From Cyathus striatus (lineage: Eukaryota; Basidiomycota; Agaricomycetes; Agaricales; Nidulariaceae): a stretch of DNA of 64,000 nucleotides. The stretch covers positions 1,860,001 to 1,924,000 of the forward strand of contig JAOVFP010000009.1 in NCBI GenBank assembly GCA_025738555.1, read 5' to 3'. The notes beneath the pieces are model-generated. The model was given only the letters and a program-made list of their open reading frames with translations. It was not told the origin of the DNA and did not search any database. The number at the start of each line of letters is the position of its first letter. Within the stretch, counting starts at the first letter, position 1. Shown piece after piece: positions 1 to 64,000 of this stretch. A program made the translations under genes and the position numbers.

Positions 1-79
1 GTATGTTGTTGCATAAGCTCGCTGGAGGAAGTGCTCACCTGCTGCACGCAGGACGTTGTTCGGCATATTACCTCAATCT

Positions 80-700
80 GATGATGGAAGGAGAGTGCTG
101 GTTGCTCAGCGTCCCACTGATTCTCGAGTTCGAACAGTAGCAGGTGGTAGTGTAGCGTGGTGTTGTGCGCTGGCTGCTGAGGCACAGATACGCGACTGCT
201 TGCCAAATCAAGTCAACATACGCTGTCCCCATGCTGTCGGATAAACACCACTGTATCTTGTTGAGTGACTATGAAAGCGTGCAGGTCAAGACCGTCAACG
301 TCGTTCCGAATTCTGCTTGATGGATCCTGAAAGTCTGGAGATGGTGGAGACGATGATTGGGTTGGAGATGTTGCACATGAGCAGTGTATCATAGGAGGGA
401 TAGATACTAGAAAAAGCGGTAACGCCCCATGGGGGTCGGAGAAATGAAGCCGTATACGCATTGACTAGGCCGTACTTCATGTTCTTTGTGGTTATGAATG
501 TAGAAACGCCAATGAGAACGAGGAGTATGCAGAAGACGAAGAGGGAATGGAGTAGCCAAAAGGTTTCTCAGAGCCGATGTTCGTCCGGTAGTGTGTAGGA
601 GAGAGACGTTGGGCTTCCATGGATATACATAGGACTATCTGTAAGGTCAGCACCCAACATTGTAATGTATTGTACGTGAAACATACCTCATGGCAACTTG
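80..700 (-). pseudogene. Relic copy 1 of a multi-copy intron-bearing gene
   Basis: Positions 200-700 resemble 31200-31690 in the same orientation, and 80-190 resemble 30080-30190. The stretch of about 1 kb that separates those two pieces in the right arm is missing here. This is therefore a third, internally deleted copy of right-arm material, lying outside the main inverted-repeat pairing. The coding strand is inferred from the better preserved copies at 4330-5080 and 35400-36190, where one frame encodes a hydrophobic segment. Reading frames here are broken. The function of the parent gene was not recognised. Confidence 0.5.
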
Positions 701-1100
701 TAACCCCCGAAACACTGCTCCGTGGAGTCCAGGGAGAGAGTGATCATGAACTTGAAGCGGTGGGTGCACGTTAAATTTCGACAACCAACTGCCATGCTAC
801 TCCCTCCTTCAAGCGACGGCATCACGATCATAGTATCATGGGTTCGGTCGACCTCCTGAGCTGATACCATAGCAGCTGCGGGACGCAACCTCTCGAATGC
901 CAACCACAACATCCCGACTACATTGACCTTCACTGTCCCAATTTTACTACATCGATTGCTTATATGCACCGCTCGTTAAACCATCCTGTGAAGACTTGAA
1001 TACACGCTACTTCGCCAAATCGCCTTAGGTCCCAGGGTCCCAAAGCTCGTATTCCCATGCTGAACGTTGAACGCCGGCAGCAGCAATCGTTCGAGACTGA

Positions 1101-1870
1101 ATGGATGCTCAACTAGAACTCGTCTTGTGTCCACTCGTCACTGCATCATACACTAACTTTTCATCTTCTCACAGGACAACGCAGGGCTCTTACGCCGTCA
1201 ACTGGCTGGCAATCGAACTCTATGCGTTGGATAGGGTGAAATGCATTCTCGCAGCTTTAAGGATGACTAGTGTGTTCATTTCTCGTCTTTTCCCTCTCCC
1301 AACTTACGCTTGCACCTTCCTTTTAGCTCATACATCTGTAGCCTCTTCATTCACGCCTTACTATGCCCTGCGATCCATTCCAAACCTACCACCAAGACGA
1401 GAAACGAGCAGCAGCGTCCTCACAATCTATCATGCCCGAGTCGCTTCCAACATCTTGCGCCCTTCAGGCTTCGAATGCCTTCTCTTTCATAGTGAACATC
1501 CCCAATCCCTTCCCCAGCGGCGTTCCGACTCCTTACGCCTACGTCGAGACCCACGACAACTGGAATGGAGAGCGAACCGTGTTAGGCCGCCCGGAGCGTA
1601 GTGAAAGCCAGCGTTGTGCGCATGGGTGGTACTGCGGGCTCTTCTGTTGCTCAAGTTGGAGTATCATGGGGGATGACTCAAGCGGGGAGGCGAGATGATG
1701 GTGGTCCTGGGTAACGGGTTCCTTCATGGCTGACGTCAATCTGCACGTTCTGCACCTCACCTCGAGGTTAACTGACACGTTTCGCCTGTCCCAAGCAAAG
1801 TTGTTCGGCCTCTATACGATCTTCTTACTGCTTTCCTTCCCTTTCACATTACCTATTGAGTGAGCCCGAG
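1101..1870 (+). pseudogene. Decayed unknown gene segment (pair of 38599-39380)
   Basis: The partner on the right arm keeps a 170-residue open frame, while here the same stretch is split among frames by stops and small indels. Shared readable parts are a Ser/Thr-rich segment and a C-terminal hydrophobic run around LFGLYTIF that ends at TLPIE. A candidate intron near 1270-1330 is flanked by GT and AG. No domain was recognised. It is treated as a relic because neither copy has a clear start plus full-length frame supported by splice sites. Confidence 0.4.
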
Positions 1871-1979
1871 AATACAACAAGGCATAACAATTCGACGACA
1901 TGGAGTATCCGATTGCTTTATGCCCCGGAGGGTTTCTTCCTCGTGTTGAGTACCGGCAGGTGCAGTCGATGGTGACTTA

Positions 1980-2540
1980 GGAAGAATGGCGTTTGGTATC
2001 ACTGAGGTAAGCCTCACTTCTCCACTTTCCGGGTTTCCCGTTGACGCACCGCCAGTGCTCTCGCGGACCATCATCGCTTCATGCACTAACGTTCCCTCAC
2101 AGAACGACATTAGGTCCTCTTACGCGGGAAAAGGATTGAGGGTCGAACTTAGTAAGCTGGGTGAGCTGAAGCGGACTCTAGAGGGTTTGCGGATGCGACA
2201 GGTGTGTTTTCTTCATTTCCCTTCTCGTCACTCCGTGCTTACGCTTACGCTTAGCTCATACCTAACGCACCATCGTTGTCATCCAAGGTCTATTCTGCGC
2301 CCTCTACGGTGATTGCTTGCGTACAACAATCACCCTTCCAAACCGACCACTAAGACGAGTATACCACCCATGGAACCGCTAGGCGTCACCACTATCTCAG
2401 CGCGCCAACCGTAAGGTCTACATCTTCAGCTTGAGCGTTCCCAGGGTTTCCAGAATGCCCGTCTCTTCCTGCTTCCTCCGCCTACGGGGTCGTACATGAA
2501 GGAGTGGGGAGCGAGAATGACACCTGATGAACGAATAGGC
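1980..2540 (+). pseudogene. Intron-bearing gene relic (pair of 37940-38460)
   Basis: A short exon ending GITE is followed by GTAAGC, then an AG acceptor before a frame starting NDIRSSYAG. A second GTGTGT donor after GLRMRQ and a CCAAG acceptor precede the frame GLFCALY. The same exon and intron order is present on the right arm in opposite orientation. Premature stops break the last exon here (after HPWNR), while the right-arm copy reads through. The protein family was not recognised. Confidence 0.45.
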
Positions 2541-3789
2541 TCATTCATTCAGGCGAAGGCCACCGTTATGCGCTGGGGTGGTATCGGTGGATTCAATGGC
2601 CTGGGATAAGGATGAAAACGAAAAACGGTTCCTTCTTAGACGGCGGATGTGCGCTTTCTCTGCTCATTTGCACGTACGTACGACATGACCCGCAACGTTG
2701 CGTTTATTCAAGCCGTATCCCCATCTGCCATCTTGAATCTATCCAACGACAAAGACAATCGCCTTGCGTCTTCACTCTTGTACCGACTTCCTCGGATACA
2801 CCGGTTGCAACGACCATGCCGTCACGTAGAGCACTCAGGAGTATATACCTGCATCCTTCCTACTATGATTGATACGCCACGATGACACCTGTGAAGAGGA
2901 CTAAGGAGTGCGTTGCTAGTGCGCGTAGGGTCATGTTGGAGAAAGCTTTTGATTGTATCGTATGAAATATTAAGGGTTTGTTTGGGAAGAAATGAGGTGG
3001 AGTAAAAGAGGGATGAAGATTTAAGTGGAGAAGACGGCGTAGGGTTGTTTCCTAGACGACTTGACGTGCGCTTTTTGTTCTATCTGACCGTCGCTCACGA
3101 GGTGAATGTCGACATTGCGCCTGTTCAAGGAGGCATGCTAACTTCCGAACATCAGATATCATCGACGCTCATAACGCTTCCTTCGTTCCCGAAGACGTTG
3201 CAATCGTTTTTCCTTCTCCAAGGACCACGAAGGCGCTGACGCATGAAGTGAGGCAGGAAGAGAAAGGAGAAGAGATATCGTATCACATGATATCCAGAAC
3301 GACTTCCTTCATCATTCATGGTCTAGGATTACTTCCTCTGTAAAGTCTATACAGTGGAATTAGGCAGTATTGCCTCTACTTTGAAGCTGCGTTATGCAGA
3401 TGGAGCCGGAGTACGAGGTGCAAGTCTTGATCACCGACCAGCATGTTCAGAAACCTGCATTCATTTTGGATGCTTTCGCTAACCTCTCCGTTCACCCCGC
3501 CGCCTGCCGCACCCACGGTGAATCTGTATAGAAGAGTGAGGAAGCATGTTTCGTGGTGCTCGTGATTCTTGGTTGGATGCTAGATTCTGCAGTGTGATTA
3601 GGTTCAAGAGCAGATGCCGGTTCGATACGAGGTGAATAGGGTGCATAGGGTCAACCTCTGAGCACGTCAGCGTACACCTGGGAAGGCGCGTTTATGCAGT
3701 TGTAGCGTCCGTGCCTCTACCTGATTTCATCGAAACGAGTTATTAATCATGTCGCCCATGATCGCTTCATAACGATCTCTTATCCTGCA
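2541..3789. other. Left-arm segment without a recognisable gene
   Basis: This 1.2-kb stretch pairs with about 36750-37930 on the right arm. It holds only short overlapping frames on both strands. No splice-supported exon, known motif or tandem repeat was seen. Confidence 0.5.
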
Positions 3790-4160
3790 GCCCGTCGGAC
3801 TGACATTGGCACGTCACATGTGTATTATCACCGCTTATCGCCATCGGCGTTGACGATGATTCCGTTCGAAACTTCGACTTGCTCATCCACCACTTTCAAC
3901 GAACCACTCTACTCAAACTCTACTCTTCAAAATATATCTGCCATCCAGCTGCCACATTGGCTTGGGCCTCATTCAGCTACACCAGCTAGAACGATGTCCT
4001 TCAATACTACTGGGGCTCCCTTACGTGGATTTGCGAAATATGTCGCATCGCTGAGCAATGCGCTTGCTGAGGGCGTTTCAGAGAGCTCGTAGGGTCCAGG
4101 GAGGGTGTGAGCCTGAAGCAATGGAAGGCTTGCGATTGATGTACGTTCCATGTTCCTTTT
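3790..4160 (+). pseudogene. Relic ORF segment (pair of 36370-36750)
   Basis: Both arms keep an approximately 90-residue frame rich in Ser/Thr/Pro. The two translations are alike and both end in LAEGVSESS. Conservation of frame in the two arms suggests it was coding when the duplication formed, but no start or splice context could be fixed. Function unknown. It lies just upstream of relic copy 2. Confidence 0.35.
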
Positions 4161-4329
4161 TATTGCGGCACTATGTTTACTCTAGGGATAGGCAAATGCA
4201 GTATCGACTTAAACCAATTGACCATGCTGCTCCTCCCTAGGTAGCACGATGCATGGTATTAAGCTATACCAGCGAATCAGTAGGCGAAGTGCTCCCGGGT
4301 TTACTTTCAAGTTACCTTAGGTATATTTT

Positions 4330-5080
4330 TCGTATGATACGTGACAATGCTGGTTGCTAACCTTATAGATAGTCCTACCCATCTACGGAAGTCCGACATC
4401 TCTCTCCAACGCACCGCGGTTCGCACTTCTGTTCAGGGAAACTTTTCGGTTACTCCATTCCCTCTTCGTTTTCACCATTTTCTCTACGCTCGTAATTATA
4501 TTGAACACGAAGAAAGGCCGTTCACCCATACATGCGCACCTTACTCGGCCAAACACCTACTAGACTGCTTTGTTTATCCTTCATATGCTACGCTGTCCCT
4601 GCCCCTCCATCGCATCCATCGTCAAACGGCTTTCAGAACCCCTCAAACGTTCCTGGAGATTGTGTCCATCCGACAACGTGGGGCCAGCGTACGGGTACTT
4701 GATTTGGTGGACGATGTGTTGGGGTTGATACGGAGCAGGGTTGAGGATGAGTATGGGGAGATGTGGGGTTGGGGGATACTCGTGATGGGTGGATTTATGA
4801 GAAATCGAGGTGAAGGGAATGGTGGCCAGGCGTATGATGACGATGAAGACCACCGAGACGATTGCAATGGGCTTCATTCTGCCCCTGGGGACTCGGCTTG
4901 GGATGCTGTTTTTCACTAACTACTATCAATGCGTTCTTCGAATCTTCGAAACCATGCCGGGTTAGGGAAACAGTCGAAGCTGTTATGCTGTTCAATTATG
5001 AGGTACGACTCCCCCCTTCGACGTGTGCGGCGTTTATACTCAAATTTCTGACATTACAGATAGGTATATTCGACCGTTGA
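4330..5080 (+). pseudogene. Relic copy 2 of the multi-copy gene, with hydrophobic segment
   Basis: After a TTATAG acceptor-like site one plus-strand frame reads IVLPIYGSPTSLSNAP, followed by a hydrophobic run around FVFTIFSTLVIILN that looks like a membrane segment. The partner at 35400-36190 keeps the same frame open for 123 residues. Downstream blocks (4670-4730, 4860-5010) are conserved in all copies but fall in different frames here, so this copy is broken. Related copies lie at 80-700, 11193-12130, 30900-31690 and 47500-48000. The parent gene was probably a multi-exon membrane protein, but the family was not identified. Confidence 0.5.
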
Positions 5081-5775
5081 TACATCACACATGATTAATA
5101 TGAAGAAGATACTCCACCTTTGACTGTACGCGGCATTTCGCAGCTCTAACTCTCAAACTCCAATACTGTAACCTCACCGCCGGCTGCATTCAACTCTACT
5201 TGCGAGGAGCTTAGATATACCCCACGTCAATCCACATGCTCATCTCCATGACCGTGCCACCGTCTCCAATGGTCGACGTCCCATTGCCACTCTCGTGTCC
5301 TCTGTAGCTGGCCTTCACAGTCCACAATTTGAGCTGTGTTTTCATGGCTTTTTAGAGTATTAGGAGAACTAGGTACTGTATGCCCAATACAGAGAGCAGC
5401 TTTGGGCGCATCGACTATGTATGGTCCTGAGTGGTGATGTGACGTATGACGGCGATGTACGATGTTAGTGTGAGATTGGGGACAGTTCGGGTGGTGGTTT
5501 CTTGGTGGTTGCAGGGAAGATATCCGTATGGGCTATCTCTCTGGCTCTCACGAGGCGACTTCGGGTGCACCGCGTACCACTGCTAGGACGCTCCTCTTAT
5601 GCTGAGGGGATGTTTAGAAGTTCGATGCTGGTTGATGAGGTGCATATGACAGAACTTCGGACCTTACAGATAATCTATCCTTTCGCGCATGTCGAATACG
5701 GAGCAGGATAGGAGTTGTGTACTCCTATAAAGGAGGATATGGATGATGCGTGGGCTACAGCCGACTCCCGCAGGA

Positions 5776-6050
5776 CTACCTCCCAACTTTAAGGTCGACT
5801 CCCACTTCAACGCTCAAGCCGAACACGTATCTGGTGTGCCTTCGGATAGACTGCTCGGCCCAATACACATGACCGCAAGCAAGTGCAGCAGCCAGCATAC
5901 CAGGAATCAAATCCGTCCCTGCACTTCCCCACTTACTTTCACCTAACTCGAGGCAATTGGATTTTGGAAGACGAACATACAGAATGTCGACGATAGATGT
6001 GCCGTTCACCTCTGCTCATAACATCATCCATCGTCATTAGACCAACGTTA
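5776..6050 (-). pseudogene. Relic exon (pair of 34130-34440)
   Basis: A 77-residue minus-strand frame contains IPGMLAAALACGHVYWAEQ. The right-arm partner and the degenerate copies around 16440-16520 and 30150-30290 show the same block, so it belongs to the repeated gene set. No family recognised. The flanking stretches 5080-5775 and 6051-7140 pair with the right arm but show no clear gene. Confidence 0.35.
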
Positions 6051-7148
6051 GACAGCTATGCACCTCTCGATTGCATCGGCGGCTACCCTAGGTCTTCCTC
6101 CTGCCTTGGTCACCTATTCTACTTCCTACTGGCTGCACATTCATCACCACCACGGAACACAGACTAGTTGCTTGTCTTCGCAACATTAAGCACTAGTTTC
6201 GACCTCATCTCCTATGTAGCGCTTCTGCACCATCAACCTCGTATGTGCAGAACGGTACTTTACAGCTTGTGTGTAACCTTGTCTTCTCCGCGGAGATCTT
6301 GTTCTCCGTCGTTATGTATACCTTTCGCCCTACCAAGGACCCATCGTGACACAACTTTTCTGTGTGATTGTTTGTGAATGCGCAGGGAATGCATACCACA
6401 CCCAGTGCGACTCCAATCTTCTTGAATGTACATTGAATAACAGAATGTCAGTGGTAGTCTCAAGTATAGCACATTAGTTGGGTTTGGCTGAAGTTTCTAT
6501 AAGCATCGTATTGTATTTCACCGAAGCACTACATTATCTAGGTATAAGAGTAGAAATAAAGAACATGAATGTACTGAGTTCAAAATATATAATTGCTACC
6601 CTTCAACCCGTCCAACCTTCACCTTCACTGCAGCTTCCAACTCGCAATATTGTCCGCGCTTGACGCTGGTGGTCGTGGGGTGTATGAGGAGAAAGCGTGG
6701 ATTACTCACAAGAGGTGTGTACTGAGGTGTTAGTGGTTCCAGGTGCGATTAGGTAGACGTAGTAGTGCACGCCAGGGCATTCACTATCATGGTCAACTCA
6801 AGAGTTGTCTAAAATCGACAAGCCCGGCAAACAGACATGGCGCTAGTGATGGAGACACCAGAAAGACCCGCACAGTCTGTTGCTCATTCACATAGCATAA
6901 TTAAGACATACCAGTGAATTACCTTGACCTTCATACGAAGGCAACTTCGTCTCCCCTACAGCATCGAACATGAACACAGTATGGTCGGCAGGGCAGCCAT
7001 AGGCTGCGGCATTGTCAAAAAGCTAGCCAGAAACTCAGCCTATTCTGCCTCATCGTCATCGCGCTAGGATGGAGAATGGGCGGAACCCCATTGATCATGA
7101 CTAAAAAAAGGGCTTTTGGCACGCGGTGGCAAGGCGGGTGATTTGCCT

Positions 7149-7385
7149 CTAGGCGGTAAGGCGGGACTCTTCCATTCTAGACTTGACGCGGAGAAAGTGG
7201 AGCTCTTGGCTGAGTACATATCGACGCGCCCTGAGGATGTGTTGTAGTGCGTTTCGATTAAGTATTGTTGGCGGTCCTTGCATTTGCTCCGAGTCGAATA
7301 TGAAGTTGGGTGCTGCAGAGCGCGAGTGTTCGTGGCAGAGTTTCACGCATATTATAAGGGCGAATAAGAGGCCTATTGTTATCAC
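7149..7385 (-). pseudogene. Small membrane-anchored ORF relic (pair of 32442-32651)
   Basis: The frame starts with a hydrophobic N-terminus (MITIGLLFALIICVKLC) that could be a membrane anchor, followed by HSRSAAPNFIFDSEQMQG. The right-arm partner reads MIVIGLFLALIVSTKLC and then a matching segment. Conservation of the amino-acid frame in both arms argues that it was once an exon. The downstream parts differ through indels. Function unknown. Confidence 0.4.
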
Positions 7386-7608
7386 TTGTTATCACTAAAT
7401 CGAGGGGGGTAGTCAGAAGGGGGAAGGGGAGAGGGAGAGAGGGAAAGGATTACAGGTTACGATGACGATTACTACGTTTGAGGCTACGGGCCTGCAGTGT
7501 GCGCAGAATTCTGAACCGTCTCTGGGGAGGATGATCAGTGGTGGATTTGAGGTGGATGGACGATGGGAGGAGAGAAGAGCGTAACGAGCTCACGATACTG
7601 TTCAAACG

Positions 7609-9272
7609 TATGGAAAGTCTAACGACCACGCTCAAACGCATCAAATATAATTGAGCTCCGATGTCCGGCACCACGGCTTCTCGGTTAGATATTATAATAT
7701 CGGTTTCAGAATTTCACTTAAGCGAGACTGAGCGCTTATTAACTGAAGCATGGTCGTCCGGTAACTACAATGTGCGCTCATGTAATTATTTAGTTCGTTA
7801 AGATAGAATAATATACCTCTATGAGCTCCAATATAAGTATTTGTGCAATGAAGACTAGATGAGCCATCGGCAGACCATATAAGCGATACTATGTAGCACT
7901 CATATTAAGTGAACCCACGCACCCGATCCGACTACAAATTCACTTCAGTAAGCTACCTTTGACATACATACATAATTGACGACCAGGTAATTATTTCATA
8001 TGTACTATGTCTATCTTGGTTTCTTACTCCATAATCCTGACATGTACAGTATTTACAGATACTGTACACTGTACAACAGTGCTATACGCTTCATCGCCTA
8101 CTACTTATCATTTGCTTACTCCACTCTGACTCTAGAAGTAGCGGACTCTCGAACTCATGATTTACATTACTTATATAATAGCTGTACCATATTCTGTACA
8201 CCTCAGGCGTTGTATTCAACGATAAAAGTGACTTTTTGTAAGTATACTTATATACCTTGTACTTTGATTACATACTCTAGGGGTTCTTCACAGTAGTGCC
8301 GGACAACTTCAATGATATCTTGTCAGCTTCTTGAGTGACACGTTTCAACTATCCTATTAAGTATTACTATTCGCTTGTTTCCGGACTTCTCTATGCGGTA
8401 TGCGTTGAATTAAGTGACACGGTCGTTATGTGTTTATAGAAAATACATCAAACAAATTCAGAGAAATCAGCGCAGCAGCTTCTAATGCAAAGCCCTGTAA
8501 AATAACTCCCTATAAAAATGTGTCCGGTCTATGAATTGATATGCTGCTATATTTTATGCATTGATATATCTTACCACCACAGATATCTCTTTTATAATGA
8601 CCGTTTCGACGAATTTATGAGGCTTCGGAAATATCCCCTTTTAAATCCCATGCTTTTCTAAGCATTGTGCATGGCATGTTGTTTGACTTATATCCAGCTT
8701 CATTCCTTTTGCCATTAAAACAATTTCTCTGCTGTTATTTATGCTCCGTCACTCTAATAATCTTCTTACAACTTGGATGAGTGTATTTTATACCTGAGAT
8801 AACCAAGAGATAGCATCTCTAAAACATCTCAACGACCCTTTCATAATTCTTATTCAGTGCTAAATATATAACAGTAGCATAGAACAATAAAAGAAGAGCT
8901 TAAACAAAATTTCAGCAATGCTTAACGTTACACTTGAATAAAATTGGATTTAACGGCAAAATGGCTGAGATTCGGTTTACTTAATATAAGCACTGCGTAG
9001 TATTGCTTGCATCATCGGTTCATCTAGTACACAAATACTTGCATCCGAGCTCATATAGACATATTATTCTATTTCACTGTAACAAATTAAATAATTACTT
9101 AAGAACACATAAGTAGTTACTGGATGACCATGCTTCAGTTAGTAAGCACTCAATCTCGCTTAGGTGAAATTCTGAAACCGATATTATAATATCTAACCGA
9201 GAAGCTATGGTGCCAGACACTGGAGCTCAATTATATTTGATGCATTTGAGCGTGGTCATTAGGCTTTCCATA
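7609..9272. mobile_element. Element E: 1.66-kb long-TIR DNA transposon, non-autonomous
   Basis: Terminal inverted repeats of about 320 bp (7609-7935 and 8955-9272) begin TATGGAAAG and end CTTTCCATA. Flanks are CAAACG (7603-7608) and CAAATG (9273-9278), a 6-bp target duplication that differs only by CG versus TG. The right arm of the big duplication has the unoccupied site at 32232-32237 (CGTTCG), so the insertion is specific to the left arm. The 1-kb interior is AT-rich and shows no transposase. Superfamily not assigned. Confidence 0.8.
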
Positions 9273-9697
9273 CAAATGAAGGTTCTGCATCGCAACCTCG
9301 CAACCTCACATCCCGCTCTTCCTTCATATATTCATACATGCCCCAACACGTACCTGGCAAAACCCAGCACCATCTTGGAGCACTTCCTATCCGCAACAGT
9401 AAATGGCACACAAGCAATCACCCATAATAACAAGAAGATAGACAGAACAACAGTTTACAATCAAACTGTCAGCGAGAAGCTACCGCAGTGTGCACAGCCA
9501 CAACCACTCATGAGTATGAAACACCAGAACCAGTCCAGATGTACACAGTCAAATGAAATGGTCAAGAAGTTGTCTTGAGTTCAATGTTTGAATCAAAAGG
9601 CTAGCTCTCGATTTCAATGGCTTCACTGCGCTCCAGACGGAGGGTTAGTTGGGTGGTGGTGATGGTGGCGGGATGAGTCACAAGGTCAACTCAATGA

Positions 9698-11068
9698 CAC
9701 AGCAGGCATTTTGCTGTCAGGTTCTGTGCTGTCATGTAATCTGAAGTGTAACCCTCAGTAAAAAGCGAAATTGAACCAAGTCAAACATTAGCCAAAAATG
9801 AGGATGGATTGTCGAGCACAGTCAAACAGCAGTCACAAATGTGCAAAGGTGTTGTGACTGCTGTTTGATTGTGTTCAACAATCCATCCTCATTTTTGACT
9901 AACATTTGACTTGGTTTGATTTCGCTTTTTACTGAGTGTAACCTGTCAAGTGGCCCATCATCTGATAATCAGTGACAAATGTCACACCAAATTGACCATA
10001 CTTACCGGCTCATTAGCACAAAGAAATTGCCTTGCTGCAAGTGTGAGGCCAGATAACTGAAGGTGAGCTGGACTGGATTATGTAAGATTCATTGACAATG
10101 GCTGAAAACAAGCAGTTGCATGTTCAATTCATCCTCCATGTAAAGTTATAAAGTCAAAGCTGTTTTTATCTTTTAATATCTGTATATAATGACATTAGAG
10201 TACATTGAATATGTGAGTGAAAACAGATTCCATTAAATCATAATTAATCCAATAGGCTATGATTTATGACAACATAATAAATGTGTATTGATTCTAAACC
10301 TCTCAGCTGTTATTTTAATAATAACCAATATTTTACAGAAGGTATGATTGGTATTAAATGTTACTAGTTAAACAATTATCACTGTCTGGAAGAGATTCCA
10401 CGTTCACATTTGCAGGTAAGTAGCAGAATACAAAACATACAGGTAAGTGGGAGTTCAATGGCAGAATAAGTAATAGCTGGGCAATAACTATAATAAAGGT
10501 TTATGGACTACTGGTAGTTATTGTTGTTGTTGAAAGTTTTGTTTTGAATAGCAAAAGGTCACTAGTTCAAGTCCTACTAGGTGTAAATTTGGAACACACT
10601 TTTATTTGAGGATATTTGTTCTCAACTGATGCCCATGAAAGCTTAGATTGTAATGAAAAACTCTTTAACTTTTTACTACTGTTGTTCCATACTTATTTTA
10701 TACAGGCATTTAAACAATAGCATAATGATAAAATATTAAATGATCTCTGGTAAACTGCCAAAACATAGCAGGTTTTATACTTTTCATCAAGTGGAATTTT
10801 ACACTGCACATGAATCAAACATGTGACTGCTTGTTTTCAGCCATTGTCAATGAGTCTTACATAATTCAGCCCAGCTCACCTTCAGTTTTCTGGCCTCACA
10901 CTTGCAGCAAGGCAATTTCTTTATACTAATGAGCTGGTAAGTATGGTCAATTTGGTGTGACATTTGTCACTGATTATCGGATGATGGGCCACTTGACAGT
11001 ATACCTGACAGGTTACACTTCAGGTTACATGATAGCACAGAACCTGACACCAAAATGCCTGCCATGTG
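9698..11068. mobile_element. Element F: 1.37-kb long-TIR element, non-autonomous
   Basis: Inverted arms of roughly 270 bp (not counting the nested MITE) run inward from GCAGGCATTTTG near 9702 and from the matching CAAAATGCCTGC near 11052. They include the shared block covering 9955-10135 and 10810-10990. Arm homology resumes on both sides with right-arm positions near 31855, so this is a left-arm insertion. The middle, 10150-10800, is AT-rich with no gene. The exact ends and target duplication could not be resolved. Confidence 0.7.
9754..9936. mobile_element. 183-bp hairpin MITE nested in element F
   Basis: This is a nearly perfect palindrome starting CTCAGTAAAAAGCG and ending with its complement, CGCTTTTTACTGAG, around a short centre near 9845. 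It is flanked by TGTAACC at 9747-9753 and 9937-9943. The register could extend the duplication to 8-9 bp. The other arm of element F (about 10995-11035) shows the unoccupied sequence. This confirms an insertion that postdates element F. The duplication length would suit a hAT-type source. Confidence 0.85.
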
Positions 11069-11192
11069 ATGGGCCATGGTTTTGAACAGGGACAAGGGAT
11101 ATCAGGTGGCTTGGAGATCAAACAGATGCAGTCATGTGGCCCAGGTGGTTGGGTTCAAACAGTATGTTCTATTTTGTTCATTTTTATTGAAA

Positions 11193-12130
11193 CACTAGGT
11201 TTACTCTAGGGATAGGCAAATGTTGTATCGACAGTGGACATCTAGACAGCCAACTGCCATGCTACTCCTCCCTCAAGTCTTGAAGGCAACATGATCCATA
11301 GTATCAAGATATACCAGGGAATCAGTATGCACAGTGCTCTGGGGCTTCCTTACAAGTTACCTGAGGTATGTTTTGTGTGCAATACCTGGCAAATCTGGTT
11401 GCCAACCTTACAGATAGTACTACGTATCTATGGAAGCCTGACATCTCTCTCTCCAATATACCACCAGACAAACATCAACTCTGAGAGACCTTTTGGCCAC
11501 TCCATTGGTTCTTTGTCTTCTGTGTACTCCTTGACCTCACCATCATTCCTATGTTCATAACTGCAATGAACAGGAAGTATGGTCTTATTAATGTGCATGC
11601 TGCTTCATTTCTTTAACTCCCTTAGGGTGCAACCACTTTTCTACCCCTATCATCTCCACCATCTTGAGGCTTTCAGGACCCACCAAGTAGAATCCTGAAC
11701 AATTTTGACCTGAGTGCCCAGTATGCCTCCATAGTTGCTCAGCAGGATGCAGTGGTGTTCATTCGACAACATAGGGACAGCATATACATACTTGATTTGG
11801 TGGCAGTAGATGGGTTATGGGCAATGTGTTGGGGGGTGTTGGGGGTTGATATGAACCTCGGTTTCTGGTGTGAGCAGATGTGGCAATTGATGCAAGATTG
11901 AGGTAATGGAGTGTGCTGGGTAGTGGGGCAAATGATGATGAAGACCATCATGTGATTACCATAGGTTTTACTCTGTCTCTGAGGAGAGTGCTTAGGATCC
12001 ACCATGGCGTCAGGCCTGGATTTCTAGCTAACATTACACTGCTCTCCAAAACATGCTGGTGACGAAGGTACAATTCTCACTTCAACATGTATGATGCCTA
12101 TACTCACAGTATTAGCCTTACAGATTGGTA
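11193..12130 (+). pseudogene. Relic copy 3 of the multi-copy gene, CpG-depleted
   Basis: It pairs with 30900-31760 on the right arm almost base for base. Where the right arm has CG this copy usually has TG or CA. For example, CTCGTCAATGCGCATG on the complement of the right arm corresponds to CTTATTAATGTGCATG near 11586. Acceptor-like CTTACAG sites near 11410 and 12120 are kept. No frame stays open across the block. The partner copy is also broken. Confidence 0.6.
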
Positions 12131-12499
12131 TACATTCACCCATTCATGTGTGCTCAATGTAGAATTCAACTGTATGCAGTGTCTCCCTCCCTAGCACATC
12201 ATGTAACACATCACCAAGTGGATGAACTTTAACAGGCACCATGCCACTGCACATGCACATCTCAGTCATCTCGAGCCTGACATGCCTACAGCTTCATCTC
12301 ATAGATCTCCTGTCAACATTCCACTACTACCATCATCTCTACTATAACCAGGAGTCAGAAACCTCATATTGTAGACTTTGTTTCAAGTGCTGGCTGCATT
12401 TTTGTGGCCTTTAGGAGGGGTGTTAGGAGAAGTGAGTGCTGTGTAATTGATGCAGAGTGTGTTTTGCAGGCATATGGATGACATATGGGAAGGTGTGAT

Positions 12500-13190
12500 G
12501 TATGCAGAGGATGTGGGATACTGTCAAGACTGGTATTTCTATGTAAGGTCAGGAGTGTAAGGTAGGAAGTGCAGGACAGAAGGACTGTCAGCTTCAGCAT
12601 ATATGCTGTGCCCCTTGTTGTTCTTGTGGTCCAGATATTTCGAAGCGTGGAAGGGAGAGACAGGAGTGTGGAGTAAGAGAGGGACAGGAGTGCAGAGTGC
12701 AGAGTGCAGAGTCATTACTGTGGAGGTAACAATTCAAGCCAGAGGTGAGTAGAACTCAAAGACAAGTATGAGGGATAGTAACTTAGTTGATATTCGAACT
12801 GAGTAGTAGTAGTACAAAATGTGCTACTTAAATACTATATGACTTCACCGATGACCAGTGAATGAATGGGTAGTAGTATACTAATTGATAAACATAATAA
12901 GATAGTGGTGGAAGGTGGAGTAGGGTTTGAATATAATATGTACCAAGGAAGAACTAAGGATTGAGAGGAATGCTGAGACAAGTATACCTGGGGTATGATG
13001 GAGAAAGCATAATGGAGAGCAGATAAGAACTGGATGAGTAAGGTGACATAAGCTCGGCAACTTTCAGTCAGAAGAGCAGAAGGGAAAAGTGAAAGGACAA
13101 TATCTACACAAGTCAAGAAGTGTGGAGAGTGCAGAGAGTGCAGAATAGAAGTGCGGAAATAAGGTAGGAAAAGTATGGCTATGACAGATA
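12500..13190. other. Left-arm insertion of about 690 bp, class unknown
   Basis: Right-arm homology stops near 12500 (partner about 30530) and resumes near 13195 (partner about 30520), so this block is extra in the left arm. It has purine-rich runs with repeated GGAGTGCAGAG-type words. No inverted termini or target duplication were found. A 120-residue minus-strand frame at 12835-13197 is Leu/Ser-rich low complexity and is not considered a gene. Confidence 0.5.
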
Positions 13191-13396
13191 CCAGCATGCA
13201 GTTGGGACCAACTCAGATAGTGGTTTGTTGATGGCATGGGCTTCTATGTTAGATATTTTGCTCTGGCTCTCAGTCTGAGTGGGTGATATCCTTTTCAGAG
13301 AAACTAGGGATTGTGTTCTCCAGATAATCTGGGATATGTACAATGCATTGGGGTGATGAATAATTCCAATTGGACTATCTCCCCTCTTCTCCCATG

Positions 13397-16300
13397 AGTG
13401 GTGTCAGCCAATTTTTTCATATATAGTCCAGGCTATATGATCATGCATTCCTATAAGCATTGGGTTCAATGATCACCTCTAAATTATATAGTATTCTATA
13501 CTATTAGTGATTGTAATAGTGATCATAAATGATCATTTAGGGATATAGGTGGCATATTGGGGTACTTACTAGTACTAATAGGTTTCTATGGACTATTACT
13601 TGTTCTAATGGATTTATAAATGATCATAAGTGATCATTGAGTGATGCAGATATTGTAATGGGTTATTAGTGGTACTAATGGATTTGTAAGTGATCATATG
13701 TGATCATTGAGTGATAGAGGTGGTGTATTGGACTAGTACTGGTACTAATGGGTTTGTTAGTGATCATAAGTAATCATTAGTTGATATAGGAATATTGAGC
13801 TAGTACTAGTACTAATGGATTTGTAGGTGATCGTTAGGTGATACAAGTGGCATATTGGGGTATTAAGGGTACTAATGGATTTGTAAATGACCACATGTAT
13901 CACATATGTCACATTTTGCACGTTGTCACATTTTGTCACATGTGTCACATTTGTCATTTATTTCACATGTGTCACACATATCACATTTTGCATGTTGTCA
14001 TAGTTTGTCACACATGCCACACATGTTGTCACATTTCACTTGTAAGTCACATGTGTCACATATGTCACAGTTTGTTGCACATATCACAGTCATCACAAAT
14101 ATCACAGTCACCACACATGTCACAGTTGTCACAGTTTGTTGCATTTGTCACGTATGTCACATATGTCATGTATGTTACATTTTTTACACTTGATATAGCT
14201 GTCATATCTGTCACGTTTGCTTGTATGACTCTCCTGTTATGTATATCACATATATTACATTTCCAAATCTGTCAAATTTTGCTCATATGTAATGCATGTC
14301 ACACCTTTCACATTCCTGTATCAGTTACACCTTATTCATATATCACACATGTCACACTTCATTTGTATGTTGCCTTTCTTGTCAAGGTACTTTCTAGTTC
14401 AAAAAAATAGATTGCACTTTTATCTTTTTTGTGCCCACTCCCACAATCACATGAACTCTTCATTTTATCTATCCTCTGATTCTCATTCACTGTCCCACCA
14501 TTCTTGATACCTTGATGTCTCTACCATCATCAAGTTCATTCTCCCATCTTCACTTCCCACTCCCACTACTGTTCTCATTACACTCAAAGATCATGTTTTA
14601 ATTAGACAGTCAGATTTCCCTTCTCTATCCAGTTCTAATTTGGTTGTTAAATATATATCAAACACAGATCAGATTCTGATCAGCTTCATCTGAAAGTTAC
14701 CCATAGTAGATATAACTGCACTTGGCTATTAATTTTGTGTAACCTTCATCAGTCATTATATGTTCTATGAGTTTGACTTTTGAAACAATCTTGACAATTT
14801 CATCATCTTGCCACATGTCATATTTCATTCTGTTTATTCATCACATGTTCAGTAACCTAGTCTGGTATGTTGTTTTATTTATATCTTTCATTCAATTATT
14901 CCTTCTGTTGTCACATCATCTATCTCTTTGTCACACTTTCTATAACTCAATCAAATGTCATTATGTTACTGCTATATTCTTCATTCTGTTTGCATATCAT
15001 TATTACTTCTATTATGACTTTTCAACACCTTTATTCCTGTTATTATTCTCAGCTAATACACTCACAACCAAATAAAAACCAGCATGAGGAACTCAACAGA
15101 CAAGTATGCTACAGATAGTCACGAAATTTAAAATAAATAAATTCATATTAATTTTTGACATGGGGACTGCAGTGGAGGGTAGCAGAAGCAGGGAAAACAA
15201 GCTGTTTGAAAGTTTACATGTTGTGTTGGTGCTTGCACCCTTTATGGCAGATGGAGCCAGTCATTGTTTAGTAAACAATCACTAAGCATGAAGTGTGCAG
15301 CAAATTATTCTGTCATTTCACAATTAGCTGTAACAGGAGGGTCATACAAGCAAATGTGACAAAATGTGACAGATATGACAGCTATATCAAATATAAAAAA
15401 TGTAACATGGCAAAATGCAACATACATGACATATGTGACAAATGCGATAAACTGTGACAACTGTGACATGTGTGGTGACTGTGATATTTGTGATGACTGT
15501 GATATGTGCAACAAACTGTGACATATGTGATACATGTGACTTACAAGTAAAATGTGACGACATGTGTGACATGTGTGACAAATGTGAAATACATGACAAA
15601 TGTGACAAATATGTATTTGTGATGACTGTGATATGTGTGACAAACTGTGACATACGTGACACGTGTGACTTACAAGTAAAATATGACAACATGTATGATA
15701 TGTGTGACATGTGTGAAATACGTGACAAATGTAACATACATGTAAAATGTGACATGTGTGACACGCGTGACAAACTGTGACAACGTGCAAAATGTGACAT
15801 GTGTGACACATGTGAAATACATGACAAATATAACAAATATGAATTTTGTGACAAATGTGACACATGTGACAAAATGTGACATATGTGATACATGTGGTCA
15901 TTTACGAATCCATTAGTACCCTTAATACCCCAATATACCACTTGTATCACCTAATGATCACTTATGATCACTTACAAATCCATTAGTACTAGTACTAGCT
16001 CAATATCCCACCTATATCAACTAATGATTACTTATGATCACTAACAAACCCATTAGTACCAGTACTAGTCCAATACACCACCTCTATCACTCAATGATCA
16101 CATATGATCACTTACAAATCCATTAGTACCACTAATAACCCATTACAATATCTGCATCACTCAATGATCACTTATGATCATTTATAAATCCATTAGAACA
16201 AGTAATAGTCCATAGAAACCTATTAGTACTAGTAAGTACCCCAATATGCCACCTATATCCCTAAATGATCATTTATGATCACTATTACAATCACTAATAG

Positions 16301-16406
16301 TATAGAATACTATATAATTTAGAGGTGATCATTGAACCCAGTGCTTATAAGAATGCACAATCATATAGCCTGGACTATATATGAAAAAATATGGCTGACA
16401 CTTATG
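13397..16406. mobile_element. Palindromic element A (3.0 kb, GATC/TGTCAC family)
   Basis: The left end is AGTGGTGTCAGCCA and the right end is the complement of CATAAGTGTCAGCCA. The 8-bp flanks are CTCCCATG (13389-13396) and CTCCCACA (16407-16414). The differences fit an ancestral CTCCCACG that decayed to TG on one side and CA on the other. The right arm of the big duplication has the unoccupied site near 30317-30330. Each arm is about 1 kb and carries TGATCATAnGTGATCA units every 60-70 bp (13500-13850, 15930-16330), then TGTCAC-rich arrays (13885-14360, 15340-15900). The centre, about 14400-15300, is AT-rich and non-coding. No transposase. Confidence 0.85.
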
Positions 16407-17565
16407 CTCCCACACCAAAGCTTAAGGCCTCAAGGTGAGCACTGCAGTGCCTCTTCAGACAGACTGCTGGGTCCAATACACTGAGATGTGTCCATGACCA
16501 CAAGCAAGCATAGCAGTCTGGGCACCATATCATCTGCATCCAATGACCACCATGCCAATAACCACCACATCATGCACCATGACCTGCTGCCATTTGAGCT
16601 TGAACAAGTGTGGCTCATGAGCTACTGAGCAACCAATGTCTTCCTTCCTCCTAAGCCCTGTGACTGAAATGTGTCAAGGTTTCACACAGTGAATGAGTAC
16701 ATCTCTCACTCCATGGTAACTGGGGTTCTATAACAAGGGGCACTTATGCACCTGCCTCCTCCCTCTGATCCCCATGCATGCATACCAATTCATTCCCACT
16801 CATCCTAGCAGCCTCCTATGACATCATTTACATTTTGAATATGCCTACCTCACTGTTGACCACAGTACCCTCATCTCTACCACCTCCAGTCGACAAGGCC
16901 CTGAATTGGAGACATGATCTACCTCAACCTGAGTGCATGATGTGTTTACATTGTTGCTCAGTTGGAGGAGCTATAAGTGGGATTATGGATGACACATAGG
17001 GGTTGATAAGATGCAGGGAAGTATGATTATGTGTGTGATTGAGGGTGAGGGAGATGACAATGAGCATGGTATTTGCCAGATGCTGAAGGAGACTTTGCTC
17101 TTGCAGGAGAAGGTAAGTGATCAGCAGTTGCTACACAGTACTTGGGGAGTACACTATGCTGGGGAAGAACTAATACCTCTTTACGCTATGCATAGAACAT
17201 ATAGAAAGTGAGCATTAATGATTACTGCAGGCTTGTGCTTGGTGGAAAGGGAAATTTAGATTGTTGAATTGCCAGGGATATATGAATCATCGAAGGCCCA
17301 ACTTCATCATATTGGTGTTGAAAAGTAAGTATCAGTTGACTAGTGCACATTCTATTTCTGTGGTTATCAATTTATCAATAATTATCAATGGTCCAGTATG
17401 TTAGGTCACTAAGATTAGATTGTATGTAGGAGTGCATGTAATAGAAGACATGCATGCAAATGGTCCCAAGTTTCAGCTTTGATGCTCATTGAAGTGCATA
17501 AATTTAAATAACTGTTACCGGTGGGAAAGAGATGAAATGTATGCCAGCTTTGAATCACCAATACA
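16407..17565. other. Innermost part of the left arm
   Basis: This stretch pairs with 29190-30320 in reverse complement, including candidate splice signals (GGTAAGTGATC near 17112). It is strongly CpG-poor compared with the partner. Frames are short in both copies. No gene is called. Similarity stops about 17565, just before the minisatellite. Confidence 0.6.
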
Positions 17566-17628
17566 CCATCATCACTCTCCACCCCCACCATCATCACCCT
17601 CCATTCCCACTACTCGGGTCCCTCATCC

Positions 17629-17870
17629 TTCACCACCTTGCCTTGCAAATGGCAAGCATGCAGCTTCTCTCCTCCCTTCTGCACCTCATCTGGCAAATGA
17701 TGAGTGTGCTGTATGCTTTGTCACCCCTCTCCTCTCTTGCCTCCTCATCTCCCAAGTGACAAGAATGAATGTGCCTAAACCCTCATCCTCCCTTGCACCT
17801 TGTCTGGCAAATGACAAAGTGCCATTTTACCTCCCCCCTCCACCTTGTCTGGCAAATGACAAGGTGTTCT
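17629..17870. repeat. Hairpin minisatellite, left piece
   Basis: Units contain a self-complementary core of the form CACCTTGTCTGGCAAATGAC followed by AAGGTG, separated by C/T-rich linkers. The same units continue at 21184-21339 and 24215-24385. Elements B and H therefore split what was one array. Confidence 0.75.
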
Positions 17871-17877
17871 GTCTCTT

Positions 17878-20800
17878 CATAAGTGTTAGCCAAAATTATC
17901 ATAAAAATGTAGTGTTTTATAATTGCCGCAATCATAAATAATGATCACCTTCATGATTACACATTTTGAGAGCTTATCCACCTATTAATACTAAATCTAA
18001 TAGTGATCATAAGTGATCATTGGTTATTTTGAAGTGAATATTACTACTGTAGGTCTATATAATGTGGTGATCATATGTGATCATTGGCTGATTTTGAAGT
18101 GAATATTACTACTGTAGGTCTATTGTAATATGGTGATCACATGCGATTATTAGCTAATTTGAAGTGAATATTACTACTGTAGGTCTATTGTAATATAGTG
18201 ATCATATGTGATCATTAGCTATTTTGAAGTGAATACTATTACTGTAGGTCCATTGCAATATGGTGATCATATGTGATCATTAGCTATTTGAAGTGAATAT
18301 TACTATATTGTAAGGTGATCATATGTGATCATTGACATATTTTGAATTGAAAATTATTACATATTGCTCTTGTAGTTCATATCACATCTGTCACGATCTC
18401 CCCGCATGTCACATATTTCCCGCGCTTCACACAATTCCCGCGCATCTCATAATTCCCGTGCTCCACATCATTCCCACACTCTGGATAATTCTGGTGCATC
18501 TTCCCGCATGTCACAATTGTCATGATCTTCTCATGTGTCACATATTTCCCTCACTTCTAATAATTCTCACGCTCCACATCATTCCCGCGCACCGCATTTG
18601 TCACCTTCTTCCCACGCGTCACGATTGTCACAGTTTTACATGTGTCATGATTGTCATACCTTTAGATGTGTCACAATTGTCACGCTTTAACACGCGTCAC
18701 GATTGTCACGCATTTACATGTGTTATAATTGTCACACTTTTCACATGCCTCATGGTGGTCACGCTTTTATAGCCGTCACATATGTGATATATTTCCTGCA
18801 TGTCACAATTGTCAAGCTTTTACATGTCACATTCATCAACACTAGTGTTGGCATAATTAGTCAATGGTGGTCATATTATACACCATTCAATCTATAGATA
18901 AGTTGATCAAATATTGATGGGATCCCAACAGATGACAATTGTTCCCATACCTTTCATGATCTAAGAATAAAAGTATTGAGTGACACCACATTTAATTCTC
19001 ATTCTCAGTTCATTGCTTAGCAATGTAATTCAGTCTCTTACATTGACTAGTCATTGATTAATCTGTCAACTGTCAATCATTAACACATACTTTTTTGACA
19101 GATGAGGTCTGATCCTGTTGATAACATTGTTGCACATGACCATAGAGAAATGATATTACATTATTAAAGAGAAGAGAGGAGAAGGGACAAAGGAGCCCTT
19201 CAGTAAAGAGAACAAGAAAAGAAGGCAATGTCATAATTAACACAGAAAAGTAAGTAAATAACAGCAACTGAGCAAGAAAGTGCTAAGTACAAAATGGAGT
19301 TTTCAGATATCAGAATGAATACTAAAACTAAAAGAGTGAGTAGAAGTGAAACTGATTGAGACACAATAAGATAGTTTTCATTAACTCCCCATTTCAATAA
19401 AACATAGAAAACTATCATGTAGTCATATAGAGTAAGCAGTTATGTGATTTGGTAATGTGTGTTGAAGATATTAGTATAATCAATGGCCAATGCAAGAATC
19501 ATAATCATTTAAATGCTGTAATGTGTAAGTTTGATGTAATGTGAAATCACATCTATACACTATCCATTCATATGTGTTAAACATGCAAGGTCTATATTCT
19601 TCTGTCTGGTTGGTACATGTTTTCATAATGTTTAATACCATTGTAATGACCTCATCATCTTTCATACCTAGACTAACCATTATGGTTATTATTTTGTCAT
19701 TTTATCACATCCCTAGTCATGATTGTAAAAGATGGCATACCATCTCATTTCCAAATATATCATACACTTTAAATAGGACTAAGATTCCAACTACATATAC
19801 ACTCTACATCCTCCAATCTAGTTTCTTATTACTGTTACACTTCCATAACATCATACTTGTCATATACTATGTTACAACCTTCAATTGTACAAGTACATAT
19901 TCATTTACTCTGATTTTTATAATTCGCTCTGTGGTTTCAGATACTTAATCTGCTGCTGTGACCATTTGGGTGGTGATACAGATGTACCAGAAACTGCACA
20001 TGTGGTTGGCTTCCCTTATTCAGAGTTAAGTTTTAGGTACCTCACAAACCTCCTCTTAACTATGTCACTGGCCCCACTAAGTAAGAGGCAATAATTAGTA
20101 CACATATCTATTATTGTTATACTCTTTGTCAGATAAACAAAAGTTAAAATAATCTACATGATATTATAGGCTAAAAATGTGACAGCTGACATGAATGAAA
20201 AATAATGACATGTTGGAAATATGTCACATATGTGATAGGCAAAAATGCGTGACAATCATGATGCATGTAAAGGGTGACCATCGTGACACATGTAAAGGTG
20301 TGACCATTGTGATGCATGTTAAAGCATAACCATCGTGACGCGCAGGAAGAACGTGACAAATGCGGTGTGTGGGAATGATGTGGAGCATGAGAATTATTAG
20401 AAGCGAGGGAAATATGTGACACACAAGAAGATCATGACAATTGTGATGTGTGGGAAGTATGTGACACATGGGAAATATGTGACACATAGGAAGATCATGA
20501 CACACAGGAAGATCGTGACACACAGGAAGATCATGACACACAGGAAGATTGTGACAATCATGATGCACCAGAATTATCCAGAGTGTGGGAATGATGTGGA
20601 GCACGGGAATTATGAGATGCGCGGGAATTGTGTGAAGCGCAGGAAATATGTGACATGCAGGAAGATCGTGACAGATGTGATATGAACTACAAGAGCAATA
20701 TGTAATAATTTTCAATTCAAAATATGTCAATGATCACATATGATCACCTTACAATATAGTGATATTCACTTCAAATAGCTAATGATCACATATGATCACC

Positions 20801-21183
20801 ATATTGCAATGGACCTACAGTAATAGTATTCACTTCAAAATAGCTAATGATCACATATGATCACCATATTACAATAGACCTACAGTAGTAATATTCACTT
20901 CAAATTAGCTAATGATCACATATGATCACCATATTACAATAGACCTACAGTAGTAATATTCACTTCAAAATCAGCCAATGATCACATATGATCACCACAT
21001 TATATAGACCTACAGTAGTAATATTCACTTCAAAATAACCAATGATCACTTATGATCACTATTAGATTTAGTATTAATAGGTGGATAAGCTCTCAAAATG
21101 CATAATCATGAAGGTAATCATTATTTATGATTGTGGCAATCATAAAACACTACATTTTTATGATAATTTTGGCTAACACCACT
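17878..21183. mobile_element. Palindromic element B (3.3 kb, GATC/TGTCAC family)
   Basis: It begins CATAAGTGTTAGCCA and ends with the complement of AGTGGTGTTAGCCA. The 8-bp flanks are TGTCTCTT (17870-17877) and TGTCTCCT (21184-21191), one mismatch. Outer arrays of TGATCATATGTGATCAT units at about 62-66-bp spacing lie at 18005-18340 and 20725-21065. Inner TGTCAC/GTGACA arrays with CCCGCGCTTCAC-type words lie at 18370-18840 and 20170-20690. The centre, 18850-20160, is AT-rich without a gene. Open frames in the arrays are low-complexity Cys/His strings that follow from the repeat. Confidence 0.87.
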
Positions 21184-21339
21184 TGTCTCCTCCCCCCCCT
21201 GTACCTTGTCTGGCAAATGATGAGGTGCTGCTCTACCTCCCCTTTGCACCTTGTCTGGCAAACAATGAGGTGCTGTTCCACCTCCCTCCACCTCATCTTA
21301 CAAATGATGAGGTGTTCTGTCTCCTCCCCCCCCTGCACC
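21184..21339. repeat. Hairpin minisatellite, middle piece
   Basis: Three units of the same type as 17629-17870 (TTGTCTGGCAAATGATGAGG and variants) are present. The left boundary is the target duplication of element B and the right boundary is the target duplication of element H. Confidence 0.75.
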
Positions 21340-22595
21340 TAGGGAATGGCATGGGTAACCCATGGGTGTTTGGAGGTTGACCTGCACCCATACCTGCATG
21401 AACCTGTACCCTTTCCCACGGGTATGGGTTTGCCAAGGGTGCTGTGGGTTGTGGGTTACCTGTGGGTTTTATATATATTTCACTGTTATTGCCTACATTA
21501 TGAGTGTATAATGATTTAGAGCATGTACCAATGATTGAGAGTGTTTATATATGATTTAGAGTGTGTATAAATGATTCATAGAGTGCACAAATGATCTACA
21601 GGCTGTAAAAATGACTCAGAGAGTGTAACAACAATCCAGACTAATAGTTAGAAAGTTATAGAGCTTGATAATGGAGTATATTGAATGTTTGAAACAGAGA
21701 AGTTAATAGCACGGAAGATAGCATTGAAATGAAAGAGAGGGTTTCAAACTGGAAAAGATAGCTTTAGAATGATAATAATAATGAAACAGGATGAAGTAGA
21801 ATGAACCAGGAGCTTTAAGATAAAAGCAGGTCAAAGTGGAACAAACCACAGAGCTGAAGAACAAAGCAGGGAGCTTTACAGCACAGCAGGGGACATTACA
21901 ATGAAGCAGGGGGCTCAGAACAATGCAGGAAGCTTTACAACAAGGTAGGAAAATTCACAACAAGGCAAGGGGCTTCACAGTGAAGCAGGGACCTTGAGAA
22001 CGAAGCAGGTGGCTTTAAAATGAAGCAGGGAGATTCAAAGCAAAGAATGGGGCTTCACAGCTAAGTAGAGAGCTTCATAATGAGGCAGGGGGCTTTACAA
22101 TGAAGCAGGGAGCGATGCAGGTGGCTTGTAATGAAGTAGAACAATCTGAAACGAAGCATAGAACTTTTCAGAGAGAACCAAAGCAAAGAAGAACAAAGCA
22201 AAGTGTTTCTAATTTAAACAGAATAAACCAGAATAAGAAAGAGGGCTTCAGAACTATGAAGAACAGAGCCTCATAACGAAGTATAAAGAAGCACATAGCT
22301 TCAGTATAACACACAAAACCTAACTATTAAAAGAGCCTTAAAATGAAGCACATAGATTCAGTATGATGCACAGAGACTAAGTATGAAGAACAGAAGCTCA
22401 GAGCTTGAGAACAAAGTACAGAGTCTTATAACAAAGCACATAGATTCAGTATCAATGCACACAGCCTATATAAGAAGTAAAAAGCTTGAAACAAAGCACA
22501 GAGCTTTAGAACAGCACACAGAGCTTGAGAACAATACACAGAGCCTTAGAATGAAGAATGAAGCACATATCTTCAATGCAGCACACAGAGCATAA

Positions 22596-23739
22596 CACTG
22601 CATGCATGCCTCGATACTTCAATGTGAAATAGCTTTGAAATATCGTGGAAATATTCTTTATATTACATCATTATTTCGCTTTGTAATACTCTTACAATTC
22701 ACATACGATATTTCTCACATATTTGAAAGTCACAATAACAAAGAAATATTGAAACCCAGATCCCCATTTTCTTTGAAATTCTTTATTCAATATTTCAAAG
22801 GTTTTTCACCTATGAAATAACAAAGAAATATTTATTTGGGTAGTCACAATGAGCTTTGTCTACCTTTGTCTCATCTTTGTGACATATGTCAGGTGTCCCA
22901 CAGTGTTACACTTGTCGCAGTCATCACAGTCGTCGCAGTGTCACACTTGTCACAGTCGTCACAGTTGTCGCAGTTGTCGCAGTTGTCGCAGTTGTCACAG
23001 TTGTCACAGTCGTCACAGTTGTCGTAGTTGTCACAGATGTCACAGATGTCGCAGTCGTCACAGTTGTCACAGTCGTCACAGTTGTCACAGTTGTCACAGT
23101 CGTCACAGTTGTCACAGTTGTCACAGTTGTCACAGTTGTCACAGTTGTCGCAGTTGTCGCAGTTGTCACAGTTGTCACAGTCGTCACAGCTGTCCCACAG
23201 TGTCACACATGTCGCAGTCGTCACACTTATCACAACTGTGACAACTGTGACGACTGCGACATGTGTGACATGTGTGACAACTGCGACAACTGTGACAAAT
23301 GTGACAAGTGTAACACTGTGAGACACCTGTGACGGCTGTGACATTGTGACATTGACACTGTGGGACAAGTTTGATGACTGTGACATATGTCACAATGCCA
23401 CTGTGACTAAGATCTTGCTAAGATCTCTTAGATAAGAACCTTGTGACATATGTCACAAAGATGAGACAAAGGTAGACAAAGCTCATTGTGATTACCCAAA
23501 TAAATATTTCTTTGTTATTTCATAGGTGAAAAACCTTTGAAATATTGAATAAAGAATTTCAAGGAAAATGGGGATCCAGGTTTCAATATTTCTTTGTTAT
23601 TGTGACTTTCAAATATGTGAGAAATATCGTATGTGAATTGTAAGAGTATTACAAAGCGAAATAATGATGTAATATAAAGAATATTTCCACGATATTTCAA
23701 AGCTATTTCACATCGAAATATCGAGGTGTGCACGCAGTG
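22596..23739. mobile_element. Element G: CACTA-like non-autonomous element
   Basis: It starts CACTGCATGCATGCC and ends with the complement of CACTGCGTGCACACC, with TIRs of about 294 bp (22596-22889 and 23446-23739). It is flanked by TAA at 22593-22595 and 23740-23742. CACT termini with 3-bp duplications are the hallmark of the EnSpm/CACTA superfamily, although such long TIRs are unusual for it. The inside is a minisatellite of GTCACAGTTGTCGCAG-type units. No transposase. Confidence 0.82.
22905..23325. repeat. GTCACAGTT/GTCGCAGTT minisatellite inside element G
   Basis: This is a dense array of 9-bp units (GTCACAGTT, GTCGCAGTT, GTCACAGTC) from about 22915 to 23235. It then runs as the reverse complement to about 23325, making the centre palindromic. 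It retains CpG in GTCGCAG units although the surrounding DNA is CpG-poor. The long open frames across it (Val-Thr, Cys-Asp or Ser-Gln-Leu strings) are products of the 9-bp period. Confidence 0.85.
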
Positions 23740-24214
23740 TAAGAATAAAGAATAGAGTATTCAAATGAAGCACAGAGCTTGGGAGTGAAGCACAGGGCTT
23801 CATCATGACACACAGAGCCTTAGAATGAAGTAGCACGAAGCACACATCTTCAGTATGAGTCTAGAGCTGACTCCATTATAGTGATGCTGACTTCATTCTG
23901 ATAGTTTCAGCATCATAAAAACAATACCGGCTTAACTATATGTACTGACTAATCAATATGATGCTGAACCCTGCAAGCTCAACAAAATACATAACTGAAA
24001 TATTGTCACAACAGTTCAAACTAGATAAATTAAGCACATTTACATTACTATTACACTACATTGAATTATAATTAAGTATGTTACATATTTTTGAGCTTGG
24101 AATAATTAATGGGTTCACATGGGTCATGGGTTCAATGAAGCTGACCTGCACCCATACCCACTGGCACCCTTACCTGTGACCCATATGGGTATACTCAACC
24201 CATGCACATCCCTA

Positions 24215-24385
24215 CCTGCACCTTGTCTTGCAAGTGATGAGGTGCTACTCATTCTCCCCCCCCTGCACCTCATCTTGCAAATGACAAGGTGTGTCCCCTC
24301 TCCTCTCCCCTGCACCTCATCTTGCAACTGATGAGGTGCCATTCATCCTCCCCCCTGCACCTTGTCTTGCAAGTGACAAGGTGCT
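24215..24385. repeat. Hairpin minisatellite, right piece
   Basis: About three units have the CACCTCATCTTGCAA core and its complement. Each could fold into a stem. They continue the array interrupted by elements B and H. Confidence 0.7.
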
Positions 24386-24390
24386 AAATG

Positions 24391-24500
24391 AGGGGAGGGG
24401 AGAGGAGAGTGAGGGGAGGGGAGGGGAGGGGAGGGGAGGGGACAGCAAGGAAAGGGGAGGGGAGAGGACAGCAAGGGGAGGGGAGGGGAGGGGGAAGTGA
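24391..24500 (+). repeat. Purine tract of GGGGA repeats (G4/H-DNA potential)
   Basis: The plus strand holds many GAGGGG/AGGGGA units, almost pure purine for about 105 bases. Runs of four Gs at short spacing meet the usual sequence rule for G-quadruplexes, and the mirror symmetry also suits triplex DNA. Confidence 0.8.
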
Positions 24501-25820
24501 CAGTGTTGCCATTTTGCTGCCACCCATATACCCCATTATTGCCCCCCTTTGATGCCCTCTCCCCTTGATATGTGCTGCCACCCACATATGCACATCATTG
24601 CACCCCTTCAGCACCCCCCCCTCCCTCACTCTCCCTCCTCCCAGTCTGACAAGGGAGATGACACCCATGTTGCCAACAGCCAATGTCCCAATGATGTGAT
24701 GACATGTGGTAATGTAGGGAGATGAGGGAGGTACACCAGGGAGAATAGAATAAAAAGCAGACTATGATACAAATGTAACTAGATAGATAAATATAATATA
24801 TTTTACATCCTTAGTAGTTCTTAAGAGTGAATACATAAGAGAAGTTCAAGTAGCTGGTGCCACCACTATCAACCATTTCTTTATATTAGTATATGTAGTT
24901 TATTATATTAGTGTAGCTAAATTGTATGTAAATAGTGTAATAATATAGAATTTTATCAAAAACTTCCTTTGTGAGATAAGTGAGAACTATTGCTGTATTA
25001 TTAGACTTAAGAGGTGTCAGAAGACATGGTAGAAACATATTACAGTACATTATGAAGTCTGCAGAATTTGTATGGAATCTGTACAGACCTGAAAACTCTG
25101 TGCAGATCCACACAGATTCCACATGGATCTGTATGGGCCCCTTGGAGGAGCATAAATTACTGGAAAAGTGCAACAACAAACTGAAATACCTTACAGAGGA
25201 ATGAGATGTAGGCTAAATAATTTAATTTTGAGCCAGCCACTTCTACTGAGGTACCTAATAAGTGAATTTTAGAGTGGACATAAATAAAAATAAAGAACAG
25301 CACTTTTTTGGAGAATTTATTTAATTATTTATAGTGGTCAATTGTTTTTCATTGAAAAAAATCAAAATCAATTGTAAGAAGAATGGCTCAATGAAATTTG
25401 TTGAAGCTCATACAAGTTGAAAGCCCCCTTAAAGACCTCTTGTTCTTGAGGTGTTCTGAGGGAAAAAAATCACTTGTTTTGTGTGCTGCTTCTAAGTGTC
25501 CCAAACTACAGTAATTGCAACATATTCATATCTAATATGGAGCTCTTTTCAAGAATCCTCCCTCATATTGTGCAACTGAATCTCCAACTGTTGAGCAGCA
25601 AGACCTGTATAGTAGCAGTGGTTGAAACTACACACCTCACCTGCAGAAAACTAAAAGTGGCTCAAAGTAAGGATTAGACCTTATATTTACTACAAGAAAC
25701 TGGGAAGTTCATATGCTATACAGTATGTGTAAATAACTACTACTTATATTTAAAGTGCTATTGAGGTGCTAGGCTGTAAGTAATAGTAGTACTGTAAATA
25801 GTGCCTCAAATAACATATAT
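24501..25820. other. Intergenic, AT-rich; no gene seen
   Basis: No frame with splice support, no tandem array and no paired termini were found. A palindrome-rich patch with ACAGATTCC/GGATCTGT words lies at 25080-25135. This stretch is downstream of the minus-strand NB-ARC gene and may hold its 3' UTR. Confidence 0.5.
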
Positions 25821-28800
25821 CTAAGAATAGTATCTACCCCAGAGTTCCAACTGCTCAGCATCTGCCCATTTCCCCTGATCTCTATATATAATTGCCAAAT
25901 TACCCATGCTTAAAGTTGTGTCAGGATGCTCCTTTCCAAGAATCCTTTCCCTCATATTCAGTACCTGAGCCTCCAACTGCTCAGCATCTACCCATTTTTC
26001 TAGCTTTGAGAAAGTGATTGCCAAATTATTCATGCTTGAAAGTGTATCAGGATGCTCCTTTCCAAAAATCCCCTCCATCATATCCAGCACCTGAATCTGT
26101 AACTGCTCAGCATCTGCCCATCTTCTTTGGTTCTGGAAAGTGGTTGCCAAATTACTCATGCTTGAGAGTGTGTCAGGATGTTCCTTTCCAAGAATTCTTT
26201 CCCTCATATCCAGCACCTGAATCAGCAACTCCTCAGCATCTGCCCATTTTCCTAGCTTTTGGAAAGTATTTGCCAAATTATTCATGCTTGAAAGTGTGTC
26301 AGGATGCTCCTTTCCAAGAATCTTTTCCCTCATATCCAGCACCTGAATCTCCAACTGCTCAGCATCTGCCCATTTTCCATGGTATGAGAAAGCATTTGCT
26401 AAATTACCCATACTTGAGAGTGTATAAGGATGCTCCTTTCCAAGAATCCTTTCCCTCATATCCAGCACCTGAATCTCCAACTGCTCAGCATCTACCCATT
26501 TTCCTAGCTTTTGGAAAGTGTTTGCCAAATTATTCATAGTTGAAAGTGTGTCAGGATGCTCCTTTCCAAAAATCTTTTCCCTCATATCCAGCACCTGAAT
26601 CTCCAACTGCTCAGCATCTGCCCATTTTCCTAGGTTTTGGAAAGTGTTTGCCAAATTATTCATGGCTGATAGTGTATCAGGATGCTCCCTCCCAAGAATT
26701 CTTTTCATCATATCCAGTACCTGAATCTGCAACTCCTCAGCATCTGCCCATTTTCCTAGGTTTGAGAAAGTGCTTGTCAAATTAACCATGCTTGAGAGTG
26801 TGTCAGGATGCTCCTTTCCAAGAATTCTTTCCCTCATATCCAGCACCTGAATCTGCAACTGCTCAGCTTCTGCCCATTTTCCTAGCACTGAGAAAGTTAT
26901 TGCCAAATTATTCATGCTTGTTAGTGTGTCAGGATGCTCCTTTCCAAGAATTCTTTCTCTCATATCCAGCACCTGAATGTGCAACTGCTCAGCATCTGCC
27001 CATTTTCCTAGGTACCAGTATGTCATTGCAAGGTTAGCAACTGTTACAAGTGTAGTACATAGTTTAGAAGTGATTTTAAAATTTAATTCCTTGGATGCCT
27101 CTAAGTACATCTGTTTAATAGTTTTCAAACTATTTGATATGTTTTCAACCTTTCCCACTAATTGCTTGAGATGAATGTGTGTAGTTTTTAATTTATATTC
27201 CTCTTCCAAGTCATATTTTCCATTGTTATTCAGTAAAATAGCTGACATTCTGAATATATCATCATAATACTTCATATTATTTATATTTTTGCCACTTTCT
27301 AAGTTTTGAAGAAAGTGAGGTAGTAGAGAAGTCATGTATACATATTCTTGTGTAGTGTCTTTTGCTGAAACTGAGCTTACTATTATTGCTTTAGCATTTA
27401 GACTCCATACTTTTTTATCATCAATGGATAATCTATCTTGGCAGTATGTATGTACCAGTGGATGTAATCCATATAATGATGCCTTTGTTGTTTTCTTTAT
27501 TAATGAAAATGAAAGGAGCAGTTCAATACTCTCTGTAAACAGCCAGTCATTCCATTCTTCAAAATCATCCATATTTAGTGTTGCGACATTCATTAAGGGC
27601 AGATATGAAGGTATATCATCATCATTGTACCACTCTTTTTTTATTAAGAAGTACTTTGCAGCTCTTTCAAATGTTGATTTGGATATATTTTCATAGTGAA
27701 AAAATGCAAAGGTATTTAAAAGTGTTATAGCATAATTTGCTGTAGTTTTAGTTTCCTTATTTTCTTTATCATTTGATAATTCTATTATCTTTTGAAATGA
27801 AATTTCCCAGGTTCTATAAACTGTTTTATTGTATCCTGATGCACCTCTGAACTTTTCATGATTTAAGATCTTGGGTCTATATTTGTCATAGAGTTTTAAA
27901 AATTCAATAAATTCACATTGAACTTGAGCTATATAAGCTCCAGCCATATCAATGGCTAGTGGTAGATAATGCAATTTTTGAACTATGATTTTTGCTTCTT
28001 TCAAGTGCTCTTCAGAATCCTTATCAAATCCACTTGTTTTGAAAAGTAGATCAATGGCAGTCTCTTCAGTCATTTCAGATACTTCCATTGAGTTCTTATG
28101 TGTTGTAATTCTTCTTAGAGCAGGATTTCTGCTTGTAATCAAGATATTCCCTATATTCCCTGGGGGGAGAAACTTTTCAACCAGTTCAGGAGAGCCATCA
28201 GCATTGTCAAATATCATAAGCCATTCAGATTTAAGGTTGGTAATCCAATTAAGCACTGTAGCAGAAGAGAATGAAGATGCAGAAGTTCCTGAAGTAGAAA
28301 TCTTCTTATATATTTCCTTCAGACTTTGAACAATTGTATCTTCAGATGTTGTATCAATCCAAAAGACATAGGCAAATCTATTAAAATTTCTTAGTCCTTT
28401 AACAATGATGATGACCAAGATGTATACTCACTGGCCAGCCATATCATCATTAAACTTCAGGCAGATCTGAGTCTTTCCAATTCCACCCATTCCATGCAAC
28501 AGGAACATTTTTCTCTCAGTAGTGTTACCAAGTCTAAAATGTTCATGAAGTTTCTCAAGGTACAGGCTGCAGTGGATTGAAGAGGGGACAGTGGTTCATC
28601 CTTTGGTTGATTGTTTATGATCTGTAGATATAACAAGATCAGTATAAATAAATTCATAATATGACATAATATACTAAAAGAGTTACCTGAGTATCAATCC
28701 TGATATTATTCATTTCAGCATGCCCAATTACGAAGTCATGAGCATTTGAAAATGGTCCATTATCTCCCCCTATGATCATAGGTATGATCCTACGAAAGAG

Positions 28801-28911
28801 GTACATCTTGCTGTTCAACTTGATGGGCAGTTTGAATTGATGGCAATGTGATGGGCAATGCTTTATATACCCCAACGTACGAGTTCCTATTTTAATCGGA
28901 AGGCGATACAT
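25821..28911 (-). CDS. NB-ARC/TPR NLR-like protein
   Basis: This is a predicted STAND/NLR-type signalling ATPase. The main exon (28377 to 25821) follows a 54-nt intron (28378-28431, GTGAGT to TAG, CTAAG branch motif) that joins it to an exon with the P-loop GMGGIGKTQ. Further motifs are Walker B-like LMIFDNADG, NILITSRNP, a GLPL-like LHYLPLAIDMAG and LHPLVH where many NLRs have MHD. From about residue 459 of the main exon run nine complete 42-residue TPR units and a truncated tenth ending at the stop codon. A first exon (28687-28911) encodes NGPFSNAHDFVIGHAEMNN, of the type seen at N-termini of agaric NLRs. The junction between exons 1 and 2 is uncertain: the frame near 28575 shifts, so a splice error in my model or a frameshift is possible. 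Fungal NLRs are linked to non-self recognition; the ligand here is unknown. Confidence 0.8.
25845..27042 (-). repeat. Near-identical 42-codon TPR array
   Basis: Units of 126 bp share the core GKWADAEQL..QVLDMRERILGKEHPDTL. Most variation falls at a few positions in helix A (for example NTFQKL, ITFSVL, NAFSYH) and at residues after AEQL. Such high internal identity is typical of fungal NLR repeats that expand, contract and exchange sequence. The antisense strand yields long open frames that are by-products of the repeat. Confidence 0.85.
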
Positions 28912-29169
28912 AGTATGCTGCGATCAATTCTAATAACACTATTAACAGCCATGTTCCCAGGGTCTTCCTTTCATGATCTCTGTATTTCAACTTCGACGAC
29001 CTTCAATCACATCTAATGCGGATGAACCTGACCAGAGTCCCATATACCATCTATGCCATCTATATACCTTATAATTGAATGCACTGCCTGAAATAGCATA
29101 TTCTCAAACCCCATGGCAACTCAAGCCCCTTGATATCGTAGAGTGATTGGTAATTGGGGCCGAAGTTCA
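28912..29169. promoter_or_regulatory. Region upstream of the NB-ARC gene; CpG content rises here
   Basis: This short gap lies between the first exon of the minus-strand NB-ARC gene and the edge of the right arm. CpG dinucleotides become normal from about 28870 onward. It is presumed to hold the promoter from position alone; no core element was identified. Confidence 0.35.
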
Positions 29170-30899
29170 CGCAGGATTAACGTGTTGGCGGTTCGAAGCT
29201 GGCGTGCGTTTCATCTCTTTCCCACCGGTAATAGTTATTCAAATTTATGCACTTCGACGAGCGTCAAAGCCGAAACTTGAGACCATTCGCATACACGTCT
29301 TCTACTACGCGCGCTCCTACATACAATCTAATCTTAGTGGCCCAACGTACTGAACCATCGATAATCATTGATAAATCATAACCACATAAATAGAACGTGC
29401 GCTAGTTAACTGATACCAATACTTATGACGAAATTGGGCCTTCGACGAATCATATATCCCAGGCAATCCTACAATCTAAATTTCCTTCGTACTAAGCTCA
29501 AGCCCGAGGTAATCATCTCACTTTTATAAGCTCTACGCGTAGCGTAAAGAGGTATTAGTTCTCGCCCGCGATAACGTACTTCCCAAGTACAAACGTAGCA
29601 ACTGCTGATCACTTGACTTCTCCCGCAAGGGCGAAGTCTCCTTCGGCACCTTGACAAATAACGTGCTCATGGTCACCCCCATCAGCCTCATCTCTCAATC
29701 CCACACATAATCATCCTTCTCCGCATCTTATCAACCCCTACGTGTTGTCCATAATCCCATTTATAGCTAGATAGATCCTCCAACTGAGCAACAACGTAAA
29801 TACGTCATGCACTCAGGTCGATGTAGATCACGTCTCAGATTTCAAGGCCTCGTCGACCAGAGGTGACGAGGGCACTGCGGTCAACAGTGACCTACGCATA
29901 TTTGAAATGTAAATGACGTCGTAGGAGGCTGCTAGGATGAGTGGGAACCAACCGGTATGTACGCGTGGGATTAGATGGAGGCGGACGCGTAAGTGTCCTT
30001 TGTTACAGGACCCCTGTTACTGTGAACTGAAAGATGTACTCGCTCACTGTGCGATACCTCGACACATCTCAGTCACAGGGCTCAGGAGGAAGGAAGACGT
30101 TGGTTTCTCAGTGTCTCACAGCTGCCTGAGCCCGAACGGTAGCAGGTCATGGTCCAGGTGCGTGGTGTGGTGGTTGCTGGCACGGTGGTCGTTAGATGCG
30201 GATGGCATGGCGCCCAGACTGCTACGCTTGCTTGCAGTCATGGACACGGCACAGGGAACTGGGCCCAGAAGTCTGTTCGAAGAAGATGCGTGACATAGGT
30301 GTTCGCCTTAAGCTTTGATGTGGAAGAACTGGGGGGATGATCCAGCTTGAGTGGCCAACGCATCGTCCATATCCCCGATTATACGGAGAGTGCGACCCCT
30401 GGTTTTCCTGCTGAGGATGTCATTCACTCAGACCGACATAATTCAGGTCTATCGTAGTCGTTATACGATTTCGTTGTAGCAGCCCATACCGCTATCAAGC
30501 CACCATCCGAGATGGTCCCAACCGCACAGTGACACCTACACGTCATCCATATGCCCAAAAGACGCAATCTGTATTAAGTACACAGCACGCAGTTCTTCTA
30601 ATACCCCTCCTAACGTCCACGAAGACACCGTCATACAGCCAGCGCTCGAATCGAAGTGTACAATGTCGGGATTCTGAAGACCGGTTATGGAGGAGACGAC
30701 AGTAGCAGTGGGATTTGACAGTTGGAACCTGTGCACTAGATTGACAGGAGATAAGTAAGATGCTGCTGTAGGCGCGTCGGGCTTGAGACGACTGAGATGT
30801 ACATGTGCGATGACGTGGGCCTGTTTGAGTTCATCCACTCGGCGATGTGTTACATGATGTGCGAGGGAGAGGGAGCGCCGCGTACAGCTGAACTCCACA

Positions 30900-31690
30900 T
30901 TGAGCACACATGAATAAGCGAACTTATACCAATCTGCAAGGCCAATACTGTGAGTATAGGTGCCGTACGTGTCGAAACGAGAACCGTACCTTCGTGTTTC
31001 AGAGAGCGCTATAACGTTGGCGAGACATCCTGGGCGTGACGCCGTGGTGCATCCCAAACTAACTCCTCAGAAACAGAGCGATAACCATAACAATCGTCTG
31101 GTAGTCTTCGTCGTCATTTGCCCCACCACCCCCTTCACTTCGATTACCCGCATCTCCTCACACAGTCCTGACCGCGCCTCATACCAGCCAATGCATCGCC
31201 CACAGCCCGTCAAATCAAGTATGCATACGCTGTCCCCACGTTGTCGAATAAACACCATTGCATTCCGCTGAGCGACTACGAATGGGTGCCGGGCACTCAG
31301 GTCAATGTCGTTTAGGATTCTACTTGGTGGATCCTGAAAGGCTCAAGATGGTGGAGACGATAGGGGTGGAGGGGGCGGTTACGCCCTACGGGGGTTGGAG
31401 AAATGAAGCAGCATGCGCATTGACGAGGCCGTACTTCCTGTTCTTTGTGGTTATGAACGTATAAACGATAGCGAGGTCGAGGAGTATGCAGAAGACGAAG
31501 AGCTAATGGAGTGGCCGAAAGGTTCCCCAGAGCTGATGTTCGTCCGGTGGTGCGTTGGAGAGAGAGGGGCGTCAGGCGTCAGGCCCAGGCTTCCATAGAT
31601 ACTAGGACTATCTGTAAGGTCAGCAACCAGCACAGTCGAGTATCGCACGTTTAACATACTTCATGTGTAAGTAAACCCCAGAGCACTGCT
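30900..31690 (-). pseudogene. Relic copy paired with 11193-12130
   Basis: This is the CpG-rich counterpart of left-arm copy 3. Minus-strand frames include a hydrophobic stretch following the ITTKNRKYGLVNAHAASFL block, with a stop inside, and VFIRQRGDSVCILDL further on in another frame. Acceptor-like CCTTACAG at the complement of 31612-31620 is conserved among copies. It is not translatable as one product, so it is called a relic. Family unknown. Confidence 0.5.
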
Positions 31691-32441
31691 CGGACTCGAC
31701 TGATTCCTTGGTGTATCGGATCGTGTTGCCGTCGAGACTCGAGGGAGGAGTAGGATAGCAGAATGTACCGTTGTTCCGACCCAGTCACCACATCACTGCT
31801 TCTGTTTGGTCTCCAAGCCACTTGGCATCCCCCATCGCCGTCCAAAACCATGGCCCGTCATCAAGCAGACCACCACCACCTCACCACCCAACCAACCCTC
31901 CGCCTGGCGGCCTGGAGCACAGCGAAACCATCTAAATCGAGAGCTAGCCTTCCGATTCAAACGTTGAACTCGAGACGACTTTTCGACCATTTCATTTGGC
32001 CGTGCACATCTAGACTGGTTCTGATGTTTCGTACTCGTGAGTGGTTTTGACTGTGCAGTGGCTTCTCGCTGACGGTTTGGTTGTAGACCGTGTTCTGGTC
32101 ACTTATGTGCCGTTTACTGTTGTGGATGGGAAGTGCTCCAAGATGGGGTACCTGAGTGTTGTGTTTTTCCGGGTACGCGTTGGGGCGCGTATGAAAGAAG
32201 AGTGGGATGCGAGGTTGCGATGGGGAACCTTCGTTCGAACAGTATCGTGAGCTCGTTATGCTCTCCCCTCCCATCATCCATCCACCTCAAAACCACCACT
32301 GATCACCCTCCCTAGCGACGGCTCAGAATTCTTCGCAGACCGCATGCCCGTAGCCTCAAACATAGCAATCGCCATCGGAACCTGTAATCCTTTCCCTCTC
32401 TCCCTCTCCCCTTCCCCCTTCTAACTATCCCCCTCGGTTTA

Positions 32442-32651
32442 GTGATAGTAATAGGCCTCTTCCTCGCCCTTATAGTATCCACGAAACTCTGCCGCGGACA
32501 CTCGCGCTCTGCAGCACTCGGCTTCATATTCGACTCAGAGCAAATGCAAGGCCCATCAACAATAATCGAAACGCATTACAACCCATCCTCAGAGCACATC
32601 TACGTGTATTCAGCCTGGAGCCCCAGTTTCTCCGCGTCAAATCTAGAATAG
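32442..32651 (+). pseudogene. Small membrane-anchored ORF, better preserved copy
   Basis: The 69-residue frame MIVIGLFLALIVSTKLC... has one N-terminal hydrophobic helix, then HSRSAALGFIFDSEQMQG. Its left-arm partner is 7149-7385. Probably one exon of a larger gene, since the frame continues upstream through a CTAACT-type motif near 32421. No family recognised. Confidence 0.4.
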
Positions 32652-33724
32652 AAGAGTTCCGCCTTACTACCTAGAGGCAAATCACCCGCCTTGCCACCGC
32701 GTGCTAAAAGCCGTTTTTATAGTCATGATCATGCTCAGGATGGGGTTCCGCCTGTTCTTCGTCCTGGCCCGATGACGCAGAATAGGCTGAGCTTCCGGCT
32801 AGCTTTTTGGCGATGCCGCAGCCTATGGCCGTCCTTGCTGGCGTTCGTGTTCAGTGTTGTTGGGGAGAAGAGGTCACCTTCATGTGAGAGCCAAAGTGAT
32901 TCATAGGTACGTCTTAATTATACTATGTGAATGGACAACAGTACTGGTCTTGCTGGTGTCTCCATCACTGGCGCCGTCTGTTTACCGGGCTTGTCGATTC
33001 TGGGCGGCTCTTGAGCTCATGATCTAAAGTAAGTTGACCACGGTAGTGAGTGCCCTGACGTGCTCTACCATGTCTACCTATTCACACCTGGAACCGCCAA
33101 CATCTCAGAATGCACATATTGTGAACAATCCACCTCTTCTCATACCCACCCATGATCAGCAGCCTCAAACGCAGGTAGTATAGCGAGTTGGATACCGCGG
33201 CGAAGGCAAAAGTTGAGCGGGTTGGAGGGTGTCGGTTGTGTGTTTTGAACTCGGTACATTTATATTCTTTATTTCCTCTCTTATACCCAGATAATGTAAC
33301 GTTTCGGTGAAATACAATAAACAATGCCTATACAGACCTTAACCAAAGCCAACTAATATGCTATACTTGAGACTACCACTGACATCCTGTTACTCAATAT
33401 ACATTCAAGAATCTTGAAGTGGCACTGGATGTGGTATGCATTCCTTACGCATCCACAAACAATCAGACAGGAAACCTGTGTCACGATGAGTCCTTGGTAG
33501 GGCAAAAGGTATACATAACGACAGAGAACAAGGTCTCCGCGGAGAAGACAAGGTTACACACAAGCTGTAAAGTACCGTTCTGCACATACGAGGTTGATGA
33601 TTGATGGTGGGGAAGCCCTACGTAGGAGATGAGGTCGAAACTAGCACTTAATGCTGCGAAGACAAGCAACTAGTCTGTGTTCCGTGGTGGTGATGAATGT
33701 GCAGCCAGTAGTAAGTAGAATAGG

Positions 33725-34047
33725 TGTGAGAAGTAACAAAGAATAAGGAGAGTGGTTGAGAGAGAATAGAGGATAATGAAGAGCAAAGAAGGTGATAGTG
33801 GAGCAAAGACTCAAACACAAACACTGACACAGACACAAGATGGGGAGGAAACTTTGTTTACAACTATCAAGTTACAGAGTGTTTATATACTGGGTGTATC
33901 TACCAAAGTCCAACCAAGGTCCTGTAACTAAGGTAACTGACAGCTGTCAATCTGTCAATCAAGTATCTGTCAATCACAGAACTGTCAAGTATGACAGGTG
34001 ACAAGTGACAGCTGTCAAAGAAGCTGTGCAACCCTGAATATCTAACA
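33725..34047 (+). mobile_element. Solo LTR (323 bp) with ATAGG target duplication
   Basis: It begins TGTGAGAAGTAAC and ends TATCTAACA, with ATAGG on both sides (33720-33724 and 34048-34052). The left arm shows the empty site at 6113-6117 (CCTAT on the plus strand). TG...CA ends plus a 5-bp duplication are diagnostic of LTR retrotransposons. A TATA-like GTTTATATAC lies at 33881. A block of about 90 bp rich in TGTCAA and TGACAGCTGTCA (33930-34018) is absent from the related LTR at 53588-53809. Confidence 0.88.
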
Positions 34048-34129
34048 ATAGGGTGACCAAGGCAGGAGGAAGACCTAGGGTAGCCGCCGATGCAATCGAG
34101 AGGTGCATAGCTATCTAACATTGGTCTAA

Positions 34130-34440
34130 TGACCATGGATGATGTTATGAGCAGAGGTAAACGGTACATCTATCGTTGACATTCTGTATATTCGTCTTTC
34201 AAAATCCAATGGCCTCAAGATAGGTGAAAGTAAGTGGGGAAGTGCAGGGACAGATTTGATTCCTGGTACACTGGCTGCTGCACTTTCTCGTGGTCATGTG
34301 TATTGGGCCGAACAGGCTATCTGAAGGCACACCAGATACATGTTCGGCTTGAGCTTCGAAGTGGGAGTCGACTGGGAGTCGACCTTAAAGTTGGGAGATG
34401 GCTCTGCTGGAGTCGGTTGTAGCCCACACGTCATCCATAT
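34130..34440 (+). pseudogene. Relic exon (pair of 5776-6050)
   Basis: The block matches the left-arm frame containing AAALACGHVYWAEQ, but here the frame is broken by substitutions and a stop near CTATCTGA (34318). The coding strand is assigned from the left copy. No family recognised. Confidence 0.35.
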
Positions 34441-35399
34441 CCCCCTTTATAGGAGTACACAACTCCTAGTTGGCCTGCTAAGGATGTCATCAGGTCCAAT
34501 GATAGTAAAGTGAGAATGGAATGTAAGTATAAGGTACCATAGAATGCTACAAGGAGCTCTGGTCCACAAATCTGTATGCCTCGGTATCGGCAGGAGAACA
34601 GCGTATATGGAAAACGTGGCCTCATTCATATCTTTGTAACGTAACGAAGACGTCGGACGACGGTGAAGTTAAACTGAAACTGGACAAGGAATGTGATAAG
34701 GGGGGAAGAAGCCTGAGCCGACGTATGCACGAAGTCGCAGCATGTGGAATAGGAGGTAGAGAAAAACAATGGGTTATAAGGCTGACAATAGGGTATCCTG
34801 CTCCGTATTTGACATGTGCGAAAGGATAGATTATCTGTAAGGTCAGAAGCTCTGTCATAGGCACCTCATCAACCAGCATCGAACTTTTAAACTTCCCCTC
34901 AGCATAAGAGGAACGTCCTAGCAGTTAGTACGCGGTACACCCGAAGTCGCCTCGTAAGAGCCAGAGAGATAGCCCATACGGATATCTTCCCTGCAACCAC
35001 TAAAAAACCACCACCCGAGCTGTCCCCAACCTCAGACTAACATCGTACATCGTCGTCATATGTCACATCACCATTCAGGACCGCACGTAGTCGATGCGCC
35101 CAAAGCTGCTTTCTGTATTGAGCAAACAGTACCTAGTTCTCTTAATACTCCTCTAAAAAGCCACGAAAACACAGCTCGAATTGTGGGCTGTGAAGGCCAG
35201 TTATAGAGGACACGAGAGTGGCAATGGGACGTCGACCACTGGAGACGGTGGCACGGTCATGGAGATGAGCATGTGGACTGACGTGGCGTATATCTAAGCT
35301 CCTCGCAAGTAGAGTCGAATGCAGCCGGCGGTGAGGTTACAGTATGTGGAGTTCGAGAGTTAGATCTGCGAGATGCTGCGTACACTCAAAGGTGGAGTG

Positions 35400-36190
35400 T
35401 CTTCTTCATATTAATCATGTGTCATGTATCAACGGTCGAATATACATATCTGTAATGTCAGAATATTGAGTATAAACGCCGCACGCGTCGAAGGTGGGTC
35501 GTACCTCATAATTGAACAGCATAACAACTTCGGCCGTTTCCCTAACCCGGCATGGTTTCGAAGATTCGAACGCATTGATGGTAGTTAGCGAAAAACAGCA
35601 TCCCAAGCCGAGTCCCCAGGGCCAGAATGAAGCCCGTTGCAATCGTCTCGGTGGTCTTCATCGTCATCATACGCCTGGCCACCATCACCTTCACCTCGAT
35701 TTCCCCTAAACCCACACATCACCTCGAGTATCCCCCAACCTCACATCTCCCTATACTTATCCTCAACCCTACTCCGTATCAACCCAAGACATCGTCCACC
35801 TAACCTACGCCCACCAAATCAAGTACTTGTACGCTGGCCCCACGTTGTCGGATGGACACGATCTCCAGGAATGTTTGAGGGGTTCTGAGAGCCGTTTGAT
35901 GATGGATACGATGGAGGGGCAACGACAGCGTAGCATATGAAGGATAAACAAAGCACTCTAGTAGGTGCTTGGCGGAGTGAGGTGCGCATGTATGGGTGAT
36001 ACGGCCTTTCTTCATGTTCAATGTAATTATGAGTGTAGAGACAATGGTGAGGACGACGAGGGAATGGAGTAACCGAAAGGTTTCCCGGAGCTGAAGTGCG
36101 AACCGCGGTGCGTTGGAGAAAGATGTCGGACTTCCGTAGATGGGTAGGATTATCTGTAAGGTCAGCAACCAGCATTGTCACGTATCATAC
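35400..36190 (-). pseudogene. Best preserved relic of the multi-copy gene (pair of 4330-5080)
   Basis: A 122-residue minus-strand frame (35800-36168) starts MLTLQIILPIYGSPTSF and includes a hydrophobic run LVVLTIVSTLIITLN that could be a membrane helix. It is preceded by the conserved CCTTACAG acceptor. Further downstream, 35415-35642 carries a frame with NAFESSKPCRVRE, also present in the left copy. The two parts are not in one frame without unsupported introns. A multi-exon membrane protein is the likely ancestor; the family is not identified. Confidence 0.5.
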
Positions 36191-36369
36191 GAAAAACATA
36201 CCTAAGGTAACTTGAAAGCAAACCCGGGAGCACTTCGCCTACTGATTCGCTGGTATAGCTTAATACCATGGATCGTGCTACCGTCTAGGAAGGAGTAGCA
36301 TCGTCAATTAGTTTAAGTCAATACTGCATTTGCCTATCCCTAGAGTAAACATAGTGTCCCAATAAAAAA

Positions 36370-36750
36370 GAACAACATGGAACGTACATCAATCGCAAGC
36401 CTTCCACTGATTCAGGCTCACGCCCTTCCTGGACCCTACGAGCTCTCTGAAACGCCCTCAGCAAGCGCATCGCTCAGCGATGCGACATATTTCACAAATC
36501 CACGTAAGGGAGCCCGAGTAGTATTGAAGCACATCGTTCTAGCTGGTGTAGCTGAATGAGGCCTAAGCCAATGTGGCAGCTGGATGGCAGATATATTTTG
36601 AAGAGTAGAGTTTGAGTAGAGTGGTTCGTTGAAAGTGGTGGATGAGCAAGTCGTAGTTTCGAACAGAATCGTCGTCAACGCCGATGGCGATAATACACAT
36701 GTGACGTGCAATGTCAATCCGACGGGCTGCAGGATGAGATCGTTATGAAG
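36370..36750 (-). pseudogene. Relic ORF segment (pair of 3790-4160)
   Basis: A 93-residue frame ends LAEGVSESS like the left copy, which supports a once-coding exon. No start, splice or domain evidence beyond that. From 36750 to 37930 the arm shows no further gene, and it matches 2600-3790 of the left arm. Confidence 0.35.
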
Positions 36751-37939
36751 CGATCATGGGTGACATGGTTAATAACTCGTTTCGATGAAATCGAGCAGAG
36801 GCACGGACGCTACAATTGCATAAACCGCCTTCCCAGGTGTACGCTGACGTGCTCAGAGGCTGGCCCTATACACCCTATTCACCTCGTATCGAACTGGCAT
36901 CTGCTCTTGAACCTAATCACACTGCAGAATCTAGCATCCAACCAAGAATAACGAGCGCCACCAAACACACTTTTTCACTCTTCTATACAGATCCACCGTG
37001 AGTGCAGTAAGCGGCGAGGTGAACGGAGAAGCTAACGAAGGCATCGAAAATGAACGTAGGTTTCCGAACATGCTGGTCGGTGATCGAGACCTGCACCCCG
37101 TACTCTGGCTCCATCAGCATAATACAGTAGGGGCAATATACCCTCCTAGCCTGACTCCGCCGTACCGACTTTACAGAGGAAGTAATCCGAGACCATGAAT
37201 GAAGTCGTTCTGGATATCACGTGAGACGATATCTCTTTCTCTCCCTGCCTCGCTTCATGCGCTGGCGCCTTCGTGGTCCTTGAATGTAACGTTTTTGAGA
37301 ATAAAAGGAGCGTTACGAGCGTCGGTGGTATCTGATGTTCGGAAGTTAGCACGCCTCCCTCAGGAACAGGCGCAATGTTGACATTCACCTCATGAGCAAC
37401 GGTCAGAGAGAACAAAAGCGCACGTCGGTCGTTTAGGAAACAACCCTACGCCGTCTTCTCGACTCAAATCTTCATCCCTCTTCTACTCCACCTCGTTTCT
37501 CCTCAAACAAGCCCTTAATATCTCATACGATACAACCAAAAACCTCCTCCAACACGGCTCTACGCGCACTAGCAACGCACTCCTTAGCCCTCTTCACAGG
37601 TGTCATTATAGCGTATCAATCGGAGTAGGAAGGAGGCAGGTACATACTCCCTAACGCTCTATGTGACGGCATAGTCGTTGCAACCGGTGTATCAGAGGAA
37701 GTCGGTACAAGCGTGAAGGCGCAAGGCGATTGATTGTCTTTGTCGTTGGCTTGAATAGACACAACGTTGCGGGTCATGTTGTACGTACGTGCACATCCAC
37801 CGCCTAGGAAGGAACCGTTTTTCGTTTTCATCCATATCCCAGGCCATTGAATGCACCGATACCACCCCAGCGCACGACGGTAGCCTTCGCCTGAACGAAC
37901 GGGCCTGTTCGTTCATCAGGCGTCATCCTCGCTCCTCAC

Positions 37940-38460
37940 TCATTCATGCACCACCCCATAGGCGGAGTTGAAGTCGGAAGAGACGGGCATTCTGGAAACC
38001 CTGGGAACGCTCAAGCTGAAGATGTAGGCCTTACGATTGGTGCGCTGAGATAGTGGTGAAGCCCAGCGGTTCCATGGGTGGTATAATCGTCTTAGTGGTC
38101 GGTTTGGAAGGGTGGTTCTTGTACGCAAGCAATCATCGTAGAGGGCACAGAATAGACCTTGGATGACAATGATGGTGGGTTAGGTATGAGCTAAGCGCAA
38201 GCGTAAGCACGGAGTGACGAGAAGGGAAATGAAGAAAACACCTGTCGCATCTGCAAACCCTCTAGAGTCCGCTTCAGCACACCCAGCTCACTAAGTTCGA
38301 CCCTCAATCCTATTCCCGCGTAAGAGGACCTAATGTCGTTCTGTGGGGGGGACGTTAGTGCATGAAGCGATGATGGCCCGCGAGAGCACTGGCGGTGCGC
38401 CAACGGGGAACCCGAAAAGCAGAGAAGTGAGGCTTACCTCAGTGATACTAAACATCTACT
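37940..38460 (-). pseudogene. Intron-bearing gene relic (pair of 1980-2540)
   Basis: Exons NDIRSSYAGIGLRVELSELG and RPLRRLYHPWNRWASPLSQ are separated by a GTGTTT...CCAAG interval, as in the left arm. The last frame stays open here where the left copy has a stop. Function unknown. Confidence 0.45.
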
Positions 38461-38598
38461 GCTATTCCTTCTCTATTCTTTCTAAGTCACCATCGACTGC
38501 ACCTGCCGGCATTCAACACGAGGAAGAAACTCTCCGGGGCATAAAGCAATTGGATACTCCATGCCGTCGAATTGTTATGCTTCGTTGTATTCTTGGGC

Positions 38599-39111
38599 TC
38601 ACTCAATGGGTAGTGTGAGAGGGAGGAGAAGCAGTGAGAAGATTGTATAGAGGCCGAACATCTTTGCTTGGGACAGGCGAAACGTGTCGGTTAACCTCGA
38701 GGTGAGGTGCAGAACGTGCAGATCGACGTCAGCCAGGAAGGAACCCGTTACCCAGTCTCGCCTCTCCGCTTGAGTTATTCCCCATGATACTCCAACTTGA
38801 GCGCCAGCAGAGCCCGCAGTACCACCCATGCGCACAACGTTGGCTTTCACTACGCTCCGAGCGGCCCAACACGGGTCGCTCTCCATTCCAGTTTTCGTGG
38901 GTCTCGACGTAGGCGTAAGGAGTCGGAATATCGCTGGGAAGGGATTGGAGATGTTCACTATGAAAGAGTAGGCGTTCGAAGCCTGAAGGGCGCAGAGAAC
39001 AGGAACGGCACAGATGTTGGGGGCGACTCGGGCATGATATATGGTAAGGATGTTGCTACTCGTTCCTCGTTCCTTGTCTTGGTGGTAGGGTTGGAATGGA
39101 TCGCAGGACAT
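38599..39111 (-). CDS. Hypothetical protein, 170 residues, uncertain
   Basis: This is the longest uninterrupted frame in the right arm. It contains VVRMGGTAGSAGAQVGVSWG, then DVDLHVLHLTSRLTDTFRLS and a C-terminal hydrophobic run around FGLYTIFSLLLLPLTLPIE. The left-arm homologue (1101-1870) is disrupted, so if functional this is the surviving copy. It may be a partial exon of a larger gene; the start was taken as the first Met. No domain recognised. Confidence 0.35.
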   Translation of the reverse strand: MSCDPFQPYHQDKERGTSSNILTIYHARVAPNICAVPVLCALQASNAYSFIVNISNPFPAIFRLLTPTSRPTKTGMESDPCWAARSVVKANVVRMGGTAGSAGAQVGVSWGITQAERRDWVTGSFLADVDLHVLHLTSRLTDTFRLSQAKMFGLYTIFSLLLLPLTLPIE

Positions 39112-39560
39112 AAGGCGTAAATAAAGAGACTATAGATTAGGTCTTAGATGAGAATGCGTATGTGCTAAAAGGAAGGTGTAAGCGTAAGTTGGGAGAGGGG
39201 AAAGACGAGAAGTGAACATACTAGGTCATCCTTAAAGCTGTGAGAATGCATTCCACCCTATCCAACTGATGGAGTTCTATTGCCAGCTAGTTGACGACGT
39301 AAGAGTCCTGCGTTGTCCAGTGAGAAGACGAAAAGTTAGTGTATGATGCAGTGACGAGTGGACGAAAGACGAGCTCTAGTTGACGTTTTGACGTTGAGCG
39401 CTAGCATCCACACTGAGGAATGGGCCACGAATAGAGGAGAGGAGAGAGAATACGAGCTTTGGGATCCTGTGATCCAGAGCGATTTGACGAAGTCTTCATG
39501 TCTTCAGTGACAGGAATCACAGGATGGTTTAGGTTGGCATTCGAGAGGTGTCCTTCCTGG

Positions 39561-40107
39561 TCACGAGTCACACGCACGCTGGAAATCACAGCGCGCATTA
39601 GCCAAACTTGATTACGCGAGCGTTGGAATACCTAGTACTGTACCCTTTCGACCAGCTGTTCGTCGAATTACGCTGTGACGACGATGAACAGTTGGACCCT
39701 CTGTTCAACGTTCAAGCTTCAAGGGTCAGTGTGATGCGTGACAAATTGAGGATCGAGTTTATAGTCCCCTGTTACTATCCGATTGGATCTCTCAGGGTCA
39801 TTTTTATTCTCATGATTTATTTTGGTGTCAAGACAAACCAGTTTGCATAGTTATTTGAGCGTTTATCAACCATAACACGAGCCAATTTGCAGTAGAAGTA
39901 AGCTCCCAACATTTGATAAGAATCTTCATCATGGTACCGTCATACCTAGCCTCCCGTTTGCCAGCCTGAAGGGCATTATGCAATACAGAGAGATTGTCAT
40001 TAAGTAATTTGAACTCAGACCAGTAGGACATAAGTATACCACTAGGTGAAGGAGCAGTAGACAAACTCGAGAGTACTTAGTGATTTTAAGTCGCAAGAGC
40101 AGTCTGA
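39561..40107. other. Gene-poor segment after the right arm
   Basis: It holds an 80-residue plus frame (39608-39850) and a 78-residue minus frame (39828-40064) with SYWSEFKLLNDNLSVLHNAL, which has a helical, coding-like composition. Neither was recognised. The GGAGCAGTAGACAAACTC block near 40051 recurs at 41500-41690, on the other side of the next element. Confidence 0.4.
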
Positions 40108-41465
40108 TGTCGGAAAAATCACAAAAACCATATCAGGTGCTGACGTTTCTGATGGACTTATATGACATGATCAGCTTTGGCGGTGCGCCATATCAGTCCA
40201 TTTATAAGGTCATATAATTCCTGGTCCATATTATAAGTACTGGTTTGTTTCCCACTGACAAGCATATCTGGCCTCATAAGGTATAATCACTTTTGATATG
40301 TTACTCCGTGGAATACATATCAGGTCTTTTTACCTATGATTATTTCTTACAAGCTGCCCAAAGACAAGCTTATCAGAATATATCCTCTCAGATTATCTTG
40401 GGTATGGCACTCTAGGAAAGCATATCAGGCAATGTCACCTATGACCATTATGGTATGTCGCCTCTAGGGTAAGCATATCAGATCACATTACCTATGATCA
40501 TTTCTATCTACTTTACACCAATGTAACTAGTATGTATGCATGATAGGTCATATTCCCATATGTTGTTCAGAATAAAAATGTTGCAAAGTGTTATCAACTG
40601 TTCGGAGTCCCTAGCCATTTCTAACGCAGTCTCAGAGCTTGAAGTCAGTTCGGACAGACACATATGTACTTGGTGAGTATACTACTCACATCTCATCTGC
40701 TGTGAGTAGCTTACCAACATTTGATTGGACCCTGACAGGACACCAACTCCCGAACCGATTACGTTTTAGATTGGATTCCAGACAAATTCCAGCTCCATCC
40801 AAGCTCCATCTGTAAAGAACGTGGGTAAACGGTGGGTTACAGTGCTCCACGGCGCCACCTTGCAAAAATGCATATAAGGAGACAGGATTGGCTGCACGCA
40901 TGCCACCCTCGCTCGAGTCTCCCTGCCCTGTGTTCGCTGTCTACTAGTGTTCTGAATATGGTAAGTCGATGACTACTTACCGAGTTTGAAGTTCTATCGT
41001 GTCTGACTCATGGTTAAGTAAGTTGTAGCACTTGTGTAGAGTAATGTATAGCTCTCCGTAGTACATATTACTTACTAAGTTTGTATAGTATACGCTAGTG
41101 TACGAGAAATATACTGGTGACTTCTATTGTATAATAAAAGTGAATGTAAACCGCGTACCATTACAGATAATGGTAGAATGCTATGGCCATGTTAAAGAGC
41201 TGTGTTATTTTCATTGACAATGCCTAACCATTCCTGATATATGCTTTTATCTAAGAAATAGCGGATAACTTGATTATTGATCCATATCTCCCTGATCACA
41301 CCTTATTATAACCGTCGTTGTGATCATTGGATATCGTACTGACCATAAAAAAAATACCGGATAAGTTGATTACTGAGCTTTATAACCCCCCCAAAGAACT
41401 GATGGCCTGAAATGACCTGATATGTTCATACCTGGGCAACTATGGTAATCTCGATTTTTCCGACA
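40108..41465. mobile_element. 1.36-kb element with TGTCGGAAAAATC termini (LTR-like or TIR)
   Basis: The left end TGTCGGAAAAATC and right end GATTTTTCCGACA are exact inverted copies, with related CATATCAGG/CCTGATATG words just inside. TG...CA ends would suit a solo LTR, and a TATA-like CATATAAGG lies near 40870. No 5-bp target duplication is visible (TCTGA versus GAACA). From 40140 to 40510 there are irregular repeats of the AAGCATATCAGG type. No protein domain. Confidence 0.5.
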
Positions 41466-41489
41466 GAACAATCCACACCAGCAAAGGAC

Positions 41490-41700
41490 AATTTTAGAGG
41501 AGCAGTAGACGAACTCGAGAGAGTAGTAAGTTCAAGCCACTAGAAAAATCAGTGACAAATCTACACTAGATGAAGGAACAGTAGACAAACTCAAGAGAGT
41601 AATGAATTAAAGTCGCAAGAGCAATGAAGAAATCTACAATGGAAGAAGGAGCAGTAGACGAACTCAAGAGGTTAGTGTGTTTAAGTTGTGAGAGCACACT
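41490..41700. repeat. Three tandem units of about 75 bp
   Basis: Units begin GGAGCAGTAGACGAACTC at about 41500, GGAACAGTAGACAAACTC at about 41574 and GGAGCAGTAGACGAACTC at about 41648. A fourth copy is at about 40051, across the 40108-41465 element. The region 41700-41980 after it shows no gene. Confidence 0.6.
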
Positions 41701-41982
41701 GGTTCTGGATTCAAGCCCTGGTTAAACACAAATTACCTGTAAATTATAATCCAGTTTCAACTTTACATGTGGATATACTAACTTCAAAAAAAGCGCACTA
41801 CTATTTGCACATTACTACATAGAAAACAGTGAAGGCCCTATGAGCATAAACACTTGCAGTATACTGGTATTACATGATCACATTGAAGCTGAAATAGTGA
41901 CTAAACTATGTTGGAGACAAATTTAAATATCAGATATCATTGTGTAGCGTACATCTCCCTTTGCTCAGTTCCATGAAGTTGA

Positions 41983-44900
41983 CTACTCTTTAGCTGATCC
42001 AGATTTGTCACGTAGTGAATATGGTGCCACACGGTGGTTCTTTCTGCTAACGGAACGACAACGTACTACTTCTGATAAATGGTAACAATAACAATTTATA
42101 TCACTATGAGTATATATATGCTTATAATTCGTGTCGAAACTCACCTGATGTCGAAGTGCTAAATACAGGCTGAGGAATTGGCGCTGAACCTTTATCAAAA
42201 TGCAATGCATCTACACCATGCTTATTAACCCTTGACTTTTTTGGAGATTGACTTGCTGCACGACTTTGTGAATGCAATTGGCGTGTAACAGATCTTTGAG
42301 AACGGTAAAACTCTGTAGAAAACCGATCATGCATATTTATGCCCTGGGTTAATAGTAGTGCGATACTTGAATGGATGCGAAAGTCATACTGCATGCCGTG
42401 CATGATGCCTCCAAGCATGGTGAGGTTTATGCCATCTCGATTAATATCCCGATGAGATTGCTCGTTCCCGTTTGTTGAGGAAGGTGAACTCTGCCAAACA
42501 TGAAGAGGAATCAGACTTTGCTTTTGGTTTATAGCCGGAATTACAAATTTGGCTTTTAATTTATCGTTAAGCCATGCTTTGATATGTATGAGTATATATT
42601 ACATGAAGGGTGTGGGATGTAGAACTTACCTTTAGCTTTCTCAGTTCCACCACTGTTTATAATATCACGTATGGGGGTTATGTCACGCATGGTCGTAGAT
42701 GCAAGACTATACATTGCATTGATTACTTCTGTCGTTTCGTAGCTTCGTAAATCATTAATATGCCGCTTAAAGTGCACAGTACACAGCCTATAAAATCGAC
42801 GGAGATGCTCATATGCTGTTAAATCCTTCATCATTCGTGTTGGTTCCACGGGGCAATTCATTTTAAGATCTTGACATAGCATTTTGCAATATAACCCTAC
42901 CCCTTCAAGAATCAAAATGTAAATCAATTCATATAAGTATCGATAAATTATTAAACCACTTACCTAGTGCTTGCCCCTTGTGCGCATCAGCGATCCAAAC
43001 ATAATAACCTGTCCCGTGAATGTGTTGAAATCTAACTGGTAACCCAGTAATCTTAGTTGCAATGTCGAATATCCGTTTAAAAAGAATGAAGTGAGCTCTT
43101 GCTGATTGTGATGTTGTGAAAGCACGTGCACCAACGATAGCTACATCACAGATGAAGAATTCAGAATTTGATAGTGTAGGATGTACTAGTAGCACAAAAA
43201 CCGAGCATACATTTCATTCCATTTGTATCCCAGGTTTCCATTTCAAATTCTTGCCATTTTCCATGCACACGCTTGAATGAGGTGTCAATGGAAATGTATG
43301 AGGCATGAATTAGTGCGAAGGCCATTGCCCTTGATATGCATATAACAAGATAAAATAATTTGTTGCCTTCAATATAATGTGATTCAGCACATCGTACATA
43401 TTGTTCATCTTCTGGAAGACTTGAGTGTATTTCAGTGAGATATACCGCACCTGGTCATGTTGTCAGTCATGCTGCCTGCATTATAAAATCCTTGATGATA
43501 TATGTCATACCGTCAAATCCAGTTCCATTTGGGAAATATTGGTGTCGCAGCTTTCCTATCAGTCGTTGAACATGATCCAGATTTCCGAGTGAAGGATGAA
43601 GTTGAGACAAAGGGGGGTCTAGTGCAGATTTCCACCCAAGATGTCGTCGAAGTGCAGATACAAATCCAGAATCTATCATAATTTTTCGTGGAGTTGCATC
43701 AGAAAGTTTCCAGCCAAGCTGAAGAAGCATAGAGTTAAAGATTTCTATAATTGGAGGTGGAGTTTTGACACGAAGTGGTGGGGAATGTGAATGAATGCCT
43801 TTTGATATAATTACAACTTGTGGGCACGAGTGCAAATCATGGGGTGTGTATATGGAATATTTGACTTTGCATTTGCTCTGTAAGCGTAGAGAGCCTTGTT
43901 GAAGTCTTCCTTGTGAATCACAGTGCCAGAAAGCTAAACATGCAAATTTTAGCATTCAAAATATTAGGAGATAATGTTAATAAAAATATTACATACGGCA
44001 CTTGTCTTGTTGCTGTGATGGTGATGCATGATATGTACAACCTGTTAATGGACCATATCCATTGCGAAGTGCCTTCTCCTCATGATGTTTGATTAGTAAC
44101 TTGTCATCAGATATAAGAGCACTGAGATAGTTTATATCAAAATCTTGAAGGTTTCTGAGGATGAGATGTGCTCTGTCGTCATATTTCCAGAACTGACATC
44201 TAGTTTACTTACATTTAGGTGTCTGAAAAATGGAAAAGAAAAATAGCTTACTGGAGTTGTGGTTCATTGAATTTGTTGTACAAAGGTATCATATGTCCTG
44301 AACAAATTGTGTTGGAACCTGTTTCCAGTTCAGAGTGGCATATGTTTCCACTGGTCTCATCATCACACTCTGGTTCACCAGAATAATCAGAAAGGTCAGC
44401 AGAATTAAAGGAACAGCCAATCTCATGAACAGCACAATAGAAAGAGAGTGTCCTGGAGAATACAATTTCTTCTGGTGATGGGCTTTGGTTATTGTTAGCT
44501 AATGTGATCGCGTCTGCAGAATAATACTGGCAGACTTTCAACCCTCTGCCTGGTGTGACAACTCGTTAGTAAGGATTAAATAAAGGCAGTGATGTTATAC
44601 ATACACGATGTCTTTAGCTGTTTACACAGTACATCTTTGTGTTGCTCATCCTTTAATATTGATCCACAGTAGGCATTTGTTACACCCCCAAGTTTGTCGC
44701 CAAGTGAATTTTGCATGTTCGCCTTTGGGTGATGTTTCCTGTGCGGATCAATAGCAAATCTATGTCCTATAGCACCATCAGGTGTCGAAGCAGTGACAGG
44801 ATACTCAACAATAGCACCCAGTGGATAATTGATAAGTCGTTCAATTGTAAGTTTGTGATGAATGCGAATTGGCCCAGTTATAACAGAAGGTTCTGCGTTA

Positions 44901-45097
44901 AAAACAGCACTTGCTGAAGGTATGTTGATGAGGGGATGAGTGGGAACATCAAGGAGTGAAGTATTATAAGAAGAACTCGAAGTTGTAGGAGGTGGAGAAT
45001 TGGTGTTAAGCAAAGACACATCATTCAGGATGACTCCGGCATCGTGAAGTAAAGCACTAGCCTTAGCTATTGCTTCCTTCTGAGGGGTCGAAAACAT
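41983..45097 (-). CDS. Multi-exon gene, probable DDE-type transposase-like protein
   Basis: Read on the minus strand, exons include MFSTPQKEAIAKASALLHDA (start 45097), a Ser/Pro-rich stretch, GAIVEYPVTASTPDGAIGHR, a domain 43467-43955 with LRLQSKCKVKYSIYTPHDL, then ISIDTSFKRVHGKW (about 43285), IHGTGYYVWIADAHKGQALG (about 42987), LTAYEHLRRFYRLC and NGNEQSHRDINRDG (about 42472). The last exon is 41983-42075, ending SGSAKE. Introns of about 60 nt with GT-AG ends restore frame, for example between MKCML and IVGARAF. I recall this as a family abundant in agaric genomes, usually unannotated. The three conserved acidic residues (D in SIDTS, D in ADAHK, E in GNEQ) suggest an RNase H-like DDE fold, but that is inference. 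All frames seem intact. No terminal repeats were found around it. Confidence 0.65.
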
Positions 45098-45384
45098 AAG
45101 TTATATATTCATACGACAACATCGACTTCGGTCTTAGATACACTGGGGCCTCATCTGCGATGTATTCCCAAGTACAAGTCCGCCCTGAAAATTTGCATCC
45201 ATAGCCATATACAACACAATAAATCAAATCACCCCTTCAATGCAGTAACTTCATATAAAACAATCTCGACTAATTATGTTTCAGCTCACCTTACAAAGGA
45301 AATTATTCTCTCATGGACGGCACATAATTGATTCCATGCTCAAGCGAACAGATATAACATAGCATGAATTGTATTTCAAGTTCA

Positions 45385-45720
45385 CCATGATCGGAGTACC
45401 TGAAGAAACACTAGCCACAAATCCAGTCGCAGGCCACTCTACCAATATAATAATATTGGAGATGATCATGTTCTACTAGAAAGATGAAGTGCATAGGTGT
45501 TTCAGCAAGCCGTAATACATAATTTTCATTCTCACCGCAATGTTGGGCTTTTCATATCTACTGTGATTGGAGCACTTAGAATAAATGCAGCCACAAATCC
45601 AGTTCGAGACCACTCTGCCAATATAATAATATTGGAGACCATCATATATTACTAGAGAAGGAAGCGGCTAGGTGTTTCAGCAAGCCACAGTATATAATTT
45701 TCACTCTCACCAAGACAAAA
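45385..45720. repeat. Two direct tandem copies of about 175 bp between divergent genes
   Basis: 45391-45540 and 45566-45715 share GCCACAAATCCAG, CCAATATAATAATATTGGAG and GTGTTTCAGCAAGCC in the same order. Each contains the short palindrome CCAATATAATAATATTGG. The copies sit between the minus-strand gene starting at 45097 and the plus-strand gene after 46060. The rest of 45100-46060 has no clear exon. Confidence 0.7.
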
Positions 45721-46059
45721 TATGAATGAGCAATTTAGCTAGCGTATCAAAGCATAAAATTTTCCAGGGCATAACTATCGGGTGCCGATAATCCTGTGTG
45801 TATAGCGACCAGGGATGTCCTGACAATTCAAAACATGAGCGCAAGTAAGATTTCAAAGTATAAGAACAACTTACAACTCCAATTTTCTCGAAAATAGCAT
45901 GGCCTATCCATTAAACCGAGCTTCAAATACCTCTAGTCTTCTCTATGACGATCTTTCTGAAAGGCAACGTATAAGTTCCGAACTCATTGGCTGGAGTGTG
46001 CTTGCAGGGCAGCTTGTAACAATGGATTAGTACATTGCATCAGCTTATCGCAAAATAGT

Positions 46060-46978
46060 ATACTAACTTCAATTTTCTTTGAAGTCCAGAAAAACAAAAC
46101 GGAGAACATGTACGGCCAGCGGGATTACTAGCATGGCTGGATTTGCGAGGCCTATATTGGCCTTGTTTTTGTTCCATTGGTGCCCCAGATGGTGAGACAT
46201 GGAGAGCATGCATTGTACATGCTAGGAATGGGGTCGTTCATGTGTTCTGTTACAATTACCCACCAAACTGCAGCTACTATAGTAAGAAATGAATGATTAA
46301 TAATAACGCATACTAACTTACATGATTACAGTGAATATTTCTCAGAAATGCGAGACAGCAACACTTGGGTCTGCATACCTTAACCTACCGACAAAAAGTA
46401 AGTATCAACATCAACGCTGCCATTATAACAAATATTTACTTACATTTCAAATTGACAGGAATTGGTTGTCCGGATATGGGCTGTATCTATGCCAACTTTC
46501 TACTTGCCAGTGGTAATAGCAGCGTTTCACCAGTGCGCATGGAAGGCTACTGTGGAGAGCACTTAGCCGGCATTGCCATTCAGCAGCAGGCCATATTAAA
46601 CCCAGTTGCTACTTCGAATATTCTTGGGAAGCGTAAGTGTAGTGAGTAATTAAAGCAAAGACGATGATGATGCAGTGAACTCAATTTTTTTCTATAGCCT
46701 GTCGTGCTTTATTACCCATTCCGGTGCCAACACCTCCCAAAACTCACTCCCCAGGTGCTACACACGTTGTCAAACGAGTTAAAAAGGGAACCAGTAAAGA
46801 TCTTAAGCCTTCCACAAGTGACACCAACAGGGTATCTGGAAATGAACAGCCTGTGACACACCTCAATGAAGGTGAAGATGTTGATACTGATGGATTCCTC
46901 GAGTTATGCACTTCATGCGGCAAGTACTTCCTAGCCGACTGCCTTAAGAAACATATCTTAGGTTGCTCAAATAGTTGA
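46060..46978 (+). CDS. Multi-exon gene with C-terminal C2HC zinc-finger motif
   Basis: The predicted exons, in order, encode HVRPAGLLAWLDLRGLYW and IGAPDGETWRACIVHARNG (to about 46280), NISQKCETATLGSAYLNLP (46322-46396), IGCPDMGCIYANFLLASG to VATSNILGK (46459-46631), and a last exon 46698-46978. Introns have GTAAG donors and CAG or TAG acceptors. The C-terminus reads LCTSCGKYFLADCLKKHILGC, spacing C-x2-C...H-x4-C, a likely zinc-binding knuckle preceded by a basic, Ser/Thr-rich linker. The 5' end is not certain and upstream exons may exist. It is head-to-head with the transposase-like gene, so the two may be one cassette. Family not recognised. Confidence 0.5.
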
Positions 46979-47499
46979 CTTACACTTAATAAATAGTAGA
47001 TCACATGAGCAGAAGTTGTCTATGTAGTATGCCGCAGAGATATCAAGCACATATCATTGTTAATGCGAATTTCACTTGGTTGACACGACACGTCACAATG
47101 TTTGTTTAGTCTACTTACAGGTTGTGATTTAAATATAAATAAATAAGGTTCAGCTGTGGGTTTAGTGGATTGATGAGCCAGTGTGTGCCGGCCATTTCCG
47201 GCATCAGCCATTTCCACATTAAGACCAGATCTGCGAATCGAATAGTAACAGGGGACATATCACCGTTGAGGATCTGTTCATCACTAAACGATTTTCAGCT
47301 AAATTTTTCACAAAAAGTGACAAGTTTATTTTATGATTTTAAATATTTCCTTGTACCTCTGTTCATGGGGAGCTGTGACACGTGACAAAATGTATATTTG
47401 TTCAAGTTCATGGCATCGAGTGATGCGTTACTGAACAGTTGGTCGAAAGGGTAAAGTAATCCTCTGCTTGCTCAGACCAGCCGCTATGCCTCATTCTCC
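46979..47499. other. Intergenic; nothing recognised
   Basis: Short frames only. No repeats or conserved motifs were noticed. It separates the zinc-finger gene from the next gene relic. Confidence 0.5.
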
Positions 47500-48000
47500 T
47501 CTTCCCAGGACGCTAATGATTTGCTAACTATGCTAGTCTATGTCAATCTAGGTTCGTCATATCTCTCTCTCAAACACACCACTGCACAAAGTTCAACTCT
47601 GGAATACTTTTCGGGCATTCCCAAGCCATTCCATTCCCTCTTCGTCTTCCGCATATTCCTCACCCTTACCATCATTTCTATGTTCATAACCACAGAGCCT
47701 TTCAGAATTCACAAAGCAGAAGACATTGGCCCGAGTACCTGACACCTTTCATAGTCGCTCAGTGGAATAGTGGTGTTTATCTGACAACGTGAGGACAGCG
47801 TAGTGGACTGAGCAAGTAATGATGAACACCACCAGACAATACTTAACTATGGGTTTCACTCTGTCTCTGAGTTGTGGGGGCGTCGCACCCAGGTTTTCTC
47901 ACCAGCATACAGTGTTCTTCAAGCCACGCTGGCAATGAAAGCATGATTCTCATTTCGACACATACGGTGCCTGTACCCACAGTATTGGCCTTGCAGATCT
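47500..48000 (+). pseudogene. Relic copy 4 of the multi-copy gene, outside the duplication
   Basis: It aligns in the same orientation with 11370-12130: TATCTCTCTCTCAAACACACC, the block around TATGTTCATAACCACA (47680), GTATTGGCCTTGCAGATC near 47980. Some CpG sites are kept and others read TG or CA. No continuous frame. It shows that the repeated gene set extends beyond the inverted duplication. Confidence 0.6.
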
Positions 48001-48133
48001 TATTATTACAATTGACTTCGGTGTTTGCTGGGATTCCCACGCTCTCATTGGCTGATCATTGATCTCTGTCGTGGACGTGTTGTGTTGCTTTTGCCCCAGC
48101 TCTGTCTACGAAAAGTCGAGCACTTTACACTTG

Positions 48134-49727
48134 CCCCCTGTTACACGTGGAATACATGTGAATTCCACCTGTACATGTGTACTTCACATGTACTTCATAT
48201 GTACTGCACTCCACCTCAAATGTATTCAAATCAGCAAATTTCCATTCAAATTTGTGAATTTTGTACACATGAAGTACACATGTAGTGCACATGTAGAGGT
48301 GAAATATCAAAATTCCACATGGAATTGCAAAGTGAAGTTCACAAGGAATACACATGTACTAGTTACACTTGTACACTACACATTGTAGTTACTTATAATA
48401 CACTTACTCACCACTACCACAACAAAAATGAATGTTTTAGCATAATGACACAAAGGATTGTCACAATGTCACACTTGTAGTTATGACACTTTTCCCACAG
48501 TCATCACATTGTCACACTTGTCTCACCATGTCACAGTTGTCACACACTGTGACAACTGCAACATGGTGGGATGACTGTGACATGACAGGACATGTGTGAC
48601 ACTGTGCATTATGTGTGACAAATGTGTATTGAGTATGACAAGTATGTGTTAAGTGTGACAAGTGTGCATTGAGTGTAACACTGTATTGACACTATGTATT
48701 GAGTGTGACACGTGACACCATGGGTCAAGTGTGACAAGTGTGATATTGTGCATCAAGTGTGACATTGTGCATCAAGTGTGACACCATGCATCACATGTGA
48801 CACCATGCATCACATGTGACACCATGCATCAAGTGTGACACCATGCATCAAGTGTGACACCATGCATCAAGTGTGACACCATGCATCAAGTGTGACACCA
48901 TGCGTCACTTGTGACACCATGTGTCAAGTGTGACACCATGCATCAAGTATGACACCATGCATCAAGTGTGACACAGACACCATGCGTCACATGTGACACT
49001 GTGCGTCAAGTGTGACACTGTGCATCAAGTATGACACCATGCATCCAGTGTGACACTGTGCATCAAGTATGACACTGTGCATCCAGTGTGACACTGTGCA
49101 TCAAGTATGACACCATGCATCCAGTGTGACATCATGTGTCAAGCATGACACTGTGCATCAAGTGTGACACAGTGTGTCAAGTGTGGCACTGTGCATCAAG
49201 TGTGACACCATGTGTCAAATGTGGCACAGTGCATCAAGTGTGACACCATGCATCAAGTGTGACACCGCGCATCAAGTGTGACACTGCGCATCAAGTGTGA
49301 CACTGTGCATCAGGCATGACACTGTGCCCCAAGTGTGATACCATGCATCAAGTGTAACATGGTGGGATGACTGTAACATGAGGGACAAGTGTGATAACTT
49401 GTGACAGTTATAACATGTAACAAGTGTGACAACTGCAATAACTTCAAGAATGGCAGGAAATGATATACATGGAGGGTGGGAACAGAGGGGAATGACACAT
49501 GTGAAGGGTGGGAATAGCAAGAAACAATATAAAAGTACACATGAAGTACATCTTAAGTACACCTTTCAACTGTTATTTTCATCAAGTTATAAGAAAGGTG
49601 GAATCCATGTGTACTCCACATGGTTCCATGTGAATTACACATGAAAAATGTGTACTTTTTTCCAGATATGTGGATTCCATGTGGACTTCACATGGAAATG
49701 TGTACTACATGTGGAGTACACGTGTAT
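48134..49727. mobile_element. Element I: degenerate palindromic repeat island with 19-bp satellite
   Basis: The left side (48140-48360) and right side (49530-49727) are both packed with GTACACATGT, CCACATGG and CATGTGGA words. They read as loose inverted copies, with ACACGTGGAATACATGTG near the left edge and GTGGAGTACACGTG near the right. Between them lie a short TGTCACA array and the 19-bp satellite. No target duplication or gene was found, so the mobile-element status is an inference from architecture shared with elements A-D and G. Confidence 0.45.
48655..49370 (+). repeat. 19-bp satellite array, about 35-40 units
   Basis: The unit is CATCAAGTGTGACACCATG, with variants such as GTCAAGTGTGACACTGTG. 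The period is very regular from about 48740 to 49330. Each unit contains GTGACA. Variation between units is mainly C/T and A/G. Confidence 0.9.
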
Positions 49728-51000
49728 AGGTGGGTGTGCGGAAAGTACTGGAAAAGTCAGGTAATTCCAGAGTCTTCTTGCATACGTTTTCTCTCACACC
49801 TTTGTTTGCTGCATTCTGCTAGAAAAACTGGCTATGCCGTACATTTCTTCAGCTATGAAGCAAACAGTGGGTCTACGAGTGTTTACACTGTCTTGAATGC
49901 ACTCTTTCTTACTCAATCCACCGTCATCCAATTTGACTACTGTACAGAATTTTATCAGCAACCTATCTCATGATGCTTAGGCTCTGTCTGATAGATCCGT
50001 AACATGTTCAGAAATACTAGGATAATTTGCTGCAATAATAGCTAAGATGAGGTTATATTCGTTGTGCGTGCTTTCTTTTCTCACTCTCTACAAGTACTAA
50101 CCCAAAGAGTTATATTACCCAGGGAAGTCTGTTATGTGCTTATAGCCTGAGCACACTACCGCTACAAGAGCCCACATGCACATTATGGTCAGCCACGACC
50201 CGCTGCAGACAGTGGTTGATCCGGACCGCGAGGCGGATCCCTCATCCTCCACTCATGCACCTCCGTCCTGCCTCAAAGTGATCATGCAAGCCACAACCAT
50301 AACCACGTCTGCTGAATTTTTGCTGACACCTCTCCTTCCTTGCAAGTGCTCTCTGTTGCATGATAAACTATGGCGCCATGACTTGTAAGTCCCTTACTAT
50401 CCTACTTTTAACACTGCCAATAAAGTTCCTGCAGCCACTGATGCCATGAAAACATGCATTCAAATTGACCTTGCATTCAAATCCTACTCTTTCGTTTGTG
50501 GCACAAGGTACATTATCAAAACTGAGGGCCCATGCACGGAATCCACTGCAATAAGATACCTTGCTCAGGGGGACGCCAAATTCGCCAGATGCGAGTATTG
50601 GAAGAAGTTTGTACAGGTTGCTGGGAGCCAGGAAGCCGCCGTTGAACATCGTACAGCGATTTATTTGAGTGCTGCCAGTGTTGCCGAGTACGATTTCAGT
50701 ATAAAGACATGTTCATGACAAAAACTTACTTCAACGAGTAGATTCTTCGACAGGTACCTCTTGGATCTCGACCATCTCTATGAAGACTGTGGTTTATTGG
50801 TGAAAACTATCGAGAGAAATGTAGAAAACTTTAGATGCTGTGCTAGCTACAGGTTTCATTAATGACAAAGTTGTTTTGTTATACATGCTGCTATTGCAAA
50901 TCTTTATGCATGATCAATGTGTTACATAAGTGTTAAATAATCTTCTTACAGGTCTTACAGATTAATACCGTTAAAGATTAACTTCCCTCTACAAATTAAA
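49728..51000 (+). other. Unassigned ORF fragments upstream of the Helitron reading frames
   Basis: A plus-strand frame 50176-50388 and another 50446-50718 (KTCIQIDLAFKSYSFVCG, then a Cys/Ala-rich C-terminus) are separated by a GTAAGTC-containing gap, so they could be exons of one small gene. No domain was recognised. They may be host sequence flanking or carried by the Helitron; the element's 5' end could not be placed. Confidence 0.3.
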
Positions 51001-52080
51001 ATGCCTAAAGGACGAAAATGGCATGCCCATGAAGCTTTTGATAATCATGCCAATGTATGTATATCTACATTCTTAGATTATTGATATTACTCAAACGGTA
51101 CTATAGATTACAGTTCCTTCATCTATAGCAGCTGCAGAACATACAAGAGATATGGCAAATTCTGTATTTTGCAGTGACTCGCACACTATGATGTCAATGA
51201 ATGCATCTCAAGCTCCAGTGACTTCTGAAACAGCAAATGAACAAGAACTTTTGTTTGATAGTATGAATCCTCTGAACTTGCTAGCAAGAGCAGCAGAAAT
51301 AAAGAACGAAAATTCTGGTATGATAAAATACTAAATATATTTAACAGTTAATAATATTTTCTGCGATATAACAGCTTTGAACACGAATAAACGAAGATGG
51401 TCTACAAGCATATCTAACAATGTGTTCCAGGTGCAGAAACCTGTAGGGAAAGACTATGAATCAGGTGCTACATCTTCCACAGCTTCTTTTGCACCTATGA
51501 CAGTACCATCTACCGCAATGGATATATCTACAGAAGGTGGACAATGAGAGAGTCATTTCACATCTATAGTGACACAACCTGTTATTACACAGCTGGAGAC
51601 TTCCCAACAACCATTTTATGATATTCCAGGTAATGATTTTGCAACATTTCTTGGAACGTTCAATTCTAATAATTGTTCTTTAACACAGTTAGGTCTGAGA
51701 TGCAACAACTAACATCAGAAAACTCCTATACATCTACAACATCATGCATCCCATCCACGGCATCTTGGAACAGGCCAGCATATACTAAACAACACACCTA
51801 TGAATCACAACCATCTATTGTACCTTCTGAAAGATCTTTCTCAAGCATGCATGCAAATGCAGAGCAACCACCTTTCTATAATACTTTAGGTAAAAAGCTT
51901 TTAACAACATTTCATTCGACATTCAATACTAATAGTATTAAATACTCTACAGCTACATCACAAACACAGCAACTTGCATTGACAAATGAATACACATTTA
52001 CTCCGTTCTCGCAGTCACTAGACACTACCTTACGTGACACATTATCAAATTCATCGAGGTTGCACAACTTGCATCTGTGA
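51001..52080 (+). pseudogene. Presumed N-terminal part of the Helitron protein, interrupted by element C
   Basis: This begins MPKGRKWHAHEAFDNHAN at 51001 and continues through several GT-AG exons of Ser/Thr/Gln-rich sequence to 52080, including NEQELLFDSMNPLNLLAR. An in-frame TGA at 51545-51547 (GGQ-stop-ESHF) is one C-to-T change from CGA. Assignment to the Helitron is by contiguity: once element C and its 8-bp duplication are removed, this runs into the Helitron exons at 55412. The sequence itself has no diagnostic motif. Confidence 0.5.
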
Positions 52081-52114
52081 CATATATTACCTCAACCTTC
52101 CTCATCTGCTGCAG

Positions 52115-55100
52115 CATAAGTGTCAGCTAATTTGGATCATAAAAAGCCCAGGTTTTATGAAAAAGTGATCACAAAATCCCTGACTTCCATGATCACTACT
52201 AAAATCTAATGGTATTCATTATTATTAATGAATGTATGAGTGATCAAAGGTGATCATTGGATGTTATAATAGTGTATGATGGATATTAAAGGGCATATTT
52301 ACTACTAATGAATACTAATGAATGTGAAAGTGATCATAAGTGATCATGATATGATATAATGGTGTATTATAGTGTGTAATGACTACTAGTGAATACTAAT
52401 GGATGTGTAAGTGATCATAAGTGATCATGGTATAGTATAATGGTGTACTATAGTGTGTAATGACTACTAGTTAATACTAATGAATGTGGAAGTGATCATA
52501 TGTGATCATGATATGTTATAATAGTGTTTAATAGTGCATAATGACTACTAGTGAATACTAATGAATGTAGAAGTGATCATAAGTGATCATGGTATGTTAT
52601 AATAGCATATTATTGTGTGTAATGCCTACTAGTTAATACTAATAAATGTAAAAGTGATCATAAGTGATCATTGTATAAATAATAGCATATTAATTTATAA
52701 ATGAATATAGGAATATCACATTTTCCCACATGTCACACCTGTCACGCTCGTCACATTCGTCACATATGTCACGCTCCACATATTTGTCACATATGTAGTA
52801 TTTGTTATACTTGTCACACTTGTTGTGTATGTCACATATGTCACACCTGTCACACCTGTTACATATGTCACGTATGTTGCATTTGTCATACTTGTCACAC
52901 TTGTTGTGTATGTCACACCTGTCACACCTGTCGTATTTGTCACATATGTCACACGTCTCATGTATGTCACACCTGTCACACCTGTCGTATTTGTCACACA
53001 TGTTATGCATGTCACATTTATTATGCATGTCACATGTCTCATGTATGTCATATTTGTCACATGTGTCACAGTATGAATGTCATCCTCATATTTGTCACAC
53101 CTGTTGTATATGTCATGTATGTGCATTTGTCACACTTGTCACACTTTTTATACATGTCACACCTGTTATATATGTCACATTTATCACGCATATCACATTC
53201 TTACATGTCACGCTTGTCAGATTCGTCACACCTGTCACGCTCGTCACATATGTCACATATTTTACTACTTGTCACATATGTTTCACTTATCAATTCCATC
53301 TGTCACAAATGTCACCCCTTCCCTATATGTTACAAATGTCACATTTTCTGTATTTGTCATTCCTTTCCTGTATGTTACACTTGCACCCATATCACACTTG
53401 TTATGCTTTACATTTACACCTTTCCCACATATCATTGTTAGCATATTGATCTCACAAGTAAATTTACTTGCCATACAGATTACATCTATCACAAATTTTA
53501 CCACTTGTCACATATGTCCCCCTATATTACCACATGCCATGCTTTTCTTTTCCTGCTACCCATCACACCATTTCTGCCACCAATTGTTGTCTGAAGCAAC
53601 AAATAATGAAGGGGGGTAGGTTGGGAGAGAGGGGGGTGATAAGAGATGAAAAGCTCAGACACAGACACAGACACAGACACAGATACAAATACAAATAGGA
53701 GGAAACTTGTGGTCAACTATCAAATTACAGGGGGTTTATATACTAGAGTTATCAACCAAAGTCCTACCAAGGCCTGAACCAGAGGCTGTACAACCCAGAA
53801 TATCTAACATTGTACCTTTCCTGCCACCTGTTGCACATTTCACACTTTCCCTATTCACCACCACATCCATCACATCTTTTCTCATATATCACATAGTACT
53901 AATTGTGTACTACCTTCCTACTATCACATCTCTTATCTCTTTGTCTTACTTCATGTTTAGTCCAATTGTGTTGTTTAATTCATGTCACTCATTCTACTAT
54001 GGTTCCATGTTATTGTTAAAACTTATAACTTTCTAATGTCTCAAGTCTTGATGTCAATATGATACTGTTTTCATGTCCTACTAGTACTTATCTATTCATA
54101 TATGATAAGTGTTATATGAATAATGCTTGAAGAGTGTGACAGGTATAACAGACAGGAAAAAGGGTGACAGATGTGGAAAGCATGACATTTGTGACAGATG
54201 AGAGTAATAAGTGTGATATATATGACCAGTAGTAAAATGTGTGACATATGTGACGAGTGTGACGAATCTGACAAGTGTGACATGTAAGATAAATGTGATA
54301 TGCATGACAAGTGAGACAAATCTGATAAGTATGACATGTAAGAATGTGATATGCATGACAAATGTGATATACATAACAGGTGTGACATGTATAAAAAGTG
54401 TGACAAGTGTGACAAATGCTACATACATGACATATACAACAGGTGTGACAAATATGAGGAGCGTGACATTCGTACTGTGACACATGTGACAAATGTGACA
54501 TGCATAACATGTGGGACATGTGTGACATACGTGACAAATATGACAGGTGTGACAGGTGTGACATACATGAGACGTGTGACATATGTGACAAATACGACAG
54601 GTGTGACAGGTGTGACATACACAACAAGTGTGACAAGTATGACAAATGCAACATACGTGACATATGTAACAGGTGTGACAGGTGTGACATATGTGACATA
54701 CACAACAAGTGTGACAAGTATAACAAATACTACATATGTGACAAATATGTGGAGCGTGACATATGTGACGAATGTGACGAGCGTGACAGGTGTGACATGT
54801 GGGAAAATGTGATATTCCTATATTCATTTATAAATTAATATGCTATTATTTATACAATGATCACTTATGATCACTTTTACATTTATTAGTATTAACTAGT
54901 AGGCATTACACACAATAATATGCTATTATAACATACCATGATCACTTATGATCACTTCTACATTCATTAGTATTCACTAGTAGTCATTATGCACTATTAA
55001 ACACTATTATAACATATCATGATCACATATGATCACTTCCACATTCATTAGTATTAACTAGTAGTCATTACACACTATAGTACACCATTATACTATACCA

Positions 55101-55411
55101 TGATCACTTATGATCACTTACACATCCATTAGTATTCACTAGTAGTCATTACACACTATAATACACCATTATATCATATCATGATCACTTATGATCACTT
55201 TCACATTCATTAGTATTCATTAGTAGTAAATATGCCCTTTAATATCCATCATACACTATTATAACATCCAATGATCACCTTTGATCACTCATACATTCAT
55301 TAATAATAATGAATACCATTAGATTTTAGTAGTGATCATGGAAGTCAGGGATTTTGTGATCACTTTTTCATAAAACCTGGGCTTTTTATGATCCAAATGG
55401 CTAACACCCCT
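52115..55411. mobile_element. Palindromic element C (3.3 kb, GATC/TGTCAC family), inside the Helitron
   Basis: It begins CATAAGTGTCAGCTA and ends with the complement of AGGGGTGTTAGCCA. The flanks are TGCTGCAG (52107-52114) and CGCTGCAG (55412-55419), an 8-bp duplication with one T/C difference. Outer TGATCATAAGTGATCATG units repeat every 82-83 bp (52230-52670 and 54850-55340). Inner arrays of CACATATGTCAC-type words lie at 52725-53520 and 54130-54810. The translated arms are identical over about 100 codons, which indicates recent origin or homogenisation. The centre, 53530-54090, holds a solo LTR. No transposase. Confidence 0.88.
53588..53809 (+). mobile_element. Second solo LTR, in the centre of element C
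   Basis: It begins TGTCTGAAGCAACAAATAA and ends TATCTAACA, and matches the LTR at 33725-34047 over its ends and the TATA-containing block near 53732. Flanks read ATTGT (53583-53587) and CTAACATTGT at the right, consistent with a 5-bp duplication plus loss of one A. It lacks the TGTCAA-rich block of the other copy. A (CAGACA)n microsatellite lies inside it at 53656-53689. Confidence 0.75.
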
Positions 55412-55419
55412 CGCTGCAG

Positions 55420-58400
55420 AATTGCTAACCAATCTAACCAACTTCAACAAGCAAGATGATCCAGAAAATGAATTGAATTCAAGAATTGGTAATACTTTTA
55501 ATATATTCTTCTTTTTCAAACTTACATTTCTTTTTGAAGAACGAGGCAAACCTATGTACCTTAGATGAGTAAAAAAGAAGAAATTATTTAATATTGCAAG
55601 ACAACCTTATCGCGATCCAACATCACGACATTATCTTGGTCGGATGGATATAGAATGCAAATATTGTGGGGCTCTTCATTGGATGGATGAGAAATTAACA
55701 GATACAAGTTACAAACATCCAGAATTTGGAATGTGTTGCAATAAAGGAAAAATCCGCTTGCCACGTATGCAGCCACCACCAGCAGTCCTTCAAAATTTGC
55801 TTGAAAGCGAGGATGGTTATGCAAAAGAATTTCGAGATAATATCTATAGATATAACTGCACATTTGCATTCACATCTATTGGTTATGATGGTGGATATCA
55901 AGATCATGATATAAATGATGGACATGCATATCCAATTTTCCGTATGTGTGGACAACTTTATCACCTTTCAGGTTCATTGGACCCACATGGAGAAACACCA
56001 CGATATGCTCAGTTATATATATATGAGCCACGACTTGCTCTGGCTGCCAGAATGAAAAATAATACAGATTTAAAATGTTATATATTGTGTCCCTTGCAAG
56101 AAATGTTGAATGCACATCATAAATATGTACCAATCTATAGGTATGCTTATAAAATTATTTCATAATATTAACAACTTATTATGAAGCTGTTGTACAGATA
56201 TGCATTTGAAATCATCCAACAATATCCAGGTCCTATAGAGGATGCTGAAGTTCGACTACAGCTGCTGCCAGGATTGGATCCACGCAGATATAATTTACCA
56301 ACCATGGATCAAGTGGCCGCTATTATTCCTGGTGATGTAGATAGGAAACCAACTGATGTTGTTCTTCACTGTCGACAAGGACCTCATGCTTTCAATAGAA
56401 TTAGCAATCTTCATCCTGCATATTCTCCACTTCAATATCCACTGCTCTTTCCATATGGAGAAAATGGATGGCATCCAGACATGAAACTATATCTTACCGA
56501 GGAGGAAAGAAGGGAATGCAAACAAGATCGATTAACTCTTAGTCAATGTGTTGCAGAGCGAATACATTCACATCGAGATGAATATAACACAATACTTCAT
56601 GGTGGTCATTTATTGCAAACATACATGGTGGATATGTTTTCTGCAGTAGATCAGCAATGCCTTAGCTATCACCAGTTTCATCAACCACAGATACGAGCAG
56701 CTCACTTCAGTGGCTTACAAGATGTTTCAATGGAGGATGGAGAGCACTTTGACCTAAATGAACTAGGATGACGCATTATTCTACCGTCATCGTATGTTGG
56801 AGGACCACGGAATATGACACAAAACTTTCAGGACTCAATGGCTCTTGCTCGATACTACCGAAAGGTGGATATTTTTCTCACAATGACAACAAATTCAAGC
56901 TGGGACGAGATAGTCAATGAGTTATTACCAGGACAAACTGCCTATGATCGACCGGACTTGGTTGTTCGAGTTTTCGAGATGAAAAAAAATGTGCTGATAG
57001 ACTATATCTATAGATGCGGTGTCTTTGGAAAGGCTGTTGCATACGTTTACACTATTGAACACCAAAAGCGTGGCTTACCACATGTTCATCTTCTCATATT
57101 TCTAGAGCAACCACACAAATTGTACACAACAGAGGCCATTGATTCATGCATATCAGCAAAATGGCCTGATCCTCAAACCCATCCTTTATTGTTCAACACA
57201 ATAAAAAAACAAATGGTTCATGGACCATGTGGAGTATTAAATCCTCACACTTCATGTATGGTAAATGGAAAATGTAGCAAAGGCTACCCAAAACCATTTC
57301 AACCATTCACAACAATGGATAAAAATGGATTTCCTTTATATGAGCGTCCAGATGATGGCCGATACTATAAAGTTGGCAAATACTGGGTTGATAACTCATG
57401 GATCATTCCCCACTCACCTTTTCTTTGTGAGGACTTGGATTGTCATATTAATGTTGAATGTGCTGTTTCCATCGCGAGCATAAAGTATCTTTTCAAATAT
57501 ATTCATAAAGGTCCAGATTGCAGTACTATGGAACTATTGCATGATGAAATCAAACATTGGGTGAATGGAAGATTTATCACACCAGACTCTGCTGCCTTTC
57601 GCATGTTTCATTTTGATATACATCATCAAACACCTTCAGTTCAATGTTTGCAAATTCATCTGCCAGGACATCAGTTGGTAACATTCGATCCTAACAAAGA
57701 TATTAATACCATTATTGCACGAGGTCTCCAACAAAGGACAACACTAACGGCATATTTTGAGGCAAATACAGATGGCAGTGGTATTTGTAATGAAGCATGC
57801 AAATACACATATCAAGAATTTCCGCAACACTTTACCTGGGATAACAATAACAAAATATGGAAAAAAAGAAAGCGTAATCAATTCTCAATTGGTCGAATGT
57901 ATTCAGTCAAACCAACCAGTGGGGAGCAATTTTACCTAAGATTGTTGCTAACTATTGTAAAAGGTATGAAACTTTTATAATTCTTTGAATGATCCTAACT
58001 GTTATGCTTGCTATTTATCAAAGGTGCTCAATCGTTTGATGATCTGCATAAAGTTCCTGGTAATAGCACCCCATTGCCAACTTTTCATGCTGCATGTATT
58101 GCACGTGGACTACTTAAAGATGATGGTGAATGGCGACAATGCTTACAAGAGGCATCATTCATGAAAACAGGAAAACAGCTACAGGGACTATTTGCCTCTA
58201 TCCTTCTATTCTGCAATCCATCACAACCTACTACATTGTGGAATGAATTTCATTCAGACATCTGTGACGACCTTCATTATCAACTTGAAAAAGAGGGAAA
58301 ACCAAATGCTTCTGATTGTGAAGTTTATGATTATGGTCTTTATCTTTTAGATTTTATTCTTTGTGAATCGGGGCATCCATTGAAGGATTTCCCAATGCCA

Positions 58401-59909
58401 CAGCAAGAATACAATTGGAAAAGAATATTGAAGAATCCACTAATCAGAGATCAGGAAAACTATGACTGTGATGAACTGCAACGCAACTTGGAACATGACC
58501 TTCCTATGTTGAATGATGAACAACAACTTGCATTTGACCATGTTATTCATTCTGTGCAGCAAGATCTAGGAGAGCTCTTTTTTCTGAATGGTTCTGGTGG
58601 AACGGGAAAAACCTTTGTATACAATATTATCAGCACAAAATTATGTTCTCAAGGTAGCATTGTTCTCTGTGTTTCTTCTTCAGGTATTTCAGCACTCCTT
58701 CTCATAGGAGGTCGAACAGCACATTCACTTTTCAAGATTCCCATTGATAACCTAACCGAAAATTCCACATGTAATATCTCCAAGAAATCGAATCTTGCAG
58801 AACTCATTGAAAAAACCAATCTTATCATATGGGATGAGATAAGTGCACAACATCGTCATGCAGTAGAGGCTTTGGAATGGACAATTTGTGACATTCGCCA
58901 AAGGAACACACTTTTTGGTGGATTGACAGTTGTACTCGGTGGTGACATCTTACAAACACTTCCTGTCATTCCTAAAGCATCACGAGCTGAAATTGTAGAT
59001 GCAACAATACAGCACTCTTACCTATGGGACCATGTCAACATACTACATCTTCACAGAAACATGAGAATTGAAGGCAACTCCAGTGATACATCACACTTCG
59101 CACAATGGCTACTGGATATAGGTCATGGTCGCAATTTCCTACCAGATAATATTCATGTTCAGTTGCCAGATTCCATGCGAGTTCATAATGTTGATGCTCT
59201 AATTGATGAAACCTACCCTTCAATTCATTCCAATGTTCCCCTTCCTCCAAGCTACTTTCTCGACCGCATGATATTAGCTCCACACAACAATGATGTAGAA
59301 GATATTAATCAACGAATCTTACATTATATTGCTGGAGAACCAAGACAATACATCAGTGTTGATGATGTCGTATATGAGCGAGGAGCAGGCCCAGACATTC
59401 AAGATCCAATAATTCAGCCTGAATATTTGCGATCCATCAATGCTCCAAACCTTCCACCAGGAGTATTAAATCTTAAAAACGGATGTCCAGTAATCTTGCT
59501 TCGCAACCTATCTCCATCCCAAGGACTGTGCAATGGAACCAGGATGATAATAACTCAAATGGGAGACTGTGTTCTTCAAGTTCGCCTGATAGGAGGAAAG
59601 AAAAATGGTCAAACAGCTTTCATACCCCGAATCTCTCTTGAACCACCACCAACAGCCGACATTGTTTTCAACTTTAAACGTCGACAATTTCCACTACGCC
59701 TAGCATTTGCTTTATCAATAAATAAAGCGCAAGGACAATCTGTTAAACATGTGGGACTAGATCTCCGTGTACCAGTTTTTGCACATGGTCAGCTATATGT
59801 TGCACTGTCACGAGCCACATCTGCTGAAAACCTTAAAATCTTACTACTGGAAGATGAAAAGGAATCAACGACGGTCAACATAGTATACAATGAAGTACTT
59901 ATTACTTAA
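55420..59909 (+). pseudogene. Helitron RepHel protein (HUH Rep plus PIF1-like helicase), decayed
   Basis: This is a rolling-circle transposase. The Helitron-like N-terminal domain reads RMCGQLYHLSGSLDPHGETP and ALAARMKNN (55644-56140). A 59-nt intron ends at CTGTACAG (about 56200). The Rep domain (56770-57960) has the HUH motif RGLPHVHLLIF near 57064 and the two-Tyr motif KYLFKYIHKG near 57483. A second intron (57966-58021, CTAAC branch motif) precedes the helicase: Walker A GSGGTGKTF at about 58590, Walker B LIIWDEIS at about 58820, and the C-terminal ALSINKAQGQS...VALSRA near 59710-59815. In-frame TGA codons at 55566-55568 and 56769-56771 each sit where CGA (Arg) is expected. With these stops and the element C insertion the copy is probably inactive. 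The helicase exon is intact to 59909. Confidence 0.88.
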
Positions 59910-59940
59910 ATGTAACATTCTTTTCGCTCATCAATATATA

Positions 59941-60110
59941 ATTAGAAAATGCGTGGGAGATTTGTTTAAGGGAAATACACTAAACTAAATAAGTATATAA
60001 TAAAGTAGATGAAAGTAGATTATGTAATCATCCCAATGGCCTGCAATTGAACGCACGGCTTTGATTAGTCAGCATTTGAAAAGCGCGCTCTGGGAACGCG
60101 CGGCTTTGAT
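59941..60110 (+). repeat. Direct repeat, copy 1, downstream of the Helitron
   Basis: It starts ATTAGAAAATGCGTGGGAGA and contains GGAAATACACTAAACTAAAT and AAAGTAGATGAAAGTAGATT. It matches 60276-60435. Just after the shared part, CGGCTTTGATTAGTCA occurs twice (about 60054 and 60099). The repeat may mark the 3' end of the Helitron or a separate short element. Confidence 0.75.
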
Positions 60111-60275
60111 TAGTCAACATAAAAAGCGCCCGGAGTTAATCAGTGATAAGCGTTCACAAGCCATGCTTTAGCCGCATTGAAACATGCAGGCAGTATTTCA
60201 GCTCAGTTCTTTCTCTTCCTTCACTCCCACTTCGACATACCCCACCTTCATCATACAGTAAGTCATAAATATGTT

Positions 60276-60435
60276 ATTAGAAAACATGTGGGAGATTTGT
60301 TTAAGGGAAATACGCTAAACTAAATAAGTATATAAATAAAGTAGATGAAAGTAGATTATGTAATTAAACCCAACAGCATACAATTGAGTGCATGCTCAGA
60401 TTAGTCAGCATTTAAAAAGTGCGAGGAGCACTCTC
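60276..60435 (+). repeat. Direct repeat, copy 2
   Basis: Same order of words as copy 1, starting ATTAGAAAACATGTGGGAGA. It ends near AGTGCGAGGAGCACT (60418-60432), a perfect 5-bp-stem hairpin. The 165 bases between the copies contain a CT-rich run followed by CATCATACAGTAAGTC, which looks like transcript leader sequence. Confidence 0.7.
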
Positions 60436-61132
60436 TCGGTGTTAATCGGCATTAAGCGCTGGAACTTCCACACTACCGCACTAAGTACTTACCTCCATGC
60501 CTTTATCCCCTCCCCCCAGAATTCAACACCGAAAATGAGCCTAAATATTTATGTTCATAATAATACTTCCATAAACACTCAATTTTCGGTTTTTTTTTGT
60601 TTCTATTGTAGTAATTAGTAGTGTATTGCTTTCTCATTGAACTTTTGACCAAGTATGAGATTGTTTTAAATTGTCAATAAAAATATTAGCAGAGGGAAGG
60701 TATATTATCAGATATAGCCAAATATGTTTGAATATTTATTTATGTTAAACCAATGCAAGTGATACTGATAAGATATTTATGGAGTCTATGATCTATGAGC
60801 TTTGATATGATGGTGGAATAATTTCATTTAAAGTGACTTTCAAAAAATCATCACTACACTGTAGGCAAATACTATATTTAATGTTAGTAGGCCAATAGCT
60901 AATAGATGAGGTGGTGGGATCCTTAAAGCTTATAGGTAGAATAAATGATTGACATGGATGGTATAAATGTAAGGTTCATGTAATTGGTAGAATTTCAGTA
61001 GGTAAATATGTACAGAGCCAAATTGAAATGAAAGATGGAGAAGATAGAGGTGCAGAGTCAGGTGAAGAGGGACTTAGCACATAATGAGAATAGAAGAATA
61101 GAAGTAGCAGGAGAATGCTGTACACAGTTATC
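60436..61132. other. AT-rich intergenic; no gene seen
   Basis: There is no frame with coding character and no paired termini. It ends at the predicted target duplication AGATCAGT (61133-61140) of element D. Confidence 0.5.
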
Positions 61133-61140
61133 AGATCAGT

Positions 61141-64000
61141 CATAAGTGCCAGCCATTCTGATCATATAACAGCAGTGTTATATGATTGCCCCAATCGAAT
61201 AAGCCATGCCATTTTATGATTGGGATCATAAACAATCATTGAGGTTCTAATTCAATACTACTATTGTATGAATGTATTAAATGATCATAAGCAATCATTG
61301 ATTGTTTCTAATTGGATATTACTATTGTATGGATGGCTAGATGATCATAAACAATCACTGATTGTTTTTAATTGAATACTACTATTGTATGAATGTATTA
61401 GGTGATCATAGACAATCATTGATTTATCTAATTGAATATTAGTATGAATGGAGAGGCAATCATAAACAATCATTGATTTTTTCTAATTGAATATTATTAT
61501 TGTATGAATGGTGAAGTGATCATAAACAATCATTGATTTTTTCTAATTGAATATTATTATTGTATGAATGGTGAGGTGATCATAAACAATCATTAATCCT
61601 TACTATTTGAATATTAGTATGAATGGAGAGACAATCATAAACAATCATTGATTTTTTCTAATTGAATATTATTATTGTATGGATGGTGAGGTGATCATAA
61701 ACAATCATTGATTTTTACTAATTGAATATTAGTATGGATGGTTAGGCAATCATAAACAATCATTGATCTTCACTAATTGAATATTAGTATGGATGGTTAG
61801 GCAATTATAAGCAATCAATGATAACTACTAATTGGATATTGCTATTGTATGGATGTGTCACATTTCCTCACATGTCACAATTGTGACACATCTTCCCGCG
61901 CGTCACATATTTCCCGCACGTCACGTTAGTCACATATATTCCCACGTATCGTGTTCGTCTCGTGCGTCACAATTGTCACATATATTCCTGCGCTTCATAT
62001 TAGTCACACGCGTCACGCTTTTTATGCATGTCACAATTGTCACATATATTCCTGCGCTTCATGTTAGTCACGCGCGTTACATTTCCTCACGCGTCACGAT
62101 TGTCACACATATTCCCGCGCCTCACATATTTCCCGCGCTTCACACATTTCCCACGCGTCACATATATCACGCACGTCACGTTTGTCACGTTCTTTCGCGC
62201 GTCACACTTGTCACATACATTCTCACGTGTCACAATTGTCACATATATTCCCGCGCTTCATGTTTGTCACACATGAAAAGCGTGACACACATGAAAAGCG
62301 TGACACACATGAAAAGCGTGACACACATGAAAAGCGTGACACACATGAAAAGCGTGACACACATGAAAAGCGTGACACACATGAAAAGCGTGACACACAT
62401 GAAAAGCGTGACGCGCGTGAAAAGCGTGACGCGCGTGAAAAGCGTGACAAGTGTGACGCGCGAGACGAACGTGACACGCGGGAATATATGTAACAATTGT
62501 GACGCGTGTGACAAACATGAAGCGCGGGAATATATGTAACAATTGCGACGCGTGTGACAAACATGAAGCGCGGGAATATATGTGACAATTGTGACACGTG
62601 AGAATGTATGTGACAAGTGTGACGCGCGAAAGAACGTGACAAACGTGACGTGCGTGATATATGTGACGCGTGGGAAATGTGTGATGCGCGGGAAATATGC
62701 GATGCACGAGAAATGTGTGAAGCGCGGGAAATATGTGAGGCGCGGGAATATGTGTGACAATCGTGACGCGTGAGGAAATGTAACGCGCGTGACTAACATG
62801 AAGCGCAGGAATATATGTGACAATTGTGACATGCATAAAAAGCGTGACGCGTGTGACTAATATGAAGCGCAGGAATATATGTGACAATTGTGACGCACGA
62901 GATGAACATGATACGTGGGAATATATGTGACTAACGTGACGTGCGGGAAATATGTGACGCGCGGGAAGATGTGTCACAATTGTGACATGTGAGGAAATGT
63001 GACACATCCATACAATAGCAATATCCAATTAGTAGTTATCATTGATTGCTTATAATTGCCTAACCATCCATACTAATATTCAATTAGTGAAGATCAATGA
63101 TTGTTTATGATTGCCTAACCATCCATACTAATATTCAATTAGTAAAAATCAATGATTGTTTATGATCACCTCACCATCCATACAATAATAATATTCAATT
63201 AGAAAAAATCAATGATTGTTTATGATTGTCTCTCCATTCATACTAATATTCAAATAGTAAGGATTAATGATTGTTTATGATCATCTCACCATTCATACAA
63301 TAATAATATTCAATTAGAAAAAATCAATGATTGTTTATGATCACCTCACCATCCATACAATAATAATATTCAATTATAAAAAATCAATGATTGTTTATGA
63401 TTGTCTCTCCATTCATACTAATATTCAAATAGTAAGGATTAATGATTGTTTATGATCACCTTACCATTCATACAATAATAATATTCAATTAGAAAAAATC
63501 AATGATTGTTTATGATTGTCTTTCCATTCATACTAATATTCAAATAGTAAGGATTAATGATTGTTTATGATCACCTCACCATTCATACAATAATAATATT
63601 CAATTAGAAGAAATCAATGATTGTTTATGATCACTTCACCATTCATACAATAATAATATTCAATTAGAAAAAATCAATGATTGTTTATGATTGCCTCTCC
63701 ATTCATACTAATATTCAATTAGATAAATCAATGATTGTCTATGATCACCTAATACATTCATACAATAGTAGTATTCAATTAAAAACAATCAGTGATTGTT
63801 TATGATCATCTAGCCATCCATACAATAGTAATATCCAATTAGAAACAATCAATGATTGCTTATGATCATTTAATACATTCATACAATAGTAGTATTGAAT
63901 TAGAACCTCAATGATTGTTTATGATCCCAATCATAAAATGGCATGGCTTATTCGATTGGGGCAATCATATAACACTGCTGTTATATGATCAAAATGGCTG
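61141..64000. mobile_element. Palindromic element D (GATC/TGTCAC family), cut by the window end
   Basis: It begins CATAAGTGCCAGCCA. The last bases of the window, ATATGATCAAAATGGCTG, are the inverted copy of the start and lack only the final few terminal bases. Outer arrays of TGATCATAAACAATCATTGA units, about 55-70 bp apart, cover 61200-61840 and 63020-63930. Inner TGTCAC arrays with TTCCCGCGCTTCA words cover 61855-62270 and 62460-63005. The two arms give the same translation over more than 80 codons. Unlike elements A and B, D sits in DNA that is not generally CpG-depleted. No transposase. Confidence 0.87.
62271..62450 (+). repeat. 18-bp tandem array at the centre of element D
   Basis: Ten units of ACATGAAAAGCGTGACAC; the first eight are identical and the last two change CACACA to GCGCG-type sequence. 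It lies off the symmetry axis of element D, so it is an expansion on one arm only. Confidence 0.9.

Follow-up and report, generated by a model that had tools for sequence, protein, structure and literature searches.

The four large palindromes A to D in the window, by which we mean the whole 64,000-nucleotide stretch of Cyathus striatus DNA analysed here, are insertions of a single dispersed superfamily. Comparison of their sequences makes it most likely that they are non-autonomous elements on KDZ ends, mobilised by a KDZ protein. The 107.5 Mb genome contains 486 CATAAGTGTYAGC sites and 247 GGCTRACACCACT sites, compared with 5 and 3 for the reversed controls. A preliminary description of the window had proposed a mobile family with asymmetric termini and a recurring architecture, and our data support this: among the places listed (L sites on contigs C1 to C3, R sites on contigs C1 to C6, and one arm family genome-wide), the termini do not lie at random spacings or orientations, and flanks are not generally unmatched. 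The four inverted-repeat elements lie where they had been placed, except that the element ends one base further out, which gives 15-mer tips CATAAGTGTYAGCCA and GAGTGGTGTYAGCCA. The L tip begins with CATAA and the R tip with GAGTG, each followed by the common GTGTYAGCCA, and the terminal bases are CA..TC, not CA..TG. In the window, GTGTYAGCCA occurs at 5 sites (0.41 expected) and TGATCATANGTGATCA, with up to 2 mismatches, at 49 sites (0.51 expected), both well in excess of chance. The elements and their parts are as follows (strand is given for the elements; the parts carry none).

13396..16406, minus strand: element A; R tip 13396-13410, L tip 16392-16406
13389..13395: A 7-bp duplication, copy 1, CTCCCAT; agrees with copy 2 at 6/7
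16407..16413: A 7-bp duplication, copy 2, CTCCCAC
13588..13832: A outer array, 70-bp unit with TGATCATAAGTGATCA
13892..14180: A inner TGTCAC array
14237..15062: A core (A-class), 86% to the L070 core
15427..15896: A inner GTGACA array, second arm
15898..16212: A outer array, second arm
17878..21184, plus strand: element B; L tip 17878-17892, R tip 21170-21184
17871..17877: B 7-bp duplication, GTCTCTT; 6/7
21185..21191: B 7-bp duplication, GTCTCCT; 6/7
18003..18305: B outer array, 65-bp unit with TGATCATATGTGATCA
18401..18769: B inner TGTCAC-type array
19108..19950: B core, 71% to the L074 core; class with 453 candidate places
20249..20653: B inner GTGACA-type array, second arm
20757..21059: B outer array, second arm
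52115..55412, plus strand: element C; L tip 52115-52129, R tip 55398-55412
52108..52114: C 7-bp duplication, GCTGCAG; 7/7
55413..55419: C 7-bp duplication, GCTGCAG; 7/7
52301..52671: C outer array, 81-bp unit
52732..53276: C inner TGTCAC array
53365..54214: C core, differing from the A and B cores
54239..54812: C inner GTGACA array, second arm
54852..55227: C outer array, second arm
61141..64009 (last 9 bases past the window end at 64000), plus strand: element D; tips CATAAGTGCCAGCCA and GAGGGGTGCCAGCCA; no separate core
61134..61140: D 7-bp duplication, GATCAGT; copy 2 at 64010-64016, past the window; 7/7
61224..61855: D outer array, 60-bp unit with GATCATAAACAATCA
61874..62271: D inner TGTCAC-type array
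62268..62449: D centre, 18-bp unit CACACATGAAAAGCGTGA, 10.1 copies
62408..62986: D inner GTGACA-type array, second arm
63005..63926: D outer array, second arm

The longest ungapped match between the two arms of each of these elements is 380 to 921 nt at 98-99% identity, and what distinguishes the two arms is mostly a few bases at the tips. The fixed order of terminus, TGATCA array, TGTCAC array and centre that had been described is found in A, B and C; in D both arrays are present, without the separate core. In line with the earlier report of no coding sequence, we sought a coding core and saw no convincing frame; the long frames within A to D mostly traverse the TGTCAC arrays. Among the listed places, 28 L/R pairs yielded 20 regions fetched whole and 5 checked at their ends, with 3 unused since they have an end in common with another pair; L076, L077, L078 and L080 were left out as containing no complete element. 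One region, L081, has a tip-like CATAAGTGTTACTTATG at the core edge, and its true end is a separate L tip. All 23 elements examined have inverted repeats. They are 2.2-4.3 kb long, too long for MITEs, whose length stays under about 0.8 kb.

The target duplication is 7 bp. In the same 23 elements each of the seven duplication positions matches in 19-22 cases, and adjacent positions match in 2-7. In 21 of 23, ACCACT (ACCCCT in element C) is followed by a C; this base is element sequence, and hence the 8-mers of the preliminary description usually carried a mismatch. For 36 L/R elements, flanking 7-mers agree at 5 or more of 7 positions in 31 and perfectly in 26, against a chance expectation of 0.46. 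Five L/R pairs are without duplication, two of which have tips 5 and 7 kb apart and are possibly not single elements.

Which transposase could act on these ends? KDZ transposons are common in fungi. We condensed the family matches on C1 to C6 (C6 to 5.2 Mb for KDZ and hAT) manually, so that each gene counted once, and compared them with the first 100 of the 247 R termini, counting only scored and listed matches. For 8 of 36 KDZ matches, one of the listed R termini lies within 6 kb; in all eight it is 2.9-5.3 kb downstream on the same strand and the gene reads towards it, whereas random placement gave a mean of 0.28 and a maximum of 4 in 1000 runs. The remaining 28 of 36 have no exact listed R terminus within 6 kb downstream, suggesting that many KDZ genes may be outside the superfamily or have altered ends. 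At four KDZ-bearing loci, five ends match ends from their respective arm families at 65-92% identity along roughly 190-510 bp. For the transposase, 84 relatives were found. A transposase gene bounded by both tips, as envisaged earlier, was seen once, in a 17.2-kb element (C2:1201755-1218948) with inverted repeats and with CxC2 and KDZ domains, but the flanks of this copy are unlike. It is the only such KDZ-coding copy seen, and its KDZ match has one stop, possibly within an intron; no KDZ-coding copy with both tips plus a matching 7-mer was found. Among other candidate partners, Plavaka genes are present, but none of the 34 lies close to one of the listed R termini, and PF10551, the one MULE profile searched, has no match in the genome.

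We therefore consider it very probable, judging from sequence comparison, that the palindromes are non-autonomous foldback DNA transposons, moved in trans by CxC2/KDZ transposases of larger elements with the same tips. The subterminal array would probably be a set of binding sites for this transposase, and insertion duplicates 7 bp. Recombination or conversion between arms would keep them alike and flip the core, and exchange between elements would swap arms and cores, giving copies with two identical tips. The polarity of transposition would probably lie in the tips, with two different tips required.

Identical-tip copies bear on this last step. Matching 7-mers were found in 0 of 5 such pairs under 5 kb (Fisher p 3.4e-4 versus L/R elements), and a duplication in 0 of 2 at 11-15 kb (Fisher p 2.5e-5 for all 7); in one R/R pair, 3 of 7 flank positions agree. 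Eight of the listed in-facing L/L pairs lie under 12 kb, of which only the 3 under 5 kb were counted; in the other five (7-10.5 kb) the 7-mers agree at 1-4 of 7 positions and are unmatched, and these were left uncounted because some have an end in common with an L/R element. Since no examined identical-tip copy has a duplication, transposition polarity is probably in the tips, and it is plausible, not proven, that they supply an obligatory polarity. Identical-tip copies could be assembly errors. A possible, if doubtful, alternative is that they are misassembled long palindromes, uninformative on polarity, and that tip asymmetry reflects ancestry only. Palindromes pose problems for assembly, a false join would produce unlike flanks, and the five L/R pairs mentioned above likewise have no duplication. 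However, the matching 7-mers in 31 of 36 L/R elements indicate that most palindromes were read through, and Galileo chimeras in long scaffolds are also without duplications, according to the accessible part of PMC3573991.

What is the role of the arrays? The outer TGATCA array, described as shared, is present in A to D. TGATCA is absent from 3 of 23 elements, and of 18 end types 9 have the 12-bp TGAT-to-ATCA spacing at least twice; we therefore rejected the TGATCA pair as a universal motif. A hairpin at bases 16-85 has a mean z of -3.1 over 19 end types, versus -0.04 to -0.76 at five control offsets; it is not universal, with only 10 of 19 end types at z < -2 and the rest at -1.6 to +2.2. The inner TGTCAC array, as described, is in A, B, C and D, and also in all 23 elements examined. 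It is improbable, in our view, that the elements are retained because this array or the core is their functional part, serving for instance as a non-coding RNA or as a site for a host factor. Such a role would fit the density of TGTCAC/GTGACA, which is 15.9 per kb in six window stretches (A, B, C, D and two others) versus 0.83 elsewhere, its recurrence in unrelated elements, and the core blocks that are alike across arm families. Against it, all Rfam matches for A and B are below gathering scores, and cores are full of insertions and deletions, with that of C different and D without one.

The cores also show how the elements are related. That A to D differ in most of their sequence, as first described, is correct among these four, but genome-wide their cores are shared: the B class has 453 candidate places (40 scored) and the A class at least 8 near full-length matches. 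The C core has 57 bp in common with the A-class core of L070, and 208 bp at 73% identity to window positions 33719-33924. Elements of one arm family have a common single-copy core at 92-98% identity, and at this same identity the core can face either way relative to the tips; in the E-family, core orientation in 3 of 10 elements is opposite to that in the other 7.

Arms are homogenised within elements. In quartets, 1706 sites group the two arms of an element, 13 group the same ends and 17 cross, although the pairs share elements and hence are not independent; the weak pairs are L057/L068 (12:3:6, in the same order) and L056/L060 (13:0:8). Recent, separate inverted duplication of one end, without continued exchange, would also predict own-arm grouping. 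We consider this improbable, since cores 92-98% alike within arm families indicate that the ancestor was probably already a palindrome around its core, and core inversion relative to the tips also argues against it. The L059 core is 92% identical to that of L074 and 79% to that of L061, and the L059 arms are 80% identical to those of L061 and 66% to those of L075 over 353 bp. Arm-swapping between elements is thereby supported but not proved. We tentatively propose a modular foldback, in which arms and core would be cassettes, the TGTCAC array a recombination zone, and the 5 terminal bp an obligatory L/R code, with conversion fitting both ends to a new KDZ transposase.

The original suggestion of hAT-type non-autonomous elements with 8-bp duplications is very unlikely: although hAT dimerisation domains are numerous in the genome, with at least 151 matches when 150 of 361 candidates were scored, and although 6-7 of 8 positions agree between the 8-mers at A, B and C, only 6 of 23 elements match at position 1 of the 8-mer, compared with 19-22 at the remaining seven, and none of the 57 hAT matches on C1 to C6 has a listed R terminus within 6 kb in any arrangement.

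The foldback reading on KDZ ends has two implications. L/R, L/L and R/R copies occur together, with arms consistently different only at the tips, which offers a natural experiment on end polarity. Furthermore, the family probably yields hundreds of long inverted repeats, able to rearrange chromosomes via ectopic exchange, as Galileo does in Drosophila.

How do these elements compare with known systems? Among KDZ elements, only Zisupton was previously well characterised at its ends, according to the available text of PMC12730594, and it and Dileera, of the same transposase superfamily, have 8-bp duplications. Kyakuja, from Agaricomycotina, is described in the same text with 7-bp duplications, a 5' CA and a KDZ transposase, as here, but as ending in CA..TG and lacking terminal inverted repeats, in contrast to the CA..TC termini and long inverted repeats of our elements. 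Of the 7- or 8-bp duplications of KDZ elements, ours have 7 bp in the 31 of 36 non-autonomous elements, the KDZ-coding copy having unlike flanks. KDZ1-3 of Cryptococcus, in the portion of PMC12810828 available, have terminal inverted repeats of 139-241 bp and have been shown to transpose; they differ in having CxC1 rather than CxC2, 8-bp or 4-8 bp duplications, and copies of ~9-11 kb with transposase. We found no foldback or palindromic KDZ derivative in the literature searched, and the word foldback is absent from the accessible text of PMC12730594.

In structure the elements belong to the foldback class: a variable middle lies between long inverted repeats that are internally repetitive. This form is said to have originated in different lineages (PMC4079207, in the part available). 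Tetris and other foldbacks likewise have tandem-repeat arms flanking a variable non-coding middle; the duplications of Tetris measure 8-10 bp, its authors placed it in Mutator, and no autonomous partner was found for it, as far as the same part of PMC4079207 goes. Galileo, of the P superfamily in Drosophila, is likewise a foldback, with a P/THAP transposase where we propose CxC2/KDZ. Its repeats contain several transposase binding sites (PMC3688188), and fixed unlike L/R tips and a core in both orientations, both present here, are not among the features described in the available passages. We read the palindromes as elements of the Galileo kind on KDZ ends, the foldback kind being already known and the KDZ-ended variant new.

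The four palindromic elements A-D of the preliminary description are present in the window, together with these features (forward-strand positions):

C9:1860001-1924000 of G000: the window itself, in a genome of 107.45 Mb and 24 contigs
13621-13636, 18004-18019 and 52331-52346: outer-array motif TGATCATAAGTGATCA in the palindromes
22598-23740: separate inverted-repeat element, CACTGCATGC..GCACGCAGTG, with 297-bp arms 97% alike and TAA on both sides
48424-49436: third array of the TGTCAC type, in which 19-bp spacings are frequent; flanks rich in inverted GTGGAAT/ATTCCAC
55569-59909: coding frames immediately right of element C
25821-28427: long frame containing numerous tetratricopeptide repeats
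1707-6509 and 33321-38755: two large inverted-orientation regions, 89-95% alike in pieces, GC near 50%

The element at 22598-23740 looks like a non-autonomous element of CACTA type; its middle, too, consists of a TGTCAC/GTGACA array. The frames beside C, one of which (57999-59909) has a PIF1 helicase domain, are presumably Helitron-like. A 19-bp array resembling that at 48424-49436 occurs at L052:1755-2600, and the same hexamer arrays are found in unrelated elements of this genome.

The palindromes end in two unlike tips, L (CATAA) and R (GAGTG), each followed by a shared GTGTYAGCCA. Genome-wide, CATAAGTGTYAGC has 486 exact matches and GGCTRACACCACT 247, against 5 and 3 for the same patterns backwards. 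Among the places listed on contigs C1-C3 (100 L and 48 R), 28 pairs less than 12 kb apart have the expected L/R arrangement, and the three other arrangements have 7, 6 and 1.

The target duplication, put at 8 bp in the preliminary description, is 7 bp long. In 23 elements oriented by their CATAAG tip (A, B, C and the 20 fetched regions L056-L075), flank identity at length 8 is 78%, against ~28% in shuffled pairings. Position 1 of the assumed 8-mer is alike in only 6/23, each of positions 2-8 in 19-22. The base directly after ACCACT is C in 21/23 and is therefore part of the element; with this C included, both ends are 15-mers, CATAAGTGTYAGCCA and GAGTGGTGTYAGCCA. Flanking 7-mers match perfectly in 16 elements, with one mismatch in three and two in one, and do not match at L064, L071 and L075. 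They are also perfect at D and L079, in three of five L/R pairs checked at their ends (unmatched in two), and in five of six further family E pairs (6/7 in the sixth). In total, 31 of 36 L/R elements are alike at ≥5 of 7 positions, 26 of them perfectly, where chance predicts 0.46.

Copies with identical tips differ in this respect. Five pairs <5 kb apart (three L/L, two R/R) have unlike flanks, with 2-3 of 7 positions alike, as do two family E L/L pairs with spacings of 11.4 and 15.0 kb (1-2 of 7), each of which may be more than one element. Tested against the 31/36, the five short pairs give a Fisher p of 3.4e-4 and the full set of seven one of 2.5e-5. The chief rival explanation for these copies is misassembly. 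We read them as the likely outcome of exchange between different elements, parallel to the chimeric copies of Galileo (PMC3573991). Since none of these seven pairs has a duplication, it appears that insertion requires two unlike tips. Family E pairs (L107-L118, L062, L074, L075, L079) have GTGTCAGCCA in the L tip and GTGTTAGCCA in the R tip, so polarity in the pairs read goes one base beyond the five tip bases. D (61141-64009) has GTGCCAGCCA at both ends in place of GTGTYAGCCA, as if a change at one end had been copied onto the other.

The arms can be aligned in 23/23 elements, the best local match having 74-99.7% identity across 31-80% of each half. TGTCAC lies chiefly left and GTGACA chiefly right, and TGATCA is present in 20/23. 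At the thresholds used, the 500-bp ends form seven groups of at least four, five pairs and two singles; outer-array units in the window measure 70 (A), 65 (B), 81 (C) and 60 bp (D). Within the motif TGATCATAAGTGATCA lies CATAAGTG, identical to bases 1-8 of the L tip. Across the first 600 bp of 39 within-family pairs (21 elements, the wide family H weighing most), 1706 sites unite the two arms of one element, 13 the same ends and 17 crossed ends, counts that are no formal test because pairs share elements. The close pairs L058/L069 (14:0:0) and L061/L067 (17:0:0) agree with this grouping; L056/L060 and L057/L068 give a mixed signal.

The centre is homologous among many elements and, by strand of match, occurs either way round with respect to the tips. 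Inverted pairs include L069/L070 (97.9%), L061/L067 (91.8%) and B/L057 (92.2%). All ten family E L/R pairs genome-wide (≤2 mismatches) have a listed core, oriented as in L074 in seven (L074 included) and inverted, by match strand, in three:

C4:2134292: inverted core, 98%
C3:2756260: inverted core, 97%
C18:1650252: inverted core, 95%

Crossing-over between arms is the simplest account of this inversion. The core of L074 (453 candidate places, 40 of them scored) recurs with other arms in L059 (H arms, 92%) and L026 (L004-type arm, 86%). Between H- and E-armed elements similarity drops outward from the core across the TGTCAC zone, which could be a place of exchange. We found no function for the core, which is gap-rich. 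The L-tip-like CATAAGTGTTACTTATG at its edge (L074:1080-1100) is possibly a relic of an internal end.

As to the transposase, a hAT-type enzyme had been proposed, and the counts point elsewhere. On C1-C6, counting one match per gene, 0/57 hAT genes lie within 6 kb of a listed R terminus. In contrast, 8/36 KDZ genes there are followed, 2.9-5.3 kb downstream, by an exact listed R terminus on their own strand, and no KDZ gene has one within 6 kb in any other arrangement; random placement gives a mean of 0.28 and a maximum of 4 in 1000 runs. The genome has at least 159 matches to the KDZ profile PF18758 (150/169 candidates scored). Plavaka (0/34 near a listed R terminus) and MULE (no PF10551 match in the genome) were rejected as partners.

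The expectation of a transposase gene inside the same termini holds in part: in C2:1201755-1218948, CxC2 and KDZ domains, both in the right half, lie between an L and an R tip, and the inverted ends contain 102-bp arrays. As its flanks are unlike, this element may be recombinant. Ends of palindrome family E match the KDZ-bearing locus L053 at 82-92% over 192-296 bp, those of family H match the C2 element and KDZ-bearing L052 at 65-82%, and L004-type ends match KDZ-bearing L051 at 77-81%. L051, L052 and L053 have the R end, and no L tip (≤2 mismatches) within the 7-8 kb fetched. The joined KDZ exons of L053 retrieve 84 relatives, with a KDZ domain in 84/84 and CxC2 in 78/84; the 82 named ones are spread over Cyathus, Laccaria, Amanita, Galerina and further Agaricomycetes.

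We propose that a KDZ protein encoded elsewhere would bind the arrays and cut at the two unlike tips, and that insertion would create the 7-bp duplication. Arm-to-arm exchange within an element would keep its arms alike, and exchange with other copies could supply new arms or cores. We infer those steps that go beyond anatomy and comparison.

Judged by transposase, the palindromes belong near KDZ, a group in which Cryptococcus KDZ1-3 are described as active (PMC12810828). Their 7-bp duplication agrees with that of Kyakuja, whose ends are described as CA..TG and as lacking inverted repeats; we therefore do not assign the palindromes to it (PMC12730594). Judged by structure, A-D-type elements are foldback elements, a form for which origins in several superfamilies are reported (PMC4079207). 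Galileo is the closest to these palindromes in behaviour (PMC3573991, PMC4168063, PMC3688188).
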